A DNA stretch of 64,000 nt from an uncultured bacterium. Lineage in GTDB: Bacteria; Bacillota; Clostridia; Oscillospirales; Oscillospiraceae. The stretch covers positions 1-64,000 of the forward strand of contig CAMNQF010000008.1 of NCBI GenBank assembly GCA_946548895.1. The letters are read 5' to 3'. Shown in pieces: positions 1 to 64,000 of the stretch. Each line of letters starts with the position of its first letter. Position 1 is the stretch's first letter. The position numbers and the translations under genes were made by a program. Below the pieces are notes generated by a model. It had not been told where the DNA came from. It made no database searches and saw only the letters and a list, made by a program, of their open reading frames with translations.

Positions 1-41
1 TGTCCCTTATTCCGGCCTTTTCCTCTGGCTGAACTAAAGGG

Positions 42-944
42 ATAACCACATTTATCTATTTCAAAATCCCACGCCTGCTGATCACAGACCCAAAGTTCAA
101 GCACATTTCCACTGACGCCAAGCTGCTCTATGGTATGCTGCTGGACCGCATGGGCCTGTCCGCAAAAAACAACTGGTATGACGATCACGGGCGCGTCTAT
201 ATCTACTACACCGTAGACGAGATATGCGAGGATATGTGCTGCGGACGGGACAAGGCCATGAAGCTGCTGGCCGAGCTGGACAAGAAGAAAGGGATCGGTT
301 TGGTTGAGCGCATCAAGCAGGGCCAGGGCCGCCCCACCAAGCTCTATGTCAAGCGGTTCACCACCCGGACAGCGCCCTCAAAGCCGACCTTTCCGACCCC
401 GGATGATTTCACGCCCTGCCCAGACGTCGAAAAAAACCACCCCAAGACGTCGGAAAAATCGACCTCAAGAGGTCGAAAAAAACCACCTCAAGAGGTCGAA
501 AAAACCGACCCTAATCAAACTAAGAGAAATCAGCCTGACTCTAACCACCCTGATCCATCCATCCCTCCCCCCAAGCCTCCCGGCGCCGCCATGGGGATGG
601 ATCGATACGAATTGAGGGAGGAAGTCAAAGCGAATATTGACTTTGAGGGCCTACAGCGGGCCCACCCCTATGACGATGTGGAGAGCCTTTTGGAGCTGGT
701 GGTGGACGTGCTGGGCAGCACCGCCCCCACCCTGCGGATCGCTGGCGAAAATTTATCAGCGGACACGGTGAAGCAGCGGTTCCGACTACTGGACGGCACC
801 CACATCGAGTACGTCATCGAGGCCATGCGCCAGACTACCACAAAAATCAACAATATCCGGGCCTATCTTCTCACGGCGCTATACAACGCGCCGGTGACGA
901 TGGGCCCTTACTATTCCGCCGCCGTGCGGCATGACTTTGGCTGA
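42..944 (+). CDS. repA: RepA_N-type replication initiator of the ICE
   Basis: Replication initiator, RepA_N family. The N-terminal winged-helix domain is recognisable by FKIPRLLITDPKFK, then LLYGMLLDRMGLS and IYYTVDEICEDM, followed by a charged linker and a C-terminal helical domain. These proteins bind iterons in their own gene and start autonomous replication of plasmids or excised ICEs. The conserved N-terminus lies upstream of the first ATG (135), and an in-frame TGA at 30-32 bounds it, so the start must fall between 33 and 135, where there is no ATG, GTG or TTG. I place it at ATA (42), giving an N-terminus ITTFIYFKIPR; ATC (54) after AAAGGG is the alternative. The linker contains the 23-bp iterons listed separately. 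Family call is firm, start is not. Confidence 0.82.
   Translation: MTTFIYFKIPRLLITDPKFKHISTDAKLLYGMLLDRMGLSAKNNWYDDHGRVYIYYTVDEICEDMCCGRDKAMKLLAELDKKKGIGLVERIKQGQGRPTKLYVKRFTTRTAPSKPTFPTPDDFTPCPDVEKNHPKTSEKSTSRGRKKPPQEVEKTDPNQTKRNQPDSNHPDPSIPPPKPPGAAMGMDRYELREEVKANIDFEGLQRAHPYDDVESLLELVVDVLGSTAPTLRIAGENLSADTVKQRFRLLDGTHIEYVIEAMRQTTTKINNIRAYLLTALYNAPVTMGPYYSAAVRHDFG
423..514 (+). repeat. Four tandem 23-bp iterons inside repA (candidate oriV)
   Basis: Four direct repeats begin at 423, 446, 469 and 492. Each starts with GACGTCG or GAGGTCG, continues with an A-run, then a CSACC-type block and CAA/TAA. The period of 23 is not a multiple of three, so the encoded protein does not repeat. That argues for selection on DNA. 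Iterons inside the rep gene are usual for RepA_N replicons. Confidence 0.75.
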
Positions 945-950
945 AATAAA

Positions 951-963
951 TCTCACCATGAGA
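951..963. promoter_or_regulatory. ICE palindrome copy 1 (core TCTCA-CCA-TGAGA)
   Basis: Six bases after the repA stop codon. The left flank is AATAAA and the right flank CACATTT, so only the 5-bp inner arms are symmetric. Confidence 0.7.
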
Positions 964-1002
964 CACATTTACAGCTATAGACCCAACTTTGTGTTAAGAA
1001 TT

Positions 1003-1021
1003 GTGTCTCACCATGAGACAC
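1003..1021. promoter_or_regulatory. ICE palindrome copy 2 (full 8-bp arms)
   Basis: GTGTCTCACCATGAGACAC, a perfect 8-bp inverted repeat around CCA, 36 bases upstream of parB. Copies 1 and 2 fill most of the repA-parB gap. Confidence 0.75.
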
Positions 1022-1057
1022 GATTTTTAGCAAATAAATCAAAATGGAGGTAATTCA

Positions 1058-3202
1058 ATGGCAAACGAACCCAGCAAGACCCCGACCCCCCAGCCCCAAG
1101 CCGTCCCGCTGTCCAAAATCCACGATCTGCCCGGCGCGGTGATCAGCAAGCAGCCGGACAAGAGTTACGGCGGCCTCGTCACCAGCATCCAGGCGGGCGG
1201 CGTGAAGGAGCCGGTGGTACTCCGTCTGCGGGAGGACGGCGAGTACCAGCTTGTCACCGGCTACCGCCGCCGCAGGGCGTGTGAGCTGGCAAAACTGAAA
1301 GACATCCCCGCCCTGATCTATGAGATGTCCATGCCCGCGGCGCTGAACTATCGCAGTCAGGTGAACATCCAGCCCGGTATCCCGATCCCCGGTAAGCCGG
1401 TGCTGCCCGCCGCCCCGGGCAAAAATGGGCCGACAGCCGACGTCAAGGGGCCGGAAAAGCCGACCACTCCCGCCCACGACCAGGGCCAGGAGAAACCTGT
1501 CAAGGGGAAAGCCCCAACACAGGCCCCTGCCCCCGCCGCTGCTGACAAGGCCAAGGACGGCGCCAAGCCCGCCCAGGAACCCAAGCCCGCCGCTGCCCAG
1601 GGTGAGCAGAAGCCCAACCAGGGGAAAGACCCGGCACAGACCCCCGCCCCCGCTGCCGCTGACAAGGCCAAGGACGGCGCCAAGCCCGCCCAGGAACCCA
1701 AGCCCGCCGCTGCCCAGGGTGAGCAGAAGCCCAACCAGGGGAAAGACCCGGCGCAGGCCCCCGCCCCCGCTGCCGCTGACAAGGCCAAGGATGGGGCCAA
1801 GCCTGCCCAGGAACCCAAGCCCGCCGCCAACCAGGGCCAGGAGAAATCCGCCGAGGGAAAGGACCCGGCGCAGACTGCCGCCCCCGCCGCCGCTGATAAG
1901 GCCAAGGACGGGGACAAGCCCGACCAGGAGCCCAAGCCCACCGCCCAGCCTGCCCAGGCCCCCACTGTCACCGGCACCGCCGCCAAGGGCCCCATCGGCA
2001 CGGCCATCTCCCAGGTGCTTCCGGATCGGCTTTCGCCCCCGGACGAGGCGGCCAGGAAGGATTTTCCCGCGCCCAAGGAGGGTGAATCCTTTTCCGTGGT
2101 ACTCCATCCGGCCTACCTGGAAAAGTCCGAGTATAACACCGTGTCGGTGGACACCAAGAGCGAGGACTACGCCGAGCTGAAAAAATCCATCGAGCTGAAC
2201 GGCGTGAAAGACCCGGTGCTGGCCCGGATCGGGGAGAAGGGCACCCTGGAGATCATTTCCGGCCAGCGCCGCCACATGATCGCCACGGAGCTGAACTATC
2301 CCGTCCCCACCATCATCCAGAAAATCTCCGACGCCGACGCCAAAATCCTGGTGGCGGACGGCAACCTCCACCGGCCCAAAATCTCTACCTACGACCTGTC
2401 CCGTACCCTGCGGATGAAGATGGAGGGCATGAAGCAGAAGGCGGGCCGCCGCAAAAAGGGCAGTTTCAAAGCCGAGGAGCTATACAGCGACACGAAGCTG
2501 GCCCAGGAGATGGGTATGCCGGTCAGCAAGCTCAACCGCCTTGTCCGGCTGTCCGAGGCCACCAAGGATGTGTGTGACCGGGTGGACGATGGTTCCCTCA
2601 CCCTGTCCGTCGCGTCGGCCCTGTCCTTCTTGAAGCCGGCAAACCAGGATGGAGTGCTTCATCTGCTGGATTTGGGCTACAAAGTGCCCGCGGAGCGGGT
2701 GGAATACATGAAAAAGGTGGAGAAAGCGGGCAAGCTGAACGATCAGTCCATGCGGGATGTGCTGGACGGCAAAAATGTGCTGGACCCGCCCAAGCAGACG
2801 GTGGCCCATGCGCCCGAATCGTCCCAGGCCAGTGCCCCCGCTGTTGACATCATCCCTCCGTCCCCGGATGTGGTTCCGCCCACCCCGGCGTCGGACGCCC
2901 CCGCCGCCGGGCAGCCCGGACAGACCCCGGAGGGGGCCGCGCCCGCTGCCCCTGATGGCCCGTCCACTTCCGCGCCCCAGCCCCAGGAAGGCCAGGAGCC
3001 CGTTGACGGTAAACAGGAGCGGCCCGAATACACGAAGGTGGTTTTGGCTGGGGACCGTCTGCGCAAGTATTTCCCAGACGTGATGATGACGCCCCGCGAG
3101 ATCGAGGAAAGCATCTACGAGGCCCTGGAGGAGCGCCGCCAGCGCCAGATGAAGCAACAGGAAAAGCTGACGATCTTCCCCAAGCGGGGCCCGTCCCGCT
3201 GA
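1058..3202 (+). CDS. ParB-like partition protein with two ParB domains
   Basis: 714 residues. A first ParB/Spo0J N-terminal (CTPase) domain spans about residues 15-100, with VPLSKIHDLPGAVISKQPD and the box TGYRRRRACELA. After a Pro/Ala/Lys linker (about 110-310) a second ParB domain spans about 340-440 with GVKDPVLARI and SGQRRHMIATEL, followed by a helix-turn-helix region (about 470-560) and an acidic/proline tail. Ordinary ParB proteins are about 290 residues and carry one such domain. The role should be segregation, or nucleoprotein organisation, of the excised ICE. No ParA is visible in the window. ATG at 1058 follows AATGGAGG. The downstream ardA begins two bases after the stop, so the two are probably co-translated. 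Confidence 0.8.
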   Translation: MANEPSKTPTPQPQAVPLSKIHDLPGAVISKQPDKSYGGLVTSIQAGGVKEPVVLRLREDGEYQLVTGYRRRRACELAKLKDIPALIYEMSMPAALNYRSQVNIQPGIPIPGKPVLPAAPGKNGPTADVKGPEKPTTPAHDQGQEKPVKGKAPTQAPAPAAADKAKDGAKPAQEPKPAAAQGEQKPNQGKDPAQTPAPAAADKAKDGAKPAQEPKPAAAQGEQKPNQGKDPAQAPAPAAADKAKDGAKPAQEPKPAANQGQEKSAEGKDPAQTAAPAAADKAKDGDKPDQEPKPTAQPAQAPTVTGTAAKGPIGTAISQVLPDRLSPPDEAARKDFPAPKEGESFSVVLHPAYLEKSEYNTVSVDTKSEDYAELKKSIELNGVKDPVLARIGEKGTLEIISGQRRHMIATELNYPVPTIIQKISDADAKILVADGNLHRPKISTYDLSRTLRMKMEGMKQKAGRRKKGSFKAEELYSDTKLAQEMGMPVSKLNRLVRLSEATKDVCDRVDDGSLTLSVASALSFLKPANQDGVLHLLDLGYKVPAERVEYMKKVEKAGKLNDQSMRDVLDGKNVLDPPKQTVAHAPESSQASAPAVDIIPPSPDVVPPTPASDAPAAGQPGQTPEGAAPAAPDGPSTSAPQPQEGQEPVDGKQERPEYTKVVLAGDRLRKYFPDVMMTPREIEESIYEALEERRQRQMKQQEKLTIFPKRGPSR
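1504..1971 (+). repeat. Tandem 117-bp repeats in the parB linker
   Basis: Four copies of a 39-codon unit begin at 1504, 1621, 1738 and 1855; each starts GKDPAQ (first copy GKAPTQ) and contains AAADKAKDG and EPKP. The first three are nearly identical at DNA level and the fourth has diverged. The composition (Ala, Pro, Lys) points to an extended flexible spacer between the two ParB domains. Copy number could vary between strains. Confidence 0.85.
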
Positions 3203-3203
3203 C

Positions 3204-3872
3204 ATGGTGGAGTTCAGCGCCAATATCGCCAATCTGCGCAAATACGGCGGCGGGGTACTATGCGATACGACATTATCCTTTCCCACCACCACGGAGCAGG
3301 TGCAAGCGGCGCTACGGGAAATTGGTATAGACCGCCTGTTTTCCTCTGAGATCATCATTCTGGACTATTCCATCGGCGTCAAAGGGGTGGCGCGGGCCCT
3401 GGGCGAGTACACCCACATCGACGAGCTGAACTACCTCGCCAGCCGGTTGAATGAGCTTGACCCGGAAGAATTGATGAAATTTACCGCTGCCGTGGAACAT
3501 GGGGAGTACGCCAACAGCGCGGAGGAATTGATCAACCTCACCTTCAACCTGGATCATTACGAGCTTTATCCCGTCCAGAACGCGGAAGAATACGGCCTCT
3601 GGCTGGTAGATGAACTTATGGCGTTACAACTGCCGGAGCAGGCGCGGGATTATTTTGACTTTGAAGCCTATGGCGAGGACACCGCTATCAACGAGGGCGG
3701 CACCTTCACCTCCCAGGGGTATATGCTGGCCGGGCCTGAGCCCTTCCAAAAAGTATATGACGGCCAGCACATCCCGGAGCAATATCAGGTGTTTCAGTAC
3801 CCCATCCGGCAGAAGATTGCCGTGCCCCGATCCCACAGGAGCCGGGACAGCCCCAAGCGCAGGCGCCCATGA
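3204..3872 (+). CDS. ardA: ArdA-type anti-restriction protein
   Basis: 222 residues resembling ArdA DNA mimics: an N-terminal segment ANIANLRKYGGGVLCD, then IIILDYSIGVKGVARALGEY, IDELNYLASRLNEL and a C-terminal acidic region with AEEYGLWLVDEL. ArdA proteins are acidic B-form DNA mimics that block type I restriction enzymes and protect newly entered single-copy elements. The gene follows parB directly. The last residues are basic and proline-rich, unlike the family core. An intrinsic terminator overlaps the stop codon. Confidence 0.75.
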   Translation: MVEFSANIANLRKYGGGVLCDTTLSFPTTTEQVQAALREIGIDRLFSSEIIILDYSIGVKGVARALGEYTHIDELNYLASRLNELDPEELMKFTAAVEHGEYANSAEELINLTFNLDHYELYPVQNAEEYGLWLVDELMALQLPEQARDYFDFEAYGEDTAINEGGTFTSQGYMLAGPEPFQKVYDGQHIPEQYQVFQYPIRQKIAVPRSHRSRDSPKRRRP

Positions 3873-3885
3873 GGGCGCTTTTTTT
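3863..3885 (+). terminator. Intrinsic terminator overlapping the ardA stop
   Basis: GCGCCC-ATGA-GGGCGC followed by seven T. The TGA stop codon of ardA (3870-3872) sits in the loop, so a terminating ribosome would cover the hairpin. Confidence 0.75.
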
Positions 3886-3917
3886 GCGCCCAATTTCAAC
3901 ATAAAGGAGCTGAACAT

Positions 3918-4565
3918 TTGAACGTTTTGGTAGTAGAGCCCGGTATGGCCCCCTATGAAAAGGAGATCAACGGGCTGGAAGAAATGCAGGCCATGGTGGG
4001 CGGTCCGATCACCACCATTTATCCCTACGGGGAACAGGCGGCGCTTGTCAGCAACGGTACAAGCGTTGAATCGGGCATGAAGTTCAACCGCACCATTGGA
4101 GGCAGCTATGGCGGCGTCTGCGGCACATTCCTTGTCTGCGGGTTGAGCGGAGACACGGGAGCAAACCAGGGCTATGTGATCCGGCAATCGATCCTGTTTG
4201 ACAACGGACGGGGTTTTGCCCTGGGGGAACACCCCCGGGAGGGCTTTGTGACGTGGCAGTTTACGGAGGAACAGGGCCACAGGGACTATTATTGGGGCCA
4301 TTACCACAGTGATGGTGCTGCCGCGGAACAGGACTATACAGACCGAACCGTTGATTACCAGCGCCGCTATGAAGTACATGAAGTCAAGCGGCCTAATTTT
4401 TGTTCCCTCACCCCGGAGCAGATGGAGCGTTTCAAAAAAGAGTTTTACCATGCGGAAATCCTAATCGCCGTCAATGGCAGCACCCCCATCACGCGGAAGG
4501 TGGAACCGCGTCCGCACACCCAACCGGATCAGCCCAAGCGCCCATCCAAGGCGCCGGGGCGGTAA
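3918..4565 (+). CDS. DUF3846-containing ICE protein
   Basis: 215 residues from a TTG start preceded by AAAGGAG at the right distance. The N-terminus MNVLVVEPGMAPYEKEI and GLEEMQAMVGG is typical of DUF3846, a small domain common in conjugative elements and phages of Firmicutes, of unknown function. Residues after about 110 do not match anything I recognise, and the C-terminus is proline/lysine-rich. It heads a run of three small ICE genes (3918-5770). Confidence 0.7.
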   Translation: MNVLVVEPGMAPYEKEINGLEEMQAMVGGPITTIYPYGEQAALVSNGTSVESGMKFNRTIGGSYGGVCGTFLVCGLSGDTGANQGYVIRQSILFDNGRGFALGEHPREGFVTWQFTEEQGHRDYYWGHYHSDGAAAEQDYTDRTVDYQRRYEVHEVKRPNFCSLTPEQMERFKKEFYHAEILIAVNGSTPITRKVEPRPHTQPDQPKRPSKAPGR

Positions 4566-4606
4566 TTCACCCTCTGAAAACCCCAAACGGAAAAGGAAGT
4601 GGATCA

Positions 4607-5425
4607 TTGAGCGATTATAAGGACAAAAAGCAGGCCCGGATAGACCGTTACCGGGAGCGCGCGAACCAGGCCCGCGCCCAAAGCGACGCTTTGTGGAAGC
4701 AGTCATCGGCTATGGCTTCGGGCATCCCCGCGGGACAGCCAATCCATGGGGCCGCCGACCAACGCTACCGTGACCAGATCATAAAAAAAGCGGAGCAGTC
4801 CTTTGCCGCGTCGGACAAAGCCGACTACTACGAGCGCAAAGCGGAAGCGGCGGAGAACAATACCGCCATTTCCTCGGACGACCCGGACGCCATTGACAAG
4901 CTGACGGCAAAGCTGGAATCCCTCCAGGTCATGCAGACCCGGATGAAGCAGATCAATGCCTACTACCGTAAAAACGGCACCTGCCGGGGCTTCCACGGCC
5001 TGTCTGACGAGGACGCGGACGAGCTGATCAGCGATGTGCAATACCACCCCTGGGACAGATCGCCCTACCCCGCTTTCGCCCTGACCAGCAACAGCGCGGA
5101 AATCCGGCGGTTGAAGGGGCGCATCCAGAAGCTCACCGAGGCCAGGGAGCTGGGCTACCAGGGCTGGGAGTTCGACGGCGGGCGGGTGGTTGCCAACTCA
5201 GAAAACAACCGCCTACAAATCTTTTTTGACGAGATACCCAGCCCGGAGATACGCCAGGAGTTGAAGGGCCAGGGCTTCCGCTGGGCCAGGAGCGAGGGGG
5301 CGTGGCAGCGCCAGCTTACCGACAACGCCATTTACGCCGCCAAGCAGATCAAGGCCATCCGGCCCTCGGACGGTTCAGACCCCATGAAGATCCAACCCAA
5401 ACGGAAGCCGGGCCCCAAGCATTAG
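4607..5425 (+). CDS. DUF3560-containing ICE protein
   Basis: 272 residues starting at TTG 4607 (SD AAAGGAAG). The start is chosen because the family N-terminus SDYKDKKQARIDRYRERA begins exactly there; the open frame continues upstream to 4400 but overlaps the previous gene. Further markers are ALWKQSSAMASGIPAGQP and KADYYERKAEAAENN. The C-terminal part (about 185-265) has a compact fold with FDGGRVVANSENNRL and LKGQGFRWARSEGAWQRQL. These proteins occur next to DUF3846 genes in Tn1549-like ICEs. Molecular role unknown. Confidence 0.72.
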   Translation: MSDYKDKKQARIDRYRERANQARAQSDALWKQSSAMASGIPAGQPIHGAADQRYRDQIIKKAEQSFAASDKADYYERKAEAAENNTAISSDDPDAIDKLTAKLESLQVMQTRMKQINAYYRKNGTCRGFHGLSDEDADELISDVQYHPWDRSPYPAFALTSNSAEIRRLKGRIQKLTEARELGYQGWEFDGGRVVANSENNRLQIFFDEIPSPEIRQELKGQGFRWARSEGAWQRQLTDNAIYAAKQIKAIRPSDGSDPMKIQPKRKPGPKH

Positions 5426-5437
5426 GAGGAATACATC

Positions 5438-5770
5438 ATGGAAAAACCCAACACTATGCCCGAACGTATGCGGGAGATCGAAATCTTCGGCGTCCCCGCG
5501 CTGTATACCAACACCCCCATCGACCCGGAGGACATCTATCCGGGAATGTCCCTCTACGAACTCCAGGGGCGGGATGGCCGGTTTCTGGCCTCGGTGCTTA
5601 CCCCTGTACCCATCCCCGTCCTGTCGGACGGCCCCCGCGACTTGAAGCCGGGGGAGCTGGTGATGGACACCGGGGCCGGGTACTACACCCCCGCCGAGTT
5701 TGAGGAAAAGTACCTCTCCCCGGACTACGGCGGCGGGGACAGCGCGGAGCGGTATGGAAAAGAAAGCTGA
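5438..5770 (+). CDS. Small ICE protein, LPD28-like
   Basis: 110 residues, start preceded by AGGAGG. The pattern MREIEIFGVPALYTN followed by an acidic middle and a C-terminal GAGYYTPAEFEEKY resembles large polyvalent protein-associated domain 28, found in ICEs and phages as a stand-alone protein. Function is unknown. It is the last gene before the oriT-like region. Confidence 0.55.
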   Translation: MEKPNTMPERMREIEIFGVPALYTNTPIDPEDIYPGMSLYELQGRDGRFLASVLTPVPIPVLSDGPRDLKPGELVMDTGAGYYTPAEFEEKYLSPDYGGGDSAERYGKES

Positions 5771-5838
5771 CATCATCCCCACTTCTGAAGCAGCGACTCC
5801 GCCGCCCGAAAAAGCCCCCTGCCCGGTAGCCCTGCCGA

Positions 5839-5930
5839 GACAGCGCCGCGTGCGGCGCTGTCCAAGCAAGTATGTCATTTGGTAGCACAAATGACCCTTG
5901 TTAGGGGGGAAATCCCCCTAATACCCCCTG
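5839..5930. other. Candidate origin of transfer (oriT)
   Basis: Three successive inverted repeats lie directly upstream of mobC and the relaxase: GACAGCGCCGC/GCGGCGCTGTC with a 2-base loop (5839-5862), GTCATTTG/CAAATGAC (about 5874-5895) and TTAGGGGG/CCCCCTAA (5901-5921). They are followed by ACCCCCTGCG, which resembles the MOBP nic consensus ATCCTG|C. Hairpins 5' of a CCTG|C-type site and adjacent to mobC are normal for MOBP oriTs. The nic position is inferred only. Confidence 0.6.
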
Positions 5931-5982
5931 CGAAATGCGCCTCGCCGTGATATGCGAACCATAGCGGGCGGCACACTGAAAT

Positions 5983-6001
5983 GTGTCTCATGGTGAGACA
6001 C
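5983..6001. promoter_or_regulatory. ICE palindrome copy 3
   Basis: GTGTCTCATGGTGAGACAC, perfect 8-bp arms around TGG (the complement of CCA), between the oriT-like hairpins and mobC. Confidence 0.75.
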
Positions 6002-6041
6002 GAAACCCGGCGTGTTAATACGCCGCCGCCCCAAAAATAAA

Positions 6042-6054
6042 TCTCACGGTGAGA
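6042..6054. promoter_or_regulatory. ICE palindrome copy 4
   Basis: Core TCTCA-CGG-TGAGA with the usual AATAAA left flank and CACAATT right flank, 25 bases upstream of mobC. Confidence 0.7.
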
Positions 6055-6079
6055 CACAATTCTATGAAAGGATGGCGCC

Positions 6080-6388
6080 ATGCGAAAGAGGAACCGCCAT
6101 GTAAGCGTCTGGATGAACGAACAGGAATACCGGCACTTGAAGCGTCAGGCCGGGATCGCGGGCCTGGGCATCGACCCCTTCATCCGCAGCCTTGTTTTGG
6201 GTGTCCAGCTCCGCCCCCGCCCGCCCGACACCTACGCCGCCCTTCTCCGGGAGCTGTCCGCCCTGGGCAACAACGCCAATCAGATCGCCCACTGGGCCAA
6301 CCTTCAAAAGAGCGTGTCCGAGGCGGATATCCGGCGGGCCGCCGCCCTGGTATACGAGGCGTGGCGGCTGGTGAAGGAGACACTGTAA
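6080..6388 (+). CDS. mobC: MobC relaxosome accessory protein
   Basis: 102 residues, SD AAAGGATG. The N-terminal RHVSVWMNEQEYRHLKRQA fits a ribbon-helix-helix DNA-binding segment, and GNNANQIAHWAN is the signature of the MobC family. MobC binds oriT and helps melt it for the relaxase. Its stop overlaps the relaxase start (TAATG). Confidence 0.88.
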   Translation: MRKRNRHVSVWMNEQEYRHLKRQAGIAGLGIDPFIRSLVLGVQLRPRPPDTYAALLRELSALGNNANQIAHWANLQKSVSEADIRRAAALVYEAWRLVKETL

Positions 6389-7707
6389 TGGCCTACGATA
6401 AGATCATCCCCATACACCACCGGCTGGACCATTGCGTGGACTACGCGCTGAACGAGGAAAAGACCGGCCTGGGCCATGCCCTGGACTACGGGGCGGACCC
6501 GGCCAAGGCCCGGCTCGTCACGGGGATCAACTGCGACCCGGACTGTGCCTACCGGGATATGCAGGCCACCAAGCGGCGGTGGGACAAGAAGGGCGGCATA
6601 TTGGGCTACCACATCATCCACTCCTACGCCCCCGGCGAGGTTACCCCGGAGCAGGCCCACGCCGCCGGGGTGGAGTTTGCCCGCCGTCTGCTGGGGGACC
6701 GTTACGAGGCGTTGGTGTGTACCCACACAGACCGGGAGCATCTTCATTGTCACATCGTTTTTAATTCTGTGTCCTTTGTGGACGGCAGAAAATATCGGAG
6801 CGACTTCGAGAGCTACTTTGACACCCTGCGGGGCGCCTCAAACGAGGTCAGCCGGGAATTTGGCCTGTCTGTCATTGAGCCGGAAGGCCATGGGAAGCAC
6901 TACGCCCAATGGGACGCGGAGCGCACAGGCCGGGGCAGTATATCCCGGTTCGTCCGCCAGGACATCGACGCCGCCCTTTTGGAGAGCTTCACCTTCGAGG
7001 GCTTTCTGGCTGTCTTGCGGCGGCAGGGCTACACAGTGAAGTGCGGCCCCAACGTGAAGCATACCGCCGTCGCCCCGCCTGGGGCTGGCCGGAATTTCCG
7101 CCTGGACAGCCTGGGGGACGGGTACACCGAGGCCGACATCCGCGCACGGCTTTCCTCCGCCCGTATGGGCGCACCCCCGCCGCTGCCCCCTCCGCCGCCC
7201 ATAGTCCCCCGGCGCTATACCATCCGGCGGGGCAATGTCCGGCAGACGCCCCGGAAAAAGCTCCGCGGGTTCCGGGCCCTCTATGTGTACTACCTCTATC
7301 TGCTGGGCGGGCCCCGGCCCAAGCGCCGCCGCCCCGTCCCCTTTTCTGTGCGGGAGGATGTGAAAAAACTGCGCCAGTACCAGCGGCAATGCCAGCTTCT
7401 GCGGGAGTACCGCATTGATGACGATGGGCAGCTTGCCATGCTGGGGGAGGCCCTTCAAGCGCAGATCGACGCCCTGGTGGAGCGGCGGCGGGGGCTGTAC
7501 GGCAGAAAGCGGCAGGGCGAGGATGTAGAGGCGGCAATAGTCGCTATCAACACCCGTCTGCGCCAGCTTCGCCGGGATCTGAAAACCTGCGGGCGGGTGG
7601 CGGCGGACATCCCACGCATCCGGGGGCAGCTCCAGACAGACCGGGAGCAGGGCAGACAGCGCCAGACCCACCCAGAGCGGGACCGCACCCACGGCTCCGC
7701 CCGGTAA
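6388..7707 (+). CDS. MOBP-type relaxase
   Basis: 439 residues. The start is the ATG that overlaps the mobC stop codon; the frame is open further upstream but that part is mobC in another frame. The N-terminal relaxase domain has the three-histidine metal motif HTDREHLHCHIVFNSV (from about residue 113) and an upstream GYHIIHSYAPGEVTPEQAH. The nucleophilic tyrosine is probably in the first 50 residues. The C-terminal half is basic, with a proline run near residue 270 and helices rich in Arg/Gln. It nicks oriT and pilots the transferred strand. It is of ordinary length for the Tn1549-type family. Confidence 0.88.
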   Translation: MAYDKIIPIHHRLDHCVDYALNEEKTGLGHALDYGADPAKARLVTGINCDPDCAYRDMQATKRRWDKKGGILGYHIIHSYAPGEVTPEQAHAAGVEFARRLLGDRYEALVCTHTDREHLHCHIVFNSVSFVDGRKYRSDFESYFDTLRGASNEVSREFGLSVIEPEGHGKHYAQWDAERTGRGSISRFVRQDIDAALLESFTFEGFLAVLRRQGYTVKCGPNVKHTAVAPPGAGRNFRLDSLGDGYTEADIRARLSSARMGAPPPLPPPPPIVPRRYTIRRGNVRQTPRKKLRGFRALYVYYLYLLGGPRPKRRRPVPFSVREDVKKLRQYQRQCQLLREYRIDDDGQLAMLGEALQAQIDALVERRRGLYGRKRQGEDVEAAIVAINTRLRQLRRDLKTCGRVAADIPRIRGQLQTDREQGRQRQTHPERDRTHGSAR

Positions 7708-7737
7708 AAAACCAACATCGAAAGGCAGGTGAATCCA

Positions 7738-7929
7738 ATGGACGTGAGCGCCGAGGCCGCCGATCTGGTGGTGAAGGAGGGCATCCAGGCCACCGAGAGC
7801 GCGGTGAAGCTGGCAGGCTCCGCGCTGAAAAATGTGGCGGCGCTGCTTCTGGCCTTGAAGCGCCAGGACAACAAGGTGGTGGGCAAGACCAACGCCAAGC
7901 GGCTGGCCCGCGACCCCGCCCCCCCGTAG
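7738..7929 (+). CDS. PcfB-like (DUF3801) protein, N-terminal part
   Basis: 63 residues, MDVSAEAADLVVKEGIQATE, typical of the N-terminus of PcfB/DUF3801 proteins that accompany relaxases and coupling proteins in Gram-positive conjugation. Homologues are single proteins of about 150 residues. Here the frame ends at TAG 7927 just after a run of seven C (7919-7925), and the rest of the domain follows in the -1 frame. Adding one C to the run would restore DPAPPVVIPLKRED. Confidence 0.65.
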   Translation: MDVSAEAADLVVKEGIQATESAVKLAGSALKNVAALLLALKRQDNKVVGKTNAKRLARDPAPP

Positions 7930-8360
7930 TGATCCCGCTGAAACGGGAGGACCGGGGGCAGTTCAAGAAGCTGGCTCAGGAGTACGGCATTTTGTACTTC
8001 ATCGCGCAGAAAAAGGGCAACACCAGCGGCTATATCAATGTGGTGTCCAATCAGAACTACGCCGCCCAGCTCAACGCCGTGATGGAGGCCATGGGCTATC
8101 CCATCCCCCAGCGGGCCCAGGAGGAAAACGCGCCAAAAAAAGCGAGCCCCCGTGTTCCACAAGAGAAGTCCTCGCCAGAGCGCGGGACTGGCTCGACTCC
8201 CTCCCCGACAGCAAGTGCGGCTACTGAACAGGACGTGCCCGCCGAGCTGAAGGAATCCGTGCGGGCCCGTTTGGAGGGGCTGAAAGCCATGTCGGGGCAG
8301 GGCCGCACCCAGGGCAGAACCCAGGAAAAGACCCACAGGCGGGGCAAAGACACCCGATAA
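7929..8360 (+). CDS. PcfB-like protein, C-terminal part (-1 frame)
   Basis: 143 residues continuing the PcfB/DUF3801 domain: IPLKREDRGQFKKLAQEYG, then YFIAQKKGNTSGYINVVSNQ and a low-complexity tail. A GTG at 7929 overlaps the preceding stop (TAGTG), so coupled re-initiation could make a separate product. Otherwise the pair is one gene broken by a frameshift, joined by -1 slippage on the C run, or split by a homopolymer sequencing error. Confidence 0.6.
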   Translation: MIPLKREDRGQFKKLAQEYGILYFIAQKKGNTSGYINVVSNQNYAAQLNAVMEAMGYPIPQRAQEENAPKKASPRVPQEKSSPERGTGSTPSPTASAATEQDVPAELKESVRARLEGLKAMSGQGRTQGRTQEKTHRRGKDTR

Positions 8361-8380
8361 TCTGAAAAGGAGGAATTTTT

Positions 8381-9262
8381 ACGCCCAGTATCAGCGATAT
8401 CATCAAAAACAAGACCACCCGCGACCAGGCGCGCACCGAGCAGCGCCAGATGGAGCGGGAGAGCCTGTCCGCCATGCGGGACGGCTCCCTCAGCATGATC
8501 ACCAGCAGCCCCGAACACTATCAGCAGTACCTGGATTTGCAGGCGGACAACATCCATTGCAGCGTGGGCAACGTAGCCCTCACCATGGCCCAGCTCCAGG
8601 GGGCCACCAAGATCGGCACCACCTCCTACTGGCACAGCCTGGGCCGCTATGTGCGGGACGACGCCATCAGCGCCGGAGCCACGGTGTTCGTGCCGCCCCG
8701 CAACAAGCAGTACCGGGGCTACTTCATGGGTAGCTACTATGACGTGAGCCAGACCACGGGCAAGCCCCTGCCCGACCTGGTTCCCCTGGAGGGGAAGGGG
8801 CCCCGGATGGAGGCGGCGCTGGCCGCGCTGATGGATCAGTCCCCGGTGACGGTGGCCGAGAGCAAGGAGATCGAGGCCCCGGCCCTCTATGACCCGGAGC
8901 GGCTTACCATCTTCATCAACCCGGACTACAGCCACGCGGCGGTGTTCGCCGCCCTCGCCGCCGAGATCCCCCTGGCCCGCGCCCATGACCGGGGCTACAA
9001 CGGGAACTTCAAGCGGGAGTTTTACGCCCTGGACGCGCAGAGCGCGGGCTACATGGTGTGCCGCCGCTTTGGGGTGGAGTGCCCCCAGCCGGAAATGGCA
9101 AAACACGTGGGCGGCAGCTATAACGGCCTCCCGCCCTCCGTCTGCGGCGAAATGCTGGAAAAGGTTCGGGACGCCGCCCGGAATATGGGCAATGGCATCG
9201 AGCAGGCCATCAACCCCCGGCAGCAGGAGCGGGGCAGTCAGAACCGCCGCCGCAGCCGGTAA
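8381..9262 (+). CDS. ArdC-like conserved ICE protein, ACG start
   Basis: 293 residues if begun at ACG 8381. AAGGAGG lies seven bases upstream, and the translated N-terminus PSISDIIKNKTTRDQ is what family members show directly after Met. An in-frame TGA at 8363 excludes an earlier start and the first ATG is at 8450, inside the conserved region. Features: SPEHYQQYLDLQADN, a central GTTSYWHSLGRYV, then FINPDYSHAAVFAALAAEI and a Cys-containing tail. It resembles ArdC-like anti-restriction/zincin proteins, but where the zinc motif would be, the sequence lacks HExxH, so peptidase activity is unlikely. Confidence 0.6.
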   Translation, partial: TPSISDIIKNKTTRDQARTEQRQMERESLSAMRDGSLSMITSSPEHYQQYLDLQADNIHCSVGNVALTMAQLQGATKIGTTSYWHSLGRYVRDDAISAGATVFVPPRNKQYRGYFMGSYYDVSQTTGKPLPDLVPLEGKGPRMEAALAALMDQSPVTVAESKEIEAPALYDPERLTIFINPDYSHAAVFAALAAEIPLARAHDRGYNGNFKREFYALDAQSAGYMVCRRFGVECPQPEMAKHVGGSYNGLPPSVCGEMLEKVRDAARNMGNGIEQAINPRQQERGSQNRRRSR

Positions 9263-9291
9263 AGCGGCGCTGTCAGGCGGCACTATTCAGC

Positions 9292-9534
9292 GGTGTGTTC
9301 CCCCCGCGGAGGGTACGCCACCGGCCACCCCCAGTCAAGGCCGGGCGGTTGTTTCACAACCGCCCGCGAGCCGGCCAGTCTGAGGACTGGCCGGGCCTTG
9401 ACAGGCGGCGTCCGGCGGCGTATTCGGGCATTAAGGGGAACACACCCCAAATGCCGCCCAAGGGCGGCATTTGCCATCCTGGGAAACGGCAGGTTTCCCT
9501 TGCCCCCAGCGGCCAGCGCCCCGGCGCTGGCCGC
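9292..9534. other. Strongly folded non-coding region (nested hairpins)
   Basis: The 300 bases between the two flanking genes hold no gene. A 12-bp stem GGTGTGTTCCCC/GGGGAACACACC (9292-9303 with 9435-9446) encloses a three-way junction: a 9-bp stem GTCAAGGCC/GGCCTTGAC (9334-9342 with 9394-9402) and two 10-bp hairpins (9342-9366 and 9371-9394). Three more perfect hairpins follow at 9449-9472 (10 bp), 9481-9499 (7 bp) and 9509-9534 (12 bp, 2-base loop). Possible single-strand origin, ssDNA promoter or structured RNA. Confidence 0.7.
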
Positions 9535-9563
9535 CCACCTTATACGATATGGAGGAACACCCA

Positions 9564-10451
9564 ATGAAACGAACATCCACCCTTTTCCTGGCGGCACTCA
9601 TGGTATGCCTGCTGGCTGTCCCGGCCTACGCCGCCAGCTTCTACCCTATCTCCGTGGAGGAATACACCTACGGCCCCCTGGACGAGCTGCGTATCGACAA
9701 GGTGTACCAGCTCTCCCGGAGCGACGACCCCAAGGACATCCCCACCGGGGACTTTGACCGGGGCGGCTATCACTACGTTCTGCTGGATGTGGTGAAAACG
9801 GATCAGAGCGAAACGGACGCCAAGGATTACACCGAGATCGTCACCCTGGAAACGGACACCAAAGACATGGCCGTGATCATCCAGCAGTTGGAGCTGTCCA
9901 TGGAAGTCACCACCGAGGACGGCTACACCGGCACCCTCATGCCCGACTATCCCGGCATCACCGTGGAGGCCAAGGGCTACAAGACCAGCTCCCGCACCGT
10001 CACCGCCACCCGCGCCTACCCCAACCTGTCCGACGCCGACACCTCCCTGATCCCCCGGACGGTCCAGGACGGCGGACGCACCCTGACCCTGGCAGACGTC
10101 CAGTGGGAGGAGGCCGGGGGCTTCTACAACGCCACCGCCACCTACAGCGGCACCGCCAGCAGTAAGTACGCCACCGGCTATATTGCCACAGTGGAATACA
10201 AGGGTGAAGTGACCCGGACGAGCTGTGACACCGTACTCTACACCGCCACTTTCATGTCTCATGGTGAGACACAAATTGAAAACAACCCCCAGCCCACCCA
10301 GGCCCCCGCCGGGGCGGACGCTCCGGCCAGCGCGGGCATGAACTGGGCTGTGCTGGTGATCCCCGCCGCGCTGCTGCTGGGGCTGGCCGGGTTCGGCGGC
10401 TGGAAGCTGGTGAACTACATCAAGGACAAGAAAAGAGGTTATGTGAAATGA
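9564..10451 (+). CDS. Secreted, C-terminally membrane-anchored ICE surface protein
   Basis: 295 residues from ATG 9564 (SD ATGGAGG). It has a signal peptide (LFLAALMVCLLAVPAYA, cut after AYAAS), a beta-rich extracellular part with Thr/Asp-rich strands, a short Pro-rich linker (QPTQAPAGADAP), and a C-terminal membrane helix (VLVIPAALLLGLAGFGGW) with a basic tail KDKKRG. It overlaps the sortase gene by four bases (ATGA) and so probably belongs to the surface module. Family not recognised. Palindrome copy 5 is embedded in its reading frame. Confidence 0.7.
   Translation: MKRTSTLFLAALMVCLLAVPAYAASFYPISVEEYTYGPLDELRIDKVYQLSRSDDPKDIPTGDFDRGGYHYVLLDVVKTDQSETDAKDYTEIVTLETDTKDMAVIIQQLELSMEVTTEDGYTGTLMPDYPGITVEAKGYKTSSRTVTATRAYPNLSDADTSLIPRTVQDGGRTLTLADVQWEEAGGFYNATATYSGTASSKYATGYIATVEYKGEVTRTSCDTVLYTATFMSHGETQIENNPQPTQAPAGADAPASAGMNWAVLVIPAALLLGLAGFGGWKLVNYIKDKKRGYVK
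10255..10271. promoter_or_regulatory. ICE palindrome copy 5 (inside a coding region)
   Basis: TGTCTCATGGTGAGACA, 7-bp arms around TGG, read in frame as MSHGET near the end of the surface-protein gene. It is the only copy inside a gene, 177 bases upstream of the sortase start. Confidence 0.65.
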
Positions 10452-11374
10452 AAAACCGTTTGATGGGCCTTGCGGCGGCGTTCTGCCTGCTGGCGGCCCT
10501 GCCCCTGCCCGCCCACGCCCATGGCGTCGCCCCAAGCTCCGTATCCTTCGCTTCCGCCAATGGCGAAAGCTCACTCACTACGCTGGGGCTCCTTTCCCCA
10601 CAAAGCCTGGGGGGCGGCTTTGCGGGGGCCCCAAGTTATAATTTCAAAGCCCCCTCCGCCGGGGATTTTGGGACGCCCACCAGCGACGATACCATCCGGG
10701 AATGGGTGGACCCCAACGTGGACAGGAGCAAGAACAGCGCCCTGATCCCGCCCGGCTTCGGCACTCCCACCAGCTATTTGCCGGGGAGCGGAGAATTTTT
10801 GACCCCCAACCTCGCGGCGGGCGGGCCGCTGAACGGAGGCAGCCTGATCCCCGGCACCGTAGGGACGGCAACCCTCCCCGGTGCCCCCGGCACGGGCGGC
10901 GGCTCCACCGGCACCGGCTATCCCACTGTGGACTATCCCACCGCCAGCGGCCCCGTCACCGCGTTTACGGAGCTGACCCCCGACCTGTACTACAGCGACG
11001 GCAGTTTGGGCACCCTCAAAATCTCCAGCGTGGGCTTGACAGTGAAAATCTACGAGGGAACCGGCAGCGCGCCCCTGCTGAAAGGGGCGGGCCATTTCAC
11101 CGGCACCACCGCCTGGGATGGAAACTATTGTGTGGCGGGGCACAACCGGGGCGTGCGGAATGACTTCGGCAAAATCCACACCCTGCGTTCCGGCGATACC
11201 ATCAGCTTGACAACGCCCCTGGGCACCCGCACCTATTCCGTCACCAGCGTGTCCAAGGTGGGCGTCACTGACACCTCCATGCTGGAGGCCACCGCGGACA
11301 ACTGCATCACGTTGTTTACCTGCGTGATGAACCAGCCTGACTACCGCTGGTGTGTCCGGGCCGTGGCCGGATAG
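10448..11374 (+). CDS. Sortase (class D-like)
   Basis: 308 residues with signal peptide MKNRLMGLAAAFCLLAALP, a long Gly/Pro/Ser linker (about 30-180) and a C-terminal sortase barrel. Catalytic residues can be seen: His near 232 in VAGHNRG, Cys near 292 in ITLFTCV, and Arg at 300 or 304 in DYRWCVRA. Sortases cleave LPXTG-type motifs and attach or polymerise surface proteins. The adhesin encoded at 12303 ends in LPKTGY and is the obvious substrate. It starts within the stop of the upstream gene. Confidence 0.82.
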   Translation: MKNRLMGLAAAFCLLAALPLPAHAHGVAPSSVSFASANGESSLTTLGLLSPQSLGGGFAGAPSYNFKAPSAGDFGTPTSDDTIREWVDPNVDRSKNSALIPPGFGTPTSYLPGSGEFLTPNLAAGGPLNGGSLIPGTVGTATLPGAPGTGGGSTGTGYPTVDYPTASGPVTAFTELTPDLYYSDGSLGTLKISSVGLTVKIYEGTGSAPLLKGAGHFTGTTAWDGNYCVAGHNRGVRNDFGKIHTLRSGDTISLTTPLGTRTYSVTSVSKVGVTDTSMLEATADNCITLFTCVMNQPDYRWCVRAVAG

Positions 11375-11383
11375 GGCGAAAAT

Positions 11384-11412
11384 TTGACGCTTTTCCCCGT
11401 TTTTGATACAAT
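11384..11412 (+). promoter_or_regulatory. Sigma-A promoter for the 11457 gene
   Basis: TTGACG (11384-11389), 17-base spacer, TACAAT (11407-11412). The predicted transcript starts near 11419, about 38 bases before the ATG at 11457. Confidence 0.7.
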
Positions 11413-11456
11413 ATCATTAGAGAAAGACCCTAAAAAACAAATGGGAGGTATCAAAA

Positions 11457-12173
11457 ATGAGGAACAAGTATCTGCAATTTGGTTTGGGCATGATCGTGGG
11501 CGGCCTGTTGTGCGGCACCACAGCGGCGGCAGCGGACTATCTGCAAGCCAGACCCAGCACACAGACCTTCTATCTCAGCGGCCAGCCCATCCAGTTTGAG
11601 GCATACGCCATCCACGGCAATAATTTTGTGAAGCTGCGGGACATCGGGCAGGCCGTTGACTTCGGTGTAGTTTATGACGGAACCACCAACAGCGTTTACA
11701 TCGACCCCAGCGCACATTATGAACAGGAGGTGACGCCACCTGCACAGACCACGCCCACCCCCTCCGCCGCGGTGACAGAAGAAAGCGTACAGGCGGTATT
11801 GGCCCAGCTCAAAGAAACTTACCCGTCCGGCACCCTGTATGGGGCCCCCTATATTTCCAACTCGGGCGGGCCATACCGTGTCAGTGAAGTCTATTGCGCG
11901 GGCTGGGCGGTAAAGTGTTCGGACGCCGCCTTTGGAAATCTGCCCTGGAGGAAGATCGAAAGGCCGGACTGGAACCAAATCCGTCCCGGCGATCTTGTGG
12001 AGTACACCAGCGATGAAACAAATCATGTTGTAGTGGTTGTACGGAAAACTGACGAATGTATCTTCGTTACGGAAAGCGGCCTGAACAATAAGACCCGGTG
12101 GGGCGGGCAGTATTTCCGCTGGTGGCTGGAAGAACAGCCTGAGTATATCCTGTTTACAAGATACCCCCAATAG
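11457..12173 (+). CDS. Secreted protein with copper-amine-oxidase-like stalk and hydrolase-like C-terminus
   Basis: 238 residues, SD GGGAGG. Signal peptide/anchor FGLGMIVGGLLCGTTAAAA. A short segment (about 35-85) with SGQPIQFEAYAIHGNNFVKLRDIGQAV matches the copper amine oxidase N-terminal-like stalk used by Firmicutes cell-wall proteins. After a Pro/Thr linker the C-terminal part has VYCAGWAVKCSDAAF and GDLVEYTSDETNHVVVVV, which suggests a Cys-His amidase of CHAP or NlpC type (Cys near 143 or 149, His near 187). A cell-wall role during conjugation is plausible; catalytic assignment is tentative. It has its own promoter. Confidence 0.6.
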   Translation: MRNKYLQFGLGMIVGGLLCGTTAAAADYLQARPSTQTFYLSGQPIQFEAYAIHGNNFVKLRDIGQAVDFGVVYDGTTNSVYIDPSAHYEQEVTPPAQTTPTPSAAVTEESVQAVLAQLKETYPSGTLYGAPYISNSGGPYRVSEVYCAGWAVKCSDAAFGNLPWRKIERPDWNQIRPGDLVEYTSDETNHVVVVVRKTDECIFVTESGLNNKTRWGGQYFRWWLEEQPEYILFTRYPQ

Positions 12174-12212
12174 CCCAAATTCCTATGCACACCCATATGC
12201 AAAAGAAATAAA

Positions 12213-12225
12213 TCTCACCATGAGA
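12213..12225. promoter_or_regulatory. ICE palindrome copy 6
   Basis: Core TCTCA-CCA-TGAGA with AATAAA left flank and CACATTTC right flank, 78 bases before the adhesin start. Confidence 0.7.
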
Positions 12226-12246
12226 CACATTTCTTTCCACCACTGG

Positions 12247-12278
12247 CAGGGCCAGACTGTGAAAACGGTCTGGCCCTG
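12247..12278 (+). terminator. Hairpin in the adhesin leader
   Basis: CAGGGCCAGAC/GTCTGGCCCTG, 11 perfect base pairs with a 10-base loop, followed by TCCCATTTTT and then the SD AAGGAGG. It may be a terminator or attenuator for reads from upstream, or a leader structure. Confidence 0.5.
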
Positions 12279-12302
12279 TCCCATTTTTAAGGAGGTATAA
12301 GT

Positions 12303-15300
12303 TTGAAGCAAAAAACCATCAACCGTATTGTGTCCCTGCTTTTGGCGCTGGTATGCGCCGTGGGCTTGCTGCCCCTGTCCGCCTTCGCCGCTGGGTTGTC
12401 CAGCGCCCCAGGCTCCATCACACAGAAGTCCTCGGACTACATGAAGATCAACGGCAAATCTGTCCGCTATAAGGCCGCCAGCAGCGCCATCAATAGCGTG
12501 GGCCTGCCTTATGTTTTTGATGAACAGGTGACGGTTCCGGGCTATGGCGATGTTCGCGCCCTGTGCGCCTATCAAAAGGGCACCCTGGGCCCCGCCGCCA
12601 ACGGCCAGAAGTGGAACTACAAAGAGGAAGTGAACAACGCCTCGCTGCGGGTGCTGCTTACCTATGTCTATTCCCACACCTACGGCGACTTCACCGACGC
12701 CGGGGACGCCGTGGGATTGGAGCATTGGGGCCAGTATTGGTCCGATATCTGGTTCATGGTGGCCCAGGCTGGGAGCTGGCTTTATGAGCATGGCACCATC
12801 CTGGACGTGAACAGCAACCGGGAAGGCTTCATTGAGCAGATGGCGGAGGAGTTTGTGGCCGCTATGCGCCTCTACCATGACACCTACGGCCAGTCCTCCT
12901 GGATCAAAGACTGGTCCAAAATTGGCACCCACAGCATCATTGACAGCAATGACGGCGGCAAAACCGGCAACTCCGCCTATGACTACATCGCCACGGGGGT
13001 AAACCTGGTACTGGATCACCCGGAGTATTTTCACAACTATCATTTGTGGATGTACGACTGGGACAAAAGCCAGCCCTGGAAGCTGGTGGGCCAGTCCGGG
13101 GTGCCCATGCAGCGGCTTTTGATCGCCGTGCCGGAGGACAGCCCGATTGACGATACCCTTCAGCTCACCGTGAAAAAACTGGAGGCGGGGAGCAACAAGC
13201 CTTTGGCCGGTGTAACCTTCAGCGTGAAAAGCGCGGCCGGCTCCGGGGATTTCTCCGTCACCCGCACCACCGGCGCGGACGGCACCTTGACGCTGACCGA
13301 CGCGGACGGGCTCACCGCGGGCCAGTACCTGATCACCGAGGAGGCCGTGCCGGAGGGCTACATAGCCCAAACCGAATCCCAGCTCGTTACCGTTCTGCCC
13401 AACAACTCCGCCGCCAACACCTTTACCTTCTACAACGCCACAACTACCACGGACGGGGACGGCTCCATCCGCAAGGTGAACGCGGACGATCCCACCGAGG
13501 GCATCCCCGGCGCTGTCATCCGCATCACCTCTGTCAAGCTGGACGATGGGGGCAGCTTCTTCGGGGAGTACATCACCGGGGACGGCGGATATATTTCCAA
13601 AGAGGATTTGGATTTTTCCCAGCTCCCCGCCGGGGCATATCTGGCTGAGGAAATCACCCCGCCCGAGGGCTTCATCCTCAGTTCCGACGTTGCCAAAGTG
13701 AAGCAGCCCTTTGTGTGGGACGGCAAAACCGATGTGTCCCTGGTGTTTGAAAATTCGGCCAAGGTCAAGGTCCAGCTCAAAAAAGTGGACGAGAGCGGTC
13801 AGCCCCTGGCCGGGGCCATCTTCGTGGTTCTGCGGGACGGTCAAGTGATCGCCACCGAGGAAACCCAGGTGGATGGAACCATCACCGTGTCCCATGTCAC
13901 CGAGGGCTACTGGGAATTTCGTGAAGTCCACGCGCCCGAGGGCTTCGACTGTGACCGCTCCCCAGTGGGCGTCCATGTCAACGCCGAGGATTTGCAGGGG
14001 GAACAGACTGTCGTTGTGACCAAGGCCAATCACCACAAGCGGTCCCTGACCATTGAGAAGGTGGACGCCGAAACGGGCGATCCCATCCCCAACACCAGCT
14101 TCCATGTCCGGGGTGTCAACATCGGCTACGAGAACGATGTGACCGTTGGCCCGGACGGGAAAGCGGTTCTGTCCGATATGCCCAGCGGCTGCTTCGAGGT
14201 GGAGGAAACCAATGTGCCCGCCCCCTGGATTTTGGACACCAACAACCGCAAGACGGTTTGGATCGACGCCAAGCAGGGCAAGGACATCACCGTGACCTTT
14301 GCCAACAGCACCCGCCCCGGCGTCCGGCTGCTGAAGCTGGACGGGCAGACCGGGAAGCCCATCGCGGGCGCTGTTTTCAAGATCGAGGAAGTGGACGGTG
14401 GATTTACCGACCAGCGCCAGACTGGGCCGGACGGAACCATCTTTTGGGAGGGCCTGCGGCCTGGGGCGTTCAAAATTTTTGAAGTGACCCCGGCCCCCAA
14501 TTACGTCCACGATGATACCGTCCACATCGTCCAGTTGGAACCCAACCACACCACCACCATCGAGCTGACCAACATCATCAAGCCCACCCTCAAAATCCAG
14601 AAGGTGGACAGCATCACCGGGAACCCGCTCCAGGGGGCCAAGTTTCAAATCTGGCGGACCAGCGGTGAAACCACGGCGGGCGACTACTACGACCTGGGCG
14701 TGTTCCATTCCAACGAGGCGGGCGAGATCGTGCTGGAACACACCGATCCCGGCTGGTTCAAGATTTCTGAATTGGAATCGCCCTCCGGGTACTCCATCAA
14801 GCAGGCCGACCACGAGTTTTATCTGGCCGCGGGCCAGACCAAGACTGTGACCGTGGAGAACATACCCCTGTCCGCCCTGGTGGTTTGGAAGTACGACAGC
14901 GTGACCGGCCAGCCCGTGGAGGGGGCCGTGTTCCAGGTGAAGTACCTGTCCGGCGCCAGCGGCACCGGGGGCACCGTCATCGGCACCTATAAGACCTCGG
15001 CCAATGGTTCCTTCACCGTCACCCGGCTCCAGGCGGGCGCTTACGTGGTGGAAGAACTTTCCAGCGACAGCGGCCATGTGATCGACACCGCGCCTCAGAC
15101 GGCCTACATCTCCGGCAAACAGCAGGACGTGGTGGAGCTGCATTTTGGCAACAGCCCCAAGGGCTCTGTCATGATTAAGAAGATCGACAGCATCACCCAC
15201 GAGCCGTTGTCCGATGTGGAGTTTTTGGTGACGAAAGCGGATGGCACCCTGCTGGGCAGCGCCAACGGAAAATATGTGAGCGACAGCGCCGGGACCGTCC

Positions 15301-17990
15301 TGATCGACAATATAGACCCCGGCGAAACGCTGATCGTGAAGGAAACCAGGGCAAAACCAAACTATGTCCTGGACGATACCCCGCAGACCGTGAAGGTAAA
15401 AGCGGGCGAGACAATGACGCTGGAGTTCCGCAACCAGCCCATGTCCTCCCTGCTGATCGTGAAAAAGGACGCTGTGACGGGTAAGCCTTTGTCCGACGTG
15501 GAATTTCTGCTGACGGACAGCGCGGGCGGCGTGATTGGCAGCTCCAACGGCAAATTTGTGACGGACAGCGCGGGGACTATCCGGGTGGACGGCCTCACCC
15601 CCGGCACGACGGTGATCGCAAAGGAAATCCGGCAGCGGCCCAATTATGTGCTGGACGATACCCCGCAGACCGCCAAGATCAAGGCGGGCGAAACGGTTAC
15701 ATTGGAGTTCCGCAACCAGCCCGCCGGGAAACTGATCGTGCTGAAAAAGGACAGCCGAACCGGGAAGCCCCTGGAGGGGGCTACCTTCAAAATTACCACC
15801 GCTACCGGCGAATTTGTGCCGGATGAAAACGGGGTGCTGTCCAGCAATGGCATCTACTATTCTGACCGCGAGGGAAAAATCACGATAAATGGCGTGGTGG
15901 GCTCGCTGGTAGTGACGGAAACGGCCAGCATCCCCGGCTACTCCATCGACGAGGCCACCCGGACGCAGACGGTGGTTGTGAACCCCAACGACACGCAGAC
16001 CTTGACCTTTTACAACACCCCCAGCACCACCCTTGTGATTGAGAAGTACATCGAGGGGACCACCACCCCCATCAAAGGCGTGACCTTCCTTGTCACCGAC
16101 AGCTCCGGGGCCGTCATCGGAAACAGCAACGGCGAGTTCGTGACGGACGAGGCGGGCCGCATCGTCCTGGAGGGGTTGGAGCCCGGTTCCACCATCACCG
16201 CCAAGGAGATCAAGACAGTGGAGGGGGCGGTGCTGGACACCACACCCAAGTCCATCAAGATCAAGGCCGGGGAGGTGCAGTACCTCCGCTTCTACAACAA
16301 AATGCAGGGGACCATCGTTGTCCGAAAGCTGGACAAGCAGACCGGCGAACCGCTGGCCGGGGTGGAGTTCCAGATCACCTATTCGGACGGGAGCTACCTG
16401 GACGACGACTACGGCCACCTGTCCAGCAAGGGCCTGTATAAGACAGGCCCCACCGGGGAAATCAGGATCAACGGCGTGGTGGGCACACTGGAAATTTCCG
16501 AGGTAACGCCTTTACCCGGCTATGTGATGGACGAGGGCACCAGGACGCAGACGGTGAAGGTGAACCCCGGCGATACCCAGACCATCACCGTGTATAACAC
16601 CAAGATCGGCGGCCTCACCATCATCAAAAAGGACGAGGAAACCGGGGAGCGGATCAAGGGCGTACAGTTTGAAATCCGCAGACTGAACGGGGAGATCGTC
16701 GGCACCTTCACCACTGACAGCAGCGGCGTGATCCAGCTTCCCCAGGCGGAAAAGGGCTGGCTTGAAATCGTGGAACGGAAGGCCGCCGATGGCTACACCC
16801 TGGACGATACCCCCCACCGCGTCAAGGTAAAGGACGGCCAGACCGCCACCCTGGAAATCACCAACCGCAAGGCCGGGAGCGCCATCATCCATAAGGTGGA
16901 CAGCCTCACCGGGGAGGGCATCTACGGCGTGAAGTTCTTGATCTCCGACGCCAAGGGCAACCCTCTGGGTGTGTATGAAAGCGATAGCGGGGGTTACGTG
17001 TTCATCGACAAAGAGCTGACGGACGGGAAATATACCGCGCGTGAATTGGAATGTGCGGATGGGTACATTCTGGACACCCAGCCCAAGACCTTCTACGTCC
17101 AGTACGGCGGCTGCTCCACTATTACGTGGCCCAATACCGCCATGCGGGGGCAAATCCAGATCATCAAGAAATCCGCCGACTACAACTCCGCCAACGGCCT
17201 GCCCGCCGGGACACCGCTGGCCGGGGCCACCTTCGAGATTTACAACGAGCGCAACGGGAACAAGGTGGACACCATCGTGACAGACCGCAATGGGCTGGCG
17301 TCCTCCAAGGCCCTGCCCCTGGGCCGCTATACCATCAAAGAAACCAAGGCCCCGGCCAACTACGGCGCGACTACCGACACTTACACCGCCGTATTGGAGT
17401 TCAGCGGCCAGATCGTGAAGCTGGAAATCACCAACAAGAGCGTGTCCACGGGGGTTTCCATTGAAAAGACCGGGCCCAAGGAGGCCATGCGCGGCCAGCC
17501 TGTGCGCTATGTGTTCAGCGGCATCGGCAACACCAGCAACGTGACGCTGGAATCCTTCTATTGGAGGGACACCCTGCCCGCCGCTGTGAAGCTGGACAGA
17601 ATCGTGACGGGCACCTACAACTTCCCCGGCAATTACAAGATCGTGTATAAGGTGAACAACACTGGGGACTACCGCACGCTGGCTGACAACCTCAGCACCA
17701 GCAAAAACTACACCCTGGCCGCGTCCCCCGTGGCCCTGGGGCTGGCGGCGAATGAGCGCGTCACCGAGATCATGTTCGTGTTCGGGCAGGCCCCCGGAGG
17801 GTTCTCCCAGGTGGAAGCTCCCATGGTATACTGTGTGGCCCTGTCCAATCTGGCCCCTGGGAGCAGTTTCGTCAACGTGGCCGACGTGGGTGGCACCTAT
17901 AACGGGGTATGGTTCCAGGCCGTCACCCGCTGGGTAACGAATGTGTACGGGAAGCCCGTGGTCCCGACCCTGCCCAAGACCGGCTACTAA
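12303..17990 (+). CDS. Giant SpaA/CnaB-repeat adhesin
   Basis: 1895 residues from TTG 12303 (SD AAGGAGG). Signal peptide VSLLLALVCAVGLLPLSAFA. The N-terminal domain (about 35-280, with ALCAYQKG around Cys88) resembles thioester adhesin domains. Then about 15 SpaA/CnaB isopeptide repeats, each starting with a K-V/K-D segment such as KVDSITGNPLQGAKF, and a final non-repeat domain. The protein ends NVYGKPVVPTLPKTGY: LPKTG is present but the usual hydrophobic helix and basic tail are missing. It should form a long stalk for mating-pair or host contact. The sortase is two genes upstream. Confidence 0.88.
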   Translation: MKQKTINRIVSLLLALVCAVGLLPLSAFAAGLSSAPGSITQKSSDYMKINGKSVRYKAASSAINSVGLPYVFDEQVTVPGYGDVRALCAYQKGTLGPAANGQKWNYKEEVNNASLRVLLTYVYSHTYGDFTDAGDAVGLEHWGQYWSDIWFMVAQAGSWLYEHGTILDVNSNREGFIEQMAEEFVAAMRLYHDTYGQSSWIKDWSKIGTHSIIDSNDGGKTGNSAYDYIATGVNLVLDHPEYFHNYHLWMYDWDKSQPWKLVGQSGVPMQRLLIAVPEDSPIDDTLQLTVKKLEAGSNKPLAGVTFSVKSAAGSGDFSVTRTTGADGTLTLTDADGLTAGQYLITEEAVPEGYIAQTESQLVTVLPNNSAANTFTFYNATTTTDGDGSIRKVNADDPTEGIPGAVIRITSVKLDDGGSFFGEYITGDGGYISKEDLDFSQLPAGAYLAEEITPPEGFILSSDVAKVKQPFVWDGKTDVSLVFENSAKVKVQLKKVDESGQPLAGAIFVVLRDGQVIATEETQVDGTITVSHVTEGYWEFREVHAPEGFDCDRSPVGVHVNAEDLQGEQTVVVTKANHHKRSLTIEKVDAETGDPIPNTSFHVRGVNIGYENDVTVGPDGKAVLSDMPSGCFEVEETNVPAPWILDTNNRKTVWIDAKQGKDITVTFANSTRPGVRLLKLDGQTGKPIAGAVFKIEEVDGGFTDQRQTGPDGTIFWEGLRPGAFKIFEVTPAPNYVHDDTVHIVQLEPNHTTTIELTNIIKPTLKIQKVDSITGNPLQGAKFQIWRTSGETTAGDYYDLGVFHSNEAGEIVLEHTDPGWFKISELESPSGYSIKQADHEFYLAAGQTKTVTVENIPLSALVVWKYDSVTGQPVEGAVFQVKYLSGASGTGGTVIGTYKTSANGSFTVTRLQAGAYVVEELSSDSGHVIDTAPQTAYISGKQQDVVELHFGNSPKGSVMIKKIDSITHEPLSDVEFLVTKADGTLLGSANGKYVSDSAGTVLIDNIDPGETLIVKETRAKPNYVLDDTPQTVKVKAGETMTLEFRNQPMSSLLIVKKDAVTGKPLSDVEFLLTDSAGGVIGSSNGKFVTDSAGTIRVDGLTPGTTVIAKEIRQRPNYVLDDTPQTAKIKAGETVTLEFRNQPAGKLIVLKKDSRTGKPLEGATFKITTATGEFVPDENGVLSSNGIYYSDREGKITINGVVGSLVVTETASIPGYSIDEATRTQTVVVNPNDTQTLTFYNTPSTTLVIEKYIEGTTTPIKGVTFLVTDSSGAVIGNSNGEFVTDEAGRIVLEGLEPGSTITAKEIKTVEGAVLDTTPKSIKIKAGEVQYLRFYNKMQGTIVVRKLDKQTGEPLAGVEFQITYSDGSYLDDDYGHLSSKGLYKTGPTGEIRINGVVGTLEISEVTPLPGYVMDEGTRTQTVKVNPGDTQTITVYNTKIGGLTIIKKDEETGERIKGVQFEIRRLNGEIVGTFTTDSSGVIQLPQAEKGWLEIVERKAADGYTLDDTPHRVKVKDGQTATLEITNRKAGSAIIHKVDSLTGEGIYGVKFLISDAKGNPLGVYESDSGGYVFIDKELTDGKYTARELECADGYILDTQPKTFYVQYGGCSTITWPNTAMRGQIQIIKKSADYNSANGLPAGTPLAGATFEIYNERNGNKVDTIVTDRNGLASSKALPLGRYTIKETKAPANYGATTDTYTAVLEFSGQIVKLEITNKSVSTGVSIEKTGPKEAMRGQPVRYVFSGIGNTSNVTLESFYWRDTLPAAVKLDRIVTGTYNFPGNYKIVYKVNNTGDYRTLADNLSTSKNYTLAASPVALGLAANERVTEIMFVFGQAPGGFSQVEAPMVYCVALSNLAPGSSFVNVADVGGTYNGVWFQAVTRWVTNVYGKPVVPTLPKTGY

Positions 17991-17996
17991 AATAAA

Positions 17997-18009
17997 TCTC
18001 ACCATGAGA
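17997..18009. promoter_or_regulatory. ICE palindrome copy 7
   Basis: Core TCTCA-CCA-TGAGA. With its flanks it fills the whole 30-base gap between the adhesin stop and the virD4 ATG, leaving no Shine-Dalgarno sequence. Confidence 0.72.
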
Positions 18010-18020
18010 CACAATTCGAC

Positions 18021-19787
18021 ATGAAGCAGCAGCCGAATCACAGCGTCCTCCCGTGGGTACTGCTGGCCGCCCCCGTCCTTTGGATGGGGGCGGTCCTGGC
18101 CTACGCCTACGAGGACGGCATGATTGTATTTGAACTCCTGGACAGCTTTGTCGCCGCCATGGAGCATCCCTTTGCCATTGGCTGGACGCCCCATACCCTC
18201 AAATTCATGCTGGGGGCCCTGGTGGTCTATGGATTTGCTGTGACCCTGTACCTGTCCGGCAGGCAGAACCGCCGCCCTGGGGAGGAACATGGCTCCGCCC
18301 ACTGGGGGAACGTGCATCAGCTTGACCGCAAATACCGGGACAAAGACGTTCACAACAACGCCATCCTGTCCCAAAACCTGCACATGAGCCTGAACGGGCG
18401 GCAGCACCTGCGCAACCTGTTACAGATCGTGGTGGGCGGCTCCGGCTCCGGCAAAACCCGGTATGTGGTAAAGCCCAATATTTATGAGGCAAACGCCTCC
18501 TATATAGCGACTGATCCCAAGGGAGAACTCGCCCGCGCCGCCGTCCCGCTGCTTCTCCGGGAGGGCTATGTGATCCGGGTGATCGACCTCGTAGACCTGG
18601 ATCACAGCGATCACTACAACCCCTTCCACTACATCCGCAGCGACGCCGACGTGCTGAAGCTGATCGCCAATTTCATCCGCAACACCACACCGAAAGGGGC
18701 CCACTCCAACGATCCATTTTGGGAAAAATCTGAAATCGCGCTGGACTCCGCCCTTATGCTCTACCTGCTCCACGAGGCGCCCCCGGAGGAACAGACCATG
18801 GAAATGATGTTGACTATGCTGGAATATGGGGCGGCCAAAGAGGGGGACGGGGACTACCAATCGCCCCTTGACCTGCTTTTTGAGGCGTTGGAGGAGGAAA
18901 ACCCGAACCATATCGCCCTGCGCCAGTACAAGGTGTTCAAGCAGGCCCCCAGTGAAACCGCCATGAGCATCTTGATCACCGCCTCCGTCCGGCTGGCCCC
19001 CTTCACCTTGCCGGAGGTACAGCGCGTCACATCCACCGACACCATGGAGCTGGACAAGCTGGGGGAGCGGAAGCAGGCGGTGTTCTGCATCATCCCAGAC
19101 AGCAACGACGCCTCGCTGAATTTCCTGGTGGGAATGCTGTATACCCAGGCGTTCCAGGAGCTGTACTATCAGGCGGACAAGGTGCATGGCGGCAGCCTGC
19201 CCGTCCCGGTCCGGCTGATGTTCGACGAGTTCGCAAACGTGGCTTTGCCGGACGGCTATGCCCGGCTCCAGGCCACCATGCGCTCTCGGAATATCATGGC
19301 CACCATTATACTACAGAATATCTCCCAGTTGAAGGCTCTTTTTCGCGATGACTGGGAAGGCATCATCGGCAACGCGGACAGCTTCATTTACCTGGGCGGG
19401 AACGAACAATCGACCCATAAGTACGTTTCCGAGCTTTTGGGGAAAGAAACCATCGAAACCCGCACCAGCAGCCAAAGCAAGGGGCGAAACGGCTCCTACA
19501 GCCAGAATTTTCAACAGGCGGGGCGCGAGCTTTTGACGCCAGATGAAGTGCGTATGCTGGACAACCGGCTTTCCATCATCCTGATCCGGGGCGAGGCCCC
19601 GGTGATGGACGCCAAATTTGACCTGGAACGGCACCCGAACATTAAGTACACCGGGGACGGCGGGGCCATTCCCTATGTCCACAACGCCAAGTGTCTCTAT
19701 GACACGGGCGACCTGGACTTTGAATTTACATCCCTGGACGAAACCGAAATCATCGACGAATTGGAGGAATCTGACCATGAAGAATAA
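18021..19787 (+). CDS. virD4: VirD4/TraG-type coupling protein (T4CP)
   Basis: 588 residues. Two N-terminal membrane helices (about 10-28 and 57-76), Walker A GGSGSGKT near 139-146, Walker B VRLMFDEFANV near 395-405, and RSRNIMATIILQNISQLKALF, all typical of the TraG/VirD4 family. The hexameric ATPase brings the relaxase-DNA complex to the transfer channel. Normal length. The start ATG is preceded by TTCGAC and the palindrome but has no SD, unlike its neighbours. Confidence 0.9.
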   Translation: MKQQPNHSVLPWVLLAAPVLWMGAVLAYAYEDGMIVFELLDSFVAAMEHPFAIGWTPHTLKFMLGALVVYGFAVTLYLSGRQNRRPGEEHGSAHWGNVHQLDRKYRDKDVHNNAILSQNLHMSLNGRQHLRNLLQIVVGGSGSGKTRYVVKPNIYEANASYIATDPKGELARAAVPLLLREGYVIRVIDLVDLDHSDHYNPFHYIRSDADVLKLIANFIRNTTPKGAHSNDPFWEKSEIALDSALMLYLLHEAPPEEQTMEMMLTMLEYGAAKEGDGDYQSPLDLLFEALEEENPNHIALRQYKVFKQAPSETAMSILITASVRLAPFTLPEVQRVTSTDTMELDKLGERKQAVFCIIPDSNDASLNFLVGMLYTQAFQELYYQADKVHGGSLPVPVRLMFDEFANVALPDGYARLQATMRSRNIMATIILQNISQLKALFRDDWEGIIGNADSFIYLGGNEQSTHKYVSELLGKETIETRTSSQSKGRNGSYSQNFQQAGRELLTPDEVRMLDNRLSIILIRGEAPVMDAKFDLERHPNIKYTGDGGAIPYVHNAKCLYDTGDLDFEFTSLDETEIIDELEESDHEE

Positions 19788-20118
19788 CCATGACCTGACC
19801 CATTCCCGCGCCAAGGCCCGCCGCTATATGGCGGCGTGGACGGCCCTGGTGCTGTCCCTGGCCCTGTTCACCCTTCCGGCCTTCGCCACCCCCGGCGGCG
19901 GCAGCGATCCCCTGTCCATCGTCAACAACCTGTCCGACTTCATCTTCTCCTGCATCAAGGCCATCGGCGTGATCATCCTGGGCTGGGGCATCGTCCAGCT
20001 CGGCATGAGCATCCAGTCCCACGACGCCAGCCAGCGCAGCCAGGGTATGCTGTGCGTGTTCGGCGGGCTGATCATCGCCTTTGCAAAGGAAATTTTGTCC
20101 GCTATCGGTGCGCTGTGA
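19777..20118 (+). CDS. VirB2/TrbC-like pilin subunit (Maff2 type)
   Basis: 113 residues, ATG 19777 with SD GGAGG inside the virD4 end (overlap 11 bases). A basic N-terminus, a signal-type helix (WTALVLSLALFTLPAFA, cut after AFA), then two hydrophobic helices around FIFSCIKAIGVIILGWGIVQLGM and MLCVFGGLIIAFAKEIL separated by a short polar loop SHDASQRSQG. That layout matches VirB2/TrbC pilins and Maff2-type proteins at the same position in related ICEs. Probably forms the transfer pilus or channel lining. Confidence 0.72.
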   Translation: MKNNHDLTHSRAKARRYMAAWTALVLSLALFTLPAFATPGGGSDPLSIVNNLSDFIFSCIKAIGVIILGWGIVQLGMSIQSHDASQRSQGMLCVFGGLIIAFAKEILSAIGAL

Positions 20119-20135
20119 GGCGGGCCAGTATCAAC

Positions 20136-20172
20136 AGGGGAAATGTGTCTCACCATGAGACACATTTCCCCT
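20136..20172. promoter_or_regulatory. ICE palindrome copy 8, extended to 17-bp arms
   Basis: Arms AGGGGAAATGTGTCTCA and complement around CCA make a perfect 37-base palindrome in the pilin-virB6 gap. It is the longest copy and would also form a stable RNA hairpin 16 bases before the virB6 start. Confidence 0.8.
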
Positions 20173-20188
20173 ATGGGGGTGAATCGTA

Positions 20189-21028
20189 ATGAGCGACAAC
20201 TGGATTGTAAACATTTTGGAGAACGCGCTGACGGACTGGAACGGAAAATTGTCCGAGATATGGACGCTGCTGACGCAGACCCCGCAGACTTTCAAAGGGG
20301 GCGACATCTGGACGGTGATCTCCGGCATCCACACCGCCATGGTGGGCATCGGCTATGGCCTGCTGGTGCTGTTCTTCGCCATGGGCGTGTTCCAAAGCGC
20401 CGCCAGCTTCAAAGACTTCCAGCGCCCGGAATTTGCCCTGCGCCATTTCATCCGCTTCGTGCTGGCAAAGGTGGCCGTGGGGAGCTGCATGGAGATCATG
20501 ACCGCCATTTTCAGCGTATGCGGCGGGGTAGTCGCTACCGTCATGTCCGGCATGGGCGGCTCGGTGTCTACGGCGGCCACCCTGCCCGCGGAGATCGTGA
20601 CGGCCATTGAGGGCCTGGGCCTGCTGGAGAGCATACCCCTCTGGCTGGTGTCCCTGCTGGGCAGCCTGTTCATCACCGTCATGTCCTTTATCCTGCTGCT
20701 GACGGTGTACGGGCGGTTTTTCCGGCTCTATCTATTCACCGCCCTGGCCCCGCTCCCCCTGGCGTCCTTCGCCGGGGAGGGCACCGCCGCCAGCGGCAAA
20801 GCCTTCCTCAAAAATTACATTGGTGTGTGTATGGAGGGGGCGGTGATCGTGCTGGCCTGCCTGATCTACTCCGCGTTCCTGTCCAGCAGCACCCCGGCGG
20901 CCGACGCCAGCCTGCCCGCCGTCACCATGGCATGGCAGTACATTGGGCAGCTAATTTTCAATATGCTGATCCTCACCGGACTGGTAAAGGGCGCCGACAG
21001 GGTGGTAAAGGAGATGTTGGGCCTATAG
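20189..21028 (+). CDS. VirB6/TrbL-like membrane channel protein
   Basis: 279 residues, SD GGGGTG. Polytopic: hydrophobic stretches near 50-70, 95-125, 155-190 (LVSLLGSLFITVMSFILLLTV), 220-240 and 255-270. The run YGRFFRLYLFTALAPLPLASF is characteristic of TrbL/VirB6 proteins of Gram-positive ICEs. It forms part of the inner-membrane translocation complex with VirB4. The downstream methylase starts within the last codons of this gene. Confidence 0.78.
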   Translation: MSDNWIVNILENALTDWNGKLSEIWTLLTQTPQTFKGGDIWTVISGIHTAMVGIGYGLLVLFFAMGVFQSAASFKDFQRPEFALRHFIRFVLAKVAVGSCMEIMTAIFSVCGGVVATVMSGMGGSVSTAATLPAEIVTAIEGLGLLESIPLWLVSLLGSLFITVMSFILLLTVYGRFFRLYLFTALAPLPLASFAGEGTAASGKAFLKNYIGVCMEGAVIVLACLIYSAFLSSSTPAADASLPAVTMAWQYIGQLIFNMLILTGLVKGADRVVKEMLGL

Positions 21029-21558
21029 GGAAATATAACATCATCTATGCCGACCCGCCGTGGAAATACGGCACATGGCACTCCGCTGACCGGCACTACC
21101 CCACCATGCCCATTGAGGACATCAAGGCTTTGCCCGTGTCCGAACTGGCCGCCGACGATTGCGCCCTGTTCCTCTGGATCACCATGCCCATGCTCCATGA
21201 GGCGTGGGGCGTGATGGAGGCATGGGGCTTTCGCTTTGTGACCTGCGCCTTTGTCTGGATCAAACTCAGCCGGAAATCCAACACGGTATTTTGGGGGCCG
21301 GGCCACTGGACAAGGGCCAACGCGGAGCTGTGCCTTCTTGCAACCAGGGGCCACCCCAAACGGCAGGCCCGGAATGTCCACCAAGTCATCATCTCCCATG
21401 TCCAGGAACACAGCCGGAAGCCTGACGAGGCCCGCCGCCGCATTGAGGCCCTGATGGGGGACGTGCCCCGGGTGGAGCTGTTCGCCCGCCGCCCCGCCCC
21501 CGGCTGGGACGTTTGGGGGAATGAGGTGGACAGCACCATTGATTGGGCGCCAACATAA
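21025..21558 (+). CDS. MT-A70 family DNA N6-adenine methyltransferase
   Basis: 177 residues. The catalytic DPPW is at about residues 10-13 (KYNIIYADPPWKYG), followed by CALFLWITMPML and NAELCLLATRGHP, as in MT-A70 phage/ICE methylases. It likely methylates adenine in element DNA to protect it from restriction. No ATG, GTG or TTG lies near the N-terminus in this frame; ATA 21025, after AAAGGAG and overlapping the virB6 stop, is the best start. Translation may depend on coupling to virB6. Confidence 0.75.
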   Translation: MGKYNIIYADPPWKYGTWHSADRHYPTMPIEDIKALPVSELAADDCALFLWITMPMLHEAWGVMEAWGFRFVTCAFVWIKLSRKSNTVFWGPGHWTRANAELCLLATRGHPKRQARNVHQVIISHVQEHSRKPDEARRRIEALMGDVPRVELFARRPAPGWDVWGNEVDSTIDWAPT

Positions 21559-21588
21559 AAGACCGCCTGCACACCCGCAGGCGGTCTT
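21559..21588. terminator. Bidirectional terminator
   Basis: AAGACCGCCTGC/GCAGGCGGTCTT, 12 bp with a 6-base loop, between the convergent methylase and toxin genes. Confidence 0.7.
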
Positions 21589-21590
21589 GA

Positions 21591-21923
21591 TTATGGTTCC
21601 TCGCCGGATATATCTCCAAACAGAATACGCAGATAGTCCCTCCGGCCATAGAGCACACGGTCCACATAGACATCGGAGCCATGGGGCCGGTAGAAAATCA
21701 TGTAGCTCCCGCTGACCAGGAAACGGTAATCACCGCTTTCAACTGTGACAGCGGACAGGGGAGAGCCCATGAGGGGAAACATCCTCAACTGATCCACAGC
21801 GTCCATGATCCTGTCCACCACACGTTTTGCCGCGGATGGGTTTTGCAGCTCCTGGACGATATGATCCCAGATATTGTCCAGGTCACGGAGGGCTTCTTTG
21901 GAATAGCGGATATTATTCCCCAT
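21591..21923 (-). CDS. RelE/ParE-family toxin
   Basis: 110 residues starting MGNNIRYSKEALRDLDNI, the usual RelE/ParE opening, with VVDRIMDAVDQLRMFP and a C-terminal YRFLVSGSYMIFYR and YVDRVLYGRRDYLRIL. Toxins of this type inhibit gyrase (ParE) or cleave ribosome-bound mRNA (RelE). The start at 21923 is chosen for the family N-terminus; it overlaps the antitoxin end by 11 bases. The pair sits opposite to the transfer genes and probably stabilises the ICE. Confidence 0.82.
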   Translation of the reverse strand: MGNNIRYSKEALRDLDNIWDHIVQELQNPSAAKRVVDRIMDAVDQLRMFPLMGSPLSAVTVESGDYRFLVSGSYMIFYRPHGSDVYVDRVLYGRRDYLRILFGDISGEEP

Positions 21924-22173
21924 GGGCCCGCTCCTCAAAATGTGCCCGCATCTCCTCCGGCGTGAGCCAGCCCTCCGTGTCCCCGGACCTACGGCCTTTG
22001 GCAAGCTCACCCATCAGTTTCAACGTCGCCTGGGTCTTTTCATAGTCCTGGATATCCACGATGGCATATCTGCCGCGGCCATTTTTCGTCAGAAAGACAG
22101 GGGAGCCCACGGCTACATCGTGCAGCACTTCGCTGTAATTGCGCAGATCGGAGATAGGTTTAATGTTCGGCAT
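21913..22173 (-). CDS. Phd/YefM-type antitoxin
   Basis: 86 residues: MPNIKPISDLRNYSEVLHDV, GSPVFLTKNGRGRYAIVDIQDYEKTQA, the standard Phd/YefM DNA-binding fold, with a C-terminal toxin-binding tail. It neutralises the adjacent RelE/ParE toxin and should repress their shared promoter, whose spacer holds a TTTACAG/CTGTAAA inverted repeat. Confidence 0.85.
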   Translation of the reverse strand: MPNIKPISDLRNYSEVLHDVAVGSPVFLTKNGRGRYAIVDIQDYEKTQATLKLMGELAKGRRSGDTEGWLTPEEMRAHFEERAHGE

Positions 22174-22198
22174 CCCATTCAGCCCCTTTCTGCTTTAC

Positions 22199-22227
22199 AG
22201 TATACGCCAATGCGCTGTAAAATTCAA
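22199..22227 (-). promoter_or_regulatory. Toxin-antitoxin promoter with internal operator
   Basis: On the minus strand TTGAAT, 17 bases, TATACT. The inverted repeat TTTACAG/CTGTAAA (22194-22221) overlaps the spacer and -10, as expected for autorepression by the antitoxin complex. Confidence 0.65.
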
Positions 22228-22265
22228 CAACAAATTTTACTACACTAAAACTGAGGTGATCAACT

Positions 22266-22610
22266 ATCGAAATCAAAATTCCCAAAGAAGTCCGCCAGCA
22301 CAAGGAGAGCATTTTCTTCGGCCTGTCCGCCCGGCAGTTTTTCTGCGCCCTGGCCGCCGTGGGGATCGCCGTGGCCGTCTATCTGCTGCTGGGTCCCGTA
22401 GCCGGGAAGGAAACCGCGAGTTGGGTGTGCATCCTGGCCGCCGCGCCCGTGGCCGTGGCGGGCTTCTTCAGCTACAATGGCCTGACCCTTGAGCAATTTG
22501 TGTGGGCCTTCCTCAAGTCTGAACTGCTGTACGCCGGGGAGCGGCGCTTTGTGTCCGAAAACTTCTACTATGGTCTGTTCCACCGAAAGGGGCGTGACGA
22601 CTTTGATTAA
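22266..22610 (+). CDS. PrgI/VirB3-like transfer protein, ATC start
   Basis: 114 residues, (M)EIKIPKEVRQHKESIFFGLSA with two membrane helices (about 22-40 and 46-68), then LEQFVWAFLKSELL: the PrgI family that precedes VirB4 in Gram-positive conjugation systems and corresponds to VirB3. GAGGTG lies seven bases before ATC 22266, exactly where the family Met belongs. An in-frame TGA at 22257 rules out any earlier start, and the next ATG (22359) would delete the first helix. It overlaps the virB4 start. Confidence 0.8.
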   Translation: MEIKIPKEVRQHKESIFFGLSARQFFCALAAVGIAVAVYLLLGPVAGKETASWVCILAAAPVAVAGFFSYNGLTLEQFVWAFLKSELLYAGERRFVSENFYYGLFHRKGRDDFD

Positions 22611-24930
22611 AGCCCTCACCGCCGCCAACAAGAGCGAACAGGACAAGTTCACCATCCCCCGCAGCGTCCAGCAGTCCATCCCCATCAAGCGCATCTATGA
22701 GGACGGCATCTGGCTGGTGGGCCGCAAGCACAGCCGGACATGGCGGTTTTCCGACGTGAACTACGCCGCCGCGTCCGAGGACGACCAGCGCGGGATCTTC
22801 CTGTCCTACGGCGGGGTGCTGAACAGCCTGCCCACCGACGCCGCCGCCAAAGTCACCATCATCAACCGCCGCCTCAACCCCGTGGCCTTCCAGCGCGCCA
22901 TGCTGATGAAGGAGCAGGGGGACGGCCTGGACGAGTACCGCAGGGAGGCCAACGGCATCCTCACCCAGCGGGCGGCGGAGAGCAATTATCTTGTCCAGGA
23001 GAAGTACATCACCCTGTCCATCCCCCAGCGGAAGATCGAGGAATCCCGCGCCTATTTCCGGCGGGTAGACGCCAACCTGTCCAAGAGCTTCGGGCGGCTG
23101 GACAGCGGGGCCCGGCCCGTGTCCAACCATGACCGGCTCCGCATCCTCCATGACTTCTTCCGCCCCGGCGAGGAACAGTATTTCACCTTCGACCAAACCG
23201 CCGCCATCCGCCGGGGCCTGGACTTCAAAGACCTGATCTGCCCGGACGGTATGCGGTTCCGGGCAAGCTATTTTGAGATGGGGGACAAGGTGGGCCGGGT
23301 TCTGTTTTTGAAGGACTACGCCAGCTACATCAAGGACAGCATGATCTCCGCCCTGTCCGACTTCCCCCGCAGCCTTATGCTGTCCATCGACATCCTGCCC
23401 ATCCCCACCGACGAGGCCGTCAAGGAAATCCAAAGCCGGATCATGGGGATCGAGACTGACATCACCCGCTGGCAGCAGCGCCAGAACGACAAGAACAACT
23501 TCACCGCCGCCGTGCCCTACGACCTGGAACAGCTCCGGGGGGAGGCCAAGGAATTTCTGTCCGACCTCACCGAACGGGATCAGCGGATGATGTTCGCCGT
23601 GGTAACGCTGGTACATATCGCGGACAGCCTGGAACAGCTTGACGCGGACACCGACGCCCTCTTTTCCATCGGGCGGGAGCATTTGTGCCAATTCTCTGTC
23701 CTGCGCTATCAACAGGAGGACGGCTTGAACACCGTTTTGCCCTACGGCCTGCGCCGGGTAAAGGCCCTGCGCACCCTCACCACCGAGAGTACCGCCGTCC
23801 CTATGCCCTTCCGCGTCCAGGAGATACAAGACCCCGGCGGCCTGTCCTACGGGGTGAACGCCATTTCCAAAAACCTGCTGATCTGTGACCGCAAGCGGCT
23901 GATCTCCCCTCACGCCTTCTACCTGGGCGTGTCCGGCTCCGGCAAGTCGGTGGGTATGAAGGCCACCGTGAACAACGTGATCCTGTCTACCAACGACGAG
24001 GTGATCATCATTGACGCCGAGCGCGAGTACGGCCCGCTGACCCGTTCGCGGGGCGGCGTGGTGGTGGAGATTTCCCCCAACAGCCCCCACCACATCAACC
24101 CATTGGAGGTGGCGGCGGAGTACGTGGACGGGGAAAACCCCATCGCCATGAAGTCCGAGCTGATCACCAGCATTTTGGAGCAGCAGATGGGGATCGGGCG
24201 GCTGTCCGGCAGCCATAAATCCATCATTGACCGCTGCACCGCCAACGTCTATCAGGACTATTTCAACAGCCGGGGCAAGGCCCCCATGCCCCTCCTGACC
24301 GACTGGCGCAATGAGGTCATGCGGCAGGCTGACCCGGAGGCTCGTGAAATTGCCCTGGCCGCCGAGCTCATCACCGAGGGCTCTCTAAATGTGTTTGCCC
24401 ACCCCGGCAATGTGGACATGAACAACCGCATTATCACCTTCGACCTCTACGAGATGGGGGAGCAGCTTCGGCCCACCGCCCTGGTGGTGACGCTGGAGGC
24501 CATCCAGAACCGTGTCATGGAGAACCGCAAGCGTGGCAAATTCACCTGGGTGTTCCTGGATGAAGTGTATTTGTACTTCAAGTACCACTATTCCGGGGAA
24601 TTTCTGTACCGGGCCTGGAAGCGGTTCAGAAAGTACGCGGGCATCATGACCGCCGCCACCCAAAACGTGGAGGAGTGCCTGAAATCCGAAACGGCCCGGC
24701 TTATGCTGGCGAACTCTGAATTTCTGCTGCTGTTCAACCAGGCGGCCACCGACCGGGTGGAGCTGGGGCGGCTCCTGCACATCTCCGACACACAAATGGG
24801 GTACATCACCAACGCCGAGCCGGGCCACGGCCTGCTGAAAATGGGCGGCTCCCTGGTGCCCTTCGCCAATGACATCCCCAGGGACACCGAGCTTTACCGC
24901 ACGCTGTCCACCACCCCCGGCGAGAATTAA
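22603..24930 (+). CDS. virB4: VirB4/TraE-type conjugation ATPase
   Basis: 775 residues from TTG 22603 (AAAGGGG ten bases upstream; GTG 22594 is an alternative). N-terminal part LTAANKSEQDKFTIPRSVQQ, the conserved RIYEDGIWLV, Walker A GVSGSGKS near 442-449, Walker B FTWVFLDEVYLYF, and the motif AATQNVEECLKS. Energises substrate transfer and pilus assembly at the membrane with PrgI and VirB6. Full length. Confidence 0.9.
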   Translation: MIKALTAANKSEQDKFTIPRSVQQSIPIKRIYEDGIWLVGRKHSRTWRFSDVNYAAASEDDQRGIFLSYGGVLNSLPTDAAAKVTIINRRLNPVAFQRAMLMKEQGDGLDEYRREANGILTQRAAESNYLVQEKYITLSIPQRKIEESRAYFRRVDANLSKSFGRLDSGARPVSNHDRLRILHDFFRPGEEQYFTFDQTAAIRRGLDFKDLICPDGMRFRASYFEMGDKVGRVLFLKDYASYIKDSMISALSDFPRSLMLSIDILPIPTDEAVKEIQSRIMGIETDITRWQQRQNDKNNFTAAVPYDLEQLRGEAKEFLSDLTERDQRMMFAVVTLVHIADSLEQLDADTDALFSIGREHLCQFSVLRYQQEDGLNTVLPYGLRRVKALRTLTTESTAVPMPFRVQEIQDPGGLSYGVNAISKNLLICDRKRLISPHAFYLGVSGSGKSVGMKATVNNVILSTNDEVIIIDAEREYGPLTRSRGGVVVEISPNSPHHINPLEVAAEYVDGENPIAMKSELITSILEQQMGIGRLSGSHKSIIDRCTANVYQDYFNSRGKAPMPLLTDWRNEVMRQADPEAREIALAAELITEGSLNVFAHPGNVDMNNRIITFDLYEMGEQLRPTALVVTLEAIQNRVMENRKRGKFTWVFLDEVYLYFKYHYSGEFLYRAWKRFRKYAGIMTAATQNVEECLKSETARLMLANSEFLLLFNQAATDRVELGRLLHISDTQMGYITNAEPGHGLLKMGGSLVPFANDIPRDTELYRTLSTTPGEN

Positions 24931-24931
24931 A

Positions 24932-24944
24932 TCTCACCATGAGA
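24932..24944. promoter_or_regulatory. ICE palindrome copy 9
   Basis: Core TCTCA-CCA-TGAGA between the virB4 stop and the methylase ATG. As before virD4, the sequence before the ATG is TTCGAC and there is no Shine-Dalgarno site. Confidence 0.72.
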
Positions 24945-24957
24945 CACATTTTTCGAC

Positions 24958-26022
24958 ATGGGAGAAATCACGTTAGGGAGTTTATTTGACGGCATCGGCG
25001 TGTTCCCGCTGGCGGCCCGCCGCCATGGGATCGTGCCGGTTTGGGCCAGCGAAATTGTAAAGGCCCCCATCTCCATCACCCGGCGCCACTTCCCGGGCAT
25101 GGAGCATTTGGGGGACATCACCAAGCTGGACGGGGGGAAAATTCCCCCCGTCCATGTCCTTACCTTCGGCTCCCCCTGCCAAAACCTGTCCCAAATTGGC
25201 AACCGTACCGGGCTGGCCGGGGTAAAATCAAGCCTGTTTTTTCAAGCAATCAGGATCATAAAAGAAATGAGGGATGCAACTGACGGACAATTTCCAGCAA
25301 TCGCTGTTTGGGAGAACGTCATGGGAAGCCTTTCTTCAAATAACCGGCTGGACTATGCGGAAGTGCTCCGGGCGTTCACAGACACCGCAATTCCAATTCC
25401 TCGATCTGGAGTGTGGGCCCACGCCGGAATGGTGCGAGGCCCTGGGATTGACCTGTGCTGGCGGCTTATGGACGCCCAATATTGGGCAATCCCCCGGCTG
25501 GCACGACGGCAGCGTATCTTCCTCGTGGCCGGTTTTGGAGGGCGGCGTACTCACGAAATACTGTTTAAGCCCCGCCCAATGTTCCAAGTATCTCCGGCTG
25601 GCGGAGAAGGCGGGGTGCCCGCCGCCCAGGTTCATCGAGGCCCTGTTATTGAAACAGGGGGGCGTGTACCCATCGTCCGGCCTTTCCAGCTTTTCCGAAT
25701 GAGGGGGGCGGCCAATGACCGCTACCACGTCCAGTTCCGGGACAGCTTCGGCTTTCTGGACGATCCCTTCCCCACGCTGCTGGCCGGGACGGTTTACCCC
25801 TTCGCGTTCTACTTTGCCGACGATCCTTTGGGGGGCTGTGTGCGTTTCCCCTCGGAGCTGGAATGTGAACGGCTGATGGGCCTGCCTGACGGGTGGACGA
25901 AATACGGCGCGGAGGGGGAGGAGATCAGCCCAGGCCAGCGTTACCGCGCGTTAGGGAACGCCATCGCCCTGCCCTGCGCGGACTACATCATGGCGGGGAT
26001 CAAGGAAGTGCTTGACCCATGA
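24958..26022 (+). CDS. C5-cytosine DNA methyltransferase (Dcm family)
   Basis: 354 residues. Motif I LGSLFDGIGVFPLAA, motif IV GSPCQNLSQIG with catalytic Cys near 74, motif VI VWENVMGS, motif VIII RRQRIFLVAGF and motif X YRALGNAIALPCADYI are all present, so it should be active. It is likely a solitary methylase that protects ICE DNA from host restriction. Its middle third overlaps another long open frame (25274-25702) in the +1 frame that itself looks like a known small phage/ICE protein. Confidence 0.88.
   Translation: MGEITLGSLFDGIGVFPLAARRHGIVPVWASEIVKAPISITRRHFPGMEHLGDITKLDGGKIPPVHVLTFGSPCQNLSQIGNRTGLAGVKSSLFFQAIRIIKEMRDATDGQFPAIAVWENVMGSLSSNNRLDYAEVLRAFTDTAIPIPRSGVWAHAGMVRGPGIDLCWRLMDAQYWAIPRLARRQRIFLVAGFGGRRTHEILFKPRPMFQVSPAGGEGGVPAAQVHRGPVIETGGRVPIVRPFQLFRMRGAANDRYHVQFRDSFGFLDDPFPTLLAGTVYPFAFYFADDPLGGCVRFPSELECERLMGLPDGWTKYGAEGEEISPGQRYRALGNAIALPCADYIMAGIKEVLDP
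25274..25702 (+). CDS. Possible overlapping gene nested in the C5 methylase
   Basis: 142 residues in the +1 frame of the methylase gene: MQLTDNFQQSLFGRTSWEAF, SQTPQFQFLDLECGPTPEW, WTPNIGQSPGWHDG, VLTKYCLSPAQCSKYLRLAEK and a hydrophobic FIEALLLKQ. From memory this pattern (QTP-F--L-L---TPEW ... KYxLS-xAC-xxLRxAEKxG) matches small proteins annotated beside phage cytosine methylases. No good SD precedes ATG 25274. Function unknown. Confidence 0.45.
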   Translation: MQLTDNFQQSLFGRTSWEAFLQITGWTMRKCSGRSQTPQFQFLDLECGPTPEWCEALGLTCAGGLWTPNIGQSPGWHDGSVSSSWPVLEGGVLTKYCLSPAQCSKYLRLAEKAGCPPPRFIEALLLKQGGVYPSSGLSSFSE

Positions 26023-26026
26023 ATCC

Positions 26027-26064
26027 GGGGCGCGTCCGCCATGGGCGCGCCCCGCTGCTTTTTT
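26027..26064 (+). terminator. Terminator after the C5 methylase
   Basis: GGGGCGCG/CGCGCCCC stem (26027-26034 with 26046-26053), then GCTGC and six T. The SD AGGAGG of the next gene follows at once. Confidence 0.65.
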
Positions 26065-26078
26065 AGGAGGGAAACACC

Positions 26079-28127
26079 ATGCCCAAAATAAAGGAACGGA
26101 ACCAAACCGAGAAAATAAAAGGCAAAAAGAAGGGCGGCAGGCCCGCCCAGGCCAGCGCACGCCGCGTTATGACGGCCAAGCTGAAAAAGGAGCTGGCCCA
26201 GCGGAAACAGGGCGGGGGCCATCCCGCCGCCGAGATACCCCGTGATAATTTCACTGACATCACCGACGTTTCCACCAACACCACCGGCTCCGCCAGTGCC
26301 AGCAGCAGCACCGGGGCCGTGGAGCAGGTGGAGCAGACCACCCAGGCCGCCGCCGTTGACGCGGGCAGGTTTGCCAAGCGGGGCGTGTCCCTGGCTGTGT
26401 CCAAGACCAAGCGGAAGCGCCGAGAGATCAAGGAGCGGCGGCGCCAGCCGGACGCCCAGGGCCAGCCCCCGGACATACCGACCCCGGCCCCCGGCATCCA
26501 TGGTAATGATACGCCGCCTGCATCCGACGCCCGCTATGGGCGGATAGCGGACGGGAGTACGGCTCCCCCAGCCCCTATACCGGGGGACCGTATGCGCCAG
26601 CGGGCAGTAGACCAGCGGAAGGAACAGCTTAGCCACCCCAAGGTGGGCACAGCGTTCCAAGGGGAGGCCCCGGCCTGCCCCCATTACGGCGGGCCCCCGC
26701 CTGCCCCTGGCCCTGTCACCCCAAATCCCCCCACCGGGGCTCGATCTATCCATCAATCAATCAAGGAGCGCCCCAGGCGCTCCGCTGTGCTGAAAGAGAA
26801 ACCCCAAGCTGGGGCCATCCGGCCCAAGACCCGCCAAGCGGTGGAACAGGCCGCCCGGACACGGGCGGCCCCCGCCAGCACCCCCGGCCCCGCAGGGAAG
26901 AAGGCCGCCGCCAAGGGATTCACTGACCGGGCCCGGAAGAAGGCCCAGCGGGAGGCCCAGCGCGGTATGCTCCAGAAATCCAGGCAGACGGCCCAGGCCG
27001 CCGCCGACCTGTCCAAGCGGGCGGCCCAGGCCACGGTGAAGGCGGTGAAGGAGCTGATCGGCGCATTGTCCGCCCTGGTGGGCGGGGGCACCCTGGCCGC
27101 CGCCATGTGCGTCATCTTCCTGGTGGCCGCTGTGATCGCATCCCCCTTCGGCATCCTCTTTGCCAACGAGCCATCCCCTGGGGCGGTGCCGCTGGCCGCC
27201 GCCGTGAATCAGATCAACATGGAGCTGTCCGACAAGCTGGCCGCCCTGCAAGCCGGGACCTACAGCGCCATCGACATCCAGGGCGCGGCCCCGGACTGGC
27301 GGGAGGTGGCGGCGGTATTCGCCTGCAAGACCGCCATGGGGGCGGACAGCGTGGACGTGGCCGCCCTGACCCCGGACAGGGTAGAGCGGCTAAAGGCCGT
27401 CTTTTGGGATATGTGCGCCCTTTCGTCCAGCGTAGAAACCATCGACCACCCGGCCACGGACGATACAGAAGCATGGACGGAGAGGAAGCTGCATATCACC
27501 ATCACCCCCAAGAGCGCGGACGATATGCGGATGGCCTATGCGTTTTCCGCCGACCAAAACAGCACTTTAACGGAGCTGCTGGACGAGCTGGACGTGATCG
27601 GCGGCCTGCTGGCGAACCTGGGCATATCAGACGAGAGGGTGATAGAAGTGCTTCAGCGTTTGCCGGACGACCTCTCCCCGGAGCGGCGGGCCGTGGTGGA
27701 AACCGCTTGTAAGCTGGTGGGCAAGGTAAACTACTTTTGGGGCGGCAAGAGCAGCGCCATCGGCTGGGACCCCCGCTGGGGCACGCTGATGAAAGTTACC
27801 TCGCCAGGAAACGACACCAGCGGCACCTACCGGCCCTTCGGCCTGGACTGTTCCGGGTTCCTGGACTGGGTGCTGAAAAATGTTGGCCTGCCCAGCGATG
27901 GGCATTGGTACATCGGCAGAAATTTGACAGCGGTATCTACCGCCAACGCCAAGCCGGGGGATTTTGCGCTTTACCCGGATTCGTCCCATATCGGCATGGT
28001 GGTGGGCCGTAACGAGGCGGGGAAGCTGCTGGTGTGTCACTGTGCCAGCGGGCAGAATAACATCGTGATCACTGAGTTTTCCGCCTCCGGCTTTACCGCT
28101 GTGGGCAAGCTGTCCTTCATGGACTGA
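26079..28127 (+). CDS. Membrane-anchored NlpC/P60 peptidoglycan hydrolase
   Basis: 682 residues. A long basic, low-complexity cytoplasmic N-terminus (1-320, many KRK/QAQ runs), one membrane helix at about 327-361 (GTLAAAMCVIFLVAAVIASPFG), then an extracellular part with a helical domain and a C-terminal NlpC/P60 domain: FGLDCSGFLDWV with catalytic Cys near 591 and SSHIGMVVG with His near 637. This is the VirB1-like wall hydrolase that opens peptidoglycan for the transfer channel, last gene of the transfer run. Such proteins in ICEs share this layout. Confidence 0.85.
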   Translation: MPKIKERNQTEKIKGKKKGGRPAQASARRVMTAKLKKELAQRKQGGGHPAAEIPRDNFTDITDVSTNTTGSASASSSTGAVEQVEQTTQAAAVDAGRFAKRGVSLAVSKTKRKRREIKERRRQPDAQGQPPDIPTPAPGIHGNDTPPASDARYGRIADGSTAPPAPIPGDRMRQRAVDQRKEQLSHPKVGTAFQGEAPACPHYGGPPPAPGPVTPNPPTGARSIHQSIKERPRRSAVLKEKPQAGAIRPKTRQAVEQAARTRAAPASTPGPAGKKAAAKGFTDRARKKAQREAQRGMLQKSRQTAQAAADLSKRAAQATVKAVKELIGALSALVGGGTLAAAMCVIFLVAAVIASPFGILFANEPSPGAVPLAAAVNQINMELSDKLAALQAGTYSAIDIQGAAPDWREVAAVFACKTAMGADSVDVAALTPDRVERLKAVFWDMCALSSSVETIDHPATDDTEAWTERKLHITITPKSADDMRMAYAFSADQNSTLTELLDELDVIGGLLANLGISDERVIEVLQRLPDDLSPERRAVVETACKLVGKVNYFWGGKSSAIGWDPRWGTLMKVTSPGNDTSGTYRPFGLDCSGFLDWVLKNVGLPSDGHWYIGRNLTAVSTANAKPGDFALYPDSSHIGMVVGRNEAGKLLVCHCASGQNNIVITEFSASGFTAVGKLSFMD

Positions 28128-28135
28128 AAAATAAA

Positions 28136-28148
28136 TCTCACGGTGAGA
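28136..28148. promoter_or_regulatory. ICE palindrome copy 10
   Basis: Core TCTCA-CGG-TGAGA, nine bases after the NlpC/P60 stop codon, right flank CGCGATTTTTT. A promoter -35 (TTGACG) starts ten bases downstream. The rest of the 28,128-28,449 gap holds promoters only. Confidence 0.68.
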
Positions 28149-28157
28149 CGCGATTTT

Positions 28158-28186
28158 TTGACGCAAATTCGGTTGTGCGCTAATAT
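28158..28186 (+). promoter_or_regulatory. Sigma-A promoter upstream of the cargo block
   Basis: TTGACG, 17 bases, TAATAT, directly after palindrome copy 10, so the palindrome could act as its operator. No convincing gene starts within 250 bases; the first supported one is at 28450. Confidence 0.6.
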
Positions 28187-28385
28187 AAAGACAACAGAAC
28201 TTGTAGCCATTTATAAACGTGTAATTTGGAAATGAGACAAAACAATGATAGTATGGCATTACGTAGATAGCTTGACAGATAACATGAATCTTAGCAGGGT
28301 TACCGGCTTAAAAATTTACTCCAAAATTCTGTCAAACACATACCAACGGTATAATTATTTCCATTCAAAATATACGGGTTGTGTG

Positions 28386-28414
28386 TTCCATAGGCAAAAA
28401 ATAAAGGCTATAAT
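28386..28414 (+). promoter_or_regulatory. Promoter for the XRE-TPR regulator
   Basis: A perfect TATAAT (28409-28414) with a weak -35 TTCCAT 17 bases upstream. The predicted start is about 30 bases before the ATG at 28450. Confidence 0.55.
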
Positions 28415-28449
28415 TATAGAAAAGGCTATCTGGGGAAGGTGGACATAAT

Positions 28450-29517
28450 ATGCAGCTATCCGAGAACATCCGAACTTTCAGAAAAGAACGCTCTTTGACA
28501 CAGGAGCAGTTAGCGCAAGCACTTGGCCTTACTACTGGCGCGATATATAAATGGGAGGCCGGACTGTCTACGCCAGATGTCGGTTTAATCATGGAACTTG
28601 CCGATTTATTTGATACCTCCGTTGATGTCCTTCTCGGCTACAAGGTGAGGAGCAACAAACAAGAAGTAGCGGCGGAACGATTGAAAGACTTTTTGTACCG
28701 CAAGGACGAGCGCGGGCTTGCCGAGGCGGACAAGTTGCTGATTCGTTATCCAAACTGTTTTGAAATTGTTTATCGAAGCGCAGATTTGTACTGGGTATTT
28801 GGCTTCATGCGCCATGATAAAAAATTATTGCTGCGCTCCATTGAGTTGATGGAACGTGCGTGTCTCCTAATCAGCCAGAATACCGACCCCGAAATCAGCG
28901 AGGTTTCCATTCACTACAGCATTGCAAGAGCCTATTCTGCCATAGGAGAGGACGAAAAAGCAGCTAACCTTTTTAAGAGAAATAATCCTCATGGCATCCA
29001 TGATGATTTCATCGGCTATACTTTGGGGACGGCCTGCGATTGTCCTGATGAAGCAACTTACTATCTGTCCAGGGCACTTCTGCGCTGTATATCATCGCTG
29101 ATTCGCATTACGATTGGGTATTTCAAGGTCTACATTCAGAAAGAGGATTTCATCTCTGCTGCCGATATTGTCCAACTGGCCTTGCACTTTTTCTCGGAAC
29201 TGAGGGAACCCGGTCAAAACAGTTATCTGGACAAAACAAGCACTCAGCTTTACGTTTATCTGGCCCAGGCGCAGGTTGGACTTGGCAACATGGGTGGGGC
29301 AAAGGAATCACTCCGCATGGCAAAAACTATGGCAAATCAATTTGATCTGGCGCCAGATCACAATGGAAGTGGTCTGCGTTTCGCTTTCTCAAACAAGCGG
29401 GTTACTGCTTTTGATGATATGGGAGATACCGCCACAGAAGCTATTTTGAATGTGCTTAAAACTTGCAAAAATGAAACGCTCACAGCATTATGGTACGAAA
29501 TTACGGAGGATGAATAA
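28450..29517 (+). CDS. XRE-family regulator with TPR-like C-terminus
   Basis: 355 residues. N-terminal Cro/C1 helix-turn-helix (LTQEQLAQALGLTTGAIYKWE, then LADLFDTSVDVLLGYK). The remaining 280 residues are helical with repeat-like pairs (SIHYSIARAYSAIGEDEKA, LYVYLAQAQVGLGNMGGA), as in peptide-responsive or TPR-linked regulators. The MFS exporter follows 20 bases downstream and is the likely target. The gene is clearly more AT-rich than the transfer genes, which marks it as acquired cargo. Confidence 0.75.
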   Translation: MQLSENIRTFRKERSLTQEQLAQALGLTTGAIYKWEAGLSTPDVGLIMELADLFDTSVDVLLGYKVRSNKQEVAAERLKDFLYRKDERGLAEADKLLIRYPNCFEIVYRSADLYWVFGFMRHDKKLLLRSIELMERACLLISQNTDPEISEVSIHYSIARAYSAIGEDEKAANLFKRNNPHGIHDDFIGYTLGTACDCPDEATYYLSRALLRCISSLIRITIGYFKVYIQKEDFISAADIVQLALHFFSELREPGQNSYLDKTSTQLYVYLAQAQVGLGNMGGAKESLRMAKTMANQFDLAPDHNGSGLRFAFSNKRVTAFDDMGDTATEAILNVLKTCKNETLTALWYEITEDE

Positions 29518-29537
29518 AGGGAGGATGATACAGATAA

Positions 29538-30770
29538 ATGGGCATAAATAATAGAGTTCTATTTCTATTCAGTAAAGGTATATCACATATCGGCACAAAA
29601 CTGTTTACGTTTGCCCTGAGCTGGTACATCCTATCTCAAACAGGCTCCGGGTTGAGTTTCAGCATATCGCTGCTCGTAAACTATCTGCCGCAAATTGCGT
29701 TGTCATTATTTGCAGGGAATCTCAGCGACAAGACATCCCACCCCAACCGCATCTTGGTTTTGTGTGATGTGGCAAGTGCTATTGTCTGCTGCCTGCCGCT
29801 TTTCCACCTTGGCCTTGTGTCCATATACTGCACCATCTTTTTGCTGTCTGCTATCTCGGCTGTTTTCAATAATGTCATTGACACACACCTTATCAATCTG
29901 GATGGGGTGGACAATGCGGGAATGCTGAAAAAGCTGACATCGTCCGCACAGTTTATTACATCAGGGGTAAATATTGCAGCTCCTTCTGTTGGCGGTATTC
30001 TGATCCGCCTGCTTCCCATCCAGATGTTTGCTGTCATTAACATTGTCTCGTTCCTACTATCCGCACTTGGGGAAATATGGCTCAAATACAGGCAGCGCCG
30101 AACGGGGAACAACGCCCGGAACGCTGGGATGGCTCAAAGGGACGGAAGGGCTGTACTCTCTTATATGTTCGGCCAGAAAAAGCTGTGGACGTTCTTCATT
30201 GCCGACAGCCTGGGCAACTTTTGTTTCAGCGCCGGTGTCAACGTGGCTTTACCGCTCATCGTTACCACAACGCTGGGGATTTCCTCCAGCGGTTATGGCT
30301 TGATTTCCAGCAGCATTGCGGTTGGGTCGGTACTGTGCGCGATGTGGCGGACAAAGAATCCTGGTGACAGTCGGCTCCAATATCCATTTTTGCAGTTGGG
30401 GATGATTGGAGGCTGTATGCTGATCCTGGCGCTGATGGCCTGCCTGCCCTATCAAGGCGCTTGGGTCGTAGCGGTGCTTTGTGTTGTTATGTTCGCCGTG
30501 GGCTGGCTGTCGGTGGACATCAATATCAAAGCAAAGACGACAATACAGCTTTTCGTCGATCCTGACTATCTGGGGAAAGTTCTGGGCATATCAACATCCA
30601 TATCGTTTATTTTAATTCCTCTATCATTGGTCATTGCGGGAGGAATGACAGAAATCCTGCCCGCTTTTGTTTTGCCAATGTTGAATGGAATAGTGTTGAT
30701 CATCGTCCTCGGTATTTTGTGGTTTGCGGAATACAAAGCGGGAAGTGAGGTTACTGACCACAGCCTATAA
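29538..30770 (+). CDS. MFS efflux transporter
   Basis: 410 residues with about 12 hydrophobic helices, starting MGINNRVLFLFSKGISHIGT and including LSLFAGNLSDK at the loop 2-3 position. Resembles the macrolide-efflux/enterobactin-exporter branch of MFS. Substrate not assignable. Co-transcribed with the XRE-TPR regulator upstream, which suggests induced export of a drug or peptide. AT-rich cargo. Confidence 0.75.
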   Translation: MGINNRVLFLFSKGISHIGTKLFTFALSWYILSQTGSGLSFSISLLVNYLPQIALSLFAGNLSDKTSHPNRILVLCDVASAIVCCLPLFHLGLVSIYCTIFLLSAISAVFNNVIDTHLINLDGVDNAGMLKKLTSSAQFITSGVNIAAPSVGGILIRLLPIQMFAVINIVSFLLSALGEIWLKYRQRRTGNNARNAGMAQRDGRAVLSYMFGQKKLWTFFIADSLGNFCFSAGVNVALPLIVTTTLGISSSGYGLISSSIAVGSVLCAMWRTKNPGDSRLQYPFLQLGMIGGCMLILALMACLPYQGAWVVAVLCVVMFAVGWLSVDINIKAKTTIQLFVDPDYLGKVLGISTSISFILIPLSLVIAGGMTEILPAFVLPMLNGIVLIIVLGILWFAEYKAGSEVTDHSL

Positions 30771-30793
30771 ACAAATTCTGCAATGTTGGGAAC

Positions 30794-31240
30794 ATGTTAA
30801 GAACTTCAAATATCAATCAGAACCGGGACATTGACCCTGATGGCTTGATTGCGCTGAAAACCTATATGCGGGCTTATGCACAGCTGGCGGTGAACGCCAG
30901 AAAAGGGATAGAGAGCTACTACGTCGAGGCCCATGCGGAGAACAGCGCCTATCCGTTTTTGGAGGGGCTGGAGCATATCGCGGAAAAGTATAAGCGCCCC
31001 GATTCCGGCATCTTCCGTTCAGATTTGACCCAGGCGCAACGGGATATGGCCTACCGTCAGGAACGGGCTTTGCTTACCGGCGCTCGGCTGACCCTGTTTG
31101 ACCCCTATGCACTGGCCTCTATTGGCGGTGTGCAGACAGCCCAGGCATCCCACCAAAGCGCAATGCAGGCGGTTCTGAAACAAATGAATGAACTGCGGAA
31201 TCAGTTGAATGATGTGAAAGAAGGGAAAGAGAATGATTGA
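30794..31240 (+). CDS. Unrecognised cargo protein A
   Basis: 148 residues, no signal peptide or membrane helix, rich in Ala/Gln with a predicted coiled C-terminus (SAMQAVLKQMNELRNQLNDVK). I do not recognise the family. It lies 23 bases after the MFS gene and overlaps the next gene by 8 bases, so A, B and C are probably one operon. No good SD is visible before ATG 30794. Confidence 0.55.
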   Translation: MLRTSNINQNRDIDPDGLIALKTYMRAYAQLAVNARKGIESYYVEAHAENSAYPFLEGLEHIAEKYKRPDSGIFRSDLTQAQRDMAYRQERALLTGARLTLFDPYALASIGGVQTAQASHQSAMQAVLKQMNELRNQLNDVKEGKEND

Positions 31241-31877
31241 TTTTTTGTCAAGCAGGACTGATACGCCGATCCAATGGGGGAAAAGCTCTAAAATCCAATA
31301 CACCGAAAAGACCGCAAAAAGCGCAATGACTGACGGTTTTGTTGAACGGGTCAAGTCACTGGCAAAGGAAGATGCCCAAAAGGGCATTTATATGGACAAG
31401 GGATATCTCCAACTCCAGCACAGTCAGATGAAGCAGTATGTTTCTCCTGACCGCTCCGGCCCTATGTCCCAAGCCACACAGGTTCTTCAAGTGGTGGCAA
31501 AAGAGGATGATCCCCAACTTGAACTGCTCAATAGCCTATTGAAGCGGCTTTCTGGAAGAATCCAGCACAAAGATGGACAAACCCTTGTGTCCCTGGGTAA
31601 GATGTCAGGAGACTGCTTCGGGAAAATTCATCATAACTCCAGCGGCCAGACTGCCGATATCTACGCCCCCAACGGTGAAACTATTGCCAGCTACAACAGC
31701 AATGGAGGGGGATGGACTGTCATACAGACACAGGAAGAATTGAAGTTCCAAGGAGAGGCGGACGCGGTTTACGCACAGGCATTTAGGGAGGCACGGGCGG
31801 AGCTGGCCGCCACCCAGCAGACAGCAGCCCTGGTGCAAGGTAGCGGTGAGACTGCCGGTTTTGATGTGCAGGCCTGA
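31233..31877 (+). CDS. Unrecognised cargo protein B
   Basis: 214 residues, soluble, starting MIDFLSSRTDTPIQWGKSSK (SD AAAGGGA). Middle region has DIYAPNGETIASYNSNGGGW, like a beta-rich domain, and the C-terminus is Ala-rich. No family recognised. Its start overlaps the end of gene A, and gene C follows after 32 bases. GC is between that of the AT-rich cargo and the transfer genes. Confidence 0.6.
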   Translation: MIDFLSSRTDTPIQWGKSSKIQYTEKTAKSAMTDGFVERVKSLAKEDAQKGIYMDKGYLQLQHSQMKQYVSPDRSGPMSQATQVLQVVAKEDDPQLELLNSLLKRLSGRIQHKDGQTLVSLGKMSGDCFGKIHHNSSGQTADIYAPNGETIASYNSNGGGWTVIQTQEELKFQGEADAVYAQAFREARAELAATQQTAALVQGSGETAGFDVQA

Positions 31878-31909
31878 TAATAAATTTTCGCCATGGGAGG
31901 AATAGGCAA

Positions 31910-33019
31910 ATGGATGGAATTATCAACAACCCATTTTCTGGGCAGGAGTATATCCAGTACGGGAAGTTTACGTTCAAAAATGAGACCAGCAAGATATATC
32001 GAGTGGACCCGGCAACTGTTAATGTGGACGAATTTGTTACGCTGGACACAAGCATTAAGAGCCAGACGGCTGCATGGAAAGGGTACTACAGCGACATTGC
32101 CCTGTTCCAAAGCCCCGTGGCCGATGTTAAGAAAGAGGTAGATGCCAAGACCACCGCCGCCATCAATGGCTTTTTTGACGGCACAGTGTCCGAGGATGAG
32201 TTGGCCGATACATTCCAGACTCTGGCCGGACAGCTTTCCGATGCCTGCCAAGAGGCCGGTTATCCGATTCCACTCCAGTCGAAAGGCGTGACCCAATCCT
32301 TAACTGAGACCTTTTACAGTGGATTTCGCCGGAAAATTTTGGAGGTTGCCGTCCAACGCAGCAACCAAGAGGGCAAACAGTATATAGCAGGCGAGATGAA
32401 CGCCCAGCGGAATTGGAAATACTATAATTCCGACTACTATTTCAGAAGCGAAGCGGCCATTTCTGCCATCACGGACGGGCTGAACAAGCTGGCCCAGGGG
32501 CCTGCCTATGGGGGCTTTACCATTCCCGACTACAAGGCGGAGGGGCTGAACCTCTATTACAACTATAACACCGCCTTTTCCAATGGCTTCGCTGTGGATG
32601 AACAATTCATGCTGGACCCGGACGCGGTTCCGCCGGAAAACTTTCAATGGTTTTATCAATCTGGCGGCGACGGTACAAGTAAGGTAATCGAGGCTGATTC
32701 CCTGACCATCGGACACCCGGACGGCACCACAGAATTTATAGATTACAGGCCCAAGAGCTTCGACCCCACAGACTACAGGACAGCCACCACCTGGGCCGCC
32801 TACCGGGACGCCCAAGGGAACAAGCACGTTGTCTCCACGAACTTCTTCTACAATTTCTCCAAAGATGATCTGCGTAATGTGGCGGATTTGCTGAACTTCA
32901 CCCAGGGCGATCCAGCCCAGGATTCCGCTGTCAACCGCTTTCTGAAAAATTTGCAGGTATACAGCCAGGGGTACTTTTCGCGGTTCCCTCAGATAAAAAG
33001 TTTTGATTGTCGCATATAA
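31910..33019 (+). CDS. Unrecognised cargo protein C
   Basis: 369 residues, SD GGAGG, no signal peptide or membrane segment. Helical N-terminal half (SPVADVKKEVDAKTTAAING, EDELADTFQTLAGQL), a Tyr-rich middle (NWKYYNSDYYFRSEA) and a C-terminal part with VVSTNFFYNFSKDDLRN. Third gene of the A-B-C group. I do not recognise the family; a shared function with A and B is inferred only from the operon. Confidence 0.6.
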   Translation: MDGIINNPFSGQEYIQYGKFTFKNETSKIYRVDPATVNVDEFVTLDTSIKSQTAAWKGYYSDIALFQSPVADVKKEVDAKTTAAINGFFDGTVSEDELADTFQTLAGQLSDACQEAGYPIPLQSKGVTQSLTETFYSGFRRKILEVAVQRSNQEGKQYIAGEMNAQRNWKYYNSDYYFRSEAAISAITDGLNKLAQGPAYGGFTIPDYKAEGLNLYYNYNTAFSNGFAVDEQFMLDPDAVPPENFQWFYQSGGDGTSKVIEADSLTIGHPDGTTEFIDYRPKSFDPTDYRTATTWAAYRDAQGNKHVVSTNFFYNFSKDDLRNVADLLNFTQGDPAQDSAVNRFLKNLQVYSQGYFSRFPQIKSFDCRI

Positions 33020-33095
33020 GCTTTAGAGAGAATAACATTCGACAGAAAGCCAGATGTTCAACACAGAGCGATTTTGTTGTTTGGAGGATCAGAAC

Positions 33096-33269
33096 GTGTG
33101 TGAGAATCAAAATGAATCCCGATGGGTGCCATGCCCGATATGTGATGGGCGAACGAAAACAAAAGTGTATGAAGATACTGTCCTTGTAAAATTCCCGCTG
33201 TATTGCCCAAAGTGCAAAAAGGAAATCCGGGTGGACATTGTAAAATTCAGAATGGTTTTGAGCAAGTGA
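33096..33269 (+). CDS. Cysteine-rich KTR-domain ICE protein
   Basis: 57 residues from GTG 33096 (SD TTGGAGG, 8 bases). WVPCPICDGRTKTKVYEDT, then VKFPLYCPKCKKEI: two CxxC pairs around a KTK box, the cysteine-rich KTR protein common near the recombination end of Tn916/Tn1549-like ICEs. It should bind zinc. Function not known. It marks the return from cargo to ICE backbone. Confidence 0.78.
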   Translation: MCENQNESRWVPCPICDGRTKTKVYEDTVLVKFPLYCPKCKKEIRVDIVKFRMVLSK

Positions 33270-33287
33270 GCCAGACGCATAAAGCGG

Positions 33288-33327
33288 AGAGCCTGCATCC
33301 CCTTGACCGGGGACGCAGGCTCTTTTA
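33288..33327. terminator. Bidirectional terminator between KTR and XRE genes
   Basis: AGAGCCTGC/GCAGGCTCT outer stem with CCCC/GGGG inner pairs, followed by TTTTACG. Convergent genes end on both sides. Confidence 0.7.
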
Positions 33328-33332
33328 CGTTA

Positions 33333-33689
33333 TTAGGACGTTTTAATCGCCCTGACCCGGTTGGCCCTCAGTGCGGACAGGACGGCTTCAACCACGGGGA
33401 TCATTGTGGCAGCCTCCTGTTCATCACATTCCGCGATAAGGGAGCGCAGCCGTTGGATGGACGGGGTTTCGCGTTCCATTTCCGGGTTGAAAATTTCCCT
33501 GGAATCAATCTGGAGCGCATGAATCAGCGGGTACAGGACTTCCATTTTGGGATTTCCCTTGTAATGCTCTATGTTCATTACAGTTCGGGTGTCCCGGTCT
33601 ATCTTACTTGCTACCTGGGCTTGTGTCAGGTCAAGTCTGCCCCTGGCCCGTTTCACGGCATCTCCAAGGGTGCGGGAAAATTCTCGCAT
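33333..33689 (-). CDS. XRE-family transcriptional regulator
   Basis: 118 residues, MREFSRTLGDAVKRARGRLDLTQ, helix-turn-helix QAQVASKIDRDTRTVMNIEHYKGNP, and a C-terminal helical tail. A likely ICE repressor; it faces away from the sigma-factor gene. The 370-base gap to that gene contains an 11-bp inverted repeat AATACAGTTCA/TGAACTGTATT (33883-33920) that could be its operator. Confidence 0.75.
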   Translation of the reverse strand: MREFSRTLGDAVKRARGRLDLTQAQVASKIDRDTRTVMNIEHYKGNPKMEVLYPLIHALQIDSREIFNPEMERETPSIQRLRSLIAECDEQEAATMIPVVEAVLSALRANRVRAIKTS

Positions 33690-33882
33690 GGCAATTCACC
33701 TCATAGATATTCTACAATACACCAAACTTCGATTGAACTCACCACAATTCTGCTCTTTAGTACACTGTGATTCATATTTCGACATGGGAGGGCCTGTATT
33801 GTGTTGGAACTGGTCGCTATTAGCGTTAGCTCGAATATGTATTTCAATGTTGCGGACAGGATAATCACAAGCTGACAGGTGA

Positions 33883-33920
33883 AATACAGTTCACCCATAA
33901 TTTGGAATATGAACTGTATT
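33883..33920. promoter_or_regulatory. Inverted repeat in the XRE-sigma intergenic region
   Basis: AATACAGTTCA/TGAACTGTATT, 11 perfect bp with a 16-base loop. A shorter one, GGTTTCC/GGAAACC, follows near 33930-33950. Apart from these I see no gene between 33,690 and 34,062. Confidence 0.5.
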
Positions 33921-34062
33921 GCAATTCCGGTTTCCCCGCTGGAAACCCTCAAAATTATTTTTCTAAAAAGCGACATTTTGGTGGCATAGCAGGCTATTCC
34001 ATTCGCTCTACTGGCGGAAAGGGAAAGAACCACCCATCCCCCCAACGAAAGGGGGTGAGAAG

Positions 34063-34500
34063 ATGGAACCGACCCCCCGCGAGTGCGGCGAACAGTGCCA
34101 GTTTGATTACTACTGTAAATTGGTGCTGAAGCATGAGGCCATTGACTATCTGCGGGAGCTGCGATACCGCCGTGACAACGAAACGGTGTTCAGCGCCTTG
34201 CCGCAGGCGGAAATGGACAAGCTCTGTGCGACAGACCGCTATCCCAGCGATAGCTATGTGTTCAGCTCCTATGGTTGTGACCTGCCGATTGAAAACGAGC
34301 TTGTGGCCGAAGCCTTTGCCAGCCTGTCCGCGCCGGATCAAAGCATTTTGATTTTGCGCTGCGTGATGGATCTGACCGACAAAGAAATCGGCTCGGTCAT
34401 GGGGCTGTGCCGGAGTGCTGTCCAGAAACGCCGGACGCGGACGATAGAGGCCCTGCGGACAAAATTAGCGGCGTTAATGCCAGGAGGAGGAAAAGTATGA
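34063..34500 (+). CDS. ICE sigma-70-like factor
   Basis: 145 residues with a recognisable region 4 (SLSAPDQSILILRCVMDLTDKEIGSVMGL, then RRTRTIEALRTKL). Small sigma-like proteins at this place are usual in Tn916- and Tn1549-like elements and may activate excision or transfer. SD GGGGGTGAG. Overlaps the HTH gene by four bases. Confidence 0.75.
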   Translation: MEPTPRECGEQCQFDYYCKLVLKHEAIDYLRELRYRRDNETVFSALPQAEMDKLCATDRYPSDSYVFSSYGCDLPIENELVAEAFASLSAPDQSILILRCVMDLTDKEIGSVMGLCRSAVQKRRTRTIEALRTKLAALMPGGGKV

Positions 34501-34733
34501 GCAAGTCCCAGCACAAGGGCAAGGAGCTGCCGCCCCTTTCGGTGATCCATGCCGCCCGGGCCGGGGACGCCGAGGCCATGGATCGTATTCTTCGGTACTA
34601 TGAGGGGTACATCAATAAGCTCAGCACCCGGAAATTCCGTGATGAGTTTGGCCGTTCCTATGATTGCCTGGACGAGTACATGAAGCGCCGTTTGGAGATC
34701 AAGCTGATTCACTCTATCGTCACAATGAGCTGA
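34497..34733 (+). CDS. Helix-turn-helix ICE protein (HTH_16 type)
   Basis: 78 residues, SD AGGAGG, start overlapping the sigma stop (ATGA). ELPPLSVIHAARAGDAEAMDRILRYY and SYDCLDEYMKRRLEIKL are characteristic of the small HTH protein paired with the sigma factor in Tn916-like ICEs. Confidence 0.78.
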   Translation: MSKSQHKGKELPPLSVIHAARAGDAEAMDRILRYYEGYINKLSTRKFRDEFGRSYDCLDEYMKRRLEIKLIHSIVTMS

Positions 34734-34849
34734 ACACGGCCTGCGGCGGGCGGGACGAACTTACCCTTTCCGCGTCCCGCTCCGCTATATGGCCGCAGCA
34801 CCTTGACAAAGAAAGCCCGCAAGATAACGGCGGCGCAGTATAGGGCAGC

Positions 34850-35095
34850 AGATACATTCTGTATGTGCCGCGTCGGTGGGTACGCCAGAACCCCATACCT
34901 TATGGGAGAGCGAGAAATACCTACACCGAAAGCTGGCAGCTTATAACCAGCGGCACATATGCCAACGATACTCCCCTATAGCCACAGTCCGAGCGTTCAA
35001 AGCGTCGCAGGCAATGGGTAGGGCCGCGTGAGAACCACGCGGGGGTGAAAATCCCGTGGGCTGTGCCGCCAGCCGTCTGATACCTGCCCATAAAA
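34850..35095 (+). ncRNA. Candidate structured RNA, copy 1
   Basis: The 436 bases between the HTH gene and tnpW have no gene. They share four sequence blocks, in the same order and orientation, with 52,150-52,410 (minus strand): GGGTACGCCAGAACCC (34878), AACGATACTCC (34964), GGGGTGAAAATCCCGTG (35042) and GTCTGATACCTGCCCA (35074). A perfect 7-bp hairpin CCGCGTG-AGAAC-CACGCGG precedes the third block. The family name is not certain to me. Confidence 0.6.
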
Positions 35096-35132
35096 CCGCA
35101 TTTGGGATCGTGCGGATATTTCCATAATTAAA

Positions 35133-35145
35133 TCTCACCGTGAGA
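35133..35145. promoter_or_regulatory. ICE palindrome copy 11
   Basis: Core TCTCA-CCG-TGAGA with AATTAAA left and CACAATT right flanks, 24 bases upstream of tnpW. It is the last copy I see. Confidence 0.7.
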
Positions 35146-35169
35146 CACAATTAAGGAAAGGAGGGCGTC

Positions 35170-35313
35170 ATGTCCGAACCGACGCCAAAAGAGGAGTACA
35201 CCTATCATGTGGGGAACATTGATTTTGTAGTTACCCCGGTGTATAAGGAAAACGGCGAGCCAATGCGTGATATCCTACTGAAACTTATGCTGGCGGAACT
35301 CAGCCCGGCCTAA
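35170..35313 (+). CDS. TnpW-like small protein
   Basis: 47 residues, MSEPTPKEEYTYHVGNIDFVV, then RDILLKLMLAEL; SD AAAGGAGG. The motif TYHVGNIDFxVTP matches the TnpW-type protein found just upstream of large serine recombinases of the Tn4451/TndX type. Role unclear. Confidence 0.72.
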   Translation: MSEPTPKEEYTYHVGNIDFVVTPVYKENGEPMRDILLKLMLAELSPA

Positions 35314-35404
35314 GTTTTTTATCTGAAATTTGACGCCGGACAGGGGCGGTAGTATAATAAATATGGATAAAACCTCTTGTTTGGCGGTGAGAAAGGAGGA
35401 TATT

Positions 35405-37111
35405 TTGAAACTGCCAAACAAAAATCACGCAGATGGAACCGCCGCGTTATACTGCCGCCTCAGCCGTGACGATAATCTGGACACCGAATCCAACAGCATC
35501 AGCAATCAAAAGAAAATTCTCCAGAAGGCGGCAAAAGAAAAAGGTTACTCGGACACCTTGTTTTTCGTGGACGATGGAATCACAGGCACCACCATGAAGC
35601 GGCCCGGTTTTCAAAAGATGGTTCAGGCCATCGAGTGCGGGTACATATCGGCGGTATTTGTGAAAGACCTCTCCCGCCTGGGCCGGAATTACATTGAGGT
35701 GGGCCGACTGACGGAAGAATTTTTCCCGGCCCATGACGTGCGGCTGGTGGCCGTGTCGGACGGAGTGGACAGCGACGAAGGCGAGAAGGAGTTTACTCCC
35801 TTCAAAAATATCATGAACGAGTATTACGCCCGGGATATTTCCAAAAAGCGAAAAATCGTGAACAAGCTGAAAGGAAATTCCGGGGTGCCGCTGTCCCCAC
35901 CGCCTTATGGCTACCTCAAAAACCCGGAGGACCCCCGCTTTTGGGTGATAGACCCGGAGGCCGCTGCCGTGGTGCGCCGCATTTATCAAATGGCCCTGGA
36001 CGGCTATGGGCTGGCGGAAACCGCCGCCGCGCTGGAGAAGGACGGGATTTGCAACCCCACCTACTACTGGCGAAGCAAGGGGACCAACCGGGGCGGTTCT
36101 AAAAGCACCGTAGAACCCACCAAATGGGGCCACACCACCATTAAGAAAATCCTCACCACCCAGGAGTATTGCGGCGATGTGATCAATTTCAAATCCTACT
36201 CCAAGTCATACAAAATGAAAAAGCGCATTGAGAACCCGGAGGAAAACCGGGCAATCTTCCTCAACGTCCACGAAGCCATCATTGACCGTCCCACCTGGGA
36301 GAAGGTGCAGAAGATGAAGAAGGGGACGCGCCGCAAGCGGCCCACCGTCACCCAGGAGCCCAGCGTGTTTTCCGGCGTTCTGAAATGCCCGGAGTGCGGG
36401 GGAAACCTAAACTTCCACTTTAACCAGGGCAACCACGATATCAAATTCTTCAGTTGTCAGAATCACAACTCCGGTCTGCGCAAATGTTCCAAGACCCACT
36501 ATATCCGGGTGGAGTTTTTGGAACAGGTAGTGCTGTATGAGGTCAACCGTCTGGCCCACTTTGCCAATGAGTACGAGGACGACTTCATCAAAGCCATGAT
36601 GGGCCAGTCCGCGAAGGTGGCGGACAATGACCGGGCCAGAAAGCAGCGGGAGCTGGACGGGCTTTTGTCGAGGGATAAAGAGCTGGATGGACTTTTTGAG
36701 AGACTTTATGAGGACAACGTGAATCAGAAGATCAGCGACGCCCGGTTTGCGAAAATGTCCCAGCGGTACGAGCAGGAGCAGGGGGAGAACGCCAAGCGGA
36801 TCAAAGCCCTCCGGCTGGGGCTGAAAAAGAGCGAGGGCCAGCGGATGGACGTTGACACATTTTTAGAAACCATCCGGCGGTACACCAACGCAACGGAAAT
36901 CACCCAGCGCATGGTGGCGGAGTTGATCGACCACATCGACGTATACCACGCCGAGAAGAAGAACGGCGTTACCACCCAGCACATCACGATTTACTACAAC
37001 TGTATCGGCGCGTTTTCCGTCCCTGACCGCCGGAACATCCCGGCCACGCAAATCACCATGGGGACGAGAAAGGGAGTAGCCGTCAGCTACTCCCCGGACA
37101 AAACTGCCTGA
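35405..37111 (+). CDS. Large serine recombinase (TndX/TnpX type), ICE integrase
   Basis: 568 residues from TTG 35405, chosen for AAAGGAGG six bases upstream; ATG 35363 is an alternative. Resolvase domain with catalytic Ser in ALYCRLSRDD and DGITGTTMKRPGFQKM, recombinase domain (GVPLSPPPYGYLK), zinc ribbon LKCPECGGNLNFH and a coiled-coil C-terminus. Catalyses excision and integration of the ICE. As usual it is the last gene before the element end, so the right att should lie shortly downstream. Confidence 0.88.
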   Translation: MKLPNKNHADGTAALYCRLSRDDNLDTESNSISNQKKILQKAAKEKGYSDTLFFVDDGITGTTMKRPGFQKMVQAIECGYISAVFVKDLSRLGRNYIEVGRLTEEFFPAHDVRLVAVSDGVDSDEGEKEFTPFKNIMNEYYARDISKKRKIVNKLKGNSGVPLSPPPYGYLKNPEDPRFWVIDPEAAAVVRRIYQMALDGYGLAETAAALEKDGICNPTYYWRSKGTNRGGSKSTVEPTKWGHTTIKKILTTQEYCGDVINFKSYSKSYKMKKRIENPEENRAIFLNVHEAIIDRPTWEKVQKMKKGTRRKRPTVTQEPSVFSGVLKCPECGGNLNFHFNQGNHDIKFFSCQNHNSGLRKCSKTHYIRVEFLEQVVLYEVNRLAHFANEYEDDFIKAMMGQSAKVADNDRARKQRELDGLLSRDKELDGLFERLYEDNVNQKISDARFAKMSQRYEQEQGENAKRIKALRLGLKKSEGQRMDVDTFLETIRRYTNATEITQRMVAELIDHIDVYHAEKKNGVTTQHITIYYNCIGAFSVPDRRNIPATQITMGTRKGVAVSYSPDKTA

Positions 37112-37130
37112 TACAGTTTTGGGCAATAAA

Positions 37131-37182
37131 AATGCGGAGTGTCCTCAACAGGGTACTCAAACCCTATAAGGACACTCCGCAT
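37131..37182. terminator. Hairpin after the recombinase (T-run on the minus strand)
   Basis: ATGCGGAGTGTCCT and complement, 14 bp, loop with a small GGGT/ACCC stem. On the minus strand it is followed by TTTTTAT, so it would terminate transcripts coming from the island. Confidence 0.65.
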
Positions 37183-37203
37183 GGCAGGGGCGAACGCTTT
37201 AGA
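37183..37203. repeat. 21-bp direct repeat, copy A (possible att/junction)
   Basis: GGCAGGGGCGAAC-G-CTTTAGA, identical to 42584-42604 except for the one base shown. Both copies lie beside a hairpin and a recombinase-related gene. Confidence 0.6.
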
Positions 37204-37440
37204 TGCCCTGGTTTAGGTCTAACCGGGGCCCCCGCAAAGCCGGCCTTTGGCTTTGTGGGGAAAGGAGCCGCGACAAAATGAGTGAGAGGTGACGTTTGAA
37301 AAACGTCGCCGCGAACGATATGACGTCCGCGGCGACGTGAATTACCCGCCCACTTTAGATTTTCTATCTTTTGGGCTCGGGCTACATCACGCCGCGGAAC
37401 ATTTTTATAACAAATTGCGTTTTGTCAAAAGTCCGCCCTG
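37204..37440. other. Gene-free junction region with hairpins
   Basis: Between copy A and the island I see no gene but several inverted repeats: CCCCGCAAAGCC with GGCTTTGTGGGG (one G-U pair in plus-strand RNA), ACGTTTGAAAAACGT, and ACGTCGCCGCG/CGCGGCGACGT (37303-37338). This could be recombinase binding sites or a plus-strand RNA. Confidence 0.45.
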
Positions 37441-37778
37441 ATTCACCGGATGGCATATAATCACCAGCCATTTGCTTGCACCAGAGTCACTGGTTTCCTC
37501 AGCGGCTGCTTCTCCAGGATACTGCTCCAAGGCAGCGCCCACTGCCGCAACAGCTCCAGTGACTTGGCCTCGCCTCCATCGGTGAAGAAAGCGGACTTGC
37601 TTTGCCTTCTAGCGTTGGCCAGACCTTTGCCTGTCATCTCGCCGAAAAACGTCTGCTATAATTACAACACGGCAATAGTGCCCTATACTCTCTTGGTACA
37701 TGGCACTGTTTGCGCCGTTTTCCTACTCTATTCAGCAACAGACCATTGGAACCGTTAGGGCTGGGCCGCGCCCTGAGA

Positions 37779-37961
37779 TCATCTCCCCATGGAATACGCA
37801 ACTGCTTGCGCACACCCCTCCGGGCAGGGCGAATCGGAGAACTTGTTGACTTTTCCCAGCACCCTTGGGAGTTCGTAGTGGTCCGTGACGGTCATCTCCG
37901 TCCTCGGCTCCTGCCGGGGCTGTTCCTGCTTGGGCGGTACTGTTTTGTAGATTGCCTGCAT
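37779..37961 (-). CDS. Small hypothetical protein
   Basis: 60 residues, MQAIYKTVPPKQEQPRQEP, then EMTVTDHYELPRVLGKVNKF and a Cys-containing tail SPCPEGCAQAV. A GAGGAGA box precedes the ATG at a normal distance. I do not recognise the family. The open frame continues upstream but the conserved-looking part begins here. The segment 37441-37778 has only one doubtful small frame. Confidence 0.4.
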   Translation of the reverse strand: MQAIYKTVPPKQEQPRQEPRTEMTVTDHYELPRVLGKVNKFSDSPCPEGCAQAVAYSMGR

Positions 37962-38068
37962 GGACGATCTCTCCTCGTTATAAAAATATAAGGCGCATTC
38001 CTTCCCCAAAAGGAAAAACGATAAATAATTATACAGCTTTGCAGTCCGCTTGTCAAGGCGGCGAATTA

Positions 38069-40579
38069 TTAATTTTTCGCGTCTCCGCCCAGGTCGTACT
38101 CCTGCGTCTTGCGCTGCAACAGCGCCTTGACCTCCTTTTTGTACGCGCTGATGCAACCGGATACCACTGCATAAATATCCACGCAGTCCCCCCCGGCGGC
38201 GACGGCGCTGTAGAACGTGCGGATCTCCTCCCGGGTCTTCCGAACGGCCTCCTGCTCCAGCCGCGCCCGGAGCGCCTCATAGCACCTGCCTGCGTAGGCC
38301 GCGAAGTGATCCGGGGTGCCCCGGTACTTGTAGAGCGCCTCCAGGGCGCGGGACTTGGGTGAGTTGAACTCTTTCCCCGCGCCCTCGCCGCCGAACACCA
38401 CCCGGTTTGCCATATCCTGGCGGAACCACTGTCTGGCGCAGCGGTTTGACGCGTTCACCGGAACCCCCTCCGAGGCGCTGAACGTATTGGCGAACTCCTC
38501 CTCGGTGCAGCCGAGCACGGCCAGCGCGGCCATGTCGGAGAACACCTCCCGCGAGATATCGAATATCTCCGTGGTGACGTTTACGCAGTCGTTGCCGGCC
38601 AGCAGGTTGACCCAGTTCCTCTGCACCTCCCACTGGATGTGGGACAGGGCCTTCATCAGCCGCACGTAGGAGCCCCGGTCCTCCAGCAACTCCTCCTCCA
38701 ACTGCTTCGGGACCCGCAGCACCAGGGAGTTGGCGGAGTTGCCCTGCAGGGCGAGCCAGGACTGGCACGCCCCGGAGAGCTGCTCCACGCAGGCGTGGGA
38801 GTAGGACAGCTCCGGCGTCTGGAACACCTCTGCGTGCTGCTCCAGGTACGCCTGTAGCGACTGGCTCAGAAGGGTGGCCCAGCGCTCGTAGGCACACCGC
38901 AGGTCGGACGGACCGGCGTCCCCCAGCATCTCGCGGGGGAGCAGCCGCTCTGCTACATAGTATGTCAGCAACTGGGAGAGCTGCTCCAGCCGGTATGCGC
39001 GGCAACGCAGATCCCTGCCCACGTAGTGGGCGATCTCGTGGGAGAGGACCACCGTCAGCTCCCACGGGCTGTAGAGGAGCCGCTGGGACACCTTGATCGC
39101 GATGAGCCGGTTCTGGTCCTCGGTGTCGAAGGCGATCAACTGGGTCGCCGGCGTGGACTCCATCACCGGCGTCAGGATACACTCATATTCGTGGTTGGAG
39201 TCGTTTAGAACCTCTGTCAGCTTCCGGGACAGCCACAAAAAGAGCAGATTGAGCTTGATCGGGATGGAGAACGAGGTGCCGCTGTATCCGGGAACCATGA
39301 GGAAGATCTGGTCGGTGTGAACCGTGTGGTAGATCACCATATTCGCGTACTCCAGGAACTGACACATCGACTCCTTGAACTCGCCCTTGCGCTGTTTGGC
39401 CGCGTCGCTCCTCAGGGCGTCGGAGAGCTGCCTGTGGAACATCAGCATGGGCGGGATCAGGGCCAGGAAAATATTCTCCGAGAGGGCGAACTGCTCGTAC
39501 TGGGACATGGTGTTCAGGGTCTGGAACATGGCCTGGTAGTAGGAGCACAGGCTCTCGTCCTTTTCGTCCTCGGCCAATTTCAGCTTACGCCCGCAGTCCT
39601 GTATGAGCGATTCGCACCACAGCATCGGGTGTTCCGGGTCTGTGGGCTCTGCGGACTCCGCGGGCGGCTGCGGCAGCGGCTGCCGGTCAAACAGCAGCGA
39701 CGTGGAGATATTGTAGATCTCCTTCCCGTAGCAGGGGTTCTGATGGGTCGCAAAGCCCTCCGGCAGGAACAGCTTCAGCATATCCCCCGTCCGGATCTCG
39801 TACAGGCTGAAGGCGAAGGACTCATGGCCGGTCTTGTCTGCGACGGTCGCATTCTGGCAGATGTCCTCCCCCAGGCACTTCCACAGTTGGGCGCACACGA
39901 TGTCCCGGGTCTCGGGGCGTCCATCCGTCACCACATTGATCTGGACCTCCGGGATGCGCTCGTCCACATAGCACAGATTCCCCTGGAACCTGTCCGGGGC
40001 CGCGCCGTTGTCTATCGCCCTTAAATATGTCTCCGACACCGCGAAGATGGAGTGGACATAGCGCACCTGCTCCAGCTCCTCGATGCGGCGCAGGGCCTTC
40101 TGGAGCTTGTCCAAGCTGTTGCCGTGGACCAGCAGGACGAGGTCTGTATTGTCGAAGCAGCCATAGGCGATGGTGCGGCAGTAGGGCCCCTGCGCCGGTT
40201 TCCCGGTCTGCGAGCTGCCCGCCTGCTCCGCCAGTCTGGCGGCCTCCCGGTACGCGTCCGCGTCGTCCAGTTGGACCAGCATCACGGCGAAAAACGGAAG
40301 GCATTTATGCTCGTCCCAGAATTTGTTTACCGCGTCCCGGGCGTTCTCATCGGGCAGATGGCGCAGCAGGCCGATATTCTGCGCGCTGAAATTCCCCTTC
40401 TGCTCCGCCACCTTCTTCCCGTTGGCGCGCCAGAGGGTGGAAAAGAGCGGCCCCGCCTCGACGGAGCGGACATCCAGCCCGTCAAAGTAGCCCCAGCAGG
40501 TGTAGTCGCAGGCGAGCGGGTCTTTGTAGGCATCCAGATAGTGCTGCTTGTACAGTGTCAGCAGGCGAATATCATACAT
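38069..40579 (-). CDS. Large HExxH metalloprotease-like protein of unknown system
   Basis: 836 residues from ATG 40579 (MYDIRLLTLYKQHYLDAYKDP), which overlaps the stop of the upstream membrane-protein gene by 8 bases. No signal peptide. Residues 1-480 match nothing I know. A zinc-peptidase motif ELTVVLSHEIAHYVGRD is centred at His514-Glu515 and His518, and a possible third ligand is in EVFSDMAALAVLG (Glu678/Asp682), the ExxxD arrangement of gluzincins. The C-terminus is helical. It should act in the cytoplasm, tethered or regulated through the partner membrane protein. The pair lies in a small recombinase-bounded island; a defence or stress role is an inference. Confidence 0.6.
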   Translation of the reverse strand: MYDIRLLTLYKQHYLDAYKDPLACDYTCWGYFDGLDVRSVEAGPLFSTLWRANGKKVAEQKGNFSAQNIGLLRHLPDENARDAVNKFWDEHKCLPFFAVMLVQLDDADAYREAARLAEQAGSSQTGKPAQGPYCRTIAYGCFDNTDLVLLVHGNSLDKLQKALRRIEELEQVRYVHSIFAVSETYLRAIDNGAAPDRFQGNLCYVDERIPEVQINVVTDGRPETRDIVCAQLWKCLGEDICQNATVADKTGHESFAFSLYEIRTGDMLKLFLPEGFATHQNPCYGKEIYNISTSLLFDRQPLPQPPAESAEPTDPEHPMLWCESLIQDCGRKLKLAEDEKDESLCSYYQAMFQTLNTMSQYEQFALSENIFLALIPPMLMFHRQLSDALRSDAAKQRKGEFKESMCQFLEYANMVIYHTVHTDQIFLMVPGYSGTSFSIPIKLNLLFLWLSRKLTEVLNDSNHEYECILTPVMESTPATQLIAFDTEDQNRLIAIKVSQRLLYSPWELTVVLSHEIAHYVGRDLRCRAYRLEQLSQLLTYYVAERLLPREMLGDAGPSDLRCAYERWATLLSQSLQAYLEQHAEVFQTPELSYSHACVEQLSGACQSWLALQGNSANSLVLRVPKQLEEELLEDRGSYVRLMKALSHIQWEVQRNWVNLLAGNDCVNVTTEIFDISREVFSDMAALAVLGCTEEEFANTFSASEGVPVNASNRCARQWFRQDMANRVVFGGEGAGKEFNSPKSRALEALYKYRGTPDHFAAYAGRCYEALRARLEQEAVRKTREEIRTFYSAVAAGGDCVDIYAVVSGCISAYKKEVKALLQRKTQEYDLGGDAKN

Positions 40580-41786
40580 GGCTCGCCGCCTCCTCCCTTG
40601 TGGCCCCCGCCACATGTCCGGCGTCCGGCCGATCCTCGTCTGAATGGGTCAGATAGTCGACAAACGCGGCCAGCTCCCGCGACTCCTTCCACTCCAGCAC
40701 ATGGCCCTCCTGACAGCCGTAGTCGGGCCCGTACTCCTTCAGCTGGTCCAGCAGCGGTCTTTTCCAGGCGTATGCCCGCTCGGTCGTAATCTCCTTCATC
40801 AACCCGCAGCACCAGTCGATGATGGGGCCCCGCTGGGGGTCGTCTATCCGCTCCAGCATATCCTGAAACCGGTCCAGGTGGTCCCAGGTGTCCCCCCGCA
40901 CCGCCAGCGCGGCCAGCAGGCCCTTTTTGACCGCCGGGGAATAGCCGCGGTCGGCCGCCACGTCGGCAAACAGGAGATCCATCGCCGCAGGGATACTCTC
41001 CCGCGCCGCGCCGTTTCCCAGCATCAGGGAGCCCAGCTTCCAGAACAGGAGCAGCTGCATCTCCTTGGACACGTCGGTCAGATCGGTGCCCCGCGGCAGC
41101 AGTTTGTCCGCCAGGCACTCTATGTCCTCATAGCTGTTATAATTCAGGTTCCGCATGACCTTGAACAACAGCCAGCCCCGCTTTTCTTTGTCGATGCGCT
41201 CCGCAAGCCTCCGCATCCCGTCGCCGGGGTGCTCCTCTGTTTTTTCCGTCTGGCCCGCCTGGTCTGCCAGATTCACCAGGTTCGTCAGGTCCCCGAGAAT
41301 CTTCCGATTCTGATCCTTGACGGCATCCACGACGCTGCCCTGCGAGGTCCCGTAGAGAACCGCGAAGAAGATGTAGGCGGCATTCAAAAGCTGAAGCATA
41401 CTGATAACAAAAAGCGTGATCGGCCAGGAGAGCGAGGCGACGATCTCCAGCAGGACAATCTCGCCGAAGAAAACGATGAGGTTGCACACCCAGAGACACT
41501 TTCCCCTCTGAGCCAGCAGCGCCTCGTAGTAGCGGATGCCGAAGCAGCGGTCGCCCATCCTCCCCATGAAGTAGATCAGCAGGGCGGTGCCGAAGGTCCA
41601 TATGACCAGCGACGTGCTGATATAGGTAGACCGATCCAGCGAGGTAAAAAACTGCTCCACAGCCGGGGAGCAGTAGGGCTTATGGGAACAGTCGAGCGCT
41701 ATGGCAGCGGTCAGGAAAGCCACAGAGGCCAGTAGGTGCAGCGCCGATATGAACGTCCAAATGCCCTTCCGCTGTCCTTCCCACAC
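40572..41786 (-). CDS. Four-helix membrane protein partnered with the metalloprotease
   Basis: 404 residues. Four membrane helices in the first 145 residues (SALHLLASVAFLTAAIAL, ISTSLVIWTFGTALLIYFMG, VCNLIVFFGEIVLLEIVASL, LFVISMLQLLNAAYIFFAVL), with CSHKPYCSPAVEQF as the likely first outside loop. The remaining 260 residues are a helical cytoplasmic domain resembling alpha-solenoid repeats (MQLLLFWKLGSLML, VKKGLLAALAVRG). Family not recognised. It is first in a two-gene operon with a good promoter, so it may sense envelope damage and control the downstream peptidase. Confidence 0.6.
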   Translation of the reverse strand: MWEGQRKGIWTFISALHLLASVAFLTAAIALDCSHKPYCSPAVEQFFTSLDRSTYISTSLVIWTFGTALLIYFMGRMGDRCFGIRYYEALLAQRGKCLWVCNLIVFFGEIVLLEIVASLSWPITLFVISMLQLLNAAYIFFAVLYGTSQGSVVDAVKDQNRKILGDLTNLVNLADQAGQTEKTEEHPGDGMRRLAERIDKEKRGWLLFKVMRNLNYNSYEDIECLADKLLPRGTDLTDVSKEMQLLLFWKLGSLMLGNGAARESIPAAMDLLFADVAADRGYSPAVKKGLLAALAVRGDTWDHLDRFQDMLERIDDPQRGPIIDWCCGLMKEITTERAYAWKRPLLDQLKEYGPDYGCQEGHVLEWKESRELAAFVDYLTHSDEDRPDAGHVAGATREEAASHV

Positions 41787-41880
41787 AAAGCATTCCCCCG
41801 CATAACTGCCGGCAGCCGTGCCCGGTTTTCAGTGGCCCGCAGCAACTTTTTTATCAGTCAGTTATGATTTAATCGTGGCT

Positions 41881-41909
41881 ATTCTACCACAAAGAAAGAG
41901 ACACTTCAA
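41881..41909 (-). promoter_or_regulatory. Promoter of the membrane-protein/metalloprotease operon
   Basis: On the minus strand TTGAAG, 17 bases, TAGAAT. The predicted start near 41874 leaves a leader of about 88 bases. Confidence 0.65.
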
Positions 41910-41977
41910 TCATTTTCCAAGAAAATTCGGCAAAAAAGTTTTGGGCCTCCAGGAACGCAAAGATTGAGTTCATTATA

Positions 41978-42472
41978 TCAAAACGAGAGCTTCATGGCAA
42001 TATGGTTTTCCGGCCCTTTAGCCCGACTGAGTTTTTCTTGCTGTGCCGCCAGAAACAACTCATCAGAGATAATGGCCTCATGGGTGCCGGTATAGAGATA
42101 CCGATCCATGAGGTCATCATTTTCAATTTGAATCGCACCGGTGCGGACTGTTTTCTGGAGCAGCACCCGGCCTGTGTACTTTTCATTGGAGAGCAGCTTA
42201 CTGAGCGCCTCCCGGCTCCACTTTGGCTTACCCGTGGGGGACGGGAGACCCTTCTGCTCCAGACCTGTGACAATCTTACCCAAGCTGTCACCACTGAGGT
42301 AGTGTTCGAAAATCCAGAGGACAACGATGGCCTCATCAGGATTAACAACCAGCTCACCGTCCGGGCCGGTGATATATCCATAACACCTGCGTTGGGCCAT
42401 CTTTGAGGTGCCATTCTGAAAACCCTTTCGCAACCCCGTTTTAATTGCCTCACTTTTTTGAATTGTATCCAT
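41978..42472 (-). pseudogene. Recombinase-domain fragment without a catalytic domain
   Basis: 164 residues from ATG 42472. SKMAQRRCYGYITGPDGE, then NPDEAIVVLWIFEHYLSG and PKWSREALSKLLSNEKYTGRVLL match the middle recombinase domain of large serine recombinases. The N-terminal resolvase domain with its serine and the zinc ribbon are absent. Either a remnant of a full recombinase or a stand-alone DNA-binding protein; in some ICEs such short forms recur. It sits at the island edge next to direct repeat copy B, in the opposite orientation to the ICE integrase. Confidence 0.6.
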
Positions 42473-42497
42473 CGTATTTTCCCTCCACAAATAAAAA

Positions 42498-42521
42498 TGT
42501 CGCAGTGAAACCACTGCGACA
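42498..42521 (-). terminator. Terminator-like hairpin before the recombinase fragment
   Basis: TGTCGCAGTG/CACTGCGACA, 10 bp with a 4-base loop, followed on the minus strand by a five-T run. Confidence 0.6.
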
Positions 42522-42535
42522 CACATTCCCACATA

Positions 42536-42578
42536 TAAAAAGTTGACAGACTACTCCCTTGGCGTAGCCTGTCAACTT
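42536..42578 (-). terminator. Terminator for the SGNH hydrolase operon
   Basis: AAGTTGACAG/CTGTCAACTT, 10 bp with an inner CTAC/GTAG stem, followed on the minus strand by TTTTT. Direct repeat copy B abuts it, as copy A abuts the 37131 hairpin. Confidence 0.65.
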
Positions 42579-42583
42579 ATCTT

Positions 42584-42604
42584 GGCAGGGGCGAACACTT
42601 TAGA
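42584..42604. repeat. 21-bp direct repeat, copy B
   Basis: GGCAGGGGCGAAC-A-CTTTAGA, 20 of 21 bases identical with copy A at 37183. With copy A it brackets the 5.4-kb island. Confidence 0.6.
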
Positions 42605-42668
42605 ACCCCCGGCGCAATAAGCATCCGATCATCCGCATGGCCAATTCCGCAACGCAACTCACCAAATT

Positions 42669-43277
42669 CTAATCACTGCAGTCCTTTGATACGAGCTTCG
42701 ACAGCGCCTGATGGATCCCTTCCGCAAAGGCCAAGTGGCCCGATTCAGAAAAATGCACACCGTCATATGCGAGATCGATGCCCAAACCGCCCGCATCGGC
42801 AAAACTGATATTCAGCAACCGGGCGATGTCCTCATAATACCCGGCCAGACTGTGGGAAGCAGCTATGGTTTTTTCGTCCTGCACCCAGTTGCCCAGTGCC
42901 ATAGGCGGTGGGGCAACCAGGAGAATCTTGCGGGATTTGTCCCAGCCATCCGCATGGAGCAACGCAGTCAAGAACCGCTCCATCCGATCCGCGCATTCTC
43001 TGGCGGACGGACAAGATGGTTGGAGCAGATCGTTGCTCCCCAGCATGACGGTCAGGATATCCGCCTCCACGCGGCGCAGGGACTGAATCGCGACCTTGAT
43101 TTTACCATCACCGCATGGGATAGAGCGGCCATTTTCTCCTCTGTTGATAACGTCCCACCCGTATCCCCTTAGCAGGGTTGTCCAGCGGACGGATTCCGGG
43201 TACCGCCCGCCCAGATAGGAGCGGGGATCGTAACCATAGGTATTGGAATCGCCGTAGCATAGCAGACGGCGGCACAT
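42669..43277 (-). CDS. SGNH/GDSL-type hydrolase
   Basis: 202 residues from ATG 43277. Block I LLCYGDSNTYGYDP with the nucleophilic Ser, block II/III region RGENGRSIPCGDG and TVMLGSNDLLQ, and the catalytic YDGVHFSESGH. Cytoplasmic (no signal peptide). Probably an esterase or arylesterase; substrate unknown. Last gene of the long minus-strand run, ending before the terminator at 42578. The window between the stop and copy B has no other feature. Confidence 0.82.
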   Translation of the reverse strand: MCRRLLCYGDSNTYGYDPRSYLGGRYPESVRWTTLLRGYGWDVINRGENGRSIPCGDGKIKVAIQSLRRVEADILTVMLGSNDLLQPSCPSARECADRMERFLTALLHADGWDKSRKILLVAPPPMALGNWVQDEKTIAASHSLAGYYEDIARLLNISFADAGGLGIDLAYDGVHFSESGHLAFAEGIHQALSKLVSKDCSD

Positions 43278-43282
43278 GGCGC

Positions 43283-43507
43283 TCACCACTCCCGTTTGAT
43301 CTCGCTTTCTTCAACCTGATACCGGCTGAGGAACTCGGCAAGGTCTTTTTCACCGCGGATCAGCATCAGCTCCTCAAATTTCCCGCTGACGATGTCCTTG
43401 AACCCCGCCACCTGTTCGCCGGTGCAGATGCTGGAGCGGATGACCGGGATCTTCCCAGTTTTGTCATAGAGGCTGATGTTCTGCCGTTTTCTTCTGCCGA
43501 ACATCAT
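43283..43507 (-). CDS. Small hypothetical protein
   Basis: 74 residues, MMFGRRKRQNISLYDKTGKI, PVIRSSICTGEQVAGFKDI, GKFEELMLIRGEKDLAEFLSRY. Soluble, with one Cys in a CTGEQVAGF box. I recall similar short proteins in gut Clostridia, sometimes labelled after an aspartate dehydrogenase, without a function. The start overlaps the phosphatase end by four bases. Confidence 0.6.
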   Translation of the reverse strand: MMFGRRKRQNISLYDKTGKIPVIRSSICTGEQVAGFKDIVSGKFEELMLIRGEKDLAEFLSRYQVEESEIKREW

Positions 43508-43968
43508 TTGCCCTCCCTGGAGCGCAGTTGCTCCAACAGCCCTTGACAACCCTCCAGCACGTCCCTCCATGTGGTCTCGAAGTCATCGGTGTACCATGGA
43601 TCGGCCACATCGCCGGGGCGGTCGGTATAGTCCATCAGCAGATGCAGCTTCCCGGCGAAGTCGCCGCCGCAGATGCGGTGCATATTCCGCAGGTTGGCCT
43701 GATCCATCCCAATCAGGAGGTCGTATTGGTCGTAGTCGCCGTTGGTGAGCTGCCGGGCAGTCTTGCCTTCGCAGCCGATGCCGTGCTCGGCCAGCTTGCG
43801 CCGGGCCGGGGGATAGACCGGGCTGCCGATCTCCTCCGTACTGGTGGCGGCGGACTCGATGTGGAATTGGGATTCCAACCCGGCCTGCCGAACCAAGTCC
43901 TTCATCACGAATTCGGCCATGGGACTCCGACAGATATTGCCGTGGCACACAAAGAGGATCCTTGTCAT
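43504..43968 (-). CDS. Low-molecular-weight protein-tyrosine phosphatase
   Basis: 154 residues, full length. P-loop VCHGNICRSPMAE with catalytic Cys8 and Arg14, general acid Asp in DPWYTDDFETTWRDV. Dephosphorylates tyrosine or arginine phosphates on proteins in the cytoplasm. The upstream DUF1016-type frame reads through this gene in another frame. Tight spacing with neighbours suggests one operon. Confidence 0.9.
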   Translation of the reverse strand: MTRILFVCHGNICRSPMAEFVMKDLVRQAGLESQFHIESAATSTEEIGSPVYPPARRKLAEHGIGCEGKTARQLTNGDYDQYDLLIGMDQANLRNMHRICGGDFAGKLHLLMDYTDRPGDVADPWYTDDFETTWRDVLEGCQGLLEQLRSREGK

Positions 43969-44446
43969 CGTTTACACACTCCGTGGTACTGTTTTTCCCA
44001 GTATAGCACACTTCCGCTTCCAAGTCGAGAGCTATCTCCAGATGAGCGGCGGACGCGATCTGCTCCGCCAGCGTTACTTTGCTCCACCCGAACCGGCGTA
44101 CCTCCCGGATGTACCACAGCTTGTCCTGGAGCGTCAGCTCCGCTTCCAAGATGACCACGTTCTGTGTCCAGCCGATGGACATGGCTTCGTGCAGCACCTC
44201 TGGGGCCGTGGCGTAGACGCGGTAAAAGTCCCTCATCCGCCGCAGGTTCCGGGGGGAGAAGCCGGAACTGTCGGGATAGGTACCGTGTAGGTATTCCGCA
44301 GCCGCCACCGCCGCGCCCTTCTCCGGCCTGCCGCAAACCAGGCGGCCAATCTCGCGGTACAACTCCATCTGGGGCAGCTCCGCCGCCATCAGCGCATTCA
44401 GTGCCGTAAACAGGACACTGTAATTGGTGGGCTTCCTGACGTTCAT
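43583..44446 (-). CDS. DUF1016 N-terminal protein with frame running into the phosphatase gene
   Basis: 287 residues. The first 155 (MNVRKPTNYSVLFTALNALM, IGRLVCGRPEKGAAVAAAEYL, GFSPRNLRRMRDFYRVY, IGWTQNVVILE) are the DUF1016 N-terminal domain, normally linked to a PD-(D/E)XK nuclease (YhcG type). The nuclease is missing. After CVPRQYLSES the frame stays open for 386 bases across the phosphatase gene and the translation becomes Arg/Gly-rich, as in shadow frames. SD AAAGGAG. I cannot tell whether the tail is made. Confidence 0.6.
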   Translation of the reverse strand: MNVRKPTNYSVLFTALNALMAAELPQMELYREIGRLVCGRPEKGAAVAAAEYLHGTYPDSSGFSPRNLRRMRDFYRVYATAPEVLHEAMSIGWTQNVVILEAELTLQDKLWYIREVRRFGWSKVTLAEQIASAAHLEIALDLEAEVCYTGKNSTTECVNDDKDPLCVPRQYLSESHGRIRDEGLGSAGRVGIPIPHRVRRHQYGGDRQPGLSPGPAQAGRARHRLRRQDCPAAHQRRLRPIRPPDWDGSGQPAEYAPHLRRRLRREAASADGLYRPPRRCGRSMVHR

Positions 44447-44534
44447 AGACTTCTCCTTTCTGGCGTTGCGCACCTGTTTTTGAGACCGGCAAAGAAAAAC
44501 GCGGGAGCCCGGTCCCGCGCTTTTCCCTGCCGGC

Positions 44535-45284
44535 CTATTCAGTTAGCTGAATAATATCCTCGTACAGCAGAATGTGCTCCTTGTCGATTGCCCGGTTGGC
44601 GTGGTAGTGCCCAAACAGCCAGCAGCCGAACTCCAGCCGTTGTTCCACGGTCTCCAGAAAATCTGTGAGTGCGTCTGGCTGGTAGTGCCGGTTCATCTGC
44701 CGAGCGACGCTGGTGGGGGCGCAGTGGGTCAGTACGTAGTCCGCCTTCCAGCCCGCCCGCTCCAAGGCGTCCAGCGCGGCGGCGTACTCCTCGTCGGAGG
44801 GCAGCTCCTCCGGCCACCAGGACTTGCCGATGATCCGGAACCTGCGCCGCCCCGCAAGGAGCAGGTGGAGGTACCGCGTCCGGAAATCCGGGGAATTCTG
44901 ATCGAGGATGCCGTCCTCGACATCGTGGGAGGTAGCCCCGCCCATGGAGAAGAAGGTGCGCCCCTCAATGTCATAGAGCTGGCCCCGCATGAGGTGCAGA
45001 ATGTTGGGCCGGACGCGCTGTACCCTGCCGCCGTGCCAGTCCTCCACGGGGAGTTCCCGGAGCATCCAGTAGTTTTCGTGGTTCCCGCTGACGAACAGGG
45101 TGGTAAAGGGCTTTTCATTCAGCCAGTCCAGCCGCTTCCGCTCCTCTGAGGAGCCGTTCCACACCCCGCCGAAGTCGCCCAGAATGATCATATAGTCATC
45201 CCGGCCCATACCTTTCTGCTGGGGGAAGTATTTGGAACCGAACCGCTGGAAATCGCCGTGGCAGTCTCCTGTGGCAAAAATCAT
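44535..45284 (-). CDS. Calcineurin-like metallophosphoesterase
   Basis: 249 residues. Metal ligands in FATGDCHGDF, IILGDFGGVW, FVSGNHENYW, VLTHCAPTS and LFGHYHAN, so the active site is complete. Hydrolyses phosphodiester or monoester bonds; substrate unknown. Its start overlaps the stop of the recombinase gene by four bases (ATGA), so it is translationally coupled to that gene. Such phosphoesterases are common passengers in triple-recombinase elements. Confidence 0.85.
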   Translation of the reverse strand: MIFATGDCHGDFQRFGSKYFPQQKGMGRDDYMIILGDFGGVWNGSSEERKRLDWLNEKPFTTLFVSGNHENYWMLRELPVEDWHGGRVQRVRPNILHLMRGQLYDIEGRTFFSMGGATSHDVEDGILDQNSPDFRTRYLHLLLAGRRRFRIIGKSWWPEELPSDEEYAAALDALERAGWKADYVLTHCAPTSVARQMNRHYQPDALTDFLETVEQRLEFGCWLFGHYHANRAIDKEHILLYEDIIQLTE

Positions 45285-46921
45285 GTTTCCTGACCTCCTT
45301 CTATCGCCTGCTCAATCTCCATCCCGCCCCGAAGGCAGACCCGGAGCCTGTCCGCCGACAGCACCACCACCGTGTCCACCAGCTGGCGGATATCGCTCTC
45401 GTTCCATTCGGTAAACCGGGGATCGCCCGCCTCCAGAATGTCCACCGCATCCCGGATGCGTCGGCTGGCGGCGGAGTTGCCCTCCTGCTGGGTCAGGAGA
45501 AAGGCTTTTTTCTCCTTCAGCGTCCCCATCTCCTCCGTGATCCGCTGGAAGGCGCCGGCGTGGCCCAGATACCCGCCGTCCTCCTTGGAGGTCTGGAACA
45601 GCGTCTTGAACTCCCGCTCCAGCTCCCCCAGGCGCCGGTCGATATCGGCGAGGCTCATGGTTTCGCCGGGGATGGGGGCCAGCTCCATGCGCATAGCGTC
45701 CTCAATCTGCCCCACCAGCCGGTCCTTCTGGCTCATGACCGAGCTGAGGGCGGCGAGGATGGCGGCCTGCAAGGGGCCTTCCTGGAGGGTGGGGGACTGG
45801 TGGCAGTATGCTGAGCCGTAGTCGATCCGGCTGGCGCACCGCCACACCGCCTTTTTCTTCCCCCGCTTGCTCCACACGCACCTGCGGTACAGGGTGCCGC
45901 ACTCGCCGCACACCAGCCGCCCAGTGAGGGCGTACTTGGCGCTGTAGCAGGAGCGCCCGGTAGGGGCCTGTTTCTGGCTGGGGGCCCGTCCGGCGCTGCG
46001 GCGGGCGAACTCCGCCTTGGCCGCGTGGAAGGTATCCCGGCTGACGATCCCCTCGTGGTGATCCTGGGTCAGGTACATGGGAAGCTGGCCTACATTGCGC
46101 ACGTGCCTGTGGCTGATGCAGTCGGCCACGAAGCTCTTTTGCTGGAGGACGTCGCCGCAGTATTTCTCGTTTTGCAAGATGCCACGGATGACGGCGATGG
46201 ACCACTCTGAGCCGCCAGTGACGGTGGGGACGGCCTTTGCTTCCAGGGCGTCCTTGATCATGCGCAGGCTGTGACCGCCCAGGAAGCTGTCATAGATCTG
46301 CCGCACCACCTCCGCCTGCTCCGGGATGATCCGGGGCTTGCCGTCCTCGCCCTTCTCGAAGGCGTACAGCCGCTTGTACTGGATGGCGGCTTTGCCCTCC
46401 CGCATGGCCTGGCGCTTGCCCCATTTGACGTTCTCGCTGATGGACTCGCTCTCCCCCTGGGCCACGGCCCCCAGCAGGGTGAGCAGCAGCTCCCCATCGG
46501 TTTCCAGGGTGTTGATGTTCTGCTCCTCGAACAGGATGGCGATGCCCAGCTCCCGCAGAGCCCGCACGTAGTTGAGGCAGTCCACCGTGTTCCGGGCGAA
46601 GCGGGAGATGGACTTCACCAGCACCAGGTCGATCTTCTTTTGCCTGCACTGGCGGATCATCCGCAGAAACTGGGGCCGCTTGGCGGCAGAGGTGCCTGTG
46701 ATGCCCTCATCAGCGAAGATCCCAGCCATAGTCCAGGCCGGGTTGGTCATGATCTTGTCGGTATAGTATTTCTTCTGGGACTCGTAGCTGGTGAGCTGCT
46801 CCTCGCTGTCGGTGGACACCCGGCAGTAGGCGGCCACCCGGAGCTGCCGCCTGACGGCCCTGGCCTGGGCCAGCGCGGGGTTGGCGGGGATGGTGATCAC
46901 CCTGGGGGCGGTGGCGGTCAT
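45281..46921 (-). CDS. Large serine recombinase 1
   Basis: 546 residues from ATG 46921 (SD AAGGAGG). Resolvase domain with catalytic Ser in VAAYCRVSTDSEEQ, GITGTSAAKRPQFLRMI and SRFARNTVDCL, a recombinase domain, zinc ribbon LVCGECGTLYRRCVW, and a coiled-coil C-terminus. One of three recombinase genes on the minus strand (45281-49467) which together probably integrate and excise this second element. Confidence 0.87.
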   Translation of the reverse strand: MTATAPRVITIPANPALAQARAVRRQLRVAAYCRVSTDSEEQLTSYESQKKYYTDKIMTNPAWTMAGIFADEGITGTSAAKRPQFLRMIRQCRQKKIDLVLVKSISRFARNTVDCLNYVRALRELGIAILFEEQNINTLETDGELLLTLLGAVAQGESESISENVKWGKRQAMREGKAAIQYKRLYAFEKGEDGKPRIIPEQAEVVRQIYDSFLGGHSLRMIKDALEAKAVPTVTGGSEWSIAVIRGILQNEKYCGDVLQQKSFVADCISHRHVRNVGQLPMYLTQDHHEGIVSRDTFHAAKAEFARRSAGRAPSQKQAPTGRSCYSAKYALTGRLVCGECGTLYRRCVWSKRGKKKAVWRCASRIDYGSAYCHQSPTLQEGPLQAAILAALSSVMSQKDRLVGQIEDAMRMELAPIPGETMSLADIDRRLGELEREFKTLFQTSKEDGGYLGHAGAFQRITEEMGTLKEKKAFLLTQQEGNSAASRRIRDAVDILEAGDPRFTEWNESDIRQLVDTVVVLSADRLRVCLRGGMEIEQAIEGGQET

Positions 46922-47050
46922 TTGAGTTCCTCCTTCCATGTTTTCGCTGGGTTCTGGCCACAACAATACCAGGATTTGAAGTGTAAAGCTATCACGATAT
47001 CCACCAAAGACAGCCCGTCAAAACCAAGCGAAACCAACAAGGGGGGCGGT

Positions 47051-47869
47051 TCATCCTCCTATCGTCTGCCCGTTCTTGAGCTTCAGGCTGACAGCCCCGG
47101 AGGGGTGGATCAGGACGGCGGTGGTGACCTGCCGGAGCAGGGCCGCATCCAAACCTCCGCCCGGTTCCGCACCGCCCAGCAGATGGCGAAGCCGCATGGT
47201 CTCGTAGTCCCCAGAGCCCAGAGCGTCGAATCGGGCGGAGGCCAGGGCGATGACCTGGGCTTTTGCGACGGCTTCATCAAACTCGGCCTGTTCCAGCTCG
47301 TGGGTAAGGCGGTCTTGAGCTGCCTGGACAGCTTCGTTCTCGCTCTCAGCGGCGGGGGCGGGGGAGATGGTCTCAGGATGCTCCCGGAGGCTGCGGAGGA
47401 GTTGCTCCACACACAGGATCAGGACTTCGTCCTTGATTTTTCCGGGGGACGCCATGCAGTTGGAGCAGTACCAATAGTTTTTGCGCATCCGCCGCATGGG
47501 TTTGCCGCATTGGGCGCACCGGGCCAGGACGCGGATATCTTTGATCTCCGGGCGCTCCAGCCTGCCGGACACGTCCGGCCTGGCGCTTTGGGCCTGGTGG
47601 AACAGCTCCGGCGAGAGGAGCCGGGGATATTCGCCGTTGTCCAGGTAGCGCCTGTCCTGGAGGATCCGCGCCACCATGTTCTTGTTCCATGGCCTGCCGG
47701 GGGCGTAGGGGCAGCCCAGGGCGTTCAATTCATCGGCCAGCGTCCCATAGGACGCACCCTCCCCGTAGCGGCGGAAGATCAGCCGCACTAGCTCCGCTTC
47801 CATTGTTTCCTCCTGTATCTGCCCGTTGCGCAGGCAGTAGCCAAAGGACAGCTTCCGATTTGCCATCAT
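47051..47869 (-). CDS. Recombinase 2, lacking the catalytic domain
   Basis: 272 residues from ATG 47869, overlapping the stop of recombinase 3 (ATGA). It begins directly in the recombinase domain (LSFGYCLRNGQIQEETMEAELV, PWNKNMVARILQDRRYLDNG) and has a zinc ribbon RCAQCGKPMRRMRKN and coiled coil, but no resolvase serine domain. The close coupling and its regular position between two full recombinases suggest a conserved accessory DNA-binding subunit and not decay. Confidence 0.75.
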   Translation of the reverse strand: MMANRKLSFGYCLRNGQIQEETMEAELVRLIFRRYGEGASYGTLADELNALGCPYAPGRPWNKNMVARILQDRRYLDNGEYPRLLSPELFHQAQSARPDVSGRLERPEIKDIRVLARCAQCGKPMRRMRKNYWYCSNCMASPGKIKDEVLILCVEQLLRSLREHPETISPAPAAESENEAVQAAQDRLTHELEQAEFDEAVAKAQVIALASARFDALGSGDYETMRLRHLLGGAEPGGGLDAALLRQVTTAVLIHPSGAVSLKLKNGQTIGG

Positions 47870-49467
47870 CGCACACTCCTCTCGGTGGTTTCGAGCAATT
47901 CCAGCCCGTTCTTCAGCCGGAACCGCAGGCGGCCATCGCCCTCCGCCGTGATCCGCTCCACCAAGTCGGTGAAGATCTCGCCGTCGAAGGCGGGGAGAAA
48001 TTCCGGCAGGGTTTCCAGCGTTTCCAGCAGTTCCCACGTCCTGGGGATGGCGTCGTCGTCCCCATCCGCCAGAAGCCGCTCTTTTTCCTGTTTCGCGGCC
48101 CGGAGCTGGCGGGCCAGCTCATTGCTTTGGGATATAAAAATATCAGGGTCGACCAGGCCGCACTTGTTCATGTCGGCCAGCATTCGACCCTGATCGGAGA
48201 GATCAGCGATTGTTTGGTTCAGCGCAACGACGTCCCGGCTCCAGAGCATCCGCCGTTCCCGGACGGACTGGAGGTCTGAGAGCATCTGCTTGAGGATAGG
48301 CTCCCCGTGGAGTCGGAGCTTGTGGTACACCCGGAGGAAGGCGGCGTGGATCTCCTCCTCGGGGATCCGCCCGGAAGGGCAGATATTCTTGCCGCGGTCA
48401 TGGTTGTAACAGACCCAGAAGGTCTTGCCGTTCCAGACCTTCTCCCGGTACAATGCCCCGCACTCACCGCAGAATATCATGCCCTTCAGCGGGGAACTCC
48501 GGCGCTGTCTGGCACCCTGCTGTTCGCCCCTTCTGCGCTTCAGCTCCTGGACGGCCTGGAAGGTGTCCCGGTCGATGATGGGCGGGTGGGTGGCCTCGGC
48601 GTAATACTGCTCCCGCTCCCCGCGGTTCTTCACCTGTTGGGTGGGGAGGGTGTCGGTGGCGTAGGTTTTCTGCCAGAGGGAGTCCCCGATGTACCGCTCG
48701 TTGGAAAGGATGTAGGAGACAGCGGTGTGAGCCCACTGCCGGTCCGCTTTGCCGATCCGCACAAGGACGCCCTCCCGGTTGAGCCGGGAAGCGATCTCCT
48801 CCATGCTCAGTCCGGCCAGATAGTCCCGGAAGATACTGCGGACGATCTCCGCACGTCCCTCGTCAACCTCGATTTTCCTGTCCCGGAGGACATAGCCGAA
48901 GGGGACGGCGGCAGGGAGGAAGGTGCCGCCCTTCATGCGCACCTGGTAGCTCCAGCGCATATTTTCCGAGATGTTCTGGCTCTCCCTCTGTGCCATGGCG
49001 GCGAATACGGCGGTGAGCAGCTCGCCGCTCATATTGGACGTGTCGATATGCTGCTCCTCGAAGCACACCCCCACGCCAATGGACTTCAGCTCCCGGATGG
49101 TGCTCAGGCAGTCCCTGGCGTTGCGGGCGAACCGGGAGACGGACTTGACCAGCACCTTGTCTACCCGCCCGCGACGGCAGTCCGCCAGGAGGCGCTGGAA
49201 ATCCGGGCGCTTCTCCGCCGAGGTGCCTGTGATGCCCTCATCGGCATAGAGGTCAGCCAGCGTCCAGTTCTCCTTGGAGCCGATCAGGGTGGTGTAGTAA
49301 TTGAGCTGGGCCATGAAGGAGTTGAGCTGGTCGGTGGAGTCCGAGCTGACCCGGCAGTACGCCGCCACACGGAGCTTCTCCGGCTCCTGTCTTGGCGCGG
49401 CCTCGATTACAATGACATTTTTCTGTTCCAGCGCGAGGCTCCCGCTGGTCTGCGGCTGTCTGCCCAT
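47866..49467 (-). CDS. Large serine recombinase 3
   Basis: 533 residues from ATG 49467, chosen because AAGGAGGTG precedes it. Catalytic Ser in VAAYCRVSSDSTDQ, GITGTSAEKRPDFQRLL and SRFARNARDCL; zinc ribbon FCGECGALYREKVW with CYNHDRGKNICPSG; coiled-coil tail. Similar in plan to recombinase 1 but clearly different in sequence. First gene of the triple module. Confidence 0.87.
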   Translation of the reverse strand: MGRQPQTSGSLALEQKNVIVIEAAPRQEPEKLRVAAYCRVSSDSTDQLNSFMAQLNYYTTLIGSKENWTLADLYADEGITGTSAEKRPDFQRLLADCRRGRVDKVLVKSVSRFARNARDCLSTIRELKSIGVGVCFEEQHIDTSNMSGELLTAVFAAMAQRESQNISENMRWSYQVRMKGGTFLPAAVPFGYVLRDRKIEVDEGRAEIVRSIFRDYLAGLSMEEIASRLNREGVLVRIGKADRQWAHTAVSYILSNERYIGDSLWQKTYATDTLPTQQVKNRGEREQYYAEATHPPIIDRDTFQAVQELKRRRGEQQGARQRRSSPLKGMIFCGECGALYREKVWNGKTFWVCYNHDRGKNICPSGRIPEEEIHAAFLRVYHKLRLHGEPILKQMLSDLQSVRERRMLWSRDVVALNQTIADLSDQGRMLADMNKCGLVDPDIFISQSNELARQLRAAKQEKERLLADGDDDAIPRTWELLETLETLPEFLPAFDGEIFTDLVERITAEGDGRLRFRLKNGLELLETTERSVR

Positions 49468-49544
49468 GGTCTGCACCTCCTTCTGTCAGCAACAAACAGT
49501 ACCACAACCCGGCCCGAATAGCTATGGAATTCGAGCGGTGAAAC

Positions 49545-49706
49545 CTAACAAAAAACGATGTCCGCGCCCGTGGTTTTGACAATTCGGGCGGTGATTTTTT
49601 TCAGCTCCTGCTCGGTAAACCCGTGCCCCGACAGCAGGCGGAGCAGATTGCGGATACCGCAGCAGTCGATATTGGCGTTTGACATTGATATTTGTTCTGC
49701 ATTCAT
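49545..49706 (-). CDS. Small conserved-looking protein upstream of the recombinases
   Basis: 53 residues, MNAEQISMSNANIDCCGIRN, LLRLLSGHGFTEQELKKITARI, ending GADIVFC. GGAGG precedes the ATG at 11 bases. Helical, soluble; short proteins with CGI-NLL-FL--HGFTE patterns occur with triple-recombinase elements. It is divergent from the DUF2325 gene. Confidence 0.5.
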   Translation of the reverse strand: MNAEQISMSNANIDCCGIRNLLRLLSGHGFTEQELKKITARIVKTTGADIVFC

Positions 49707-49741
49707 CTTTTGTAGTGCCTCCTTCGAATGGTGGAAACTGT

Positions 49742-49770
49742 TTGTGCCGTTGGGAGAACTATGGTATACT
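49742..49770 (+). promoter_or_regulatory. Promoter of the DUF2325 gene
   Basis: TTGTGC, 17 bases, TATACT; predicted start about 24 bases before ATG 49801. Confidence 0.6.
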
Positions 49771-49800
49771 GGCCTCAGAGAAAACAAGGCGGTGACAGCC

Positions 49801-51708
49801 ATGTGCGCAAAGAAAAAAGCCGTCCCCAGCAAGATGTGGAGGATAGCCGGTGAGCCCGTGCGTTCCCAGCCGCTCAGCGCGGCGGAACAGGAGGCATTCT
49901 CCGAGGAATTTTCCATCTACCGGCAGTTCCGCAGTGGCACGGAGAACGGGCTGGACTGGGTGACCCCAGCCGCCGCGCGGCTCCATCAGAGCGCCGCCAT
50001 GGCGGTTGCGGCACCGCTGTGTGAGCGGTATGCCGGAACATATGGACGGAAGGCCGTGGTCAAGGTGGTTTCCGCGACAGCGGCGATTCCCGCGCCCCTG
50101 TCGGCGCGGATGGCCCGGCGGACGGACTTCCTGCTGGGCGCGGCGCTGTGGCTGCTGGATTACTGGGAGATGCACTGCGGCAGCGATGACGACTATCTTT
50201 CCCTGCTGCCCCTGGAGTCGGACGAGCGGCTGGAATACGATATCCCTTTTTCGGAGGATCTGGATCACTCCCGGGATGTGCTGGTTCGCACATTGACCCT
50301 TCTGCGTGACCGGGACGGGGCATATCGCAAGGAGTTCCGGGCTCTGCTGGCCCTGGTCGATGATGAAGTCGCTGCGGAGCTCCGCCAGCGGTTCAAGGCT
50401 GCTTTTCTGGATTATATGGATCGGATCCTGGAGGTCTATGACCGGCTCCAACCTGTAACATCGGAACCGCCCCCCTTTTTGGGGGCAAGCCTGCCCGGCC
50501 CGGATTTCATGCCGCCGGACGATCTTTTGCCCTCAGAGCGTCCTGATACGATTGCGTTGTTCATGGCTCCGGAGCTGATCTGCCGCCCGGTGGCGGAGAT
50601 CCAGGAGCAGCTTGGTTCCCGGAAGGCGGCGGAGCTGCTGTCCGGCTACGGCACTGACGATCCCTATGCGCTGTGCGCCGCCTACCTGCTGCTGGAGCGG
50701 GAGAAGGACGCGCTGGCTAATCTGAACAGCCTCACCGCCATTGTGATGATCTGCGCCGAGCGGCACCTGCCCTGGACGCAGGACGACTTTGACGCCAGGG
50801 CCGATCTGTCCGAGCCGGGCGGGCCGGACTACAGGCTGTGGTACGAGTACCGGATGGTTTCTGAAGATGATACGGAGGGCGATGACGCCCCGGACTGGCT
50901 GGCCTCCGAGGCACAGCTGTTTTACATCGCCACCGGCGTGATACCGCCCCGGGATCAGCAGCCGTCCGATAAACTGATCCGTTGGTTCATGTCCCATGGG
51001 ATTGCGGAACAGCGGGCCCGTGAGCTGGCCTTTGGGGCTATGTTCGCCTATTATACCGACGCCGGAGAGCATGGATGGAAAGCGTTCGACTGGCCCTTTG
51101 ACGACGGCGGGGATGCAGATGCTCCTTCAGAGGAAACAGAGGAACCCCTGTCCGCTCCGCCTCCCGTTGAGGATCACGCCGCACAAATCGAATCGCTGGC
51201 CCGGAAGGTGAAGGAACTGCGGGGCGCGCTTCATGACGCGGAGCGTGCGGCGGGGCGGCTGAAGGAACAGCTCCGGGGTGCGGAACAGAAGGGCGAGATT
51301 GACCGCGCGGAGCTGGCCCAGCTCCGGGAAACCCTCTATAATCTGAGGGCTGGAGAGGATGGCGCGGAGGAGGACAGCAGCCCGCTGATGGAGCTGCCGT
51401 GGCAGGTGAGGCGGCGGGTGGCGGTGTTCGGCGGCCACGATAGCTGGCGCAAGGCGGTGAAGCCTCTGCTGCCCGGTGCCCGGTTCTATGACCGGGAGGA
51501 CTTGCCTGATCTCAACATCGTCCGGGGCGCGGACGTGGTGTGGCTCCAAGTCAATGCCATGTCCCACAAATATTATGATCGCATCATTGACGCCGCCCGG
51601 AAGAACGGCATCCCTGTGCGCTATTTCAGTTCAGCCAGCGCAAGGAAATGCGCGGTGCAGCTTGCACTGGATGAGCTGGCAGCGGGAAAGAAGCGGGATG
51701 AAGTTTAA
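49801..51708 (+). CDS. DUF2325-domain protein of the recombinase element
   Basis: 635 residues from ATG 49801. The C-terminal 100 residues match DUF2325: VAVFGGHDSWRKAVKPLLPG, ADVVWLQVNAMSHKYYDRII, GIPVRYFSSASARKCAVQL. Before it lies a coiled coil (about 465-520, VKELRGALHDAERAAGRLKEQ) and a 450-residue acidic helical region with no known domain. DUF2325 proteins are found with mobile elements and nucleotide-handling genes; their role is not known to me. Divergent from the recombinases, with its own promoter, so it may be an element regulator or cargo. Confidence 0.7.
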   Translation: MCAKKKAVPSKMWRIAGEPVRSQPLSAAEQEAFSEEFSIYRQFRSGTENGLDWVTPAAARLHQSAAMAVAAPLCERYAGTYGRKAVVKVVSATAAIPAPLSARMARRTDFLLGAALWLLDYWEMHCGSDDDYLSLLPLESDERLEYDIPFSEDLDHSRDVLVRTLTLLRDRDGAYRKEFRALLALVDDEVAAELRQRFKAAFLDYMDRILEVYDRLQPVTSEPPPFLGASLPGPDFMPPDDLLPSERPDTIALFMAPELICRPVAEIQEQLGSRKAAELLSGYGTDDPYALCAAYLLLEREKDALANLNSLTAIVMICAERHLPWTQDDFDARADLSEPGGPDYRLWYEYRMVSEDDTEGDDAPDWLASEAQLFYIATGVIPPRDQQPSDKLIRWFMSHGIAEQRARELAFGAMFAYYTDAGEHGWKAFDWPFDDGGDADAPSEETEEPLSAPPPVEDHAAQIESLARKVKELRGALHDAERAAGRLKEQLRGAEQKGEIDRAELAQLRETLYNLRAGEDGAEEDSSPLMELPWQVRRRVAVFGGHDSWRKAVKPLLPGARFYDREDLPDLNIVRGADVVWLQVNAMSHKYYDRIIDAARKNGIPVRYFSSASARKCAVQLALDELAAGKKRDEV

Positions 51709-51810
51709 TGCTTTTGTAACACTTCCACGTAAACTTTTGTAATGAAACACCTCTATCATAAGACTTGCAAGAGACATCCTTTCTTTTTCATTCTATCCTC
51801 CATCCTCAAG

Positions 51811-51841
51811 AGCCGGGGCGTTGCCGCCCCGGCTCACTTTT
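51811..51841 (+). terminator. Terminator after the DUF2325 gene
   Basis: AGCCGGGGC/GCCCCGGCT, 9 bp, then CACTTTTTA. The 100 bases before it hold nothing else I recognise. Confidence 0.7.
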
Positions 51842-51984
51842 TACCCTGGAACATCTTCTTCCGGGTCATCATCCAATGCGGTACAGTATTTTTCATCTGG
51901 GAAGATAAGCTCACATTCTCCCCCGGTGATCCCGCACTTCCATCCATGAAACTCGTCTGTTGGTTTGGCATATGGGCACCTCAT
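51841..51984 (-). CDS. Small Cys-rich protein
   Basis: 47 residues, MRCPYAKPTDEFHGWKCGIT, GGECELIFPDEKYCTALDDD. Four Cys and a conserved-looking FHGWxC; SD GGAGGTG. Short proteins of this pattern recur in Clostridia, function unknown; probably a metal-binding or redox mini-domain. On the minus strand it lies downstream of the structured RNA copy 2. Confidence 0.6.
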   Translation of the reverse strand: MRCPYAKPTDEFHGWKCGITGGECELIFPDEKYCTALDDDPEEDVPG

Positions 51985-52149
51985 TTCTACACCTCCGCTA
52001 TTATTGTACAGTTTGGCACTTGATTCCAGAAAAACGGGGGCCGCCCACCGAGCGACCCCCGTGGCATCTGAAATCAAAAACATGAGAATACCTGAAGGAC
52101 GTTGTATTCCTGTCCTTCGCTTGCCTGTATTCGACACTACTTCCCCAGG

Positions 52150-52410
52150 CGTGGGCGGTAGACTGAAACCGCGCTGTGCGCGTCACGGGAATCTCACCCC
52201 TCCGAGGATCGCTCCGAGCTGCCCGCAGGCAGGAGTATCATTATGTGCTGACGAGGTCGTTGCAAAACAGCTTGTCCGCCGTTTCTGGACGGGTGGGTAC
52301 CGCTCGCCGCCTTATTTGGCCGTCTTTGATGGGGGAGAACCCCCACAGGCGGGTCTTGGCGCACCCTCCAGGGTCGCTTGCTCGTCAGGGAACGTATTTC
52401 AGTCGCCGGA
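52150..52410 (-). ncRNA. Candidate structured RNA, copy 2
   Basis: Non-coding. On the minus strand it carries the blocks of copy 1 in order: GGGTGCGCCAAGACCC (from 52366), AATGATACTCC (from 52241), GGGGTGAGATTCCCGTG (from 52200) and CAGTCTACCGCCCACG (from 52165). A GTGGGGGTTCTCCCCCAT hairpin follows the first block. Distances between blocks differ from copy 1, as expected of variable helices. Confidence 0.6.
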
Positions 52411-52459
52411 TGTGACCGGGCTGGCCCGGTGTTTTTCAAAGTGCAGAGAGGAAAAGGAA

Positions 52460-52500
52460 AAGACCCCCTCACTGTGTAGGCAGCGAGAGGGCCTTTTTTA
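52460..52500. terminator. Imperfect terminator hairpin
   Basis: CCCCCTCACTG pairs imperfectly with CAGCGAGAGGG, with T-rich tracts on both sides. It separates the sigma-like gene from RNA copy 2. Confidence 0.55.
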
Positions 52501-52502
52501 TA

Positions 52503-52973
52503 CTATTTTTTCAAAAAAATTTTTAAGCGGTTGATTTTTCTTGAAATGACCGATTGGTTCCTTTTCAGCAGTAGGGCAATTTCCGTCTGTGTATACCCTT
52601 CAATGGCGTACAAAGTAAGCAATTCCAGATCTTGTTCCGAGAGTTTTGACAGCCTGGCAGAGAGGGACGCATCCTCAATGGCGTCAATCCACGCATACTG
52701 TTCTGAAAAATTCTCCTCATCAAAAGTGACGGAGAGTGACGAAAACCTCATAAACAGTGTGCTTTGCTCCCCATCTATCTCGCCGCTCAAATATGTATCC
52801 GGCAGGGCCTGCGTGTGGTTTTCGTAGGTTCGCCGGGAGAGGAACATTTCCCAGTCATAGCTGTGCATAGCCTCAATGGCAGCGGGGGACATCCCGGCAT
52901 CTGTATATTCCTTCTGGAGTTGTTTCCACTCTAAATCAAACTGCCGTTTCTCTTTCGCATAGTTAAATCCCAT
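52503..52973 (-). CDS. Sigma-70-like regulator
   Basis: 156 residues, SD GGAGGTC. The C-terminal 60 residues form a sigma region 4-type helix-turn-helix (LSEQDLELLTLYAIEGYTQTEIALLL, then NQSVISRKINRLKIFL); the N-terminus KRQFDLEWKQLQKEY is of the kind seen in mobile-element sigma-like proteins. Probably an element regulator. Structured RNA copy 2 lies just downstream, as copy 1 lies downstream of the ICE sigma/HTH pair. Confidence 0.72.
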   Translation of the reverse strand: MGFNYAKEKRQFDLEWKQLQKEYTDAGMSPAAIEAMHSYDWEMFLSRRTYENHTQALPDTYLSGEIDGEQSTLFMRFSSLSVTFDEENFSEQYAWIDAIEDASLSARLSKLSEQDLELLTLYAIEGYTQTEIALLLKRNQSVISRKINRLKIFLKK

Positions 52974-53251
52974 GCGTTTGACCTCCTGTTCTTCTGAAAT
53001 TGGTGATTTCAGAAGCCGGAGGCCCCCGGCAGCGGGGGAACCAGGATTGAGCGTCTACCGATGTTCGAGGGTAAAGCGGCGCGCCGGATGCCTTTGATAA
53101 GCGTCCGGCGCGTAAGTGTAAGGTTTGACAGATTACGACATTGCAGGGTTGGAGGCTGCCAAAAAAAGCGGTGATTTTTTGAAAAATTACCCCAGTAAAT
53201 TAGCAGCAAATACATGGATTGGCCCCCCCACGTGACCACTGCACAAAAAAC

Positions 53252-53282
53252 AGCGGTCTTGAAATGTCATTTCAAAACCGCC
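53252..53282. promoter_or_regulatory. Near-perfect palindrome in a gene-free stretch
   Basis: CGGTCTTGAAATG and CATTTCAAAACCG, one mismatch; the centre TTGAAATGTCATTTCAA is a perfect 17-base palindrome. The 452 bases from 52,974 to 53,425 otherwise show no supported gene. It could be an operator or a terminator for the response regulator. Confidence 0.5.
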
Positions 53283-53425
53283 GTAGATTTGTCTATCACT
53301 TTTGGGTACGCCAATATGCACCTGTTCAAATGACGGTTTTTTTATATGCCGTCTGACAGGCTGCTTGCTTTTTCATCCATTTTTTACCGGCAACTACATT
53401 CTACCACGCAATTCTCACAAAGTCC

Positions 53426-54160
53426 TCACAATTTTCTCACAATACCATCACACTCATCGCAAGTTTCGACAAAATTTGGGGTGAAGCGGTAGCCTACGCG
53501 ATGCACGGTATGTATATAGCGGGGGTTTTCCGGATCTGGCTCTATCGCCTGACGTAATAAATAGATGGGCTGCGAGACGCCGCGGTCATAGCCAGCGTCC
53601 ATATGCCAGGCTTTTTCACATATCCGCTCCGCAGAAAGGACTTCATCTGGATGTTCCATAAAGAAATGCAGAAGTGAAAATTCCCTGGGACGCAGTTTGA
53701 CAATCCGTTCCTTTACCCGCACAACGCATCGTGCCGGATCAATATATATGTCACCGATTTGAAAACCCTGCTTTTTCTGATCAATGTGCTGGTCATAACC
53801 CGTGTAGCGGCGAAACTGCGCCATAATATGGTCAACGGTCAAATCCACAGAGCATTGCGTTCCAGCGCACAAATCAGCGCCAGATTGTAGTGCTACATGG
53901 GCAATTTTGACATCATACTTTTCTAATATAACGACTATCGGTGCGAAGCAGATTCTACGCAGGGCGACGAGGAATTCGCTGCACATCGCAGGCTCAGGAA
54001 ATTTGAGTATGGCAAGGTGGATCTGTTGATTTTTGCAGATATCCTCAACGTTCTGAGGTGTGAGCGCCGTCATGTAATTGATATCCATCCATTGAAGTCG
54101 ACATTTGAGGGCATGGCAAAAGTTATGTGGGACATTCAGCATCAGGATTTGATACCGCAT
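53426..54160 (-). CDS. OmpR-type response regulator with degenerate receiver
   Basis: 244 residues. The C-terminal winged helix (about 130-235) is typical: RIVKLRPREFSLLHFFMEHP, LSAERICEKAWHMDA, YIHTVHRVGYRF. The N-terminal receiver-like domain lacks the phospho-acceptor: where DLIxLD is expected the sequence reads HLAILKFPEPA, and the acidic pocket near the N-terminus is missing. It probably works without phosphorylation. No histidine kinase gene is adjacent. Confidence 0.75.
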   Translation of the reverse strand: MRYQILMLNVPHNFCHALKCRLQWMDINYMTALTPQNVEDICKNQQIHLAILKFPEPAMCSEFLVALRRICFAPIVVILEKYDVKIAHVALQSGADLCAGTQCSVDLTVDHIMAQFRRYTGYDQHIDQKKQGFQIGDIYIDPARCVVRVKERIVKLRPREFSLLHFFMEHPDEVLSAERICEKAWHMDAGYDRGVSQPIYLLRQAIEPDPENPRYIHTVHRVGYRFTPNFVETCDECDGIVRKL

Positions 54161-54249
54161 AAACGCCGCCTTTCTTTATTATAGACTTTAGCCCAATTGA
54201 AACACTTCGTCGGAAAATTTTTACAAAATTTGCACATTTGGTCATGAAG

Positions 54250-54275
54250 AAAGCGGGGCAATTTCGCCCCGCTTT
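54250..54275. terminator. Hairpin in the 54.2-54.6 kb gap
   Basis: AAAGCGGGGC/GCCCCGCTTT, 10 bp, flanked by TCATGA on both sides. I see no gene from 54,161 to 54,630; this gap probably marks the edge between mobile DNA and the sugar locus. Confidence 0.5.
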
Positions 54276-54630
54276 CATGAGCTTAACTGCTTTTTCATAA
54301 AGTTTTTAAGCATCTCCGCTGTCTTGGCATGAGTGGCTTCCCCTCTGGGCTCAGATGCCGCTGTCTTTTCCGTTCAAAACTCCTTTCTCTGGCTCAGCGT
54401 AGGACTTCCAATGCCTAATTGCTGTCCTTACATATAACACCAAATATCACTCTGAGTGTCCAAATAGCCGTACATAATTCGTAAAGTATCAAAGTAATCC
54501 GTTTGGCTCTTTCATGTCAAGCTGCCCCACATACTTTGAATTCGATATCATTTTACCGTAAGACACAAAATGCTGTAAGAAGAATATTCATTGGCTGTAT
54601 TCGGGCAGGAACACGAAGCCGAATTAGGAC

Positions 54631-56781
54631 TTATTCTTTACGGGTGATATGGGTGATACCATTTGCCTCTATGTCTACAAAAAACGCTCTATTTTGGTAT
54701 TGGAATGTAAAAGCTAACCGCTCCCATCCGACAGGCAGGCAAGGCTTTAGCCGTGGTTCCCCATCCACAAAATGTAATCCAGCGAAGCCAAACACTACAG
54801 TTTGCCAGGTTTCGCCAAATCCGGCCATGTGCAGGCCCTCTTTCCCTGTGTTGCCCATGATATCCCGCAGATCCAAAAAGAGCGCCTTTCGGAAGTAGCC
54901 CTCTGCCCGCTCCATGAGTCCGTTCTGGGCGGCGAACAGCGCATGGGACGCAAAGCTCAGCGTGGAATCGTGGAGGCACAGAGGCTCAAAATCCTCCCAG
55001 GCAGCCAGCCGCTCGGCGGTGGAAAAGCGTTCCGGCAATCGGGTCATAAGGAGAAGGACGTCCGCTTGTTTCACTACCTTATATCGTTGGAGACGGTCAA
55101 AGCAGACCTGATGGTAGCTGGCCTCGTCACCCGCCTTTAACGATTTCGGGTCTACTGGCTCCAGCAGATGGAAGGTATCATCTGTCCGCCAATGACCCGA
55201 AGCAGAATCTTTTGGCAGCTTAATGGAACGGCACAATCTGGCCCAATCTTCCTGCTCCCCAGGCGTGAGGCCCAGGCGGTGGTATTGTTCCCGATCCAAC
55301 CGCGCCAAGGCATCCGCCGCGCGGATGGCCAGATCCAAATTGTGCTGTACCATCATGTTGGTAAACAGGTTATTGCTGGTAATGCCGCAGTATTCGTCCG
55401 GCCCCTTGCAGAACAGCAGGTTGACAAGCCCTGTCCCGGACTCGGGGGTATAGCGGCTTATCCAGAAGCGGGCGGTTTCCACCAGCACTTCAGCCCCGCC
55501 GTTCAGGAAAAGATCTTTGTCCCGGGTGACCTCCATATATTGCCCCAGGGCAAAGGCCACATCAGCGGTCACATGGATTTCGCTGCAGCCAATGTCCCAG
55601 GTTTCACACTGTTCTGTTCCGTCAAAGGCCACCATCCAAGGATAACGCGCCCCTGTGCCGTTCATCTTTTGGGCGTGTGCTTTTGCTTGGGGCAGCGTAT
55701 TGATCCGGAACTGGGACAGGCTCCGGGCAGCTTGGGGATCTGTGTATAGGTAAAACGGGAGCATAAACAGGTCGGTGTCCCAGAAATAGCAGCCCTTGTA
55801 CCGGGTGTGGGTCAGTCCACGGGCGCCGATGCTGACGGTATCGTCCCGGGCAGAGCAGTTCACAATGAGCTGATAAATGATATATCTTATGGCGGTCTGC
55901 GCGTCGGCATCCCCTTCAATGGTGATCCCGGCCATTTCCCATTTCTTCGCCCACAATTCTTTGTTCTCCCGCTCTAATTCATCAAACGTCCAATTCAAGG
56001 GGAGGGGGGCCAGCATCGGGTTATGATCCCTGCTGGTGGTGATAGCGGTGAGCTTTTCTATCGTGAAAGTGTCCCCGGCCTTGATCCGAGCTTCGATGCG
56101 CAGCCCTGCCCCGTTCTCCGATGGGATGGGGCTCTGAATGTCAAAGCCCGCGGCATGGAACGCCGTATGATAATGGGCGGTGAGCCCGGTGGCCTTAGTT
56201 TCCAATTCAACGGCAAAGCCCTTCGCAAAGAACTGTGGCTCACCAGCGCGAGTATAGCACAGTTGCTCGTCATTCTGTTTCACCTGGTCATCAGGAACCG
56301 GCTGGTTACAGCAGGACAGTTCTACACCGCTGTCCACCGTCAGGGCCCCCGCCCCGCCGGTGCAAGCAAAGCGGCTGCGCTGGAGAACCAGCGCCGGGTT
56401 TCCCAGCGGGAACAGCCGTTCTTCCACAACGGAAACTTCGGCATCCCCCATGGACAGCGAATAGGATGTGGCCAGCTTGCCACAGGACAGATCCAGATCC
56501 AGGGCAATCCCGGCGGGGCGGGCGGCCTGCCCGTTGAGCGTGACGATCTCCCAGACCGGGGTAGGAAGGTTTACAAAATCGGTCAGCCCCGCTTTGTACA
56601 CATCGAAAAATCCCGCGATGAACAGCCCGGTATCCACTGGCCTCAGCTCCGGGCGGAGGGCAGGGTAGCCACGCAGGCCCATGCGCCCGTTCCCGGTAAA
56701 AAAGACGCTCTCCAAAAAAGGGTCGCCAATGGCCCCGCTGGCGCTGATGTGCCAGCCGTTCAGCTGAATGTCATTCCGCAT
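54631..56781 (-). CDS. GH65-family glycoside phosphorylase/hydrolase
   Basis: 716 residues from ATG 56781 (SD GGAGGG), overlapping the end of the upstream glycosidase. An N-terminal beta-sandwich (about 1-270), a linker helix, and an (alpha/alpha)6 barrel with GCYFWDTDLFMLPFY, the general acid Glu near 463 in CKGPDEYCGIT, then a C-terminal beta domain. GH65 enzymes split alpha-glucobioses (maltose, kojibiose, nigerose, trehalose) by phosphorolysis or hydrolysis; which one cannot be read here. Cytoplasmic, LacI-controlled with the importer. Confidence 0.85.
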   Translation of the reverse strand: MRNDIQLNGWHISASGAIGDPFLESVFFTGNGRMGLRGYPALRPELRPVDTGLFIAGFFDVYKAGLTDFVNLPTPVWEIVTLNGQAARPAGIALDLDLSCGKLATSYSLSMGDAEVSVVEERLFPLGNPALVLQRSRFACTGGAGALTVDSGVELSCCNQPVPDDQVKQNDEQLCYTRAGEPQFFAKGFAVELETKATGLTAHYHTAFHAAGFDIQSPIPSENGAGLRIEARIKAGDTFTIEKLTAITTSRDHNPMLAPLPLNWTFDELERENKELWAKKWEMAGITIEGDADAQTAIRYIIYQLIVNCSARDDTVSIGARGLTHTRYKGCYFWDTDLFMLPFYLYTDPQAARSLSQFRINTLPQAKAHAQKMNGTGARYPWMVAFDGTEQCETWDIGCSEIHVTADVAFALGQYMEVTRDKDLFLNGGAEVLVETARFWISRYTPESGTGLVNLLFCKGPDEYCGITSNNLFTNMMVQHNLDLAIRAADALARLDREQYHRLGLTPGEQEDWARLCRSIKLPKDSASGHWRTDDTFHLLEPVDPKSLKAGDEASYHQVCFDRLQRYKVVKQADVLLLMTRLPERFSTAERLAAWEDFEPLCLHDSTLSFASHALFAAQNGLMERAEGYFRKALFLDLRDIMGNTGKEGLHMAGFGETWQTVVFGFAGLHFVDGEPRLKPCLPVGWERLAFTFQYQNRAFFVDIEANGITHITRKE

Positions 56782-58567
56782 GGGCAGTCCCTCCCATCGC
56801 TGTGCGCAGGGCATGGCAGACAAACCCGGCACAGGTGGCGAACGCCTCGCCGGTGGTACATTCGCCGGTGGTTTCGTCGATGCTCTCGCAGGCGATCCCG
56901 TTGTCCATGGTGGCGTTTTTCAAAATGCCCGTGGAGTGTTTCACCCGTCCGCACAAAAGACTGTTGGCAACGCTGAGCAGCCAGGGGTGAGGGGCGTGGG
57001 GACAACCGATCTCCCCAAAGGGGAAGCCCGCGAAGCTGTACCTGTATCCCGGCGAACGGATCATGTCCACCGTGTTGCGGTATACCGGATCCCCGGCATC
57101 GCAGAACCCCCAATAGGGCAGAAGCTGAAGGCTGCCGGGGGGCTCGTCATAGACGTCATGGCGTCCATCCAGGTCGATAGACCACGCAAAATACCGTTTC
57201 TCGTTTTGCTCCATGACGCAGTTATCCCAAATCGCCTGTTTCACCTGCTGCGCCTGCTGAGTCAGTTCCTCCCGGCCCAACAGTTTTGCCAGGATGGTGA
57301 GACCCTTCCACACCAGCACATTGTCATAGGTGAGATAGGGATAGACAATCTCGTCGTCGGTGGGCTGGAGGAATGTGGAGTAGAGGGCGGTATGGGGGTG
57401 CCGCTGCCGTTCCAGCTTTTGCAGGATATCCTCCAGCCCCCGGCGCACCTCACGCTCGTCCACCAGGGTGAGATCTCCTGTGGCTTCTACATACCGCCCC
57501 AGGGACAGCGCCGGGGCCATCAGCTCATCCAGCTCAAAGCCGGGTTCCAGCACGGTGCCATCGATAAACCGGGAGTGGATGCCGATGTTCCGCCGCTGGC
57601 GGCCAAAAACGTATTCCAACATACGCCTGGCCAGCCCCCGGTCTACGTCCAGGATGGCAGGGAAACTCCATAGCAGGCTGTCCCGATCCCAGTAGGCGGC
57701 GCTCACATAATAGCGGGGGCTCCGGCTGGTCACCAGCACCAATTCCTCCGTGTCCAGCGTAATGCCGGTGGAGAAAAAGAGGCAGAAAAACAGGTTGGTA
57801 TTGTAAAATCGCCGCAACGCGTCATCCTCCAGCCAGAGGGTGCGCTCCCGCAGCCAAAGCAGGGTTTGAGCCTCCTCATATGGATACCCCCGCCGCAGCA
57901 TCTCCTTGGCGCTGGTGGCGGCGGACACCTCCTCCATGCCGAACCCCCAATAAACTGTCACCGTCCGCCGCTGCCGCGGTCCCAGGGTATAGCTGTGGGC
58001 CAGCCGGTAGCAGACCCCGGCGTCCGACTGTTCCCAAGTGGAGACGCAGGAGCTGTCCTCCGGCATGGGCGCAAAGCAGAACAGGGGGACGCCGCACCGC
58101 ATATCAAAAATGAGGCTGCCGTTCCAGCCACTTTCAAAGCAGTGCATGGTTCCCTCGATCTGTTTGTCCTCATTCACGCAGTGCCACGCGGAATTCCAGC
58201 AACCCTGTAAACCGCACACAATGGCGTGGGGGGCGCTGTCCATGTTGGTCAACTCCATGCGGTAGAGAAAGCCCCGCTCCTCAATCGGGGTCAGGACGGT
58301 TCCCTCTACCCGGATGTGTCCGGCCTGCCCAGAAAAGTGGGGTACCCAAAACTGGAGGCGATCCCATTCCAGACTGGAAAGGGGAGCCGGCTGGTCGTCC
58401 TGTTCCACAAAGGGTTCCATCAGGGATATATCCACCCCTCCCCGCAACTCGACAAGGCCCTTGTATCCCATATGCAGGAAGGTGACATCCTCGATGCCCC
58501 CCGTGGCCTCGTTCAGTTTGGGGATGCTGATCATCTCATTCCCGGTGGGGAAATATCTTATGCCCAT
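56771..58567 (-). CDS. Six-hairpin glycosidase (GH125-like)
   Basis: 598 residues from ATG 58567. N-terminal beta-rich domain (1-240), then an (alpha/alpha)6 barrel with SAAYWDRDSLLWSFPA, IHSRFIDGTVLEPGFELDELMA, RYFAWSIDLDGRHDVYDEP and GIACESIDETTGECTTGEAFAT. This pattern resembles metal-independent exo-alpha-mannosidases (GH125) and related six-hairpin enzymes. No signal peptide. First gene of the minus-strand operon, 11-base overlap with the GH65 gene. Substrate inferred to be a fragment of the imported oligosaccharide. Confidence 0.62.
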   Translation of the reverse strand: MGIRYFPTGNEMISIPKLNEATGGIEDVTFLHMGYKGLVELRGGVDISLMEPFVEQDDQPAPLSSLEWDRLQFWVPHFSGQAGHIRVEGTVLTPIEERGFLYRMELTNMDSAPHAIVCGLQGCWNSAWHCVNEDKQIEGTMHCFESGWNGSLIFDMRCGVPLFCFAPMPEDSSCVSTWEQSDAGVCYRLAHSYTLGPRQRRTVTVYWGFGMEEVSAATSAKEMLRRGYPYEEAQTLLWLRERTLWLEDDALRRFYNTNLFFCLFFSTGITLDTEELVLVTSRSPRYYVSAAYWDRDSLLWSFPAILDVDRGLARRMLEYVFGRQRRNIGIHSRFIDGTVLEPGFELDELMAPALSLGRYVEATGDLTLVDEREVRRGLEDILQKLERQRHPHTALYSTFLQPTDDEIVYPYLTYDNVLVWKGLTILAKLLGREELTQQAQQVKQAIWDNCVMEQNEKRYFAWSIDLDGRHDVYDEPPGSLQLLPYWGFCDAGDPVYRNTVDMIRSPGYRYSFAGFPFGEIGCPHAPHPWLLSVANSLLCGRVKHSTGILKNATMDNGIACESIDETTGECTTGEAFATCAGFVCHALRTAMGGTAHAE

Positions 58568-58587
58568 CAAGATCACTCCCTTATAAA

Positions 58588-58599
58588 TTAAGCGATTAA
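58588..58599. promoter_or_regulatory. LacI operator 1
   Basis: TTAAGCGATTAA, just downstream of the minus-strand -10 of the glycosidase operon. Confidence 0.65.
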
Positions 58600-58616
58600 C
58601 CAATGCACTTATGCTG

Positions 58617-58644
58617 AGTATACCATAACTTGAAGTTTCGTCAA
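58617..58644 (-). promoter_or_regulatory. Promoter of the glycosidase operon
   Basis: Minus strand: TTGACG, 16 bases, TATACT. Operator 1 lies around +10 to +22, so bound repressor would block initiation. Confidence 0.65.
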
Positions 58645-58673
58645 GAATTTTTTGCAATATTTTATAAAAAGAC

Positions 58674-58703
58674 TTGACAAACACAACCAGTATTAGGTAA
58701 TAT
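58674..58703 (+). promoter_or_regulatory. Promoter of the LacI gene
   Basis: TTGACA, 18 bases, TAATAT; back-to-back with the glycosidase promoter. Confidence 0.68.
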
Positions 58704-58718
58704 GTAGGCAAAGAGAAG

Positions 58719-58730
58719 TTAATCGGTTAA
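58719..58730. promoter_or_regulatory. LacI operator 2
   Basis: TTAATCGGTTAA, downstream of the lacI-type -10, sharing the TTAANCGNTTAA pattern with operator 1. A half-match, TTAAGCGA, occurs at 59871-59878 upstream of the importer genes. Confidence 0.65.
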
Positions 58731-58754
58731 ATTGCGTTGAGAGGAGGAATTGAG

Positions 58755-59777
58755 ATGGAACGGCGCGCGACCCTCCGGGACGTTGCGGAAAAAGCGGGCG
58801 TTACAACAGCCACCGTCTCTTATATCCTCAATGACAAAAAAAACTTCCCGGATGAAACAAAGCAGCGGGTAATGGCGGCGATTGCAGAGCTGGGCTATAT
58901 CCCAAACCTCTCCGCCCGCACCTTGACCCAGCGCAGCTCCAAGCTCATTGGCATCGTTGTGCCCCAGACGGAGGGCAGCCGTCTTATGTTCCAGAACAAC
59001 TTCTATTCGGAAATTCTGGGCAGCATCGAGTTCCATGCCCGGCAGAACGGCTACCACATAATCATCTCCGCCACCGACGCCAACGAGAGCTACCTGCGCC
59101 TGGCCCGGGAGCGCAATCTGGACGGTATCATCGTCATCGGGATGTACCCGGACGAGTTTTACCGGCAGATGAAGGAGTCCCGCACCCCTATCGTCCTGGT
59201 GGACAGCTATTGCAATGACCACTATTACCACAATATCCGCATTGATGATGCCTATGGGAGCTATCTGGCCACCCATTATGTGTTGTCCAAGGGCCACCGA
59301 AACATTGCCTTTTTTTCCGGGCAAATCAAGGAAAACGGTGTGATGAAAAAGCGGCTTACCGGCTACCGGGATGCTTTGGCAGAATACGACGTCGTGTTTG
59401 ACCGGCGTTATGTATTTGAGGGGAAGATTGACTACGCCAGCGGCATCGATGCCGCGGAGCGGCTGCTGACCTCCGGGGTCCCGGCCACGGCGGTGGTGGC
59501 CGCTGCAGACATCCTGGCCATCGGTGCCATGAAGGGGTTCTATGAGCGGGGCATCCGGGTGCCGGAGGACATCTCCGTGATGGGATTTGACGATCTGGAG
59601 ATTTCCCAATACCTGACCCCCGGCCTGAGTACGATCCGCCAAGAGATCTCCCAGAAGGGAGAGAAAGCCGTGGAACTGCTGATCAACAATATCAAGGAAC
59701 CTAACCTCACCAAGCAAGAGCAGATCCTTCCCGTTCAGCTGGTGGAACGGGGCTCTGTGAAGTGCATTGGCGGGTAG
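58755..59777 (+). CDS. LacI-family transcriptional repressor
   Basis: 340 residues from ATG 58755. N-terminal helix-turn-helix TLRDVAEKAGVTTATVSYILN with hinge LGYIPNLSARTL, then a periplasmic-binding-like effector domain (IGIVVPQTEGSRLMFQNNFY, GIIVIGMYPDEFY, ISVMGFDDLEISQYLTPGLS). Represses its own gene and the divergent glycosidases via the TTAANCGNTTAA sites until a sugar ligand binds. The importer genes begin 149 bases downstream. Confidence 0.88.
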   Translation: MERRATLRDVAEKAGVTTATVSYILNDKKNFPDETKQRVMAAIAELGYIPNLSARTLTQRSSKLIGIVVPQTEGSRLMFQNNFYSEILGSIEFHARQNGYHIIISATDANESYLRLARERNLDGIIVIGMYPDEFYRQMKESRTPIVLVDSYCNDHYYHNIRIDDAYGSYLATHYVLSKGHRNIAFFSGQIKENGVMKKRLTGYRDALAEYDVVFDRRYVFEGKIDYASGIDAAERLLTSGVPATAVVAAADILAIGAMKGFYERGIRVPEDISVMGFDDLEISQYLTPGLSTIRQEISQKGEKAVELLINNIKEPNLTKQEQILPVQLVERGSVKCIGG

Positions 59778-59926
59778 GTATATAAAAAGCGGCCCGCACC
59801 TACCCGTCAAAGCCGGTGCGAACCGCAGCAAAAGACCCTTTCCGCAAAGGCCCTTTCGCTAATTGATAGTTTAAGCGAACCGGGCCGAAAAATCAACCGC
59901 AAAATGATTTGAAGGAGGAAAAAAGT

Positions 59927-61234
59927 ATGAAAAAGCATCTGTCCGCCATCCTTGCATCAGCCCTGGCCCTGGTTCTCTTGATGAGCGCCTGCGGCCCGGC
60001 CGCGTCCAACCCCACCAACACCCCCGGCAATCCCGATCCCAAACCCAGCCAGCAGCAGGATACCCCGCCCGCAGATCAGCCCGTCACCATCACCTATTCC
60101 AACTATAACGCATCCGGCGGCAATGAGGAGACCCTCCAGAAGATGTATGAGGCGTTCCATGAGGAGTACCCCAACATCACGGTAGAAATCGAGACCATTG
60201 CCTATAACGACTACTTCACCCAGCTCCAGACACGGGTGTCCGGTGGTACCGCTCCCGACTGCTACGAGTTGAACATTGAAAACTTCGCGGCCTATGCCAA
60301 CAAAGGTGCCTTGGCCGAGATCACCGGCGTGGATTTCAGCGGCTTGGATGAGACATCCCTGAACGCGTTCAACGTGGACGGCAAGCAGTACGGCTTGCCC
60401 GGCAAGTTCTCCAACGTAGTGCTGTTCTACAATAAGGATCTGTTTGACCAAGCCAAGATCGACTACCCCACTGCTGACTGGACTCAGGATGACCTCCAGA
60501 AGGCCGCTGAGGCCATCCGGGCCCTGGGCGATGACATTTACGGCTATTACCAGCCCCTTACTTACAACGAGTTCTACAAGGTTGTGGCACAGTTCGGCGG
60601 CAGCCTGCTCAATGCGGACAAAACCGAGTTTACCATCAACGCCCCGGAGAATGTGGCCGCCGCTCAGATGATGGCTGACCGTATCTTGGTAAGCAATGTT
60701 CAGCCCAACGAGGTGCAGATGGGCGGCATCGGCGACTGGGACCTGTTCATGAGCGGCCGCCTGGGCATGATGCCCACCGGCATCTGGGCCTTCAACACCT
60801 TTGCCGAGGGCTGCAAATTCGACTGGGACATCACCGTGGAGCCCGGCAAGGAGCAGAAGGCTACCCACTTCTTCTCCGATGCCTGTGTCATCAACAACGC
60901 CAGCGATAAGAAGGAGGCCGCTGCCACCTGGATCACCTGGCTGACCTCCAGTGACAAGGCCGCCGCCATCCGTATTGAAGCGGGCTGGGATCTCCCCGCA
61001 ATCAAGGATCAGTCCACCCTGTCCGCCTATCTGGACATCACCCCACCGGCCAACCGGCAGGCCGTGTTCGATTCCTTGAATTACCTGGTGGTGCCTCCCG
61101 TGATCGAGGACTACAGCCTGATGAGCGACATCATCGGCCAGAAACTGTCCGCTGCCGCTGCGGGCACCCTCACCGTACAAGAGGCCCTGGATCAAGCGCA
61201 GAGCGAGTGCCAGGCGCAGATCTCCCTGAAATAA
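59927..61234 (+). CDS. Sugar ABC transporter substrate-binding lipoprotein
   Basis: 435 residues from ATG 59927 (SD AAAGGAGG). Lipobox LLMSACGPA, a Pro/Gln linker, then an extracellular-binding-protein family 1 fold: NEETLQKMYEAFHEEYPNITV, SGGTAPDCYELNI, AFNVDGKQYGLPGKFSNV, GRLGMMPTGIWAF. Captures an oligosaccharide for the two permeases downstream. No ATPase gene is in the window, so a shared MsmX-like ATPase is likely. The strong hairpin after it should raise its expression over the permeases. Confidence 0.88.
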   Translation: MKKHLSAILASALALVLLMSACGPAASNPTNTPGNPDPKPSQQQDTPPADQPVTITYSNYNASGGNEETLQKMYEAFHEEYPNITVEIETIAYNDYFTQLQTRVSGGTAPDCYELNIENFAAYANKGALAEITGVDFSGLDETSLNAFNVDGKQYGLPGKFSNVVLFYNKDLFDQAKIDYPTADWTQDDLQKAAEAIRALGDDIYGYYQPLTYNEFYKVVAQFGGSLLNADKTEFTINAPENVAAAQMMADRILVSNVQPNEVQMGGIGDWDLFMSGRLGMMPTGIWAFNTFAEGCKFDWDITVEPGKEQKATHFFSDACVINNASDKKEAAATWITWLTSSDKAAAIRIEAGWDLPAIKDQSTLSAYLDITPPANRQAVFDSLNYLVVPPVIEDYSLMSDIIGQKLSAAAAGTLTVQEALDQAQSECQAQISLK

Positions 61235-61243
61235 CGATGCGCA

Positions 61244-61275
61244 GGGGGGAGGAGCATGGCTCCTCCCCCCGTTTT
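61244..61275 (+). terminator. Attenuating terminator between binding protein and permeases
   Basis: GGGGGGAGGAG/CTCCTCCCCCC, 11 bp, then GTTTTT. Partial read-through would supply the permease genes. Confidence 0.75.
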
Positions 61276-61301
61276 TATGTCATAAGGAGGTGCTCACGTC
61301 A

Positions 61302-62228
61302 ATGCCGCAAAAAGCAAACCGGCGCGGCGGTCCGAAAAAGGACGGGCTGTTCACCGCGGTGCCTTTCCTGCTGCCGAGCCTGCTGGGGCTGCTGGTTTTT
61401 TCCCTGCTTCCCCTGCTGGTGTCGGCGCTCATCAGCTTCACCGACTGGAACGGCCTGGATCAGCTGCTGGCTCCGGGTTTCCTCCAGGAGCATTTTATCG
61501 GGCTGGAAAACTACAAAAACATTTTGTTGGGTGCGGAGCTGTGGAAGGTTCTGGGCAACACCGGGGCCTATATCATCATGTATATCCCGCTGATGCTGGC
61601 CGCATCTCTGCTGGAGGCATACTTGCTCAGCAGCACCCGGCGGGGCGTGTCTGCCTTCCGGGTGGTCTACTATCTCCCCGTCCTCACCTCCTGGGTGGCG
61701 GCGTCCCTGATTTGGACCTCGGTACTATCCCCCCAGTATGGCGCGATGAACAACCTGCTTGCCCTGTTCGGCATCCAGGGGCCGGGTTGGCTGCTGGATG
61801 AGAAGTGGGCCATGGCCGCCATCGTGCTGGTATCGGTGTGGAAGGACGCTGGCTTTTTTGGCTTGATCCTCCTGTCCGGCATGGTGGGAATCAACAAAAG
61901 CTATTATGAGGCGGCCTCCCTGGACGGGGCGGGCGCTTGGAAAAAATTCTGGCGCATCACGGTGCCGCTGATGAGTCCCGCGATCTTTTACGTGCTGATC
62001 GTGGCGCTTATCAACGCCTTCCAGCTGTTCCCCCAGGTGATGATCATGACGGACGGCGGGCCTAACGGGGCCACCCAGGTGATGGTGGAGCGGATCTACC
62101 GCTACGGCTTCCGCTATTTCCGCATGGGTTACGCCGCGGCGTTTTCCTGGATCTTATTTGTCATTATCATGGCGTGTACGGCAATTCAAATGAAAGCGCA
62201 AAAGAGGTGGGTGAACTATGACGCTTAA
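61302..62228 (+). CDS. Sugar ABC transporter permease (MalF type)
   Basis: 308 residues, SD AAGGAGGTG. Six membrane helices, first at PFLLPSLLGLLVFSLLPLLV, and the EAA loop YYEAASLDGAGAWKKFWRITVPLM that docks the ATPase. Forms the channel with the next protein. Overlaps it by 11 bases. Confidence 0.88.
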   Translation: MPQKANRRGGPKKDGLFTAVPFLLPSLLGLLVFSLLPLLVSALISFTDWNGLDQLLAPGFLQEHFIGLENYKNILLGAELWKVLGNTGAYIIMYIPLMLAASLLEAYLLSSTRRGVSAFRVVYYLPVLTSWVAASLIWTSVLSPQYGAMNNLLALFGIQGPGWLLDEKWAMAAIVLVSVWKDAGFFGLILLSGMVGINKSYYEAASLDGAGAWKKFWRITVPLMSPAIFYVLIVALINAFQLFPQVMIMTDGGPNGATQVMVERIYRYGFRYFRMGYAAAFSWILFVIIMACTAIQMKAQKRWVNYDA

Positions 62229-63045
62229 AAAACGGCTGGGCACAACGGGCTATTACGTCGTCTCCACTGTTATTGCGGTGGTGTCCATGTTCCCGTTTTT
62301 GTGGATGATTTCCACTTCCCTGAAAAGCCAGGGGGCCATCATGTCCATCCCCATCCAGTGGATTCCCCAAGAACCGTCAGGGGATGCCTACGTGGAGGTA
62401 TTCACCAAGTTCAATTTTCTGCGCACGGTGGGCAACAGCCTGTTTATCTCTGTATCCTACACGGTGATCACGCTGCTCTCCTCCGCCATGGCGGCTTTCG
62501 CCTTCGCCAAAGTACGTTTTCGCGGGAATGACCTGCTGCTCAAGCTGTACCTCGCCACCATGATGATCCCAACCCAGGTGACCATGATCCCCCTGTTTGT
62601 CATTATGAACAAGCTGGGCCTTATCAACAGCTTTGGCAGCGTGATCCTGCCCTCTATCTTCAAGCCCTTTGCGGTGTTTATGCTGGTGCAGCAGATGCGG
62701 GCCATCCCGGAGGATTATCTGGAGGCCGCCCGGATCGACGGGGCAGGTATTTTCCAGGTGTTTCGCAAAATCGCCCTGCCCATGTGTGTGCCCACCTTGT
62801 CCACCCTGGCGGTGACCACCTTCATGGAGTCCTGGAACGACTATCTCTGGCCGCTGCTGATGCTGACCCAGCGGGAGCAGATGACCCTGCCCATCGCGCT
62901 GGCCACCCTTCAGGGCACCTACAACCCCCAGTATAATGTGCTGATGGCGGGCAGCCTGGTGTCTATGGTGCCCATCATCATCATTTACATCATGGCACAG
63001 CGGAACTTTAAAAACGGTATGATGGCCGGTGGCATCAAGGGATAG
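62218..63045 (+). CDS. Sugar ABC transporter permease (MalG type)
   Basis: 275 residues, MTLKKRLGTTGYYVVSTVIA, six helices, EAA loop YLEAARIDGAGIFQVFRKIALPM, and the C-terminal FKNGMMAGGIKG typical of the MalG/CUT1 family. Second half of the importer channel; the GH31 gene follows ten bases downstream. Confidence 0.88.
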   Translation: MTLKKRLGTTGYYVVSTVIAVVSMFPFLWMISTSLKSQGAIMSIPIQWIPQEPSGDAYVEVFTKFNFLRTVGNSLFISVSYTVITLLSSAMAAFAFAKVRFRGNDLLLKLYLATMMIPTQVTMIPLFVIMNKLGLINSFGSVILPSIFKPFAVFMLVQQMRAIPEDYLEAARIDGAGIFQVFRKIALPMCVPTLSTLAVTTFMESWNDYLWPLLMLTQREQMTLPIALATLQGTYNPQYNVLMAGSLVSMVPIIIIYIMAQRNFKNGMMAGGIKG

Positions 63046-63054
63046 GGGCGGCTT

Positions 63055-64000
63055 ATGAGACGAGTGAAATTTTCTGATGTATTTACAGAATTGGAGTGGC
63101 CCTGCCCCGGAGGTACCGCTTCTTTGACCTGGGTGCAGCGGGAGGGACGCGGCCATTTGACGATTGCGCTGCCCTATCGGGGCGCCTACGGCATGGGGGA
63201 GCGGTATGATGCCCTCAACCAAAAGGGACGCACTGTGGTCAACCAGGTGGAGGAGAAGTTCTGCTTCCAGGGGGACAAGACCTACTGCCCAGCCCCCTTT
63301 TTCTGGACGGACACCGGCTTCGGCCTGTATGCGGAAACTAACGAGACCACCATATTCCGCTTTGAGGAGGACGGCATTGCCGTGGACCTGCCTCGGAACT
63401 GTGATGTGATCCTCTTTGCTGGAACGCCCGCGGAGATCATTCGGGACTATATGGGGCTGTTCGGATCCGCCAAGCTGCCCCCGGAATGGGCCTTCGGGCC
63501 GTGGATTTCCGCCAACCGCTGGAATACCCAGGCGCATACGGAAGAACAGCTCCAAAAGCTGAAGGAATACGGTTTTCCGGCCAGTGTGCTGGTGCTGGAG
63601 GCGTGGAGTGACGAGGCCACCTTCTACATTTGGAATGGGGCCAAATACACTTCCGTCCCCGACGGCCGGGCACTGGAACGGGAGAATCTTGACTTTGCCG
63701 GTTCCCCCTGGCCTGACCCGGAGGGGATGATCCGTTCCCTCCACGATGCGGGGCTGCGCCTGGTGCTGTGGCAGGTGCCGGTCTACAAAAAGCAGGGGCT
63801 GGAGGAAATACCTAACCGCCAGAATGACCTGGACCGAGCGGATGCTCAGGCCCGTGGGTTGTGCGTCCGAAACGGGGACAGCACCCCCTATGTCATCCCG
63901 GAGGGGCATTGGTTTTCCGGCTCCATGGTGCCGGACTTCACCAACCCCGATACGGTGGACAGCTGGTTTGCCAAGCGCCGCTACCTGCTGGACATGGGGG
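63055..64000 (+). CDS. GH31-family alpha-glycosidase (partial, runs off the end)
   Basis: From ATG 63055 the frame is open to the window end (315 codons). The N-terminal beta domain GRGHLTIALPYRGAYGMGERYD, YCPAPFFWTDTGFGLYAETN, then the start of the barrel LPPEWAFGPWISANRWN, YGFPASVLVLEAWSDEATFY and SMVPDFTNPDTVDSWF identify GH31 (alpha-glucosidase or alpha-xylosidase). The nucleophile Asp of the WMN/D motif is expected beyond the window. Cytoplasmic; trims the imported sugar. Confidence 0.85.
   Translation, partial: MRRVKFSDVFTELEWPCPGGTASLTWVQREGRGHLTIALPYRGAYGMGERYDALNQKGRTVVNQVEEKFCFQGDKTYCPAPFFWTDTGFGLYAETNETTIFRFEEDGIAVDLPRNCDVILFAGTPAEIIRDYMGLFGSAKLPPEWAFGPWISANRWNTQAHTEEQLQKLKEYGFPASVLVLEAWSDEATFYIWNGAKYTSVPDGRALERENLDFAGSPWPDPEGMIRSLHDAGLRLVLWQVPVYKKQGLEEIPNRQNDLDRADAQARGLCVRNGDSTPYVIPEGHWFSGSMVPDFTNPDTVDSWFAKRRYLLDMG

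Follow-up and report, generated by a model that had tools for sequence, protein, structure and literature searches.

Introduction

What role does a short palindrome play when it recurs eleven times across a single ICE, and which protein reads it? The copies lie between positions 951 and 35145 of the window, a 64,000-nt stretch of DNA from a gut bacterium (G000:C8). A sequence-only reading had proposed either operators for an ICE regulator or a centromere-like array for ParB. Our analysis points to ParB as the binder and away from a partition centromere: the eleven palindromes are probably dispersed loading sites or operators of the ICE's own orphan ParB, which would act like KorB.

Results

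Eleven palindromes confined to one ICE

The core TCTCANNNTGAGA (TCTCA-NNN-TGAGA) has 11 exact matches in the window, and allowing one mismatch adds none (0.97 expected), which bears out the reported eleven copies of one palindrome. Searching for GTGTCTCANNNTGAGACAC with up to three mismatches returns 10 matches against 0.11 expected. Across the whole genome (3.81 Mb, 116 contigs), the core again occurs 11 times, all in the window ICE at 951-35145, and a reversed control pattern in the same search gives one match. The palindrome does not recur across the chromosome at anything like its density in the ICE, with no copies elsewhere in the genome. As the sequence-only reading had stated for the last 29 kb, none lies beyond 35,148.

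Each site is built from two half-sites, TGAGAC(A/G)C, that face away from a 3-base spacer. Perfect 8-3-8 palindromes make up three of the eleven copies and a one-mismatch version one; the degenerate left arm AAATCTCA is found in seven. Among the spacer centres, CCA is the reverse complement of TGG and CGG that of CCG. The conserved flanks described earlier are general only in part, with AATAAA on the left of 5 of 11 sites and CACAATT on the right of 3.

All sites and the genes described here are given on the forward strand. Site 1 (AAATCTCACCATGAGACAC, 948..966) lies 3 bases past the stop codon of repA, a RepA_N and DUF6017 replication protein ORF (135..944) whose start is cut off by the contig end. 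Site 2 (perfect GTGTCTCACCATGAGACAC, 1003..1021) is followed 36 bases further on by the start of parB (1058..3202). Upstream of mobC, which encodes a MobC/NikA-like relaxosome protein (6080..6388), are site 3 (perfect GTGTCTCATGGTGAGACAC, 5983..6001) and site 4 (AAATCTCACGGTGAGACAC, 6039..6057), the latter 22 bases from the mobC start. Site 5 (ATGTCTCATGGTGAGACAC, 10254..10272) falls in frame within ORF 9471-10451, where it codes for SHGET, with a sortase gene 175 bases on. Two further copies of AAATCTCACCATGAGACAC mark the region upstream of a SpaA-type adhesin gene (site 6, 12210..12228) and the junction between the SpaA gene and that of a VirD4-like coupling protein of the CD1115 family (site 7, 17994..18012; VirD4 18021..19787). 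Site 8 (perfect GTGTCTCACCATGAGACAC, 20145..20163) lies upstream of ORF 20189, which has no family match and is VirB6-like by position only. Site 9 (AAATCTCACCATGAGACAC, 24929..24947) runs over the stop codon of a VirB4-like ATPase gene of the CD1110 family (22489..24930), with a C5-methylase gene next, and site 10 (AAATCTCACGGTGAGACGC, 28133..28151) comes directly past an NlpC/P60 gene. Site 11 (AAATCTCACCGTGAGACAC, 35130..35148) lies upstream of a 47-codon ORF without a family match (35170-35313), which precedes the large serine recombinase at the right end of the element (35405..37111; Resolvase, Recombinase, zinc ribbon and DUF4368). Nine of the eleven sites are thus intergenic, one fewer than first thought, as 24929 covers a stop codon and 10254 is inside an ORF; the copy first placed at 20136 sits about 10 bases away, at 20145 (core 20148).

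The VirB4 and VirD4 proteins score well above the cutoffs of their families (NF045971, 926 bits against 325; NF045973, 489.5 bits against 250), and the element is presumably CD1110/Tn1549-like. It also encodes an XRE protein (33333) and a sigma-region-4 protein (34063).

Related ICEs share the design and the junctions

A scan of genome contigs found 17 stretches, 12 of them with matches to window-ICE proteins and several from the same assemblies. The pattern scan of viral contigs gave eight stretches with one match each and no ICE protein matches, which we took as chance. No new ParB came from a class-level search (1 of 393, its own genome) or from a second family (1 of 200, already known).

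Palindromes built to the same plan, a hexamer, a 3-base spacer and the inverted hexamer, occur in related ICEs in up to about 20 copies. Copies within one ICE have one hexamer in common, and the hexamer varies by ICE lineage (TGAGAC, TGGGAC, TGAAAC or TTGGAC), with the two arms changing pairwise between classes. One lineage has TGAAAC, which chromosomal parS uses as its half-site. The window sites and the relatives' classes alike have a 3-base centre, against 2 bases in parS, including the ordinary parS of the host genome. Some relatives have arms lengthened to AAAAAT...ATTTTT, and in G824C5 seven copies are clustered, six of which recur every 123 bases. One genome holds two ICEs, one nested in the other, whose palindromes differ.

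Far from being poorly conserved in position, the palindromes occupy the same junctions across ICEs whose hexamers differ. One lies upstream of parB in all 19 elements whose parB start is inside the stretch, and upstream of mobC in 17 of 18 elements with a MobC match (the exception is G381C105). In 11 of 13 elements, a copy occurs within 278 bases past VirB4; G031C4 and G381C105 have none directly after that gene. We rejected the intragenic site as proof of selection at the DNA level: all 8 intragenic cases retain the SHGET peptide, and in 2 of the 8 the DNA arm had changed, a count that leaves out a ninth row, G852C1, which appears to lie before the gene.

The sites are also polar. Of 44 asymmetric sites, 42 have the same orientation relative to the neighbouring gene, a bias that a plain palindromic operator would not be expected to show. 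An alignment of 44 such sites, a somewhat different set, contains no conserved promoter at a fixed distance and no conservation outside the 27-base site. Terminator-like matches in the ICE number 26 against 23.9 expected and 27 against 20.2, with one of the eleven sites matched (28133, minus strand). The first 20 kb has 6 promoter-like matches where 5.4 are expected, and the remainder 19 where 9.8 are, with no consistent placement at the sites. Terminators and promoters were set aside as the main explanation. The C5-methylase was also considered as an explanation of the sites, GTCTC being a recognition word of type IIS enzymes, and was dropped: in some palindrome-rich ICEs, nothing between VirB4 and NlpC matches a methylase.

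An orphan ParB that changes in concert with the sites

The proposed binder is a 714-aa ParB in which a repetitive P/A/K/Q linker joins two ParB_N-type stretches, with a ParB-type helix-turn-helix after the second. PF02195 matches both stretches (E 5.3e-20), and TIGR00180 scores 91 bits (cutoff 58). The GxRR and NxxR motifs (G63, R65, R66, N97 and R100) are invariant in 15 of 15 aligned ParBs; we take them to be the nucleotide-pocket motifs of the ParB-CTPase fold. A profile built from these 15 proteins aligns through the helix-turn-helix with 6t1f (Caulobacter ParB) and 7nfu, and the homology covers the N-terminal and helix-turn-helix parts of Spo0J/ParB/Noc. Pfam HTH_ParB has no match in the window ParB at E 0.01; a relative, L059, passes. 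The tandem form was dropped as a requirement, since G862C28 (15 copies) and G381C105 (10 copies) bear palindromes with no separate N-terminal ParB domain found by tblastn, and the palindrome set does not seem to need it.

By nearest neighbour, the C-terminal DNA-binding domain of ParB predicts the hexamer class in 21 of 21 cases. Six other proteins, scored on fewer elements than ParB, each fail at least once: RepA 14/15, MobC 15/16, relaxase 15/16, VirD4 11/13, VirB4 9/11 and DUF3846 11/17. They too score well because the gene phylogenies are correlated, and the hexamer classes rest on few independent changes. G286C34 separates the proteins: its ParB is nearest its own hexamer class (0.86), whereas MobC (0.62), relaxase (0.61, by a small margin) and DUF3846 (0.82) are nearest other classes.

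One residue of the recognition helix, equivalent to Caulobacter ParB 174, follows the hexamer. It is S or A with TGAGAC in three separate tree groups, N with TGGGAC and TTGGAC in two separate groups, and M with TGAAAC. Hexamers predicted from it in four further ICEs matched in three and were half right in one. In these four genomes the strict whole-genome pattern has no matches, and a looser scan gives one or two each in three of them, a level at which G852C1 also yields three matches to a class not its own. G428C12 is a misfit: its helix is of the S type, yet two of three sites read TCCCACSGTGGAAC, and the reading frame of its ParB is interrupted in the region of the helix-turn-helix. The parS contacts given in the accessible part of PMC7383237 do not include residue 174. 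Together, the match between hexamer class and DNA-binding domain and the parS half-site of the TGAAAC lineage point to ParB as the binder.

With a single ParA query, taken from a related element, tblastn found no match in any of 15 stretches with at least five palindromes; the window contig starts at repA, and a parA upstream of it would fall outside the searched DNA. Overall, 10 of 46 stretches have a ParA match, none of the ten with a palindrome family above three. Because palindrome-rich stretches lack ParA matches and ParA-bearing relatives lack such palindromes, we favor dispersed regulatory or loading sites over a partition centromere.

Discussion

We infer that ParB physically binds these sites, forms a CTP clamp and represses. 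By homology to ParB and KorB, it would dock at the palindromes and, once closed as a CTP-dependent clamp, slide along to adjoining DNA. At the junctions it may act, by repression or coordination, on the parB, relaxase, adhesin, type IV secretion and recombinase genes; the site upstream of parB would provide for self-regulation. The many sites at transfer and replication genes are placed as KorB operators would be, suggesting an operator role. A bolder scheme, which we put forward as speculation that is unlikely to hold, starts from the asymmetric sites, in which one half-site is strong and the other is altered at base 1. These would load ParB clamps directionally, ParB would coat or silence the whole integrated ICE as transcription or transfer proceeds, and every lineage would have re-evolved its half-site, avoiding interference among co-resident ICEs and with the host ParB.

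ParB might instead serve maintenance of the excised circle, through partition, clustering, nucleoid or membrane tethering, or SMC loading, and leave gene regulation aside. The homology to Spo0J/ParB/Noc, the RepA_N-type gene adjoining parB and the G824C5 cluster all fit such a role, but the strongly palindrome-bearing stretches lack a ParA match in every case, the sites sit at transfer-gene junctions and not in one cluster, and the ParA-bearing relatives are without dispersed sites; we consider this doubtful. It is less probable still that the sites are operators of the XRE protein, the sigma/HTH pair, RepA or MobC and that the ParB correlation reflects shared descent. The G286C34 hexamer follows ParB over MobC, DUF3846 and, narrowly, the relaxase, the half-site is parS-like, and the match between residue and hexamer recurs. 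Even so, RepA and MobC follow the class in most elements, and the window ICE also encodes the XRE and sigma-region-4 proteins, which are outside the nearest-neighbour set.

Explanations without a DNA-binding protein fare worse. RNA hairpins in a polycistronic transcript, acting as attenuators, terminators or protein-bound structures, would also produce paired arm changes and polarity relative to the neighbouring gene, and the AAAAAT...ATTTTT arms could resemble a terminator. However, the terminator scan matches a single window site, the stem has 5 pairs in seven copies, and one hexamer per ICE matching the ParB helix is unexpected for an element of structure only, making hairpins very unlikely. 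Many near-identical copies could likewise suggest functionless spread of a REP-like or MITE-like palindrome within the element. That is hardly credible given the shared positions across ICEs with different hexamers, a host genome without copies elsewhere, and 44 aligned sites with nothing conserved past 27 bases.

Our preferred reading, an orphan ParB acting from dispersed sites, matters because Tn1549/CD1110-type ICEs are common gene-transfer vehicles in gut Firmicutes. If true, an orphan ParB clamp with sites at many transfer genes governs a group of these elements, making it a Firmicute equivalent of KorB. A literature search, judged by title and abstract, turned up no description of these sites and no control of this kind for such ICEs. 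The at least four half-sites and the candidate recognition residue would give a naturally occurring series of shifts in ParB specificity. With this series and the nested ICE pair, the evolution of ParB insulation becomes directly testable.

Among known systems, KorB of the IncP plasmid RK2 is a ParB-family protein of a conjugative element, and our ParB profile matches it weakly in sequence (E 2.9e-4). Its OB operator is unrelated in sequence to the ICE palindromes, whose half-sites are parS-like and separated by a 3-base spacer, and KorB acts with KorA. According to PMC11790492, KorB represses genes for replication and for transfer through short OB operators that lie near to or far from promoters (45 to >1,000 bp). 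Chromosomal ParB-parS resembles the ICE system in the TGAAAC half-site of one lineage, in ParB_N, in GxRR/NxxR and in a helix-turn-helix alignable with 6t1f; it differs in that the ICE spacer is 3 bases instead of 2, the sites extend over tens of kb and ParA has no match. Noc is a ParB paralogue with scattered NBS sites and a changed half-site, and specificity between Noc and ParB lies in a few interface residues (PMC7383237). The ICE ParB is element-borne, and half-site positions 3-5 are changed in the ICEs, against 1 and 6 in Noc. BisD of ICEclc is likewise an ICE-encoded ParB-domain regulator that controls transfer genes (PMC7423338, PMC12704722), but it is an activator that works with BisC, in Proteobacteria.

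Results

The sequence-only reading had described eleven copies of one palindrome in the ICE, and these are real. Across the window, which is the beginning of contig C8, the core TCTCANNNTGAGA matches 11 times, and the longer form GTGTCTCANNNTGAGACAC, with up to three mismatches, matches 10 times versus 0.11 expected. The motif is also confined to the ICE: in the whole 3.81 Mb genome all 11 core occurrences lie inside the element, and the reversed control pattern occurs once. Between 948 and 35148, three sites are perfect 8-3-8 palindromes, one has a single mismatch, and seven have the left arm AAATCTCA, with the same orientation in 7/7.

By gene content this is a CD1110/CD1115-type ICE, which we take to be Tn1549-like. 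Its genes run RepA_N/DUF6017, ParB, ArdA, DUF3846, DUF3560, LPD28, MobC and relaxase, then sortase, SpaA adhesin, VirD4, TrbC-like, VirB4, C5-methylase and NlpC/P60, and, after more genes, XRE, sigma-region-4 and serine recombinase. The sortase gene (10448-11374) and the SpaA surface protein (12303-17990; 1895 residues, 15 SpaA stretches) lie within the transfer region.

Within the family, AATCTCANNNTGAGACAC is present in 3/150 genomes, one being the window's own. The longer form was found in 17 stretches of an 84,980-species collection; 12 of these also match proteins of the window ICE, and those with named records are mostly labelled Oscillospiraceae or its members. On contig C4 of genome G157, an outer ICE with 17 copies of the AATGCGTCTCA-NNN-TGAGACGCATT type has a second ICE inserted inside it (L035-L037; G157:C4:74754-95802). 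The nested ICE has 13-14 copies of CTTYGGGACA-WWW-TGTCCCRAAG, limited to it within the stretch read, and 0 copies of the outer type. Its ParB occupies a 522-codon frame, and one ParA query found no match in it.

We ran palindrome discovery on 46 stretches with the 3-base gap fixed and the motif not supplied. Some were included because of the motif (window, C4A, nested ICE B, C15, L041, L042_3, L045, L051, L053), the rest had been obtained via ParB similarity or plasmid matches, and eight (L040, L044, L046-L050, L052) were omitted from the set. At least five copies occurred in 15 stretches, and the top-family half-sites were TGAGAC, TGGGAC, TGAAAC, TTGGAC or TGTCCC in 15/15. Five stretches had four copies, three of them in the same half-site family and two (contigs G263C42 and G949C13) not. 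The window scores only four copies here because its arms are asymmetric.

Conservation of position in related ICEs, which the earlier reading required, is borne out among 21 elements including the TGAGAC, TGGGAC, TGAAAC and TTGGAC classes. All 19 elements whose stretch covers the parB start have a site upstream of that gene. Of 18 with a MobC match, 17 have one upstream of mobC (the exception is G381C105), and in 11/13 a site follows VirB4 by at most 278 bases, 10 of these within 33. The mobC-upstream site centres are 24-68 bases away in 13 elements and 459-484 in four. Position is kept while sequence changes jointly across an element's copies, and a binding protein that co-evolves with the sites is needed to account for this. 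In the related contig G824C5 the site is GCGTTTCA-CGG-TGAAACGC (~20 copies), the parS half-site plus one additional centre base; seven palindromes cluster near VirB4 (L098 14739-15525), six of them spaced 123 bases, and elsewhere sites are single. Chromosomal parS in the window host occurs three times exactly and four times with one mismatch.

In a panel of related loci including the window, the degenerate arm lies upstream relative to the nearest tblastn-found gene in 42/44 asymmetric sites; because some panel members are closely related, the 44 do not count as independent events. The panel held another 95 sites with symmetric arms, and two that lay too distant from any gene. Alignment of 44 asymmetric sites, a slightly different selection, shows conservation over ~27 bases (gAAATAAATCTCACCGTGAGACGCAATTc) and none outside.

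Window parB (1058-3202) adjoins the first sites. Its product has two ParB_N stretches, one an additional N-terminal domain, and a repetitive PAQ-rich linker. A profile of 15 second domains aligns through the helix-turn-helix (HTH) with Caulobacter ParB and Noc; its alignment with KorB is weaker. By leave-one-out nearest neighbour, with single-member classes unscored and an element set that differs per protein, the ParB C-domain predicted half-site class in 21/21 elements, compared with RepA 14/15, MobC 15/16, relaxase 15/16, VirD4 11/13, VirB4 9/11 and DUF3846 11/17. The telling case, which appears to separate ParB from MobC, relaxase and DUF3846, is the element on G286C34: its ParB is closest to other TGGGAC elements (0.86), and its MobC (0.62), relaxase (0.61, by a small margin over 0.58 for its own class) and DUF3846 (0.82) are closest to other classes.

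ParA from a related element, the single query used, matches 10/46 stretches, none with a dispersed family of more than three copies, and 0/15 palindrome-rich ones; some of the stretches are incomplete, and the window contig begins at repA. RepA precedes parB in 16/19 elements with the parB start; C15, G381C105 and G406C6 lack a RepA match.

Caulobacter ParB R173 contacts guanine 1 (G1) of parS (PMC7383237), and residue 174 is absent among the contacts given in the available part of that paper. Aligned to 6t1f, the 174-equivalent is S or A with TGAGAC, N with TGGGAC and TTGGAC, and M with TGAAAC. A maximum-likelihood tree requires three changes for TGAGAC and places TGGGAC apart from TTGGAC, so both the S/A and the N association are found in more than one group. 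Half-sites were forecast for four genomes before the scan output was available: G1005 (TGAAAC), G834 and G949 (TGAGAC) and G852 (TGGGAC). A strict genome-wide pattern gave predicted sites in 0/4. A looser scan of fetched stretches gave one TGAAAC site in G1005 (15/16), one TGAGAC site in G834 (13/16) and two in G949 (14/16); G852 has 7-8 copies of TGTCCAAANTTTGGACA, for which the forecast was correct at two bases and incorrect at one. G428C12 counts against the residue-hexamer match: its sites are mixed and its ParB reading frame is disrupted within the HTH. In that region (L056-L057, ~34139-34600 of the joined stretch) the frame enters a repetitive adhesin-like ORF of 2177 codons, as if parB had been broken by recombination.

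ParBs with R173 (G286C34, G381C105, G406C6, L045, G428C1) have G1 in both arms at 28/29 counted sites, and the window ParB, with V at 173, has A in one arm at 7/11. These counts are only consistent with a link and make no rule, because other V or T ParBs also retain G1 (G862C28 14/15, G1012a 9/9, G1012b 15/15, G824C5 19/20).

Discussion

From these sequence comparisons, we take the palindromes to be loading sites or operators of an orphan ParB that would act like KorB, as described in the available part of PMC11790492. ParB would nucleate at a palindrome, form a CTP clamp, slide to nearby promoters, repress replication and transfer genes, and autoregulate. The comparisons directly establish no more than the site pattern and how it varies with ParB; the KorB-like steps are proposed. 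The 3-base spacer would keep ICE sites apart from host parS, even with identical half-sites. By analogy with BisD/BisC on ICEclc, in the available part of PMC7423338, ParB may instead be an activator.

We found no report of the palindrome set of these ICEs in the literature searched. Scattered ParB-family sites are already known for KorB and Noc, and BisD is an already known ParB-type regulator carried on an ICE.
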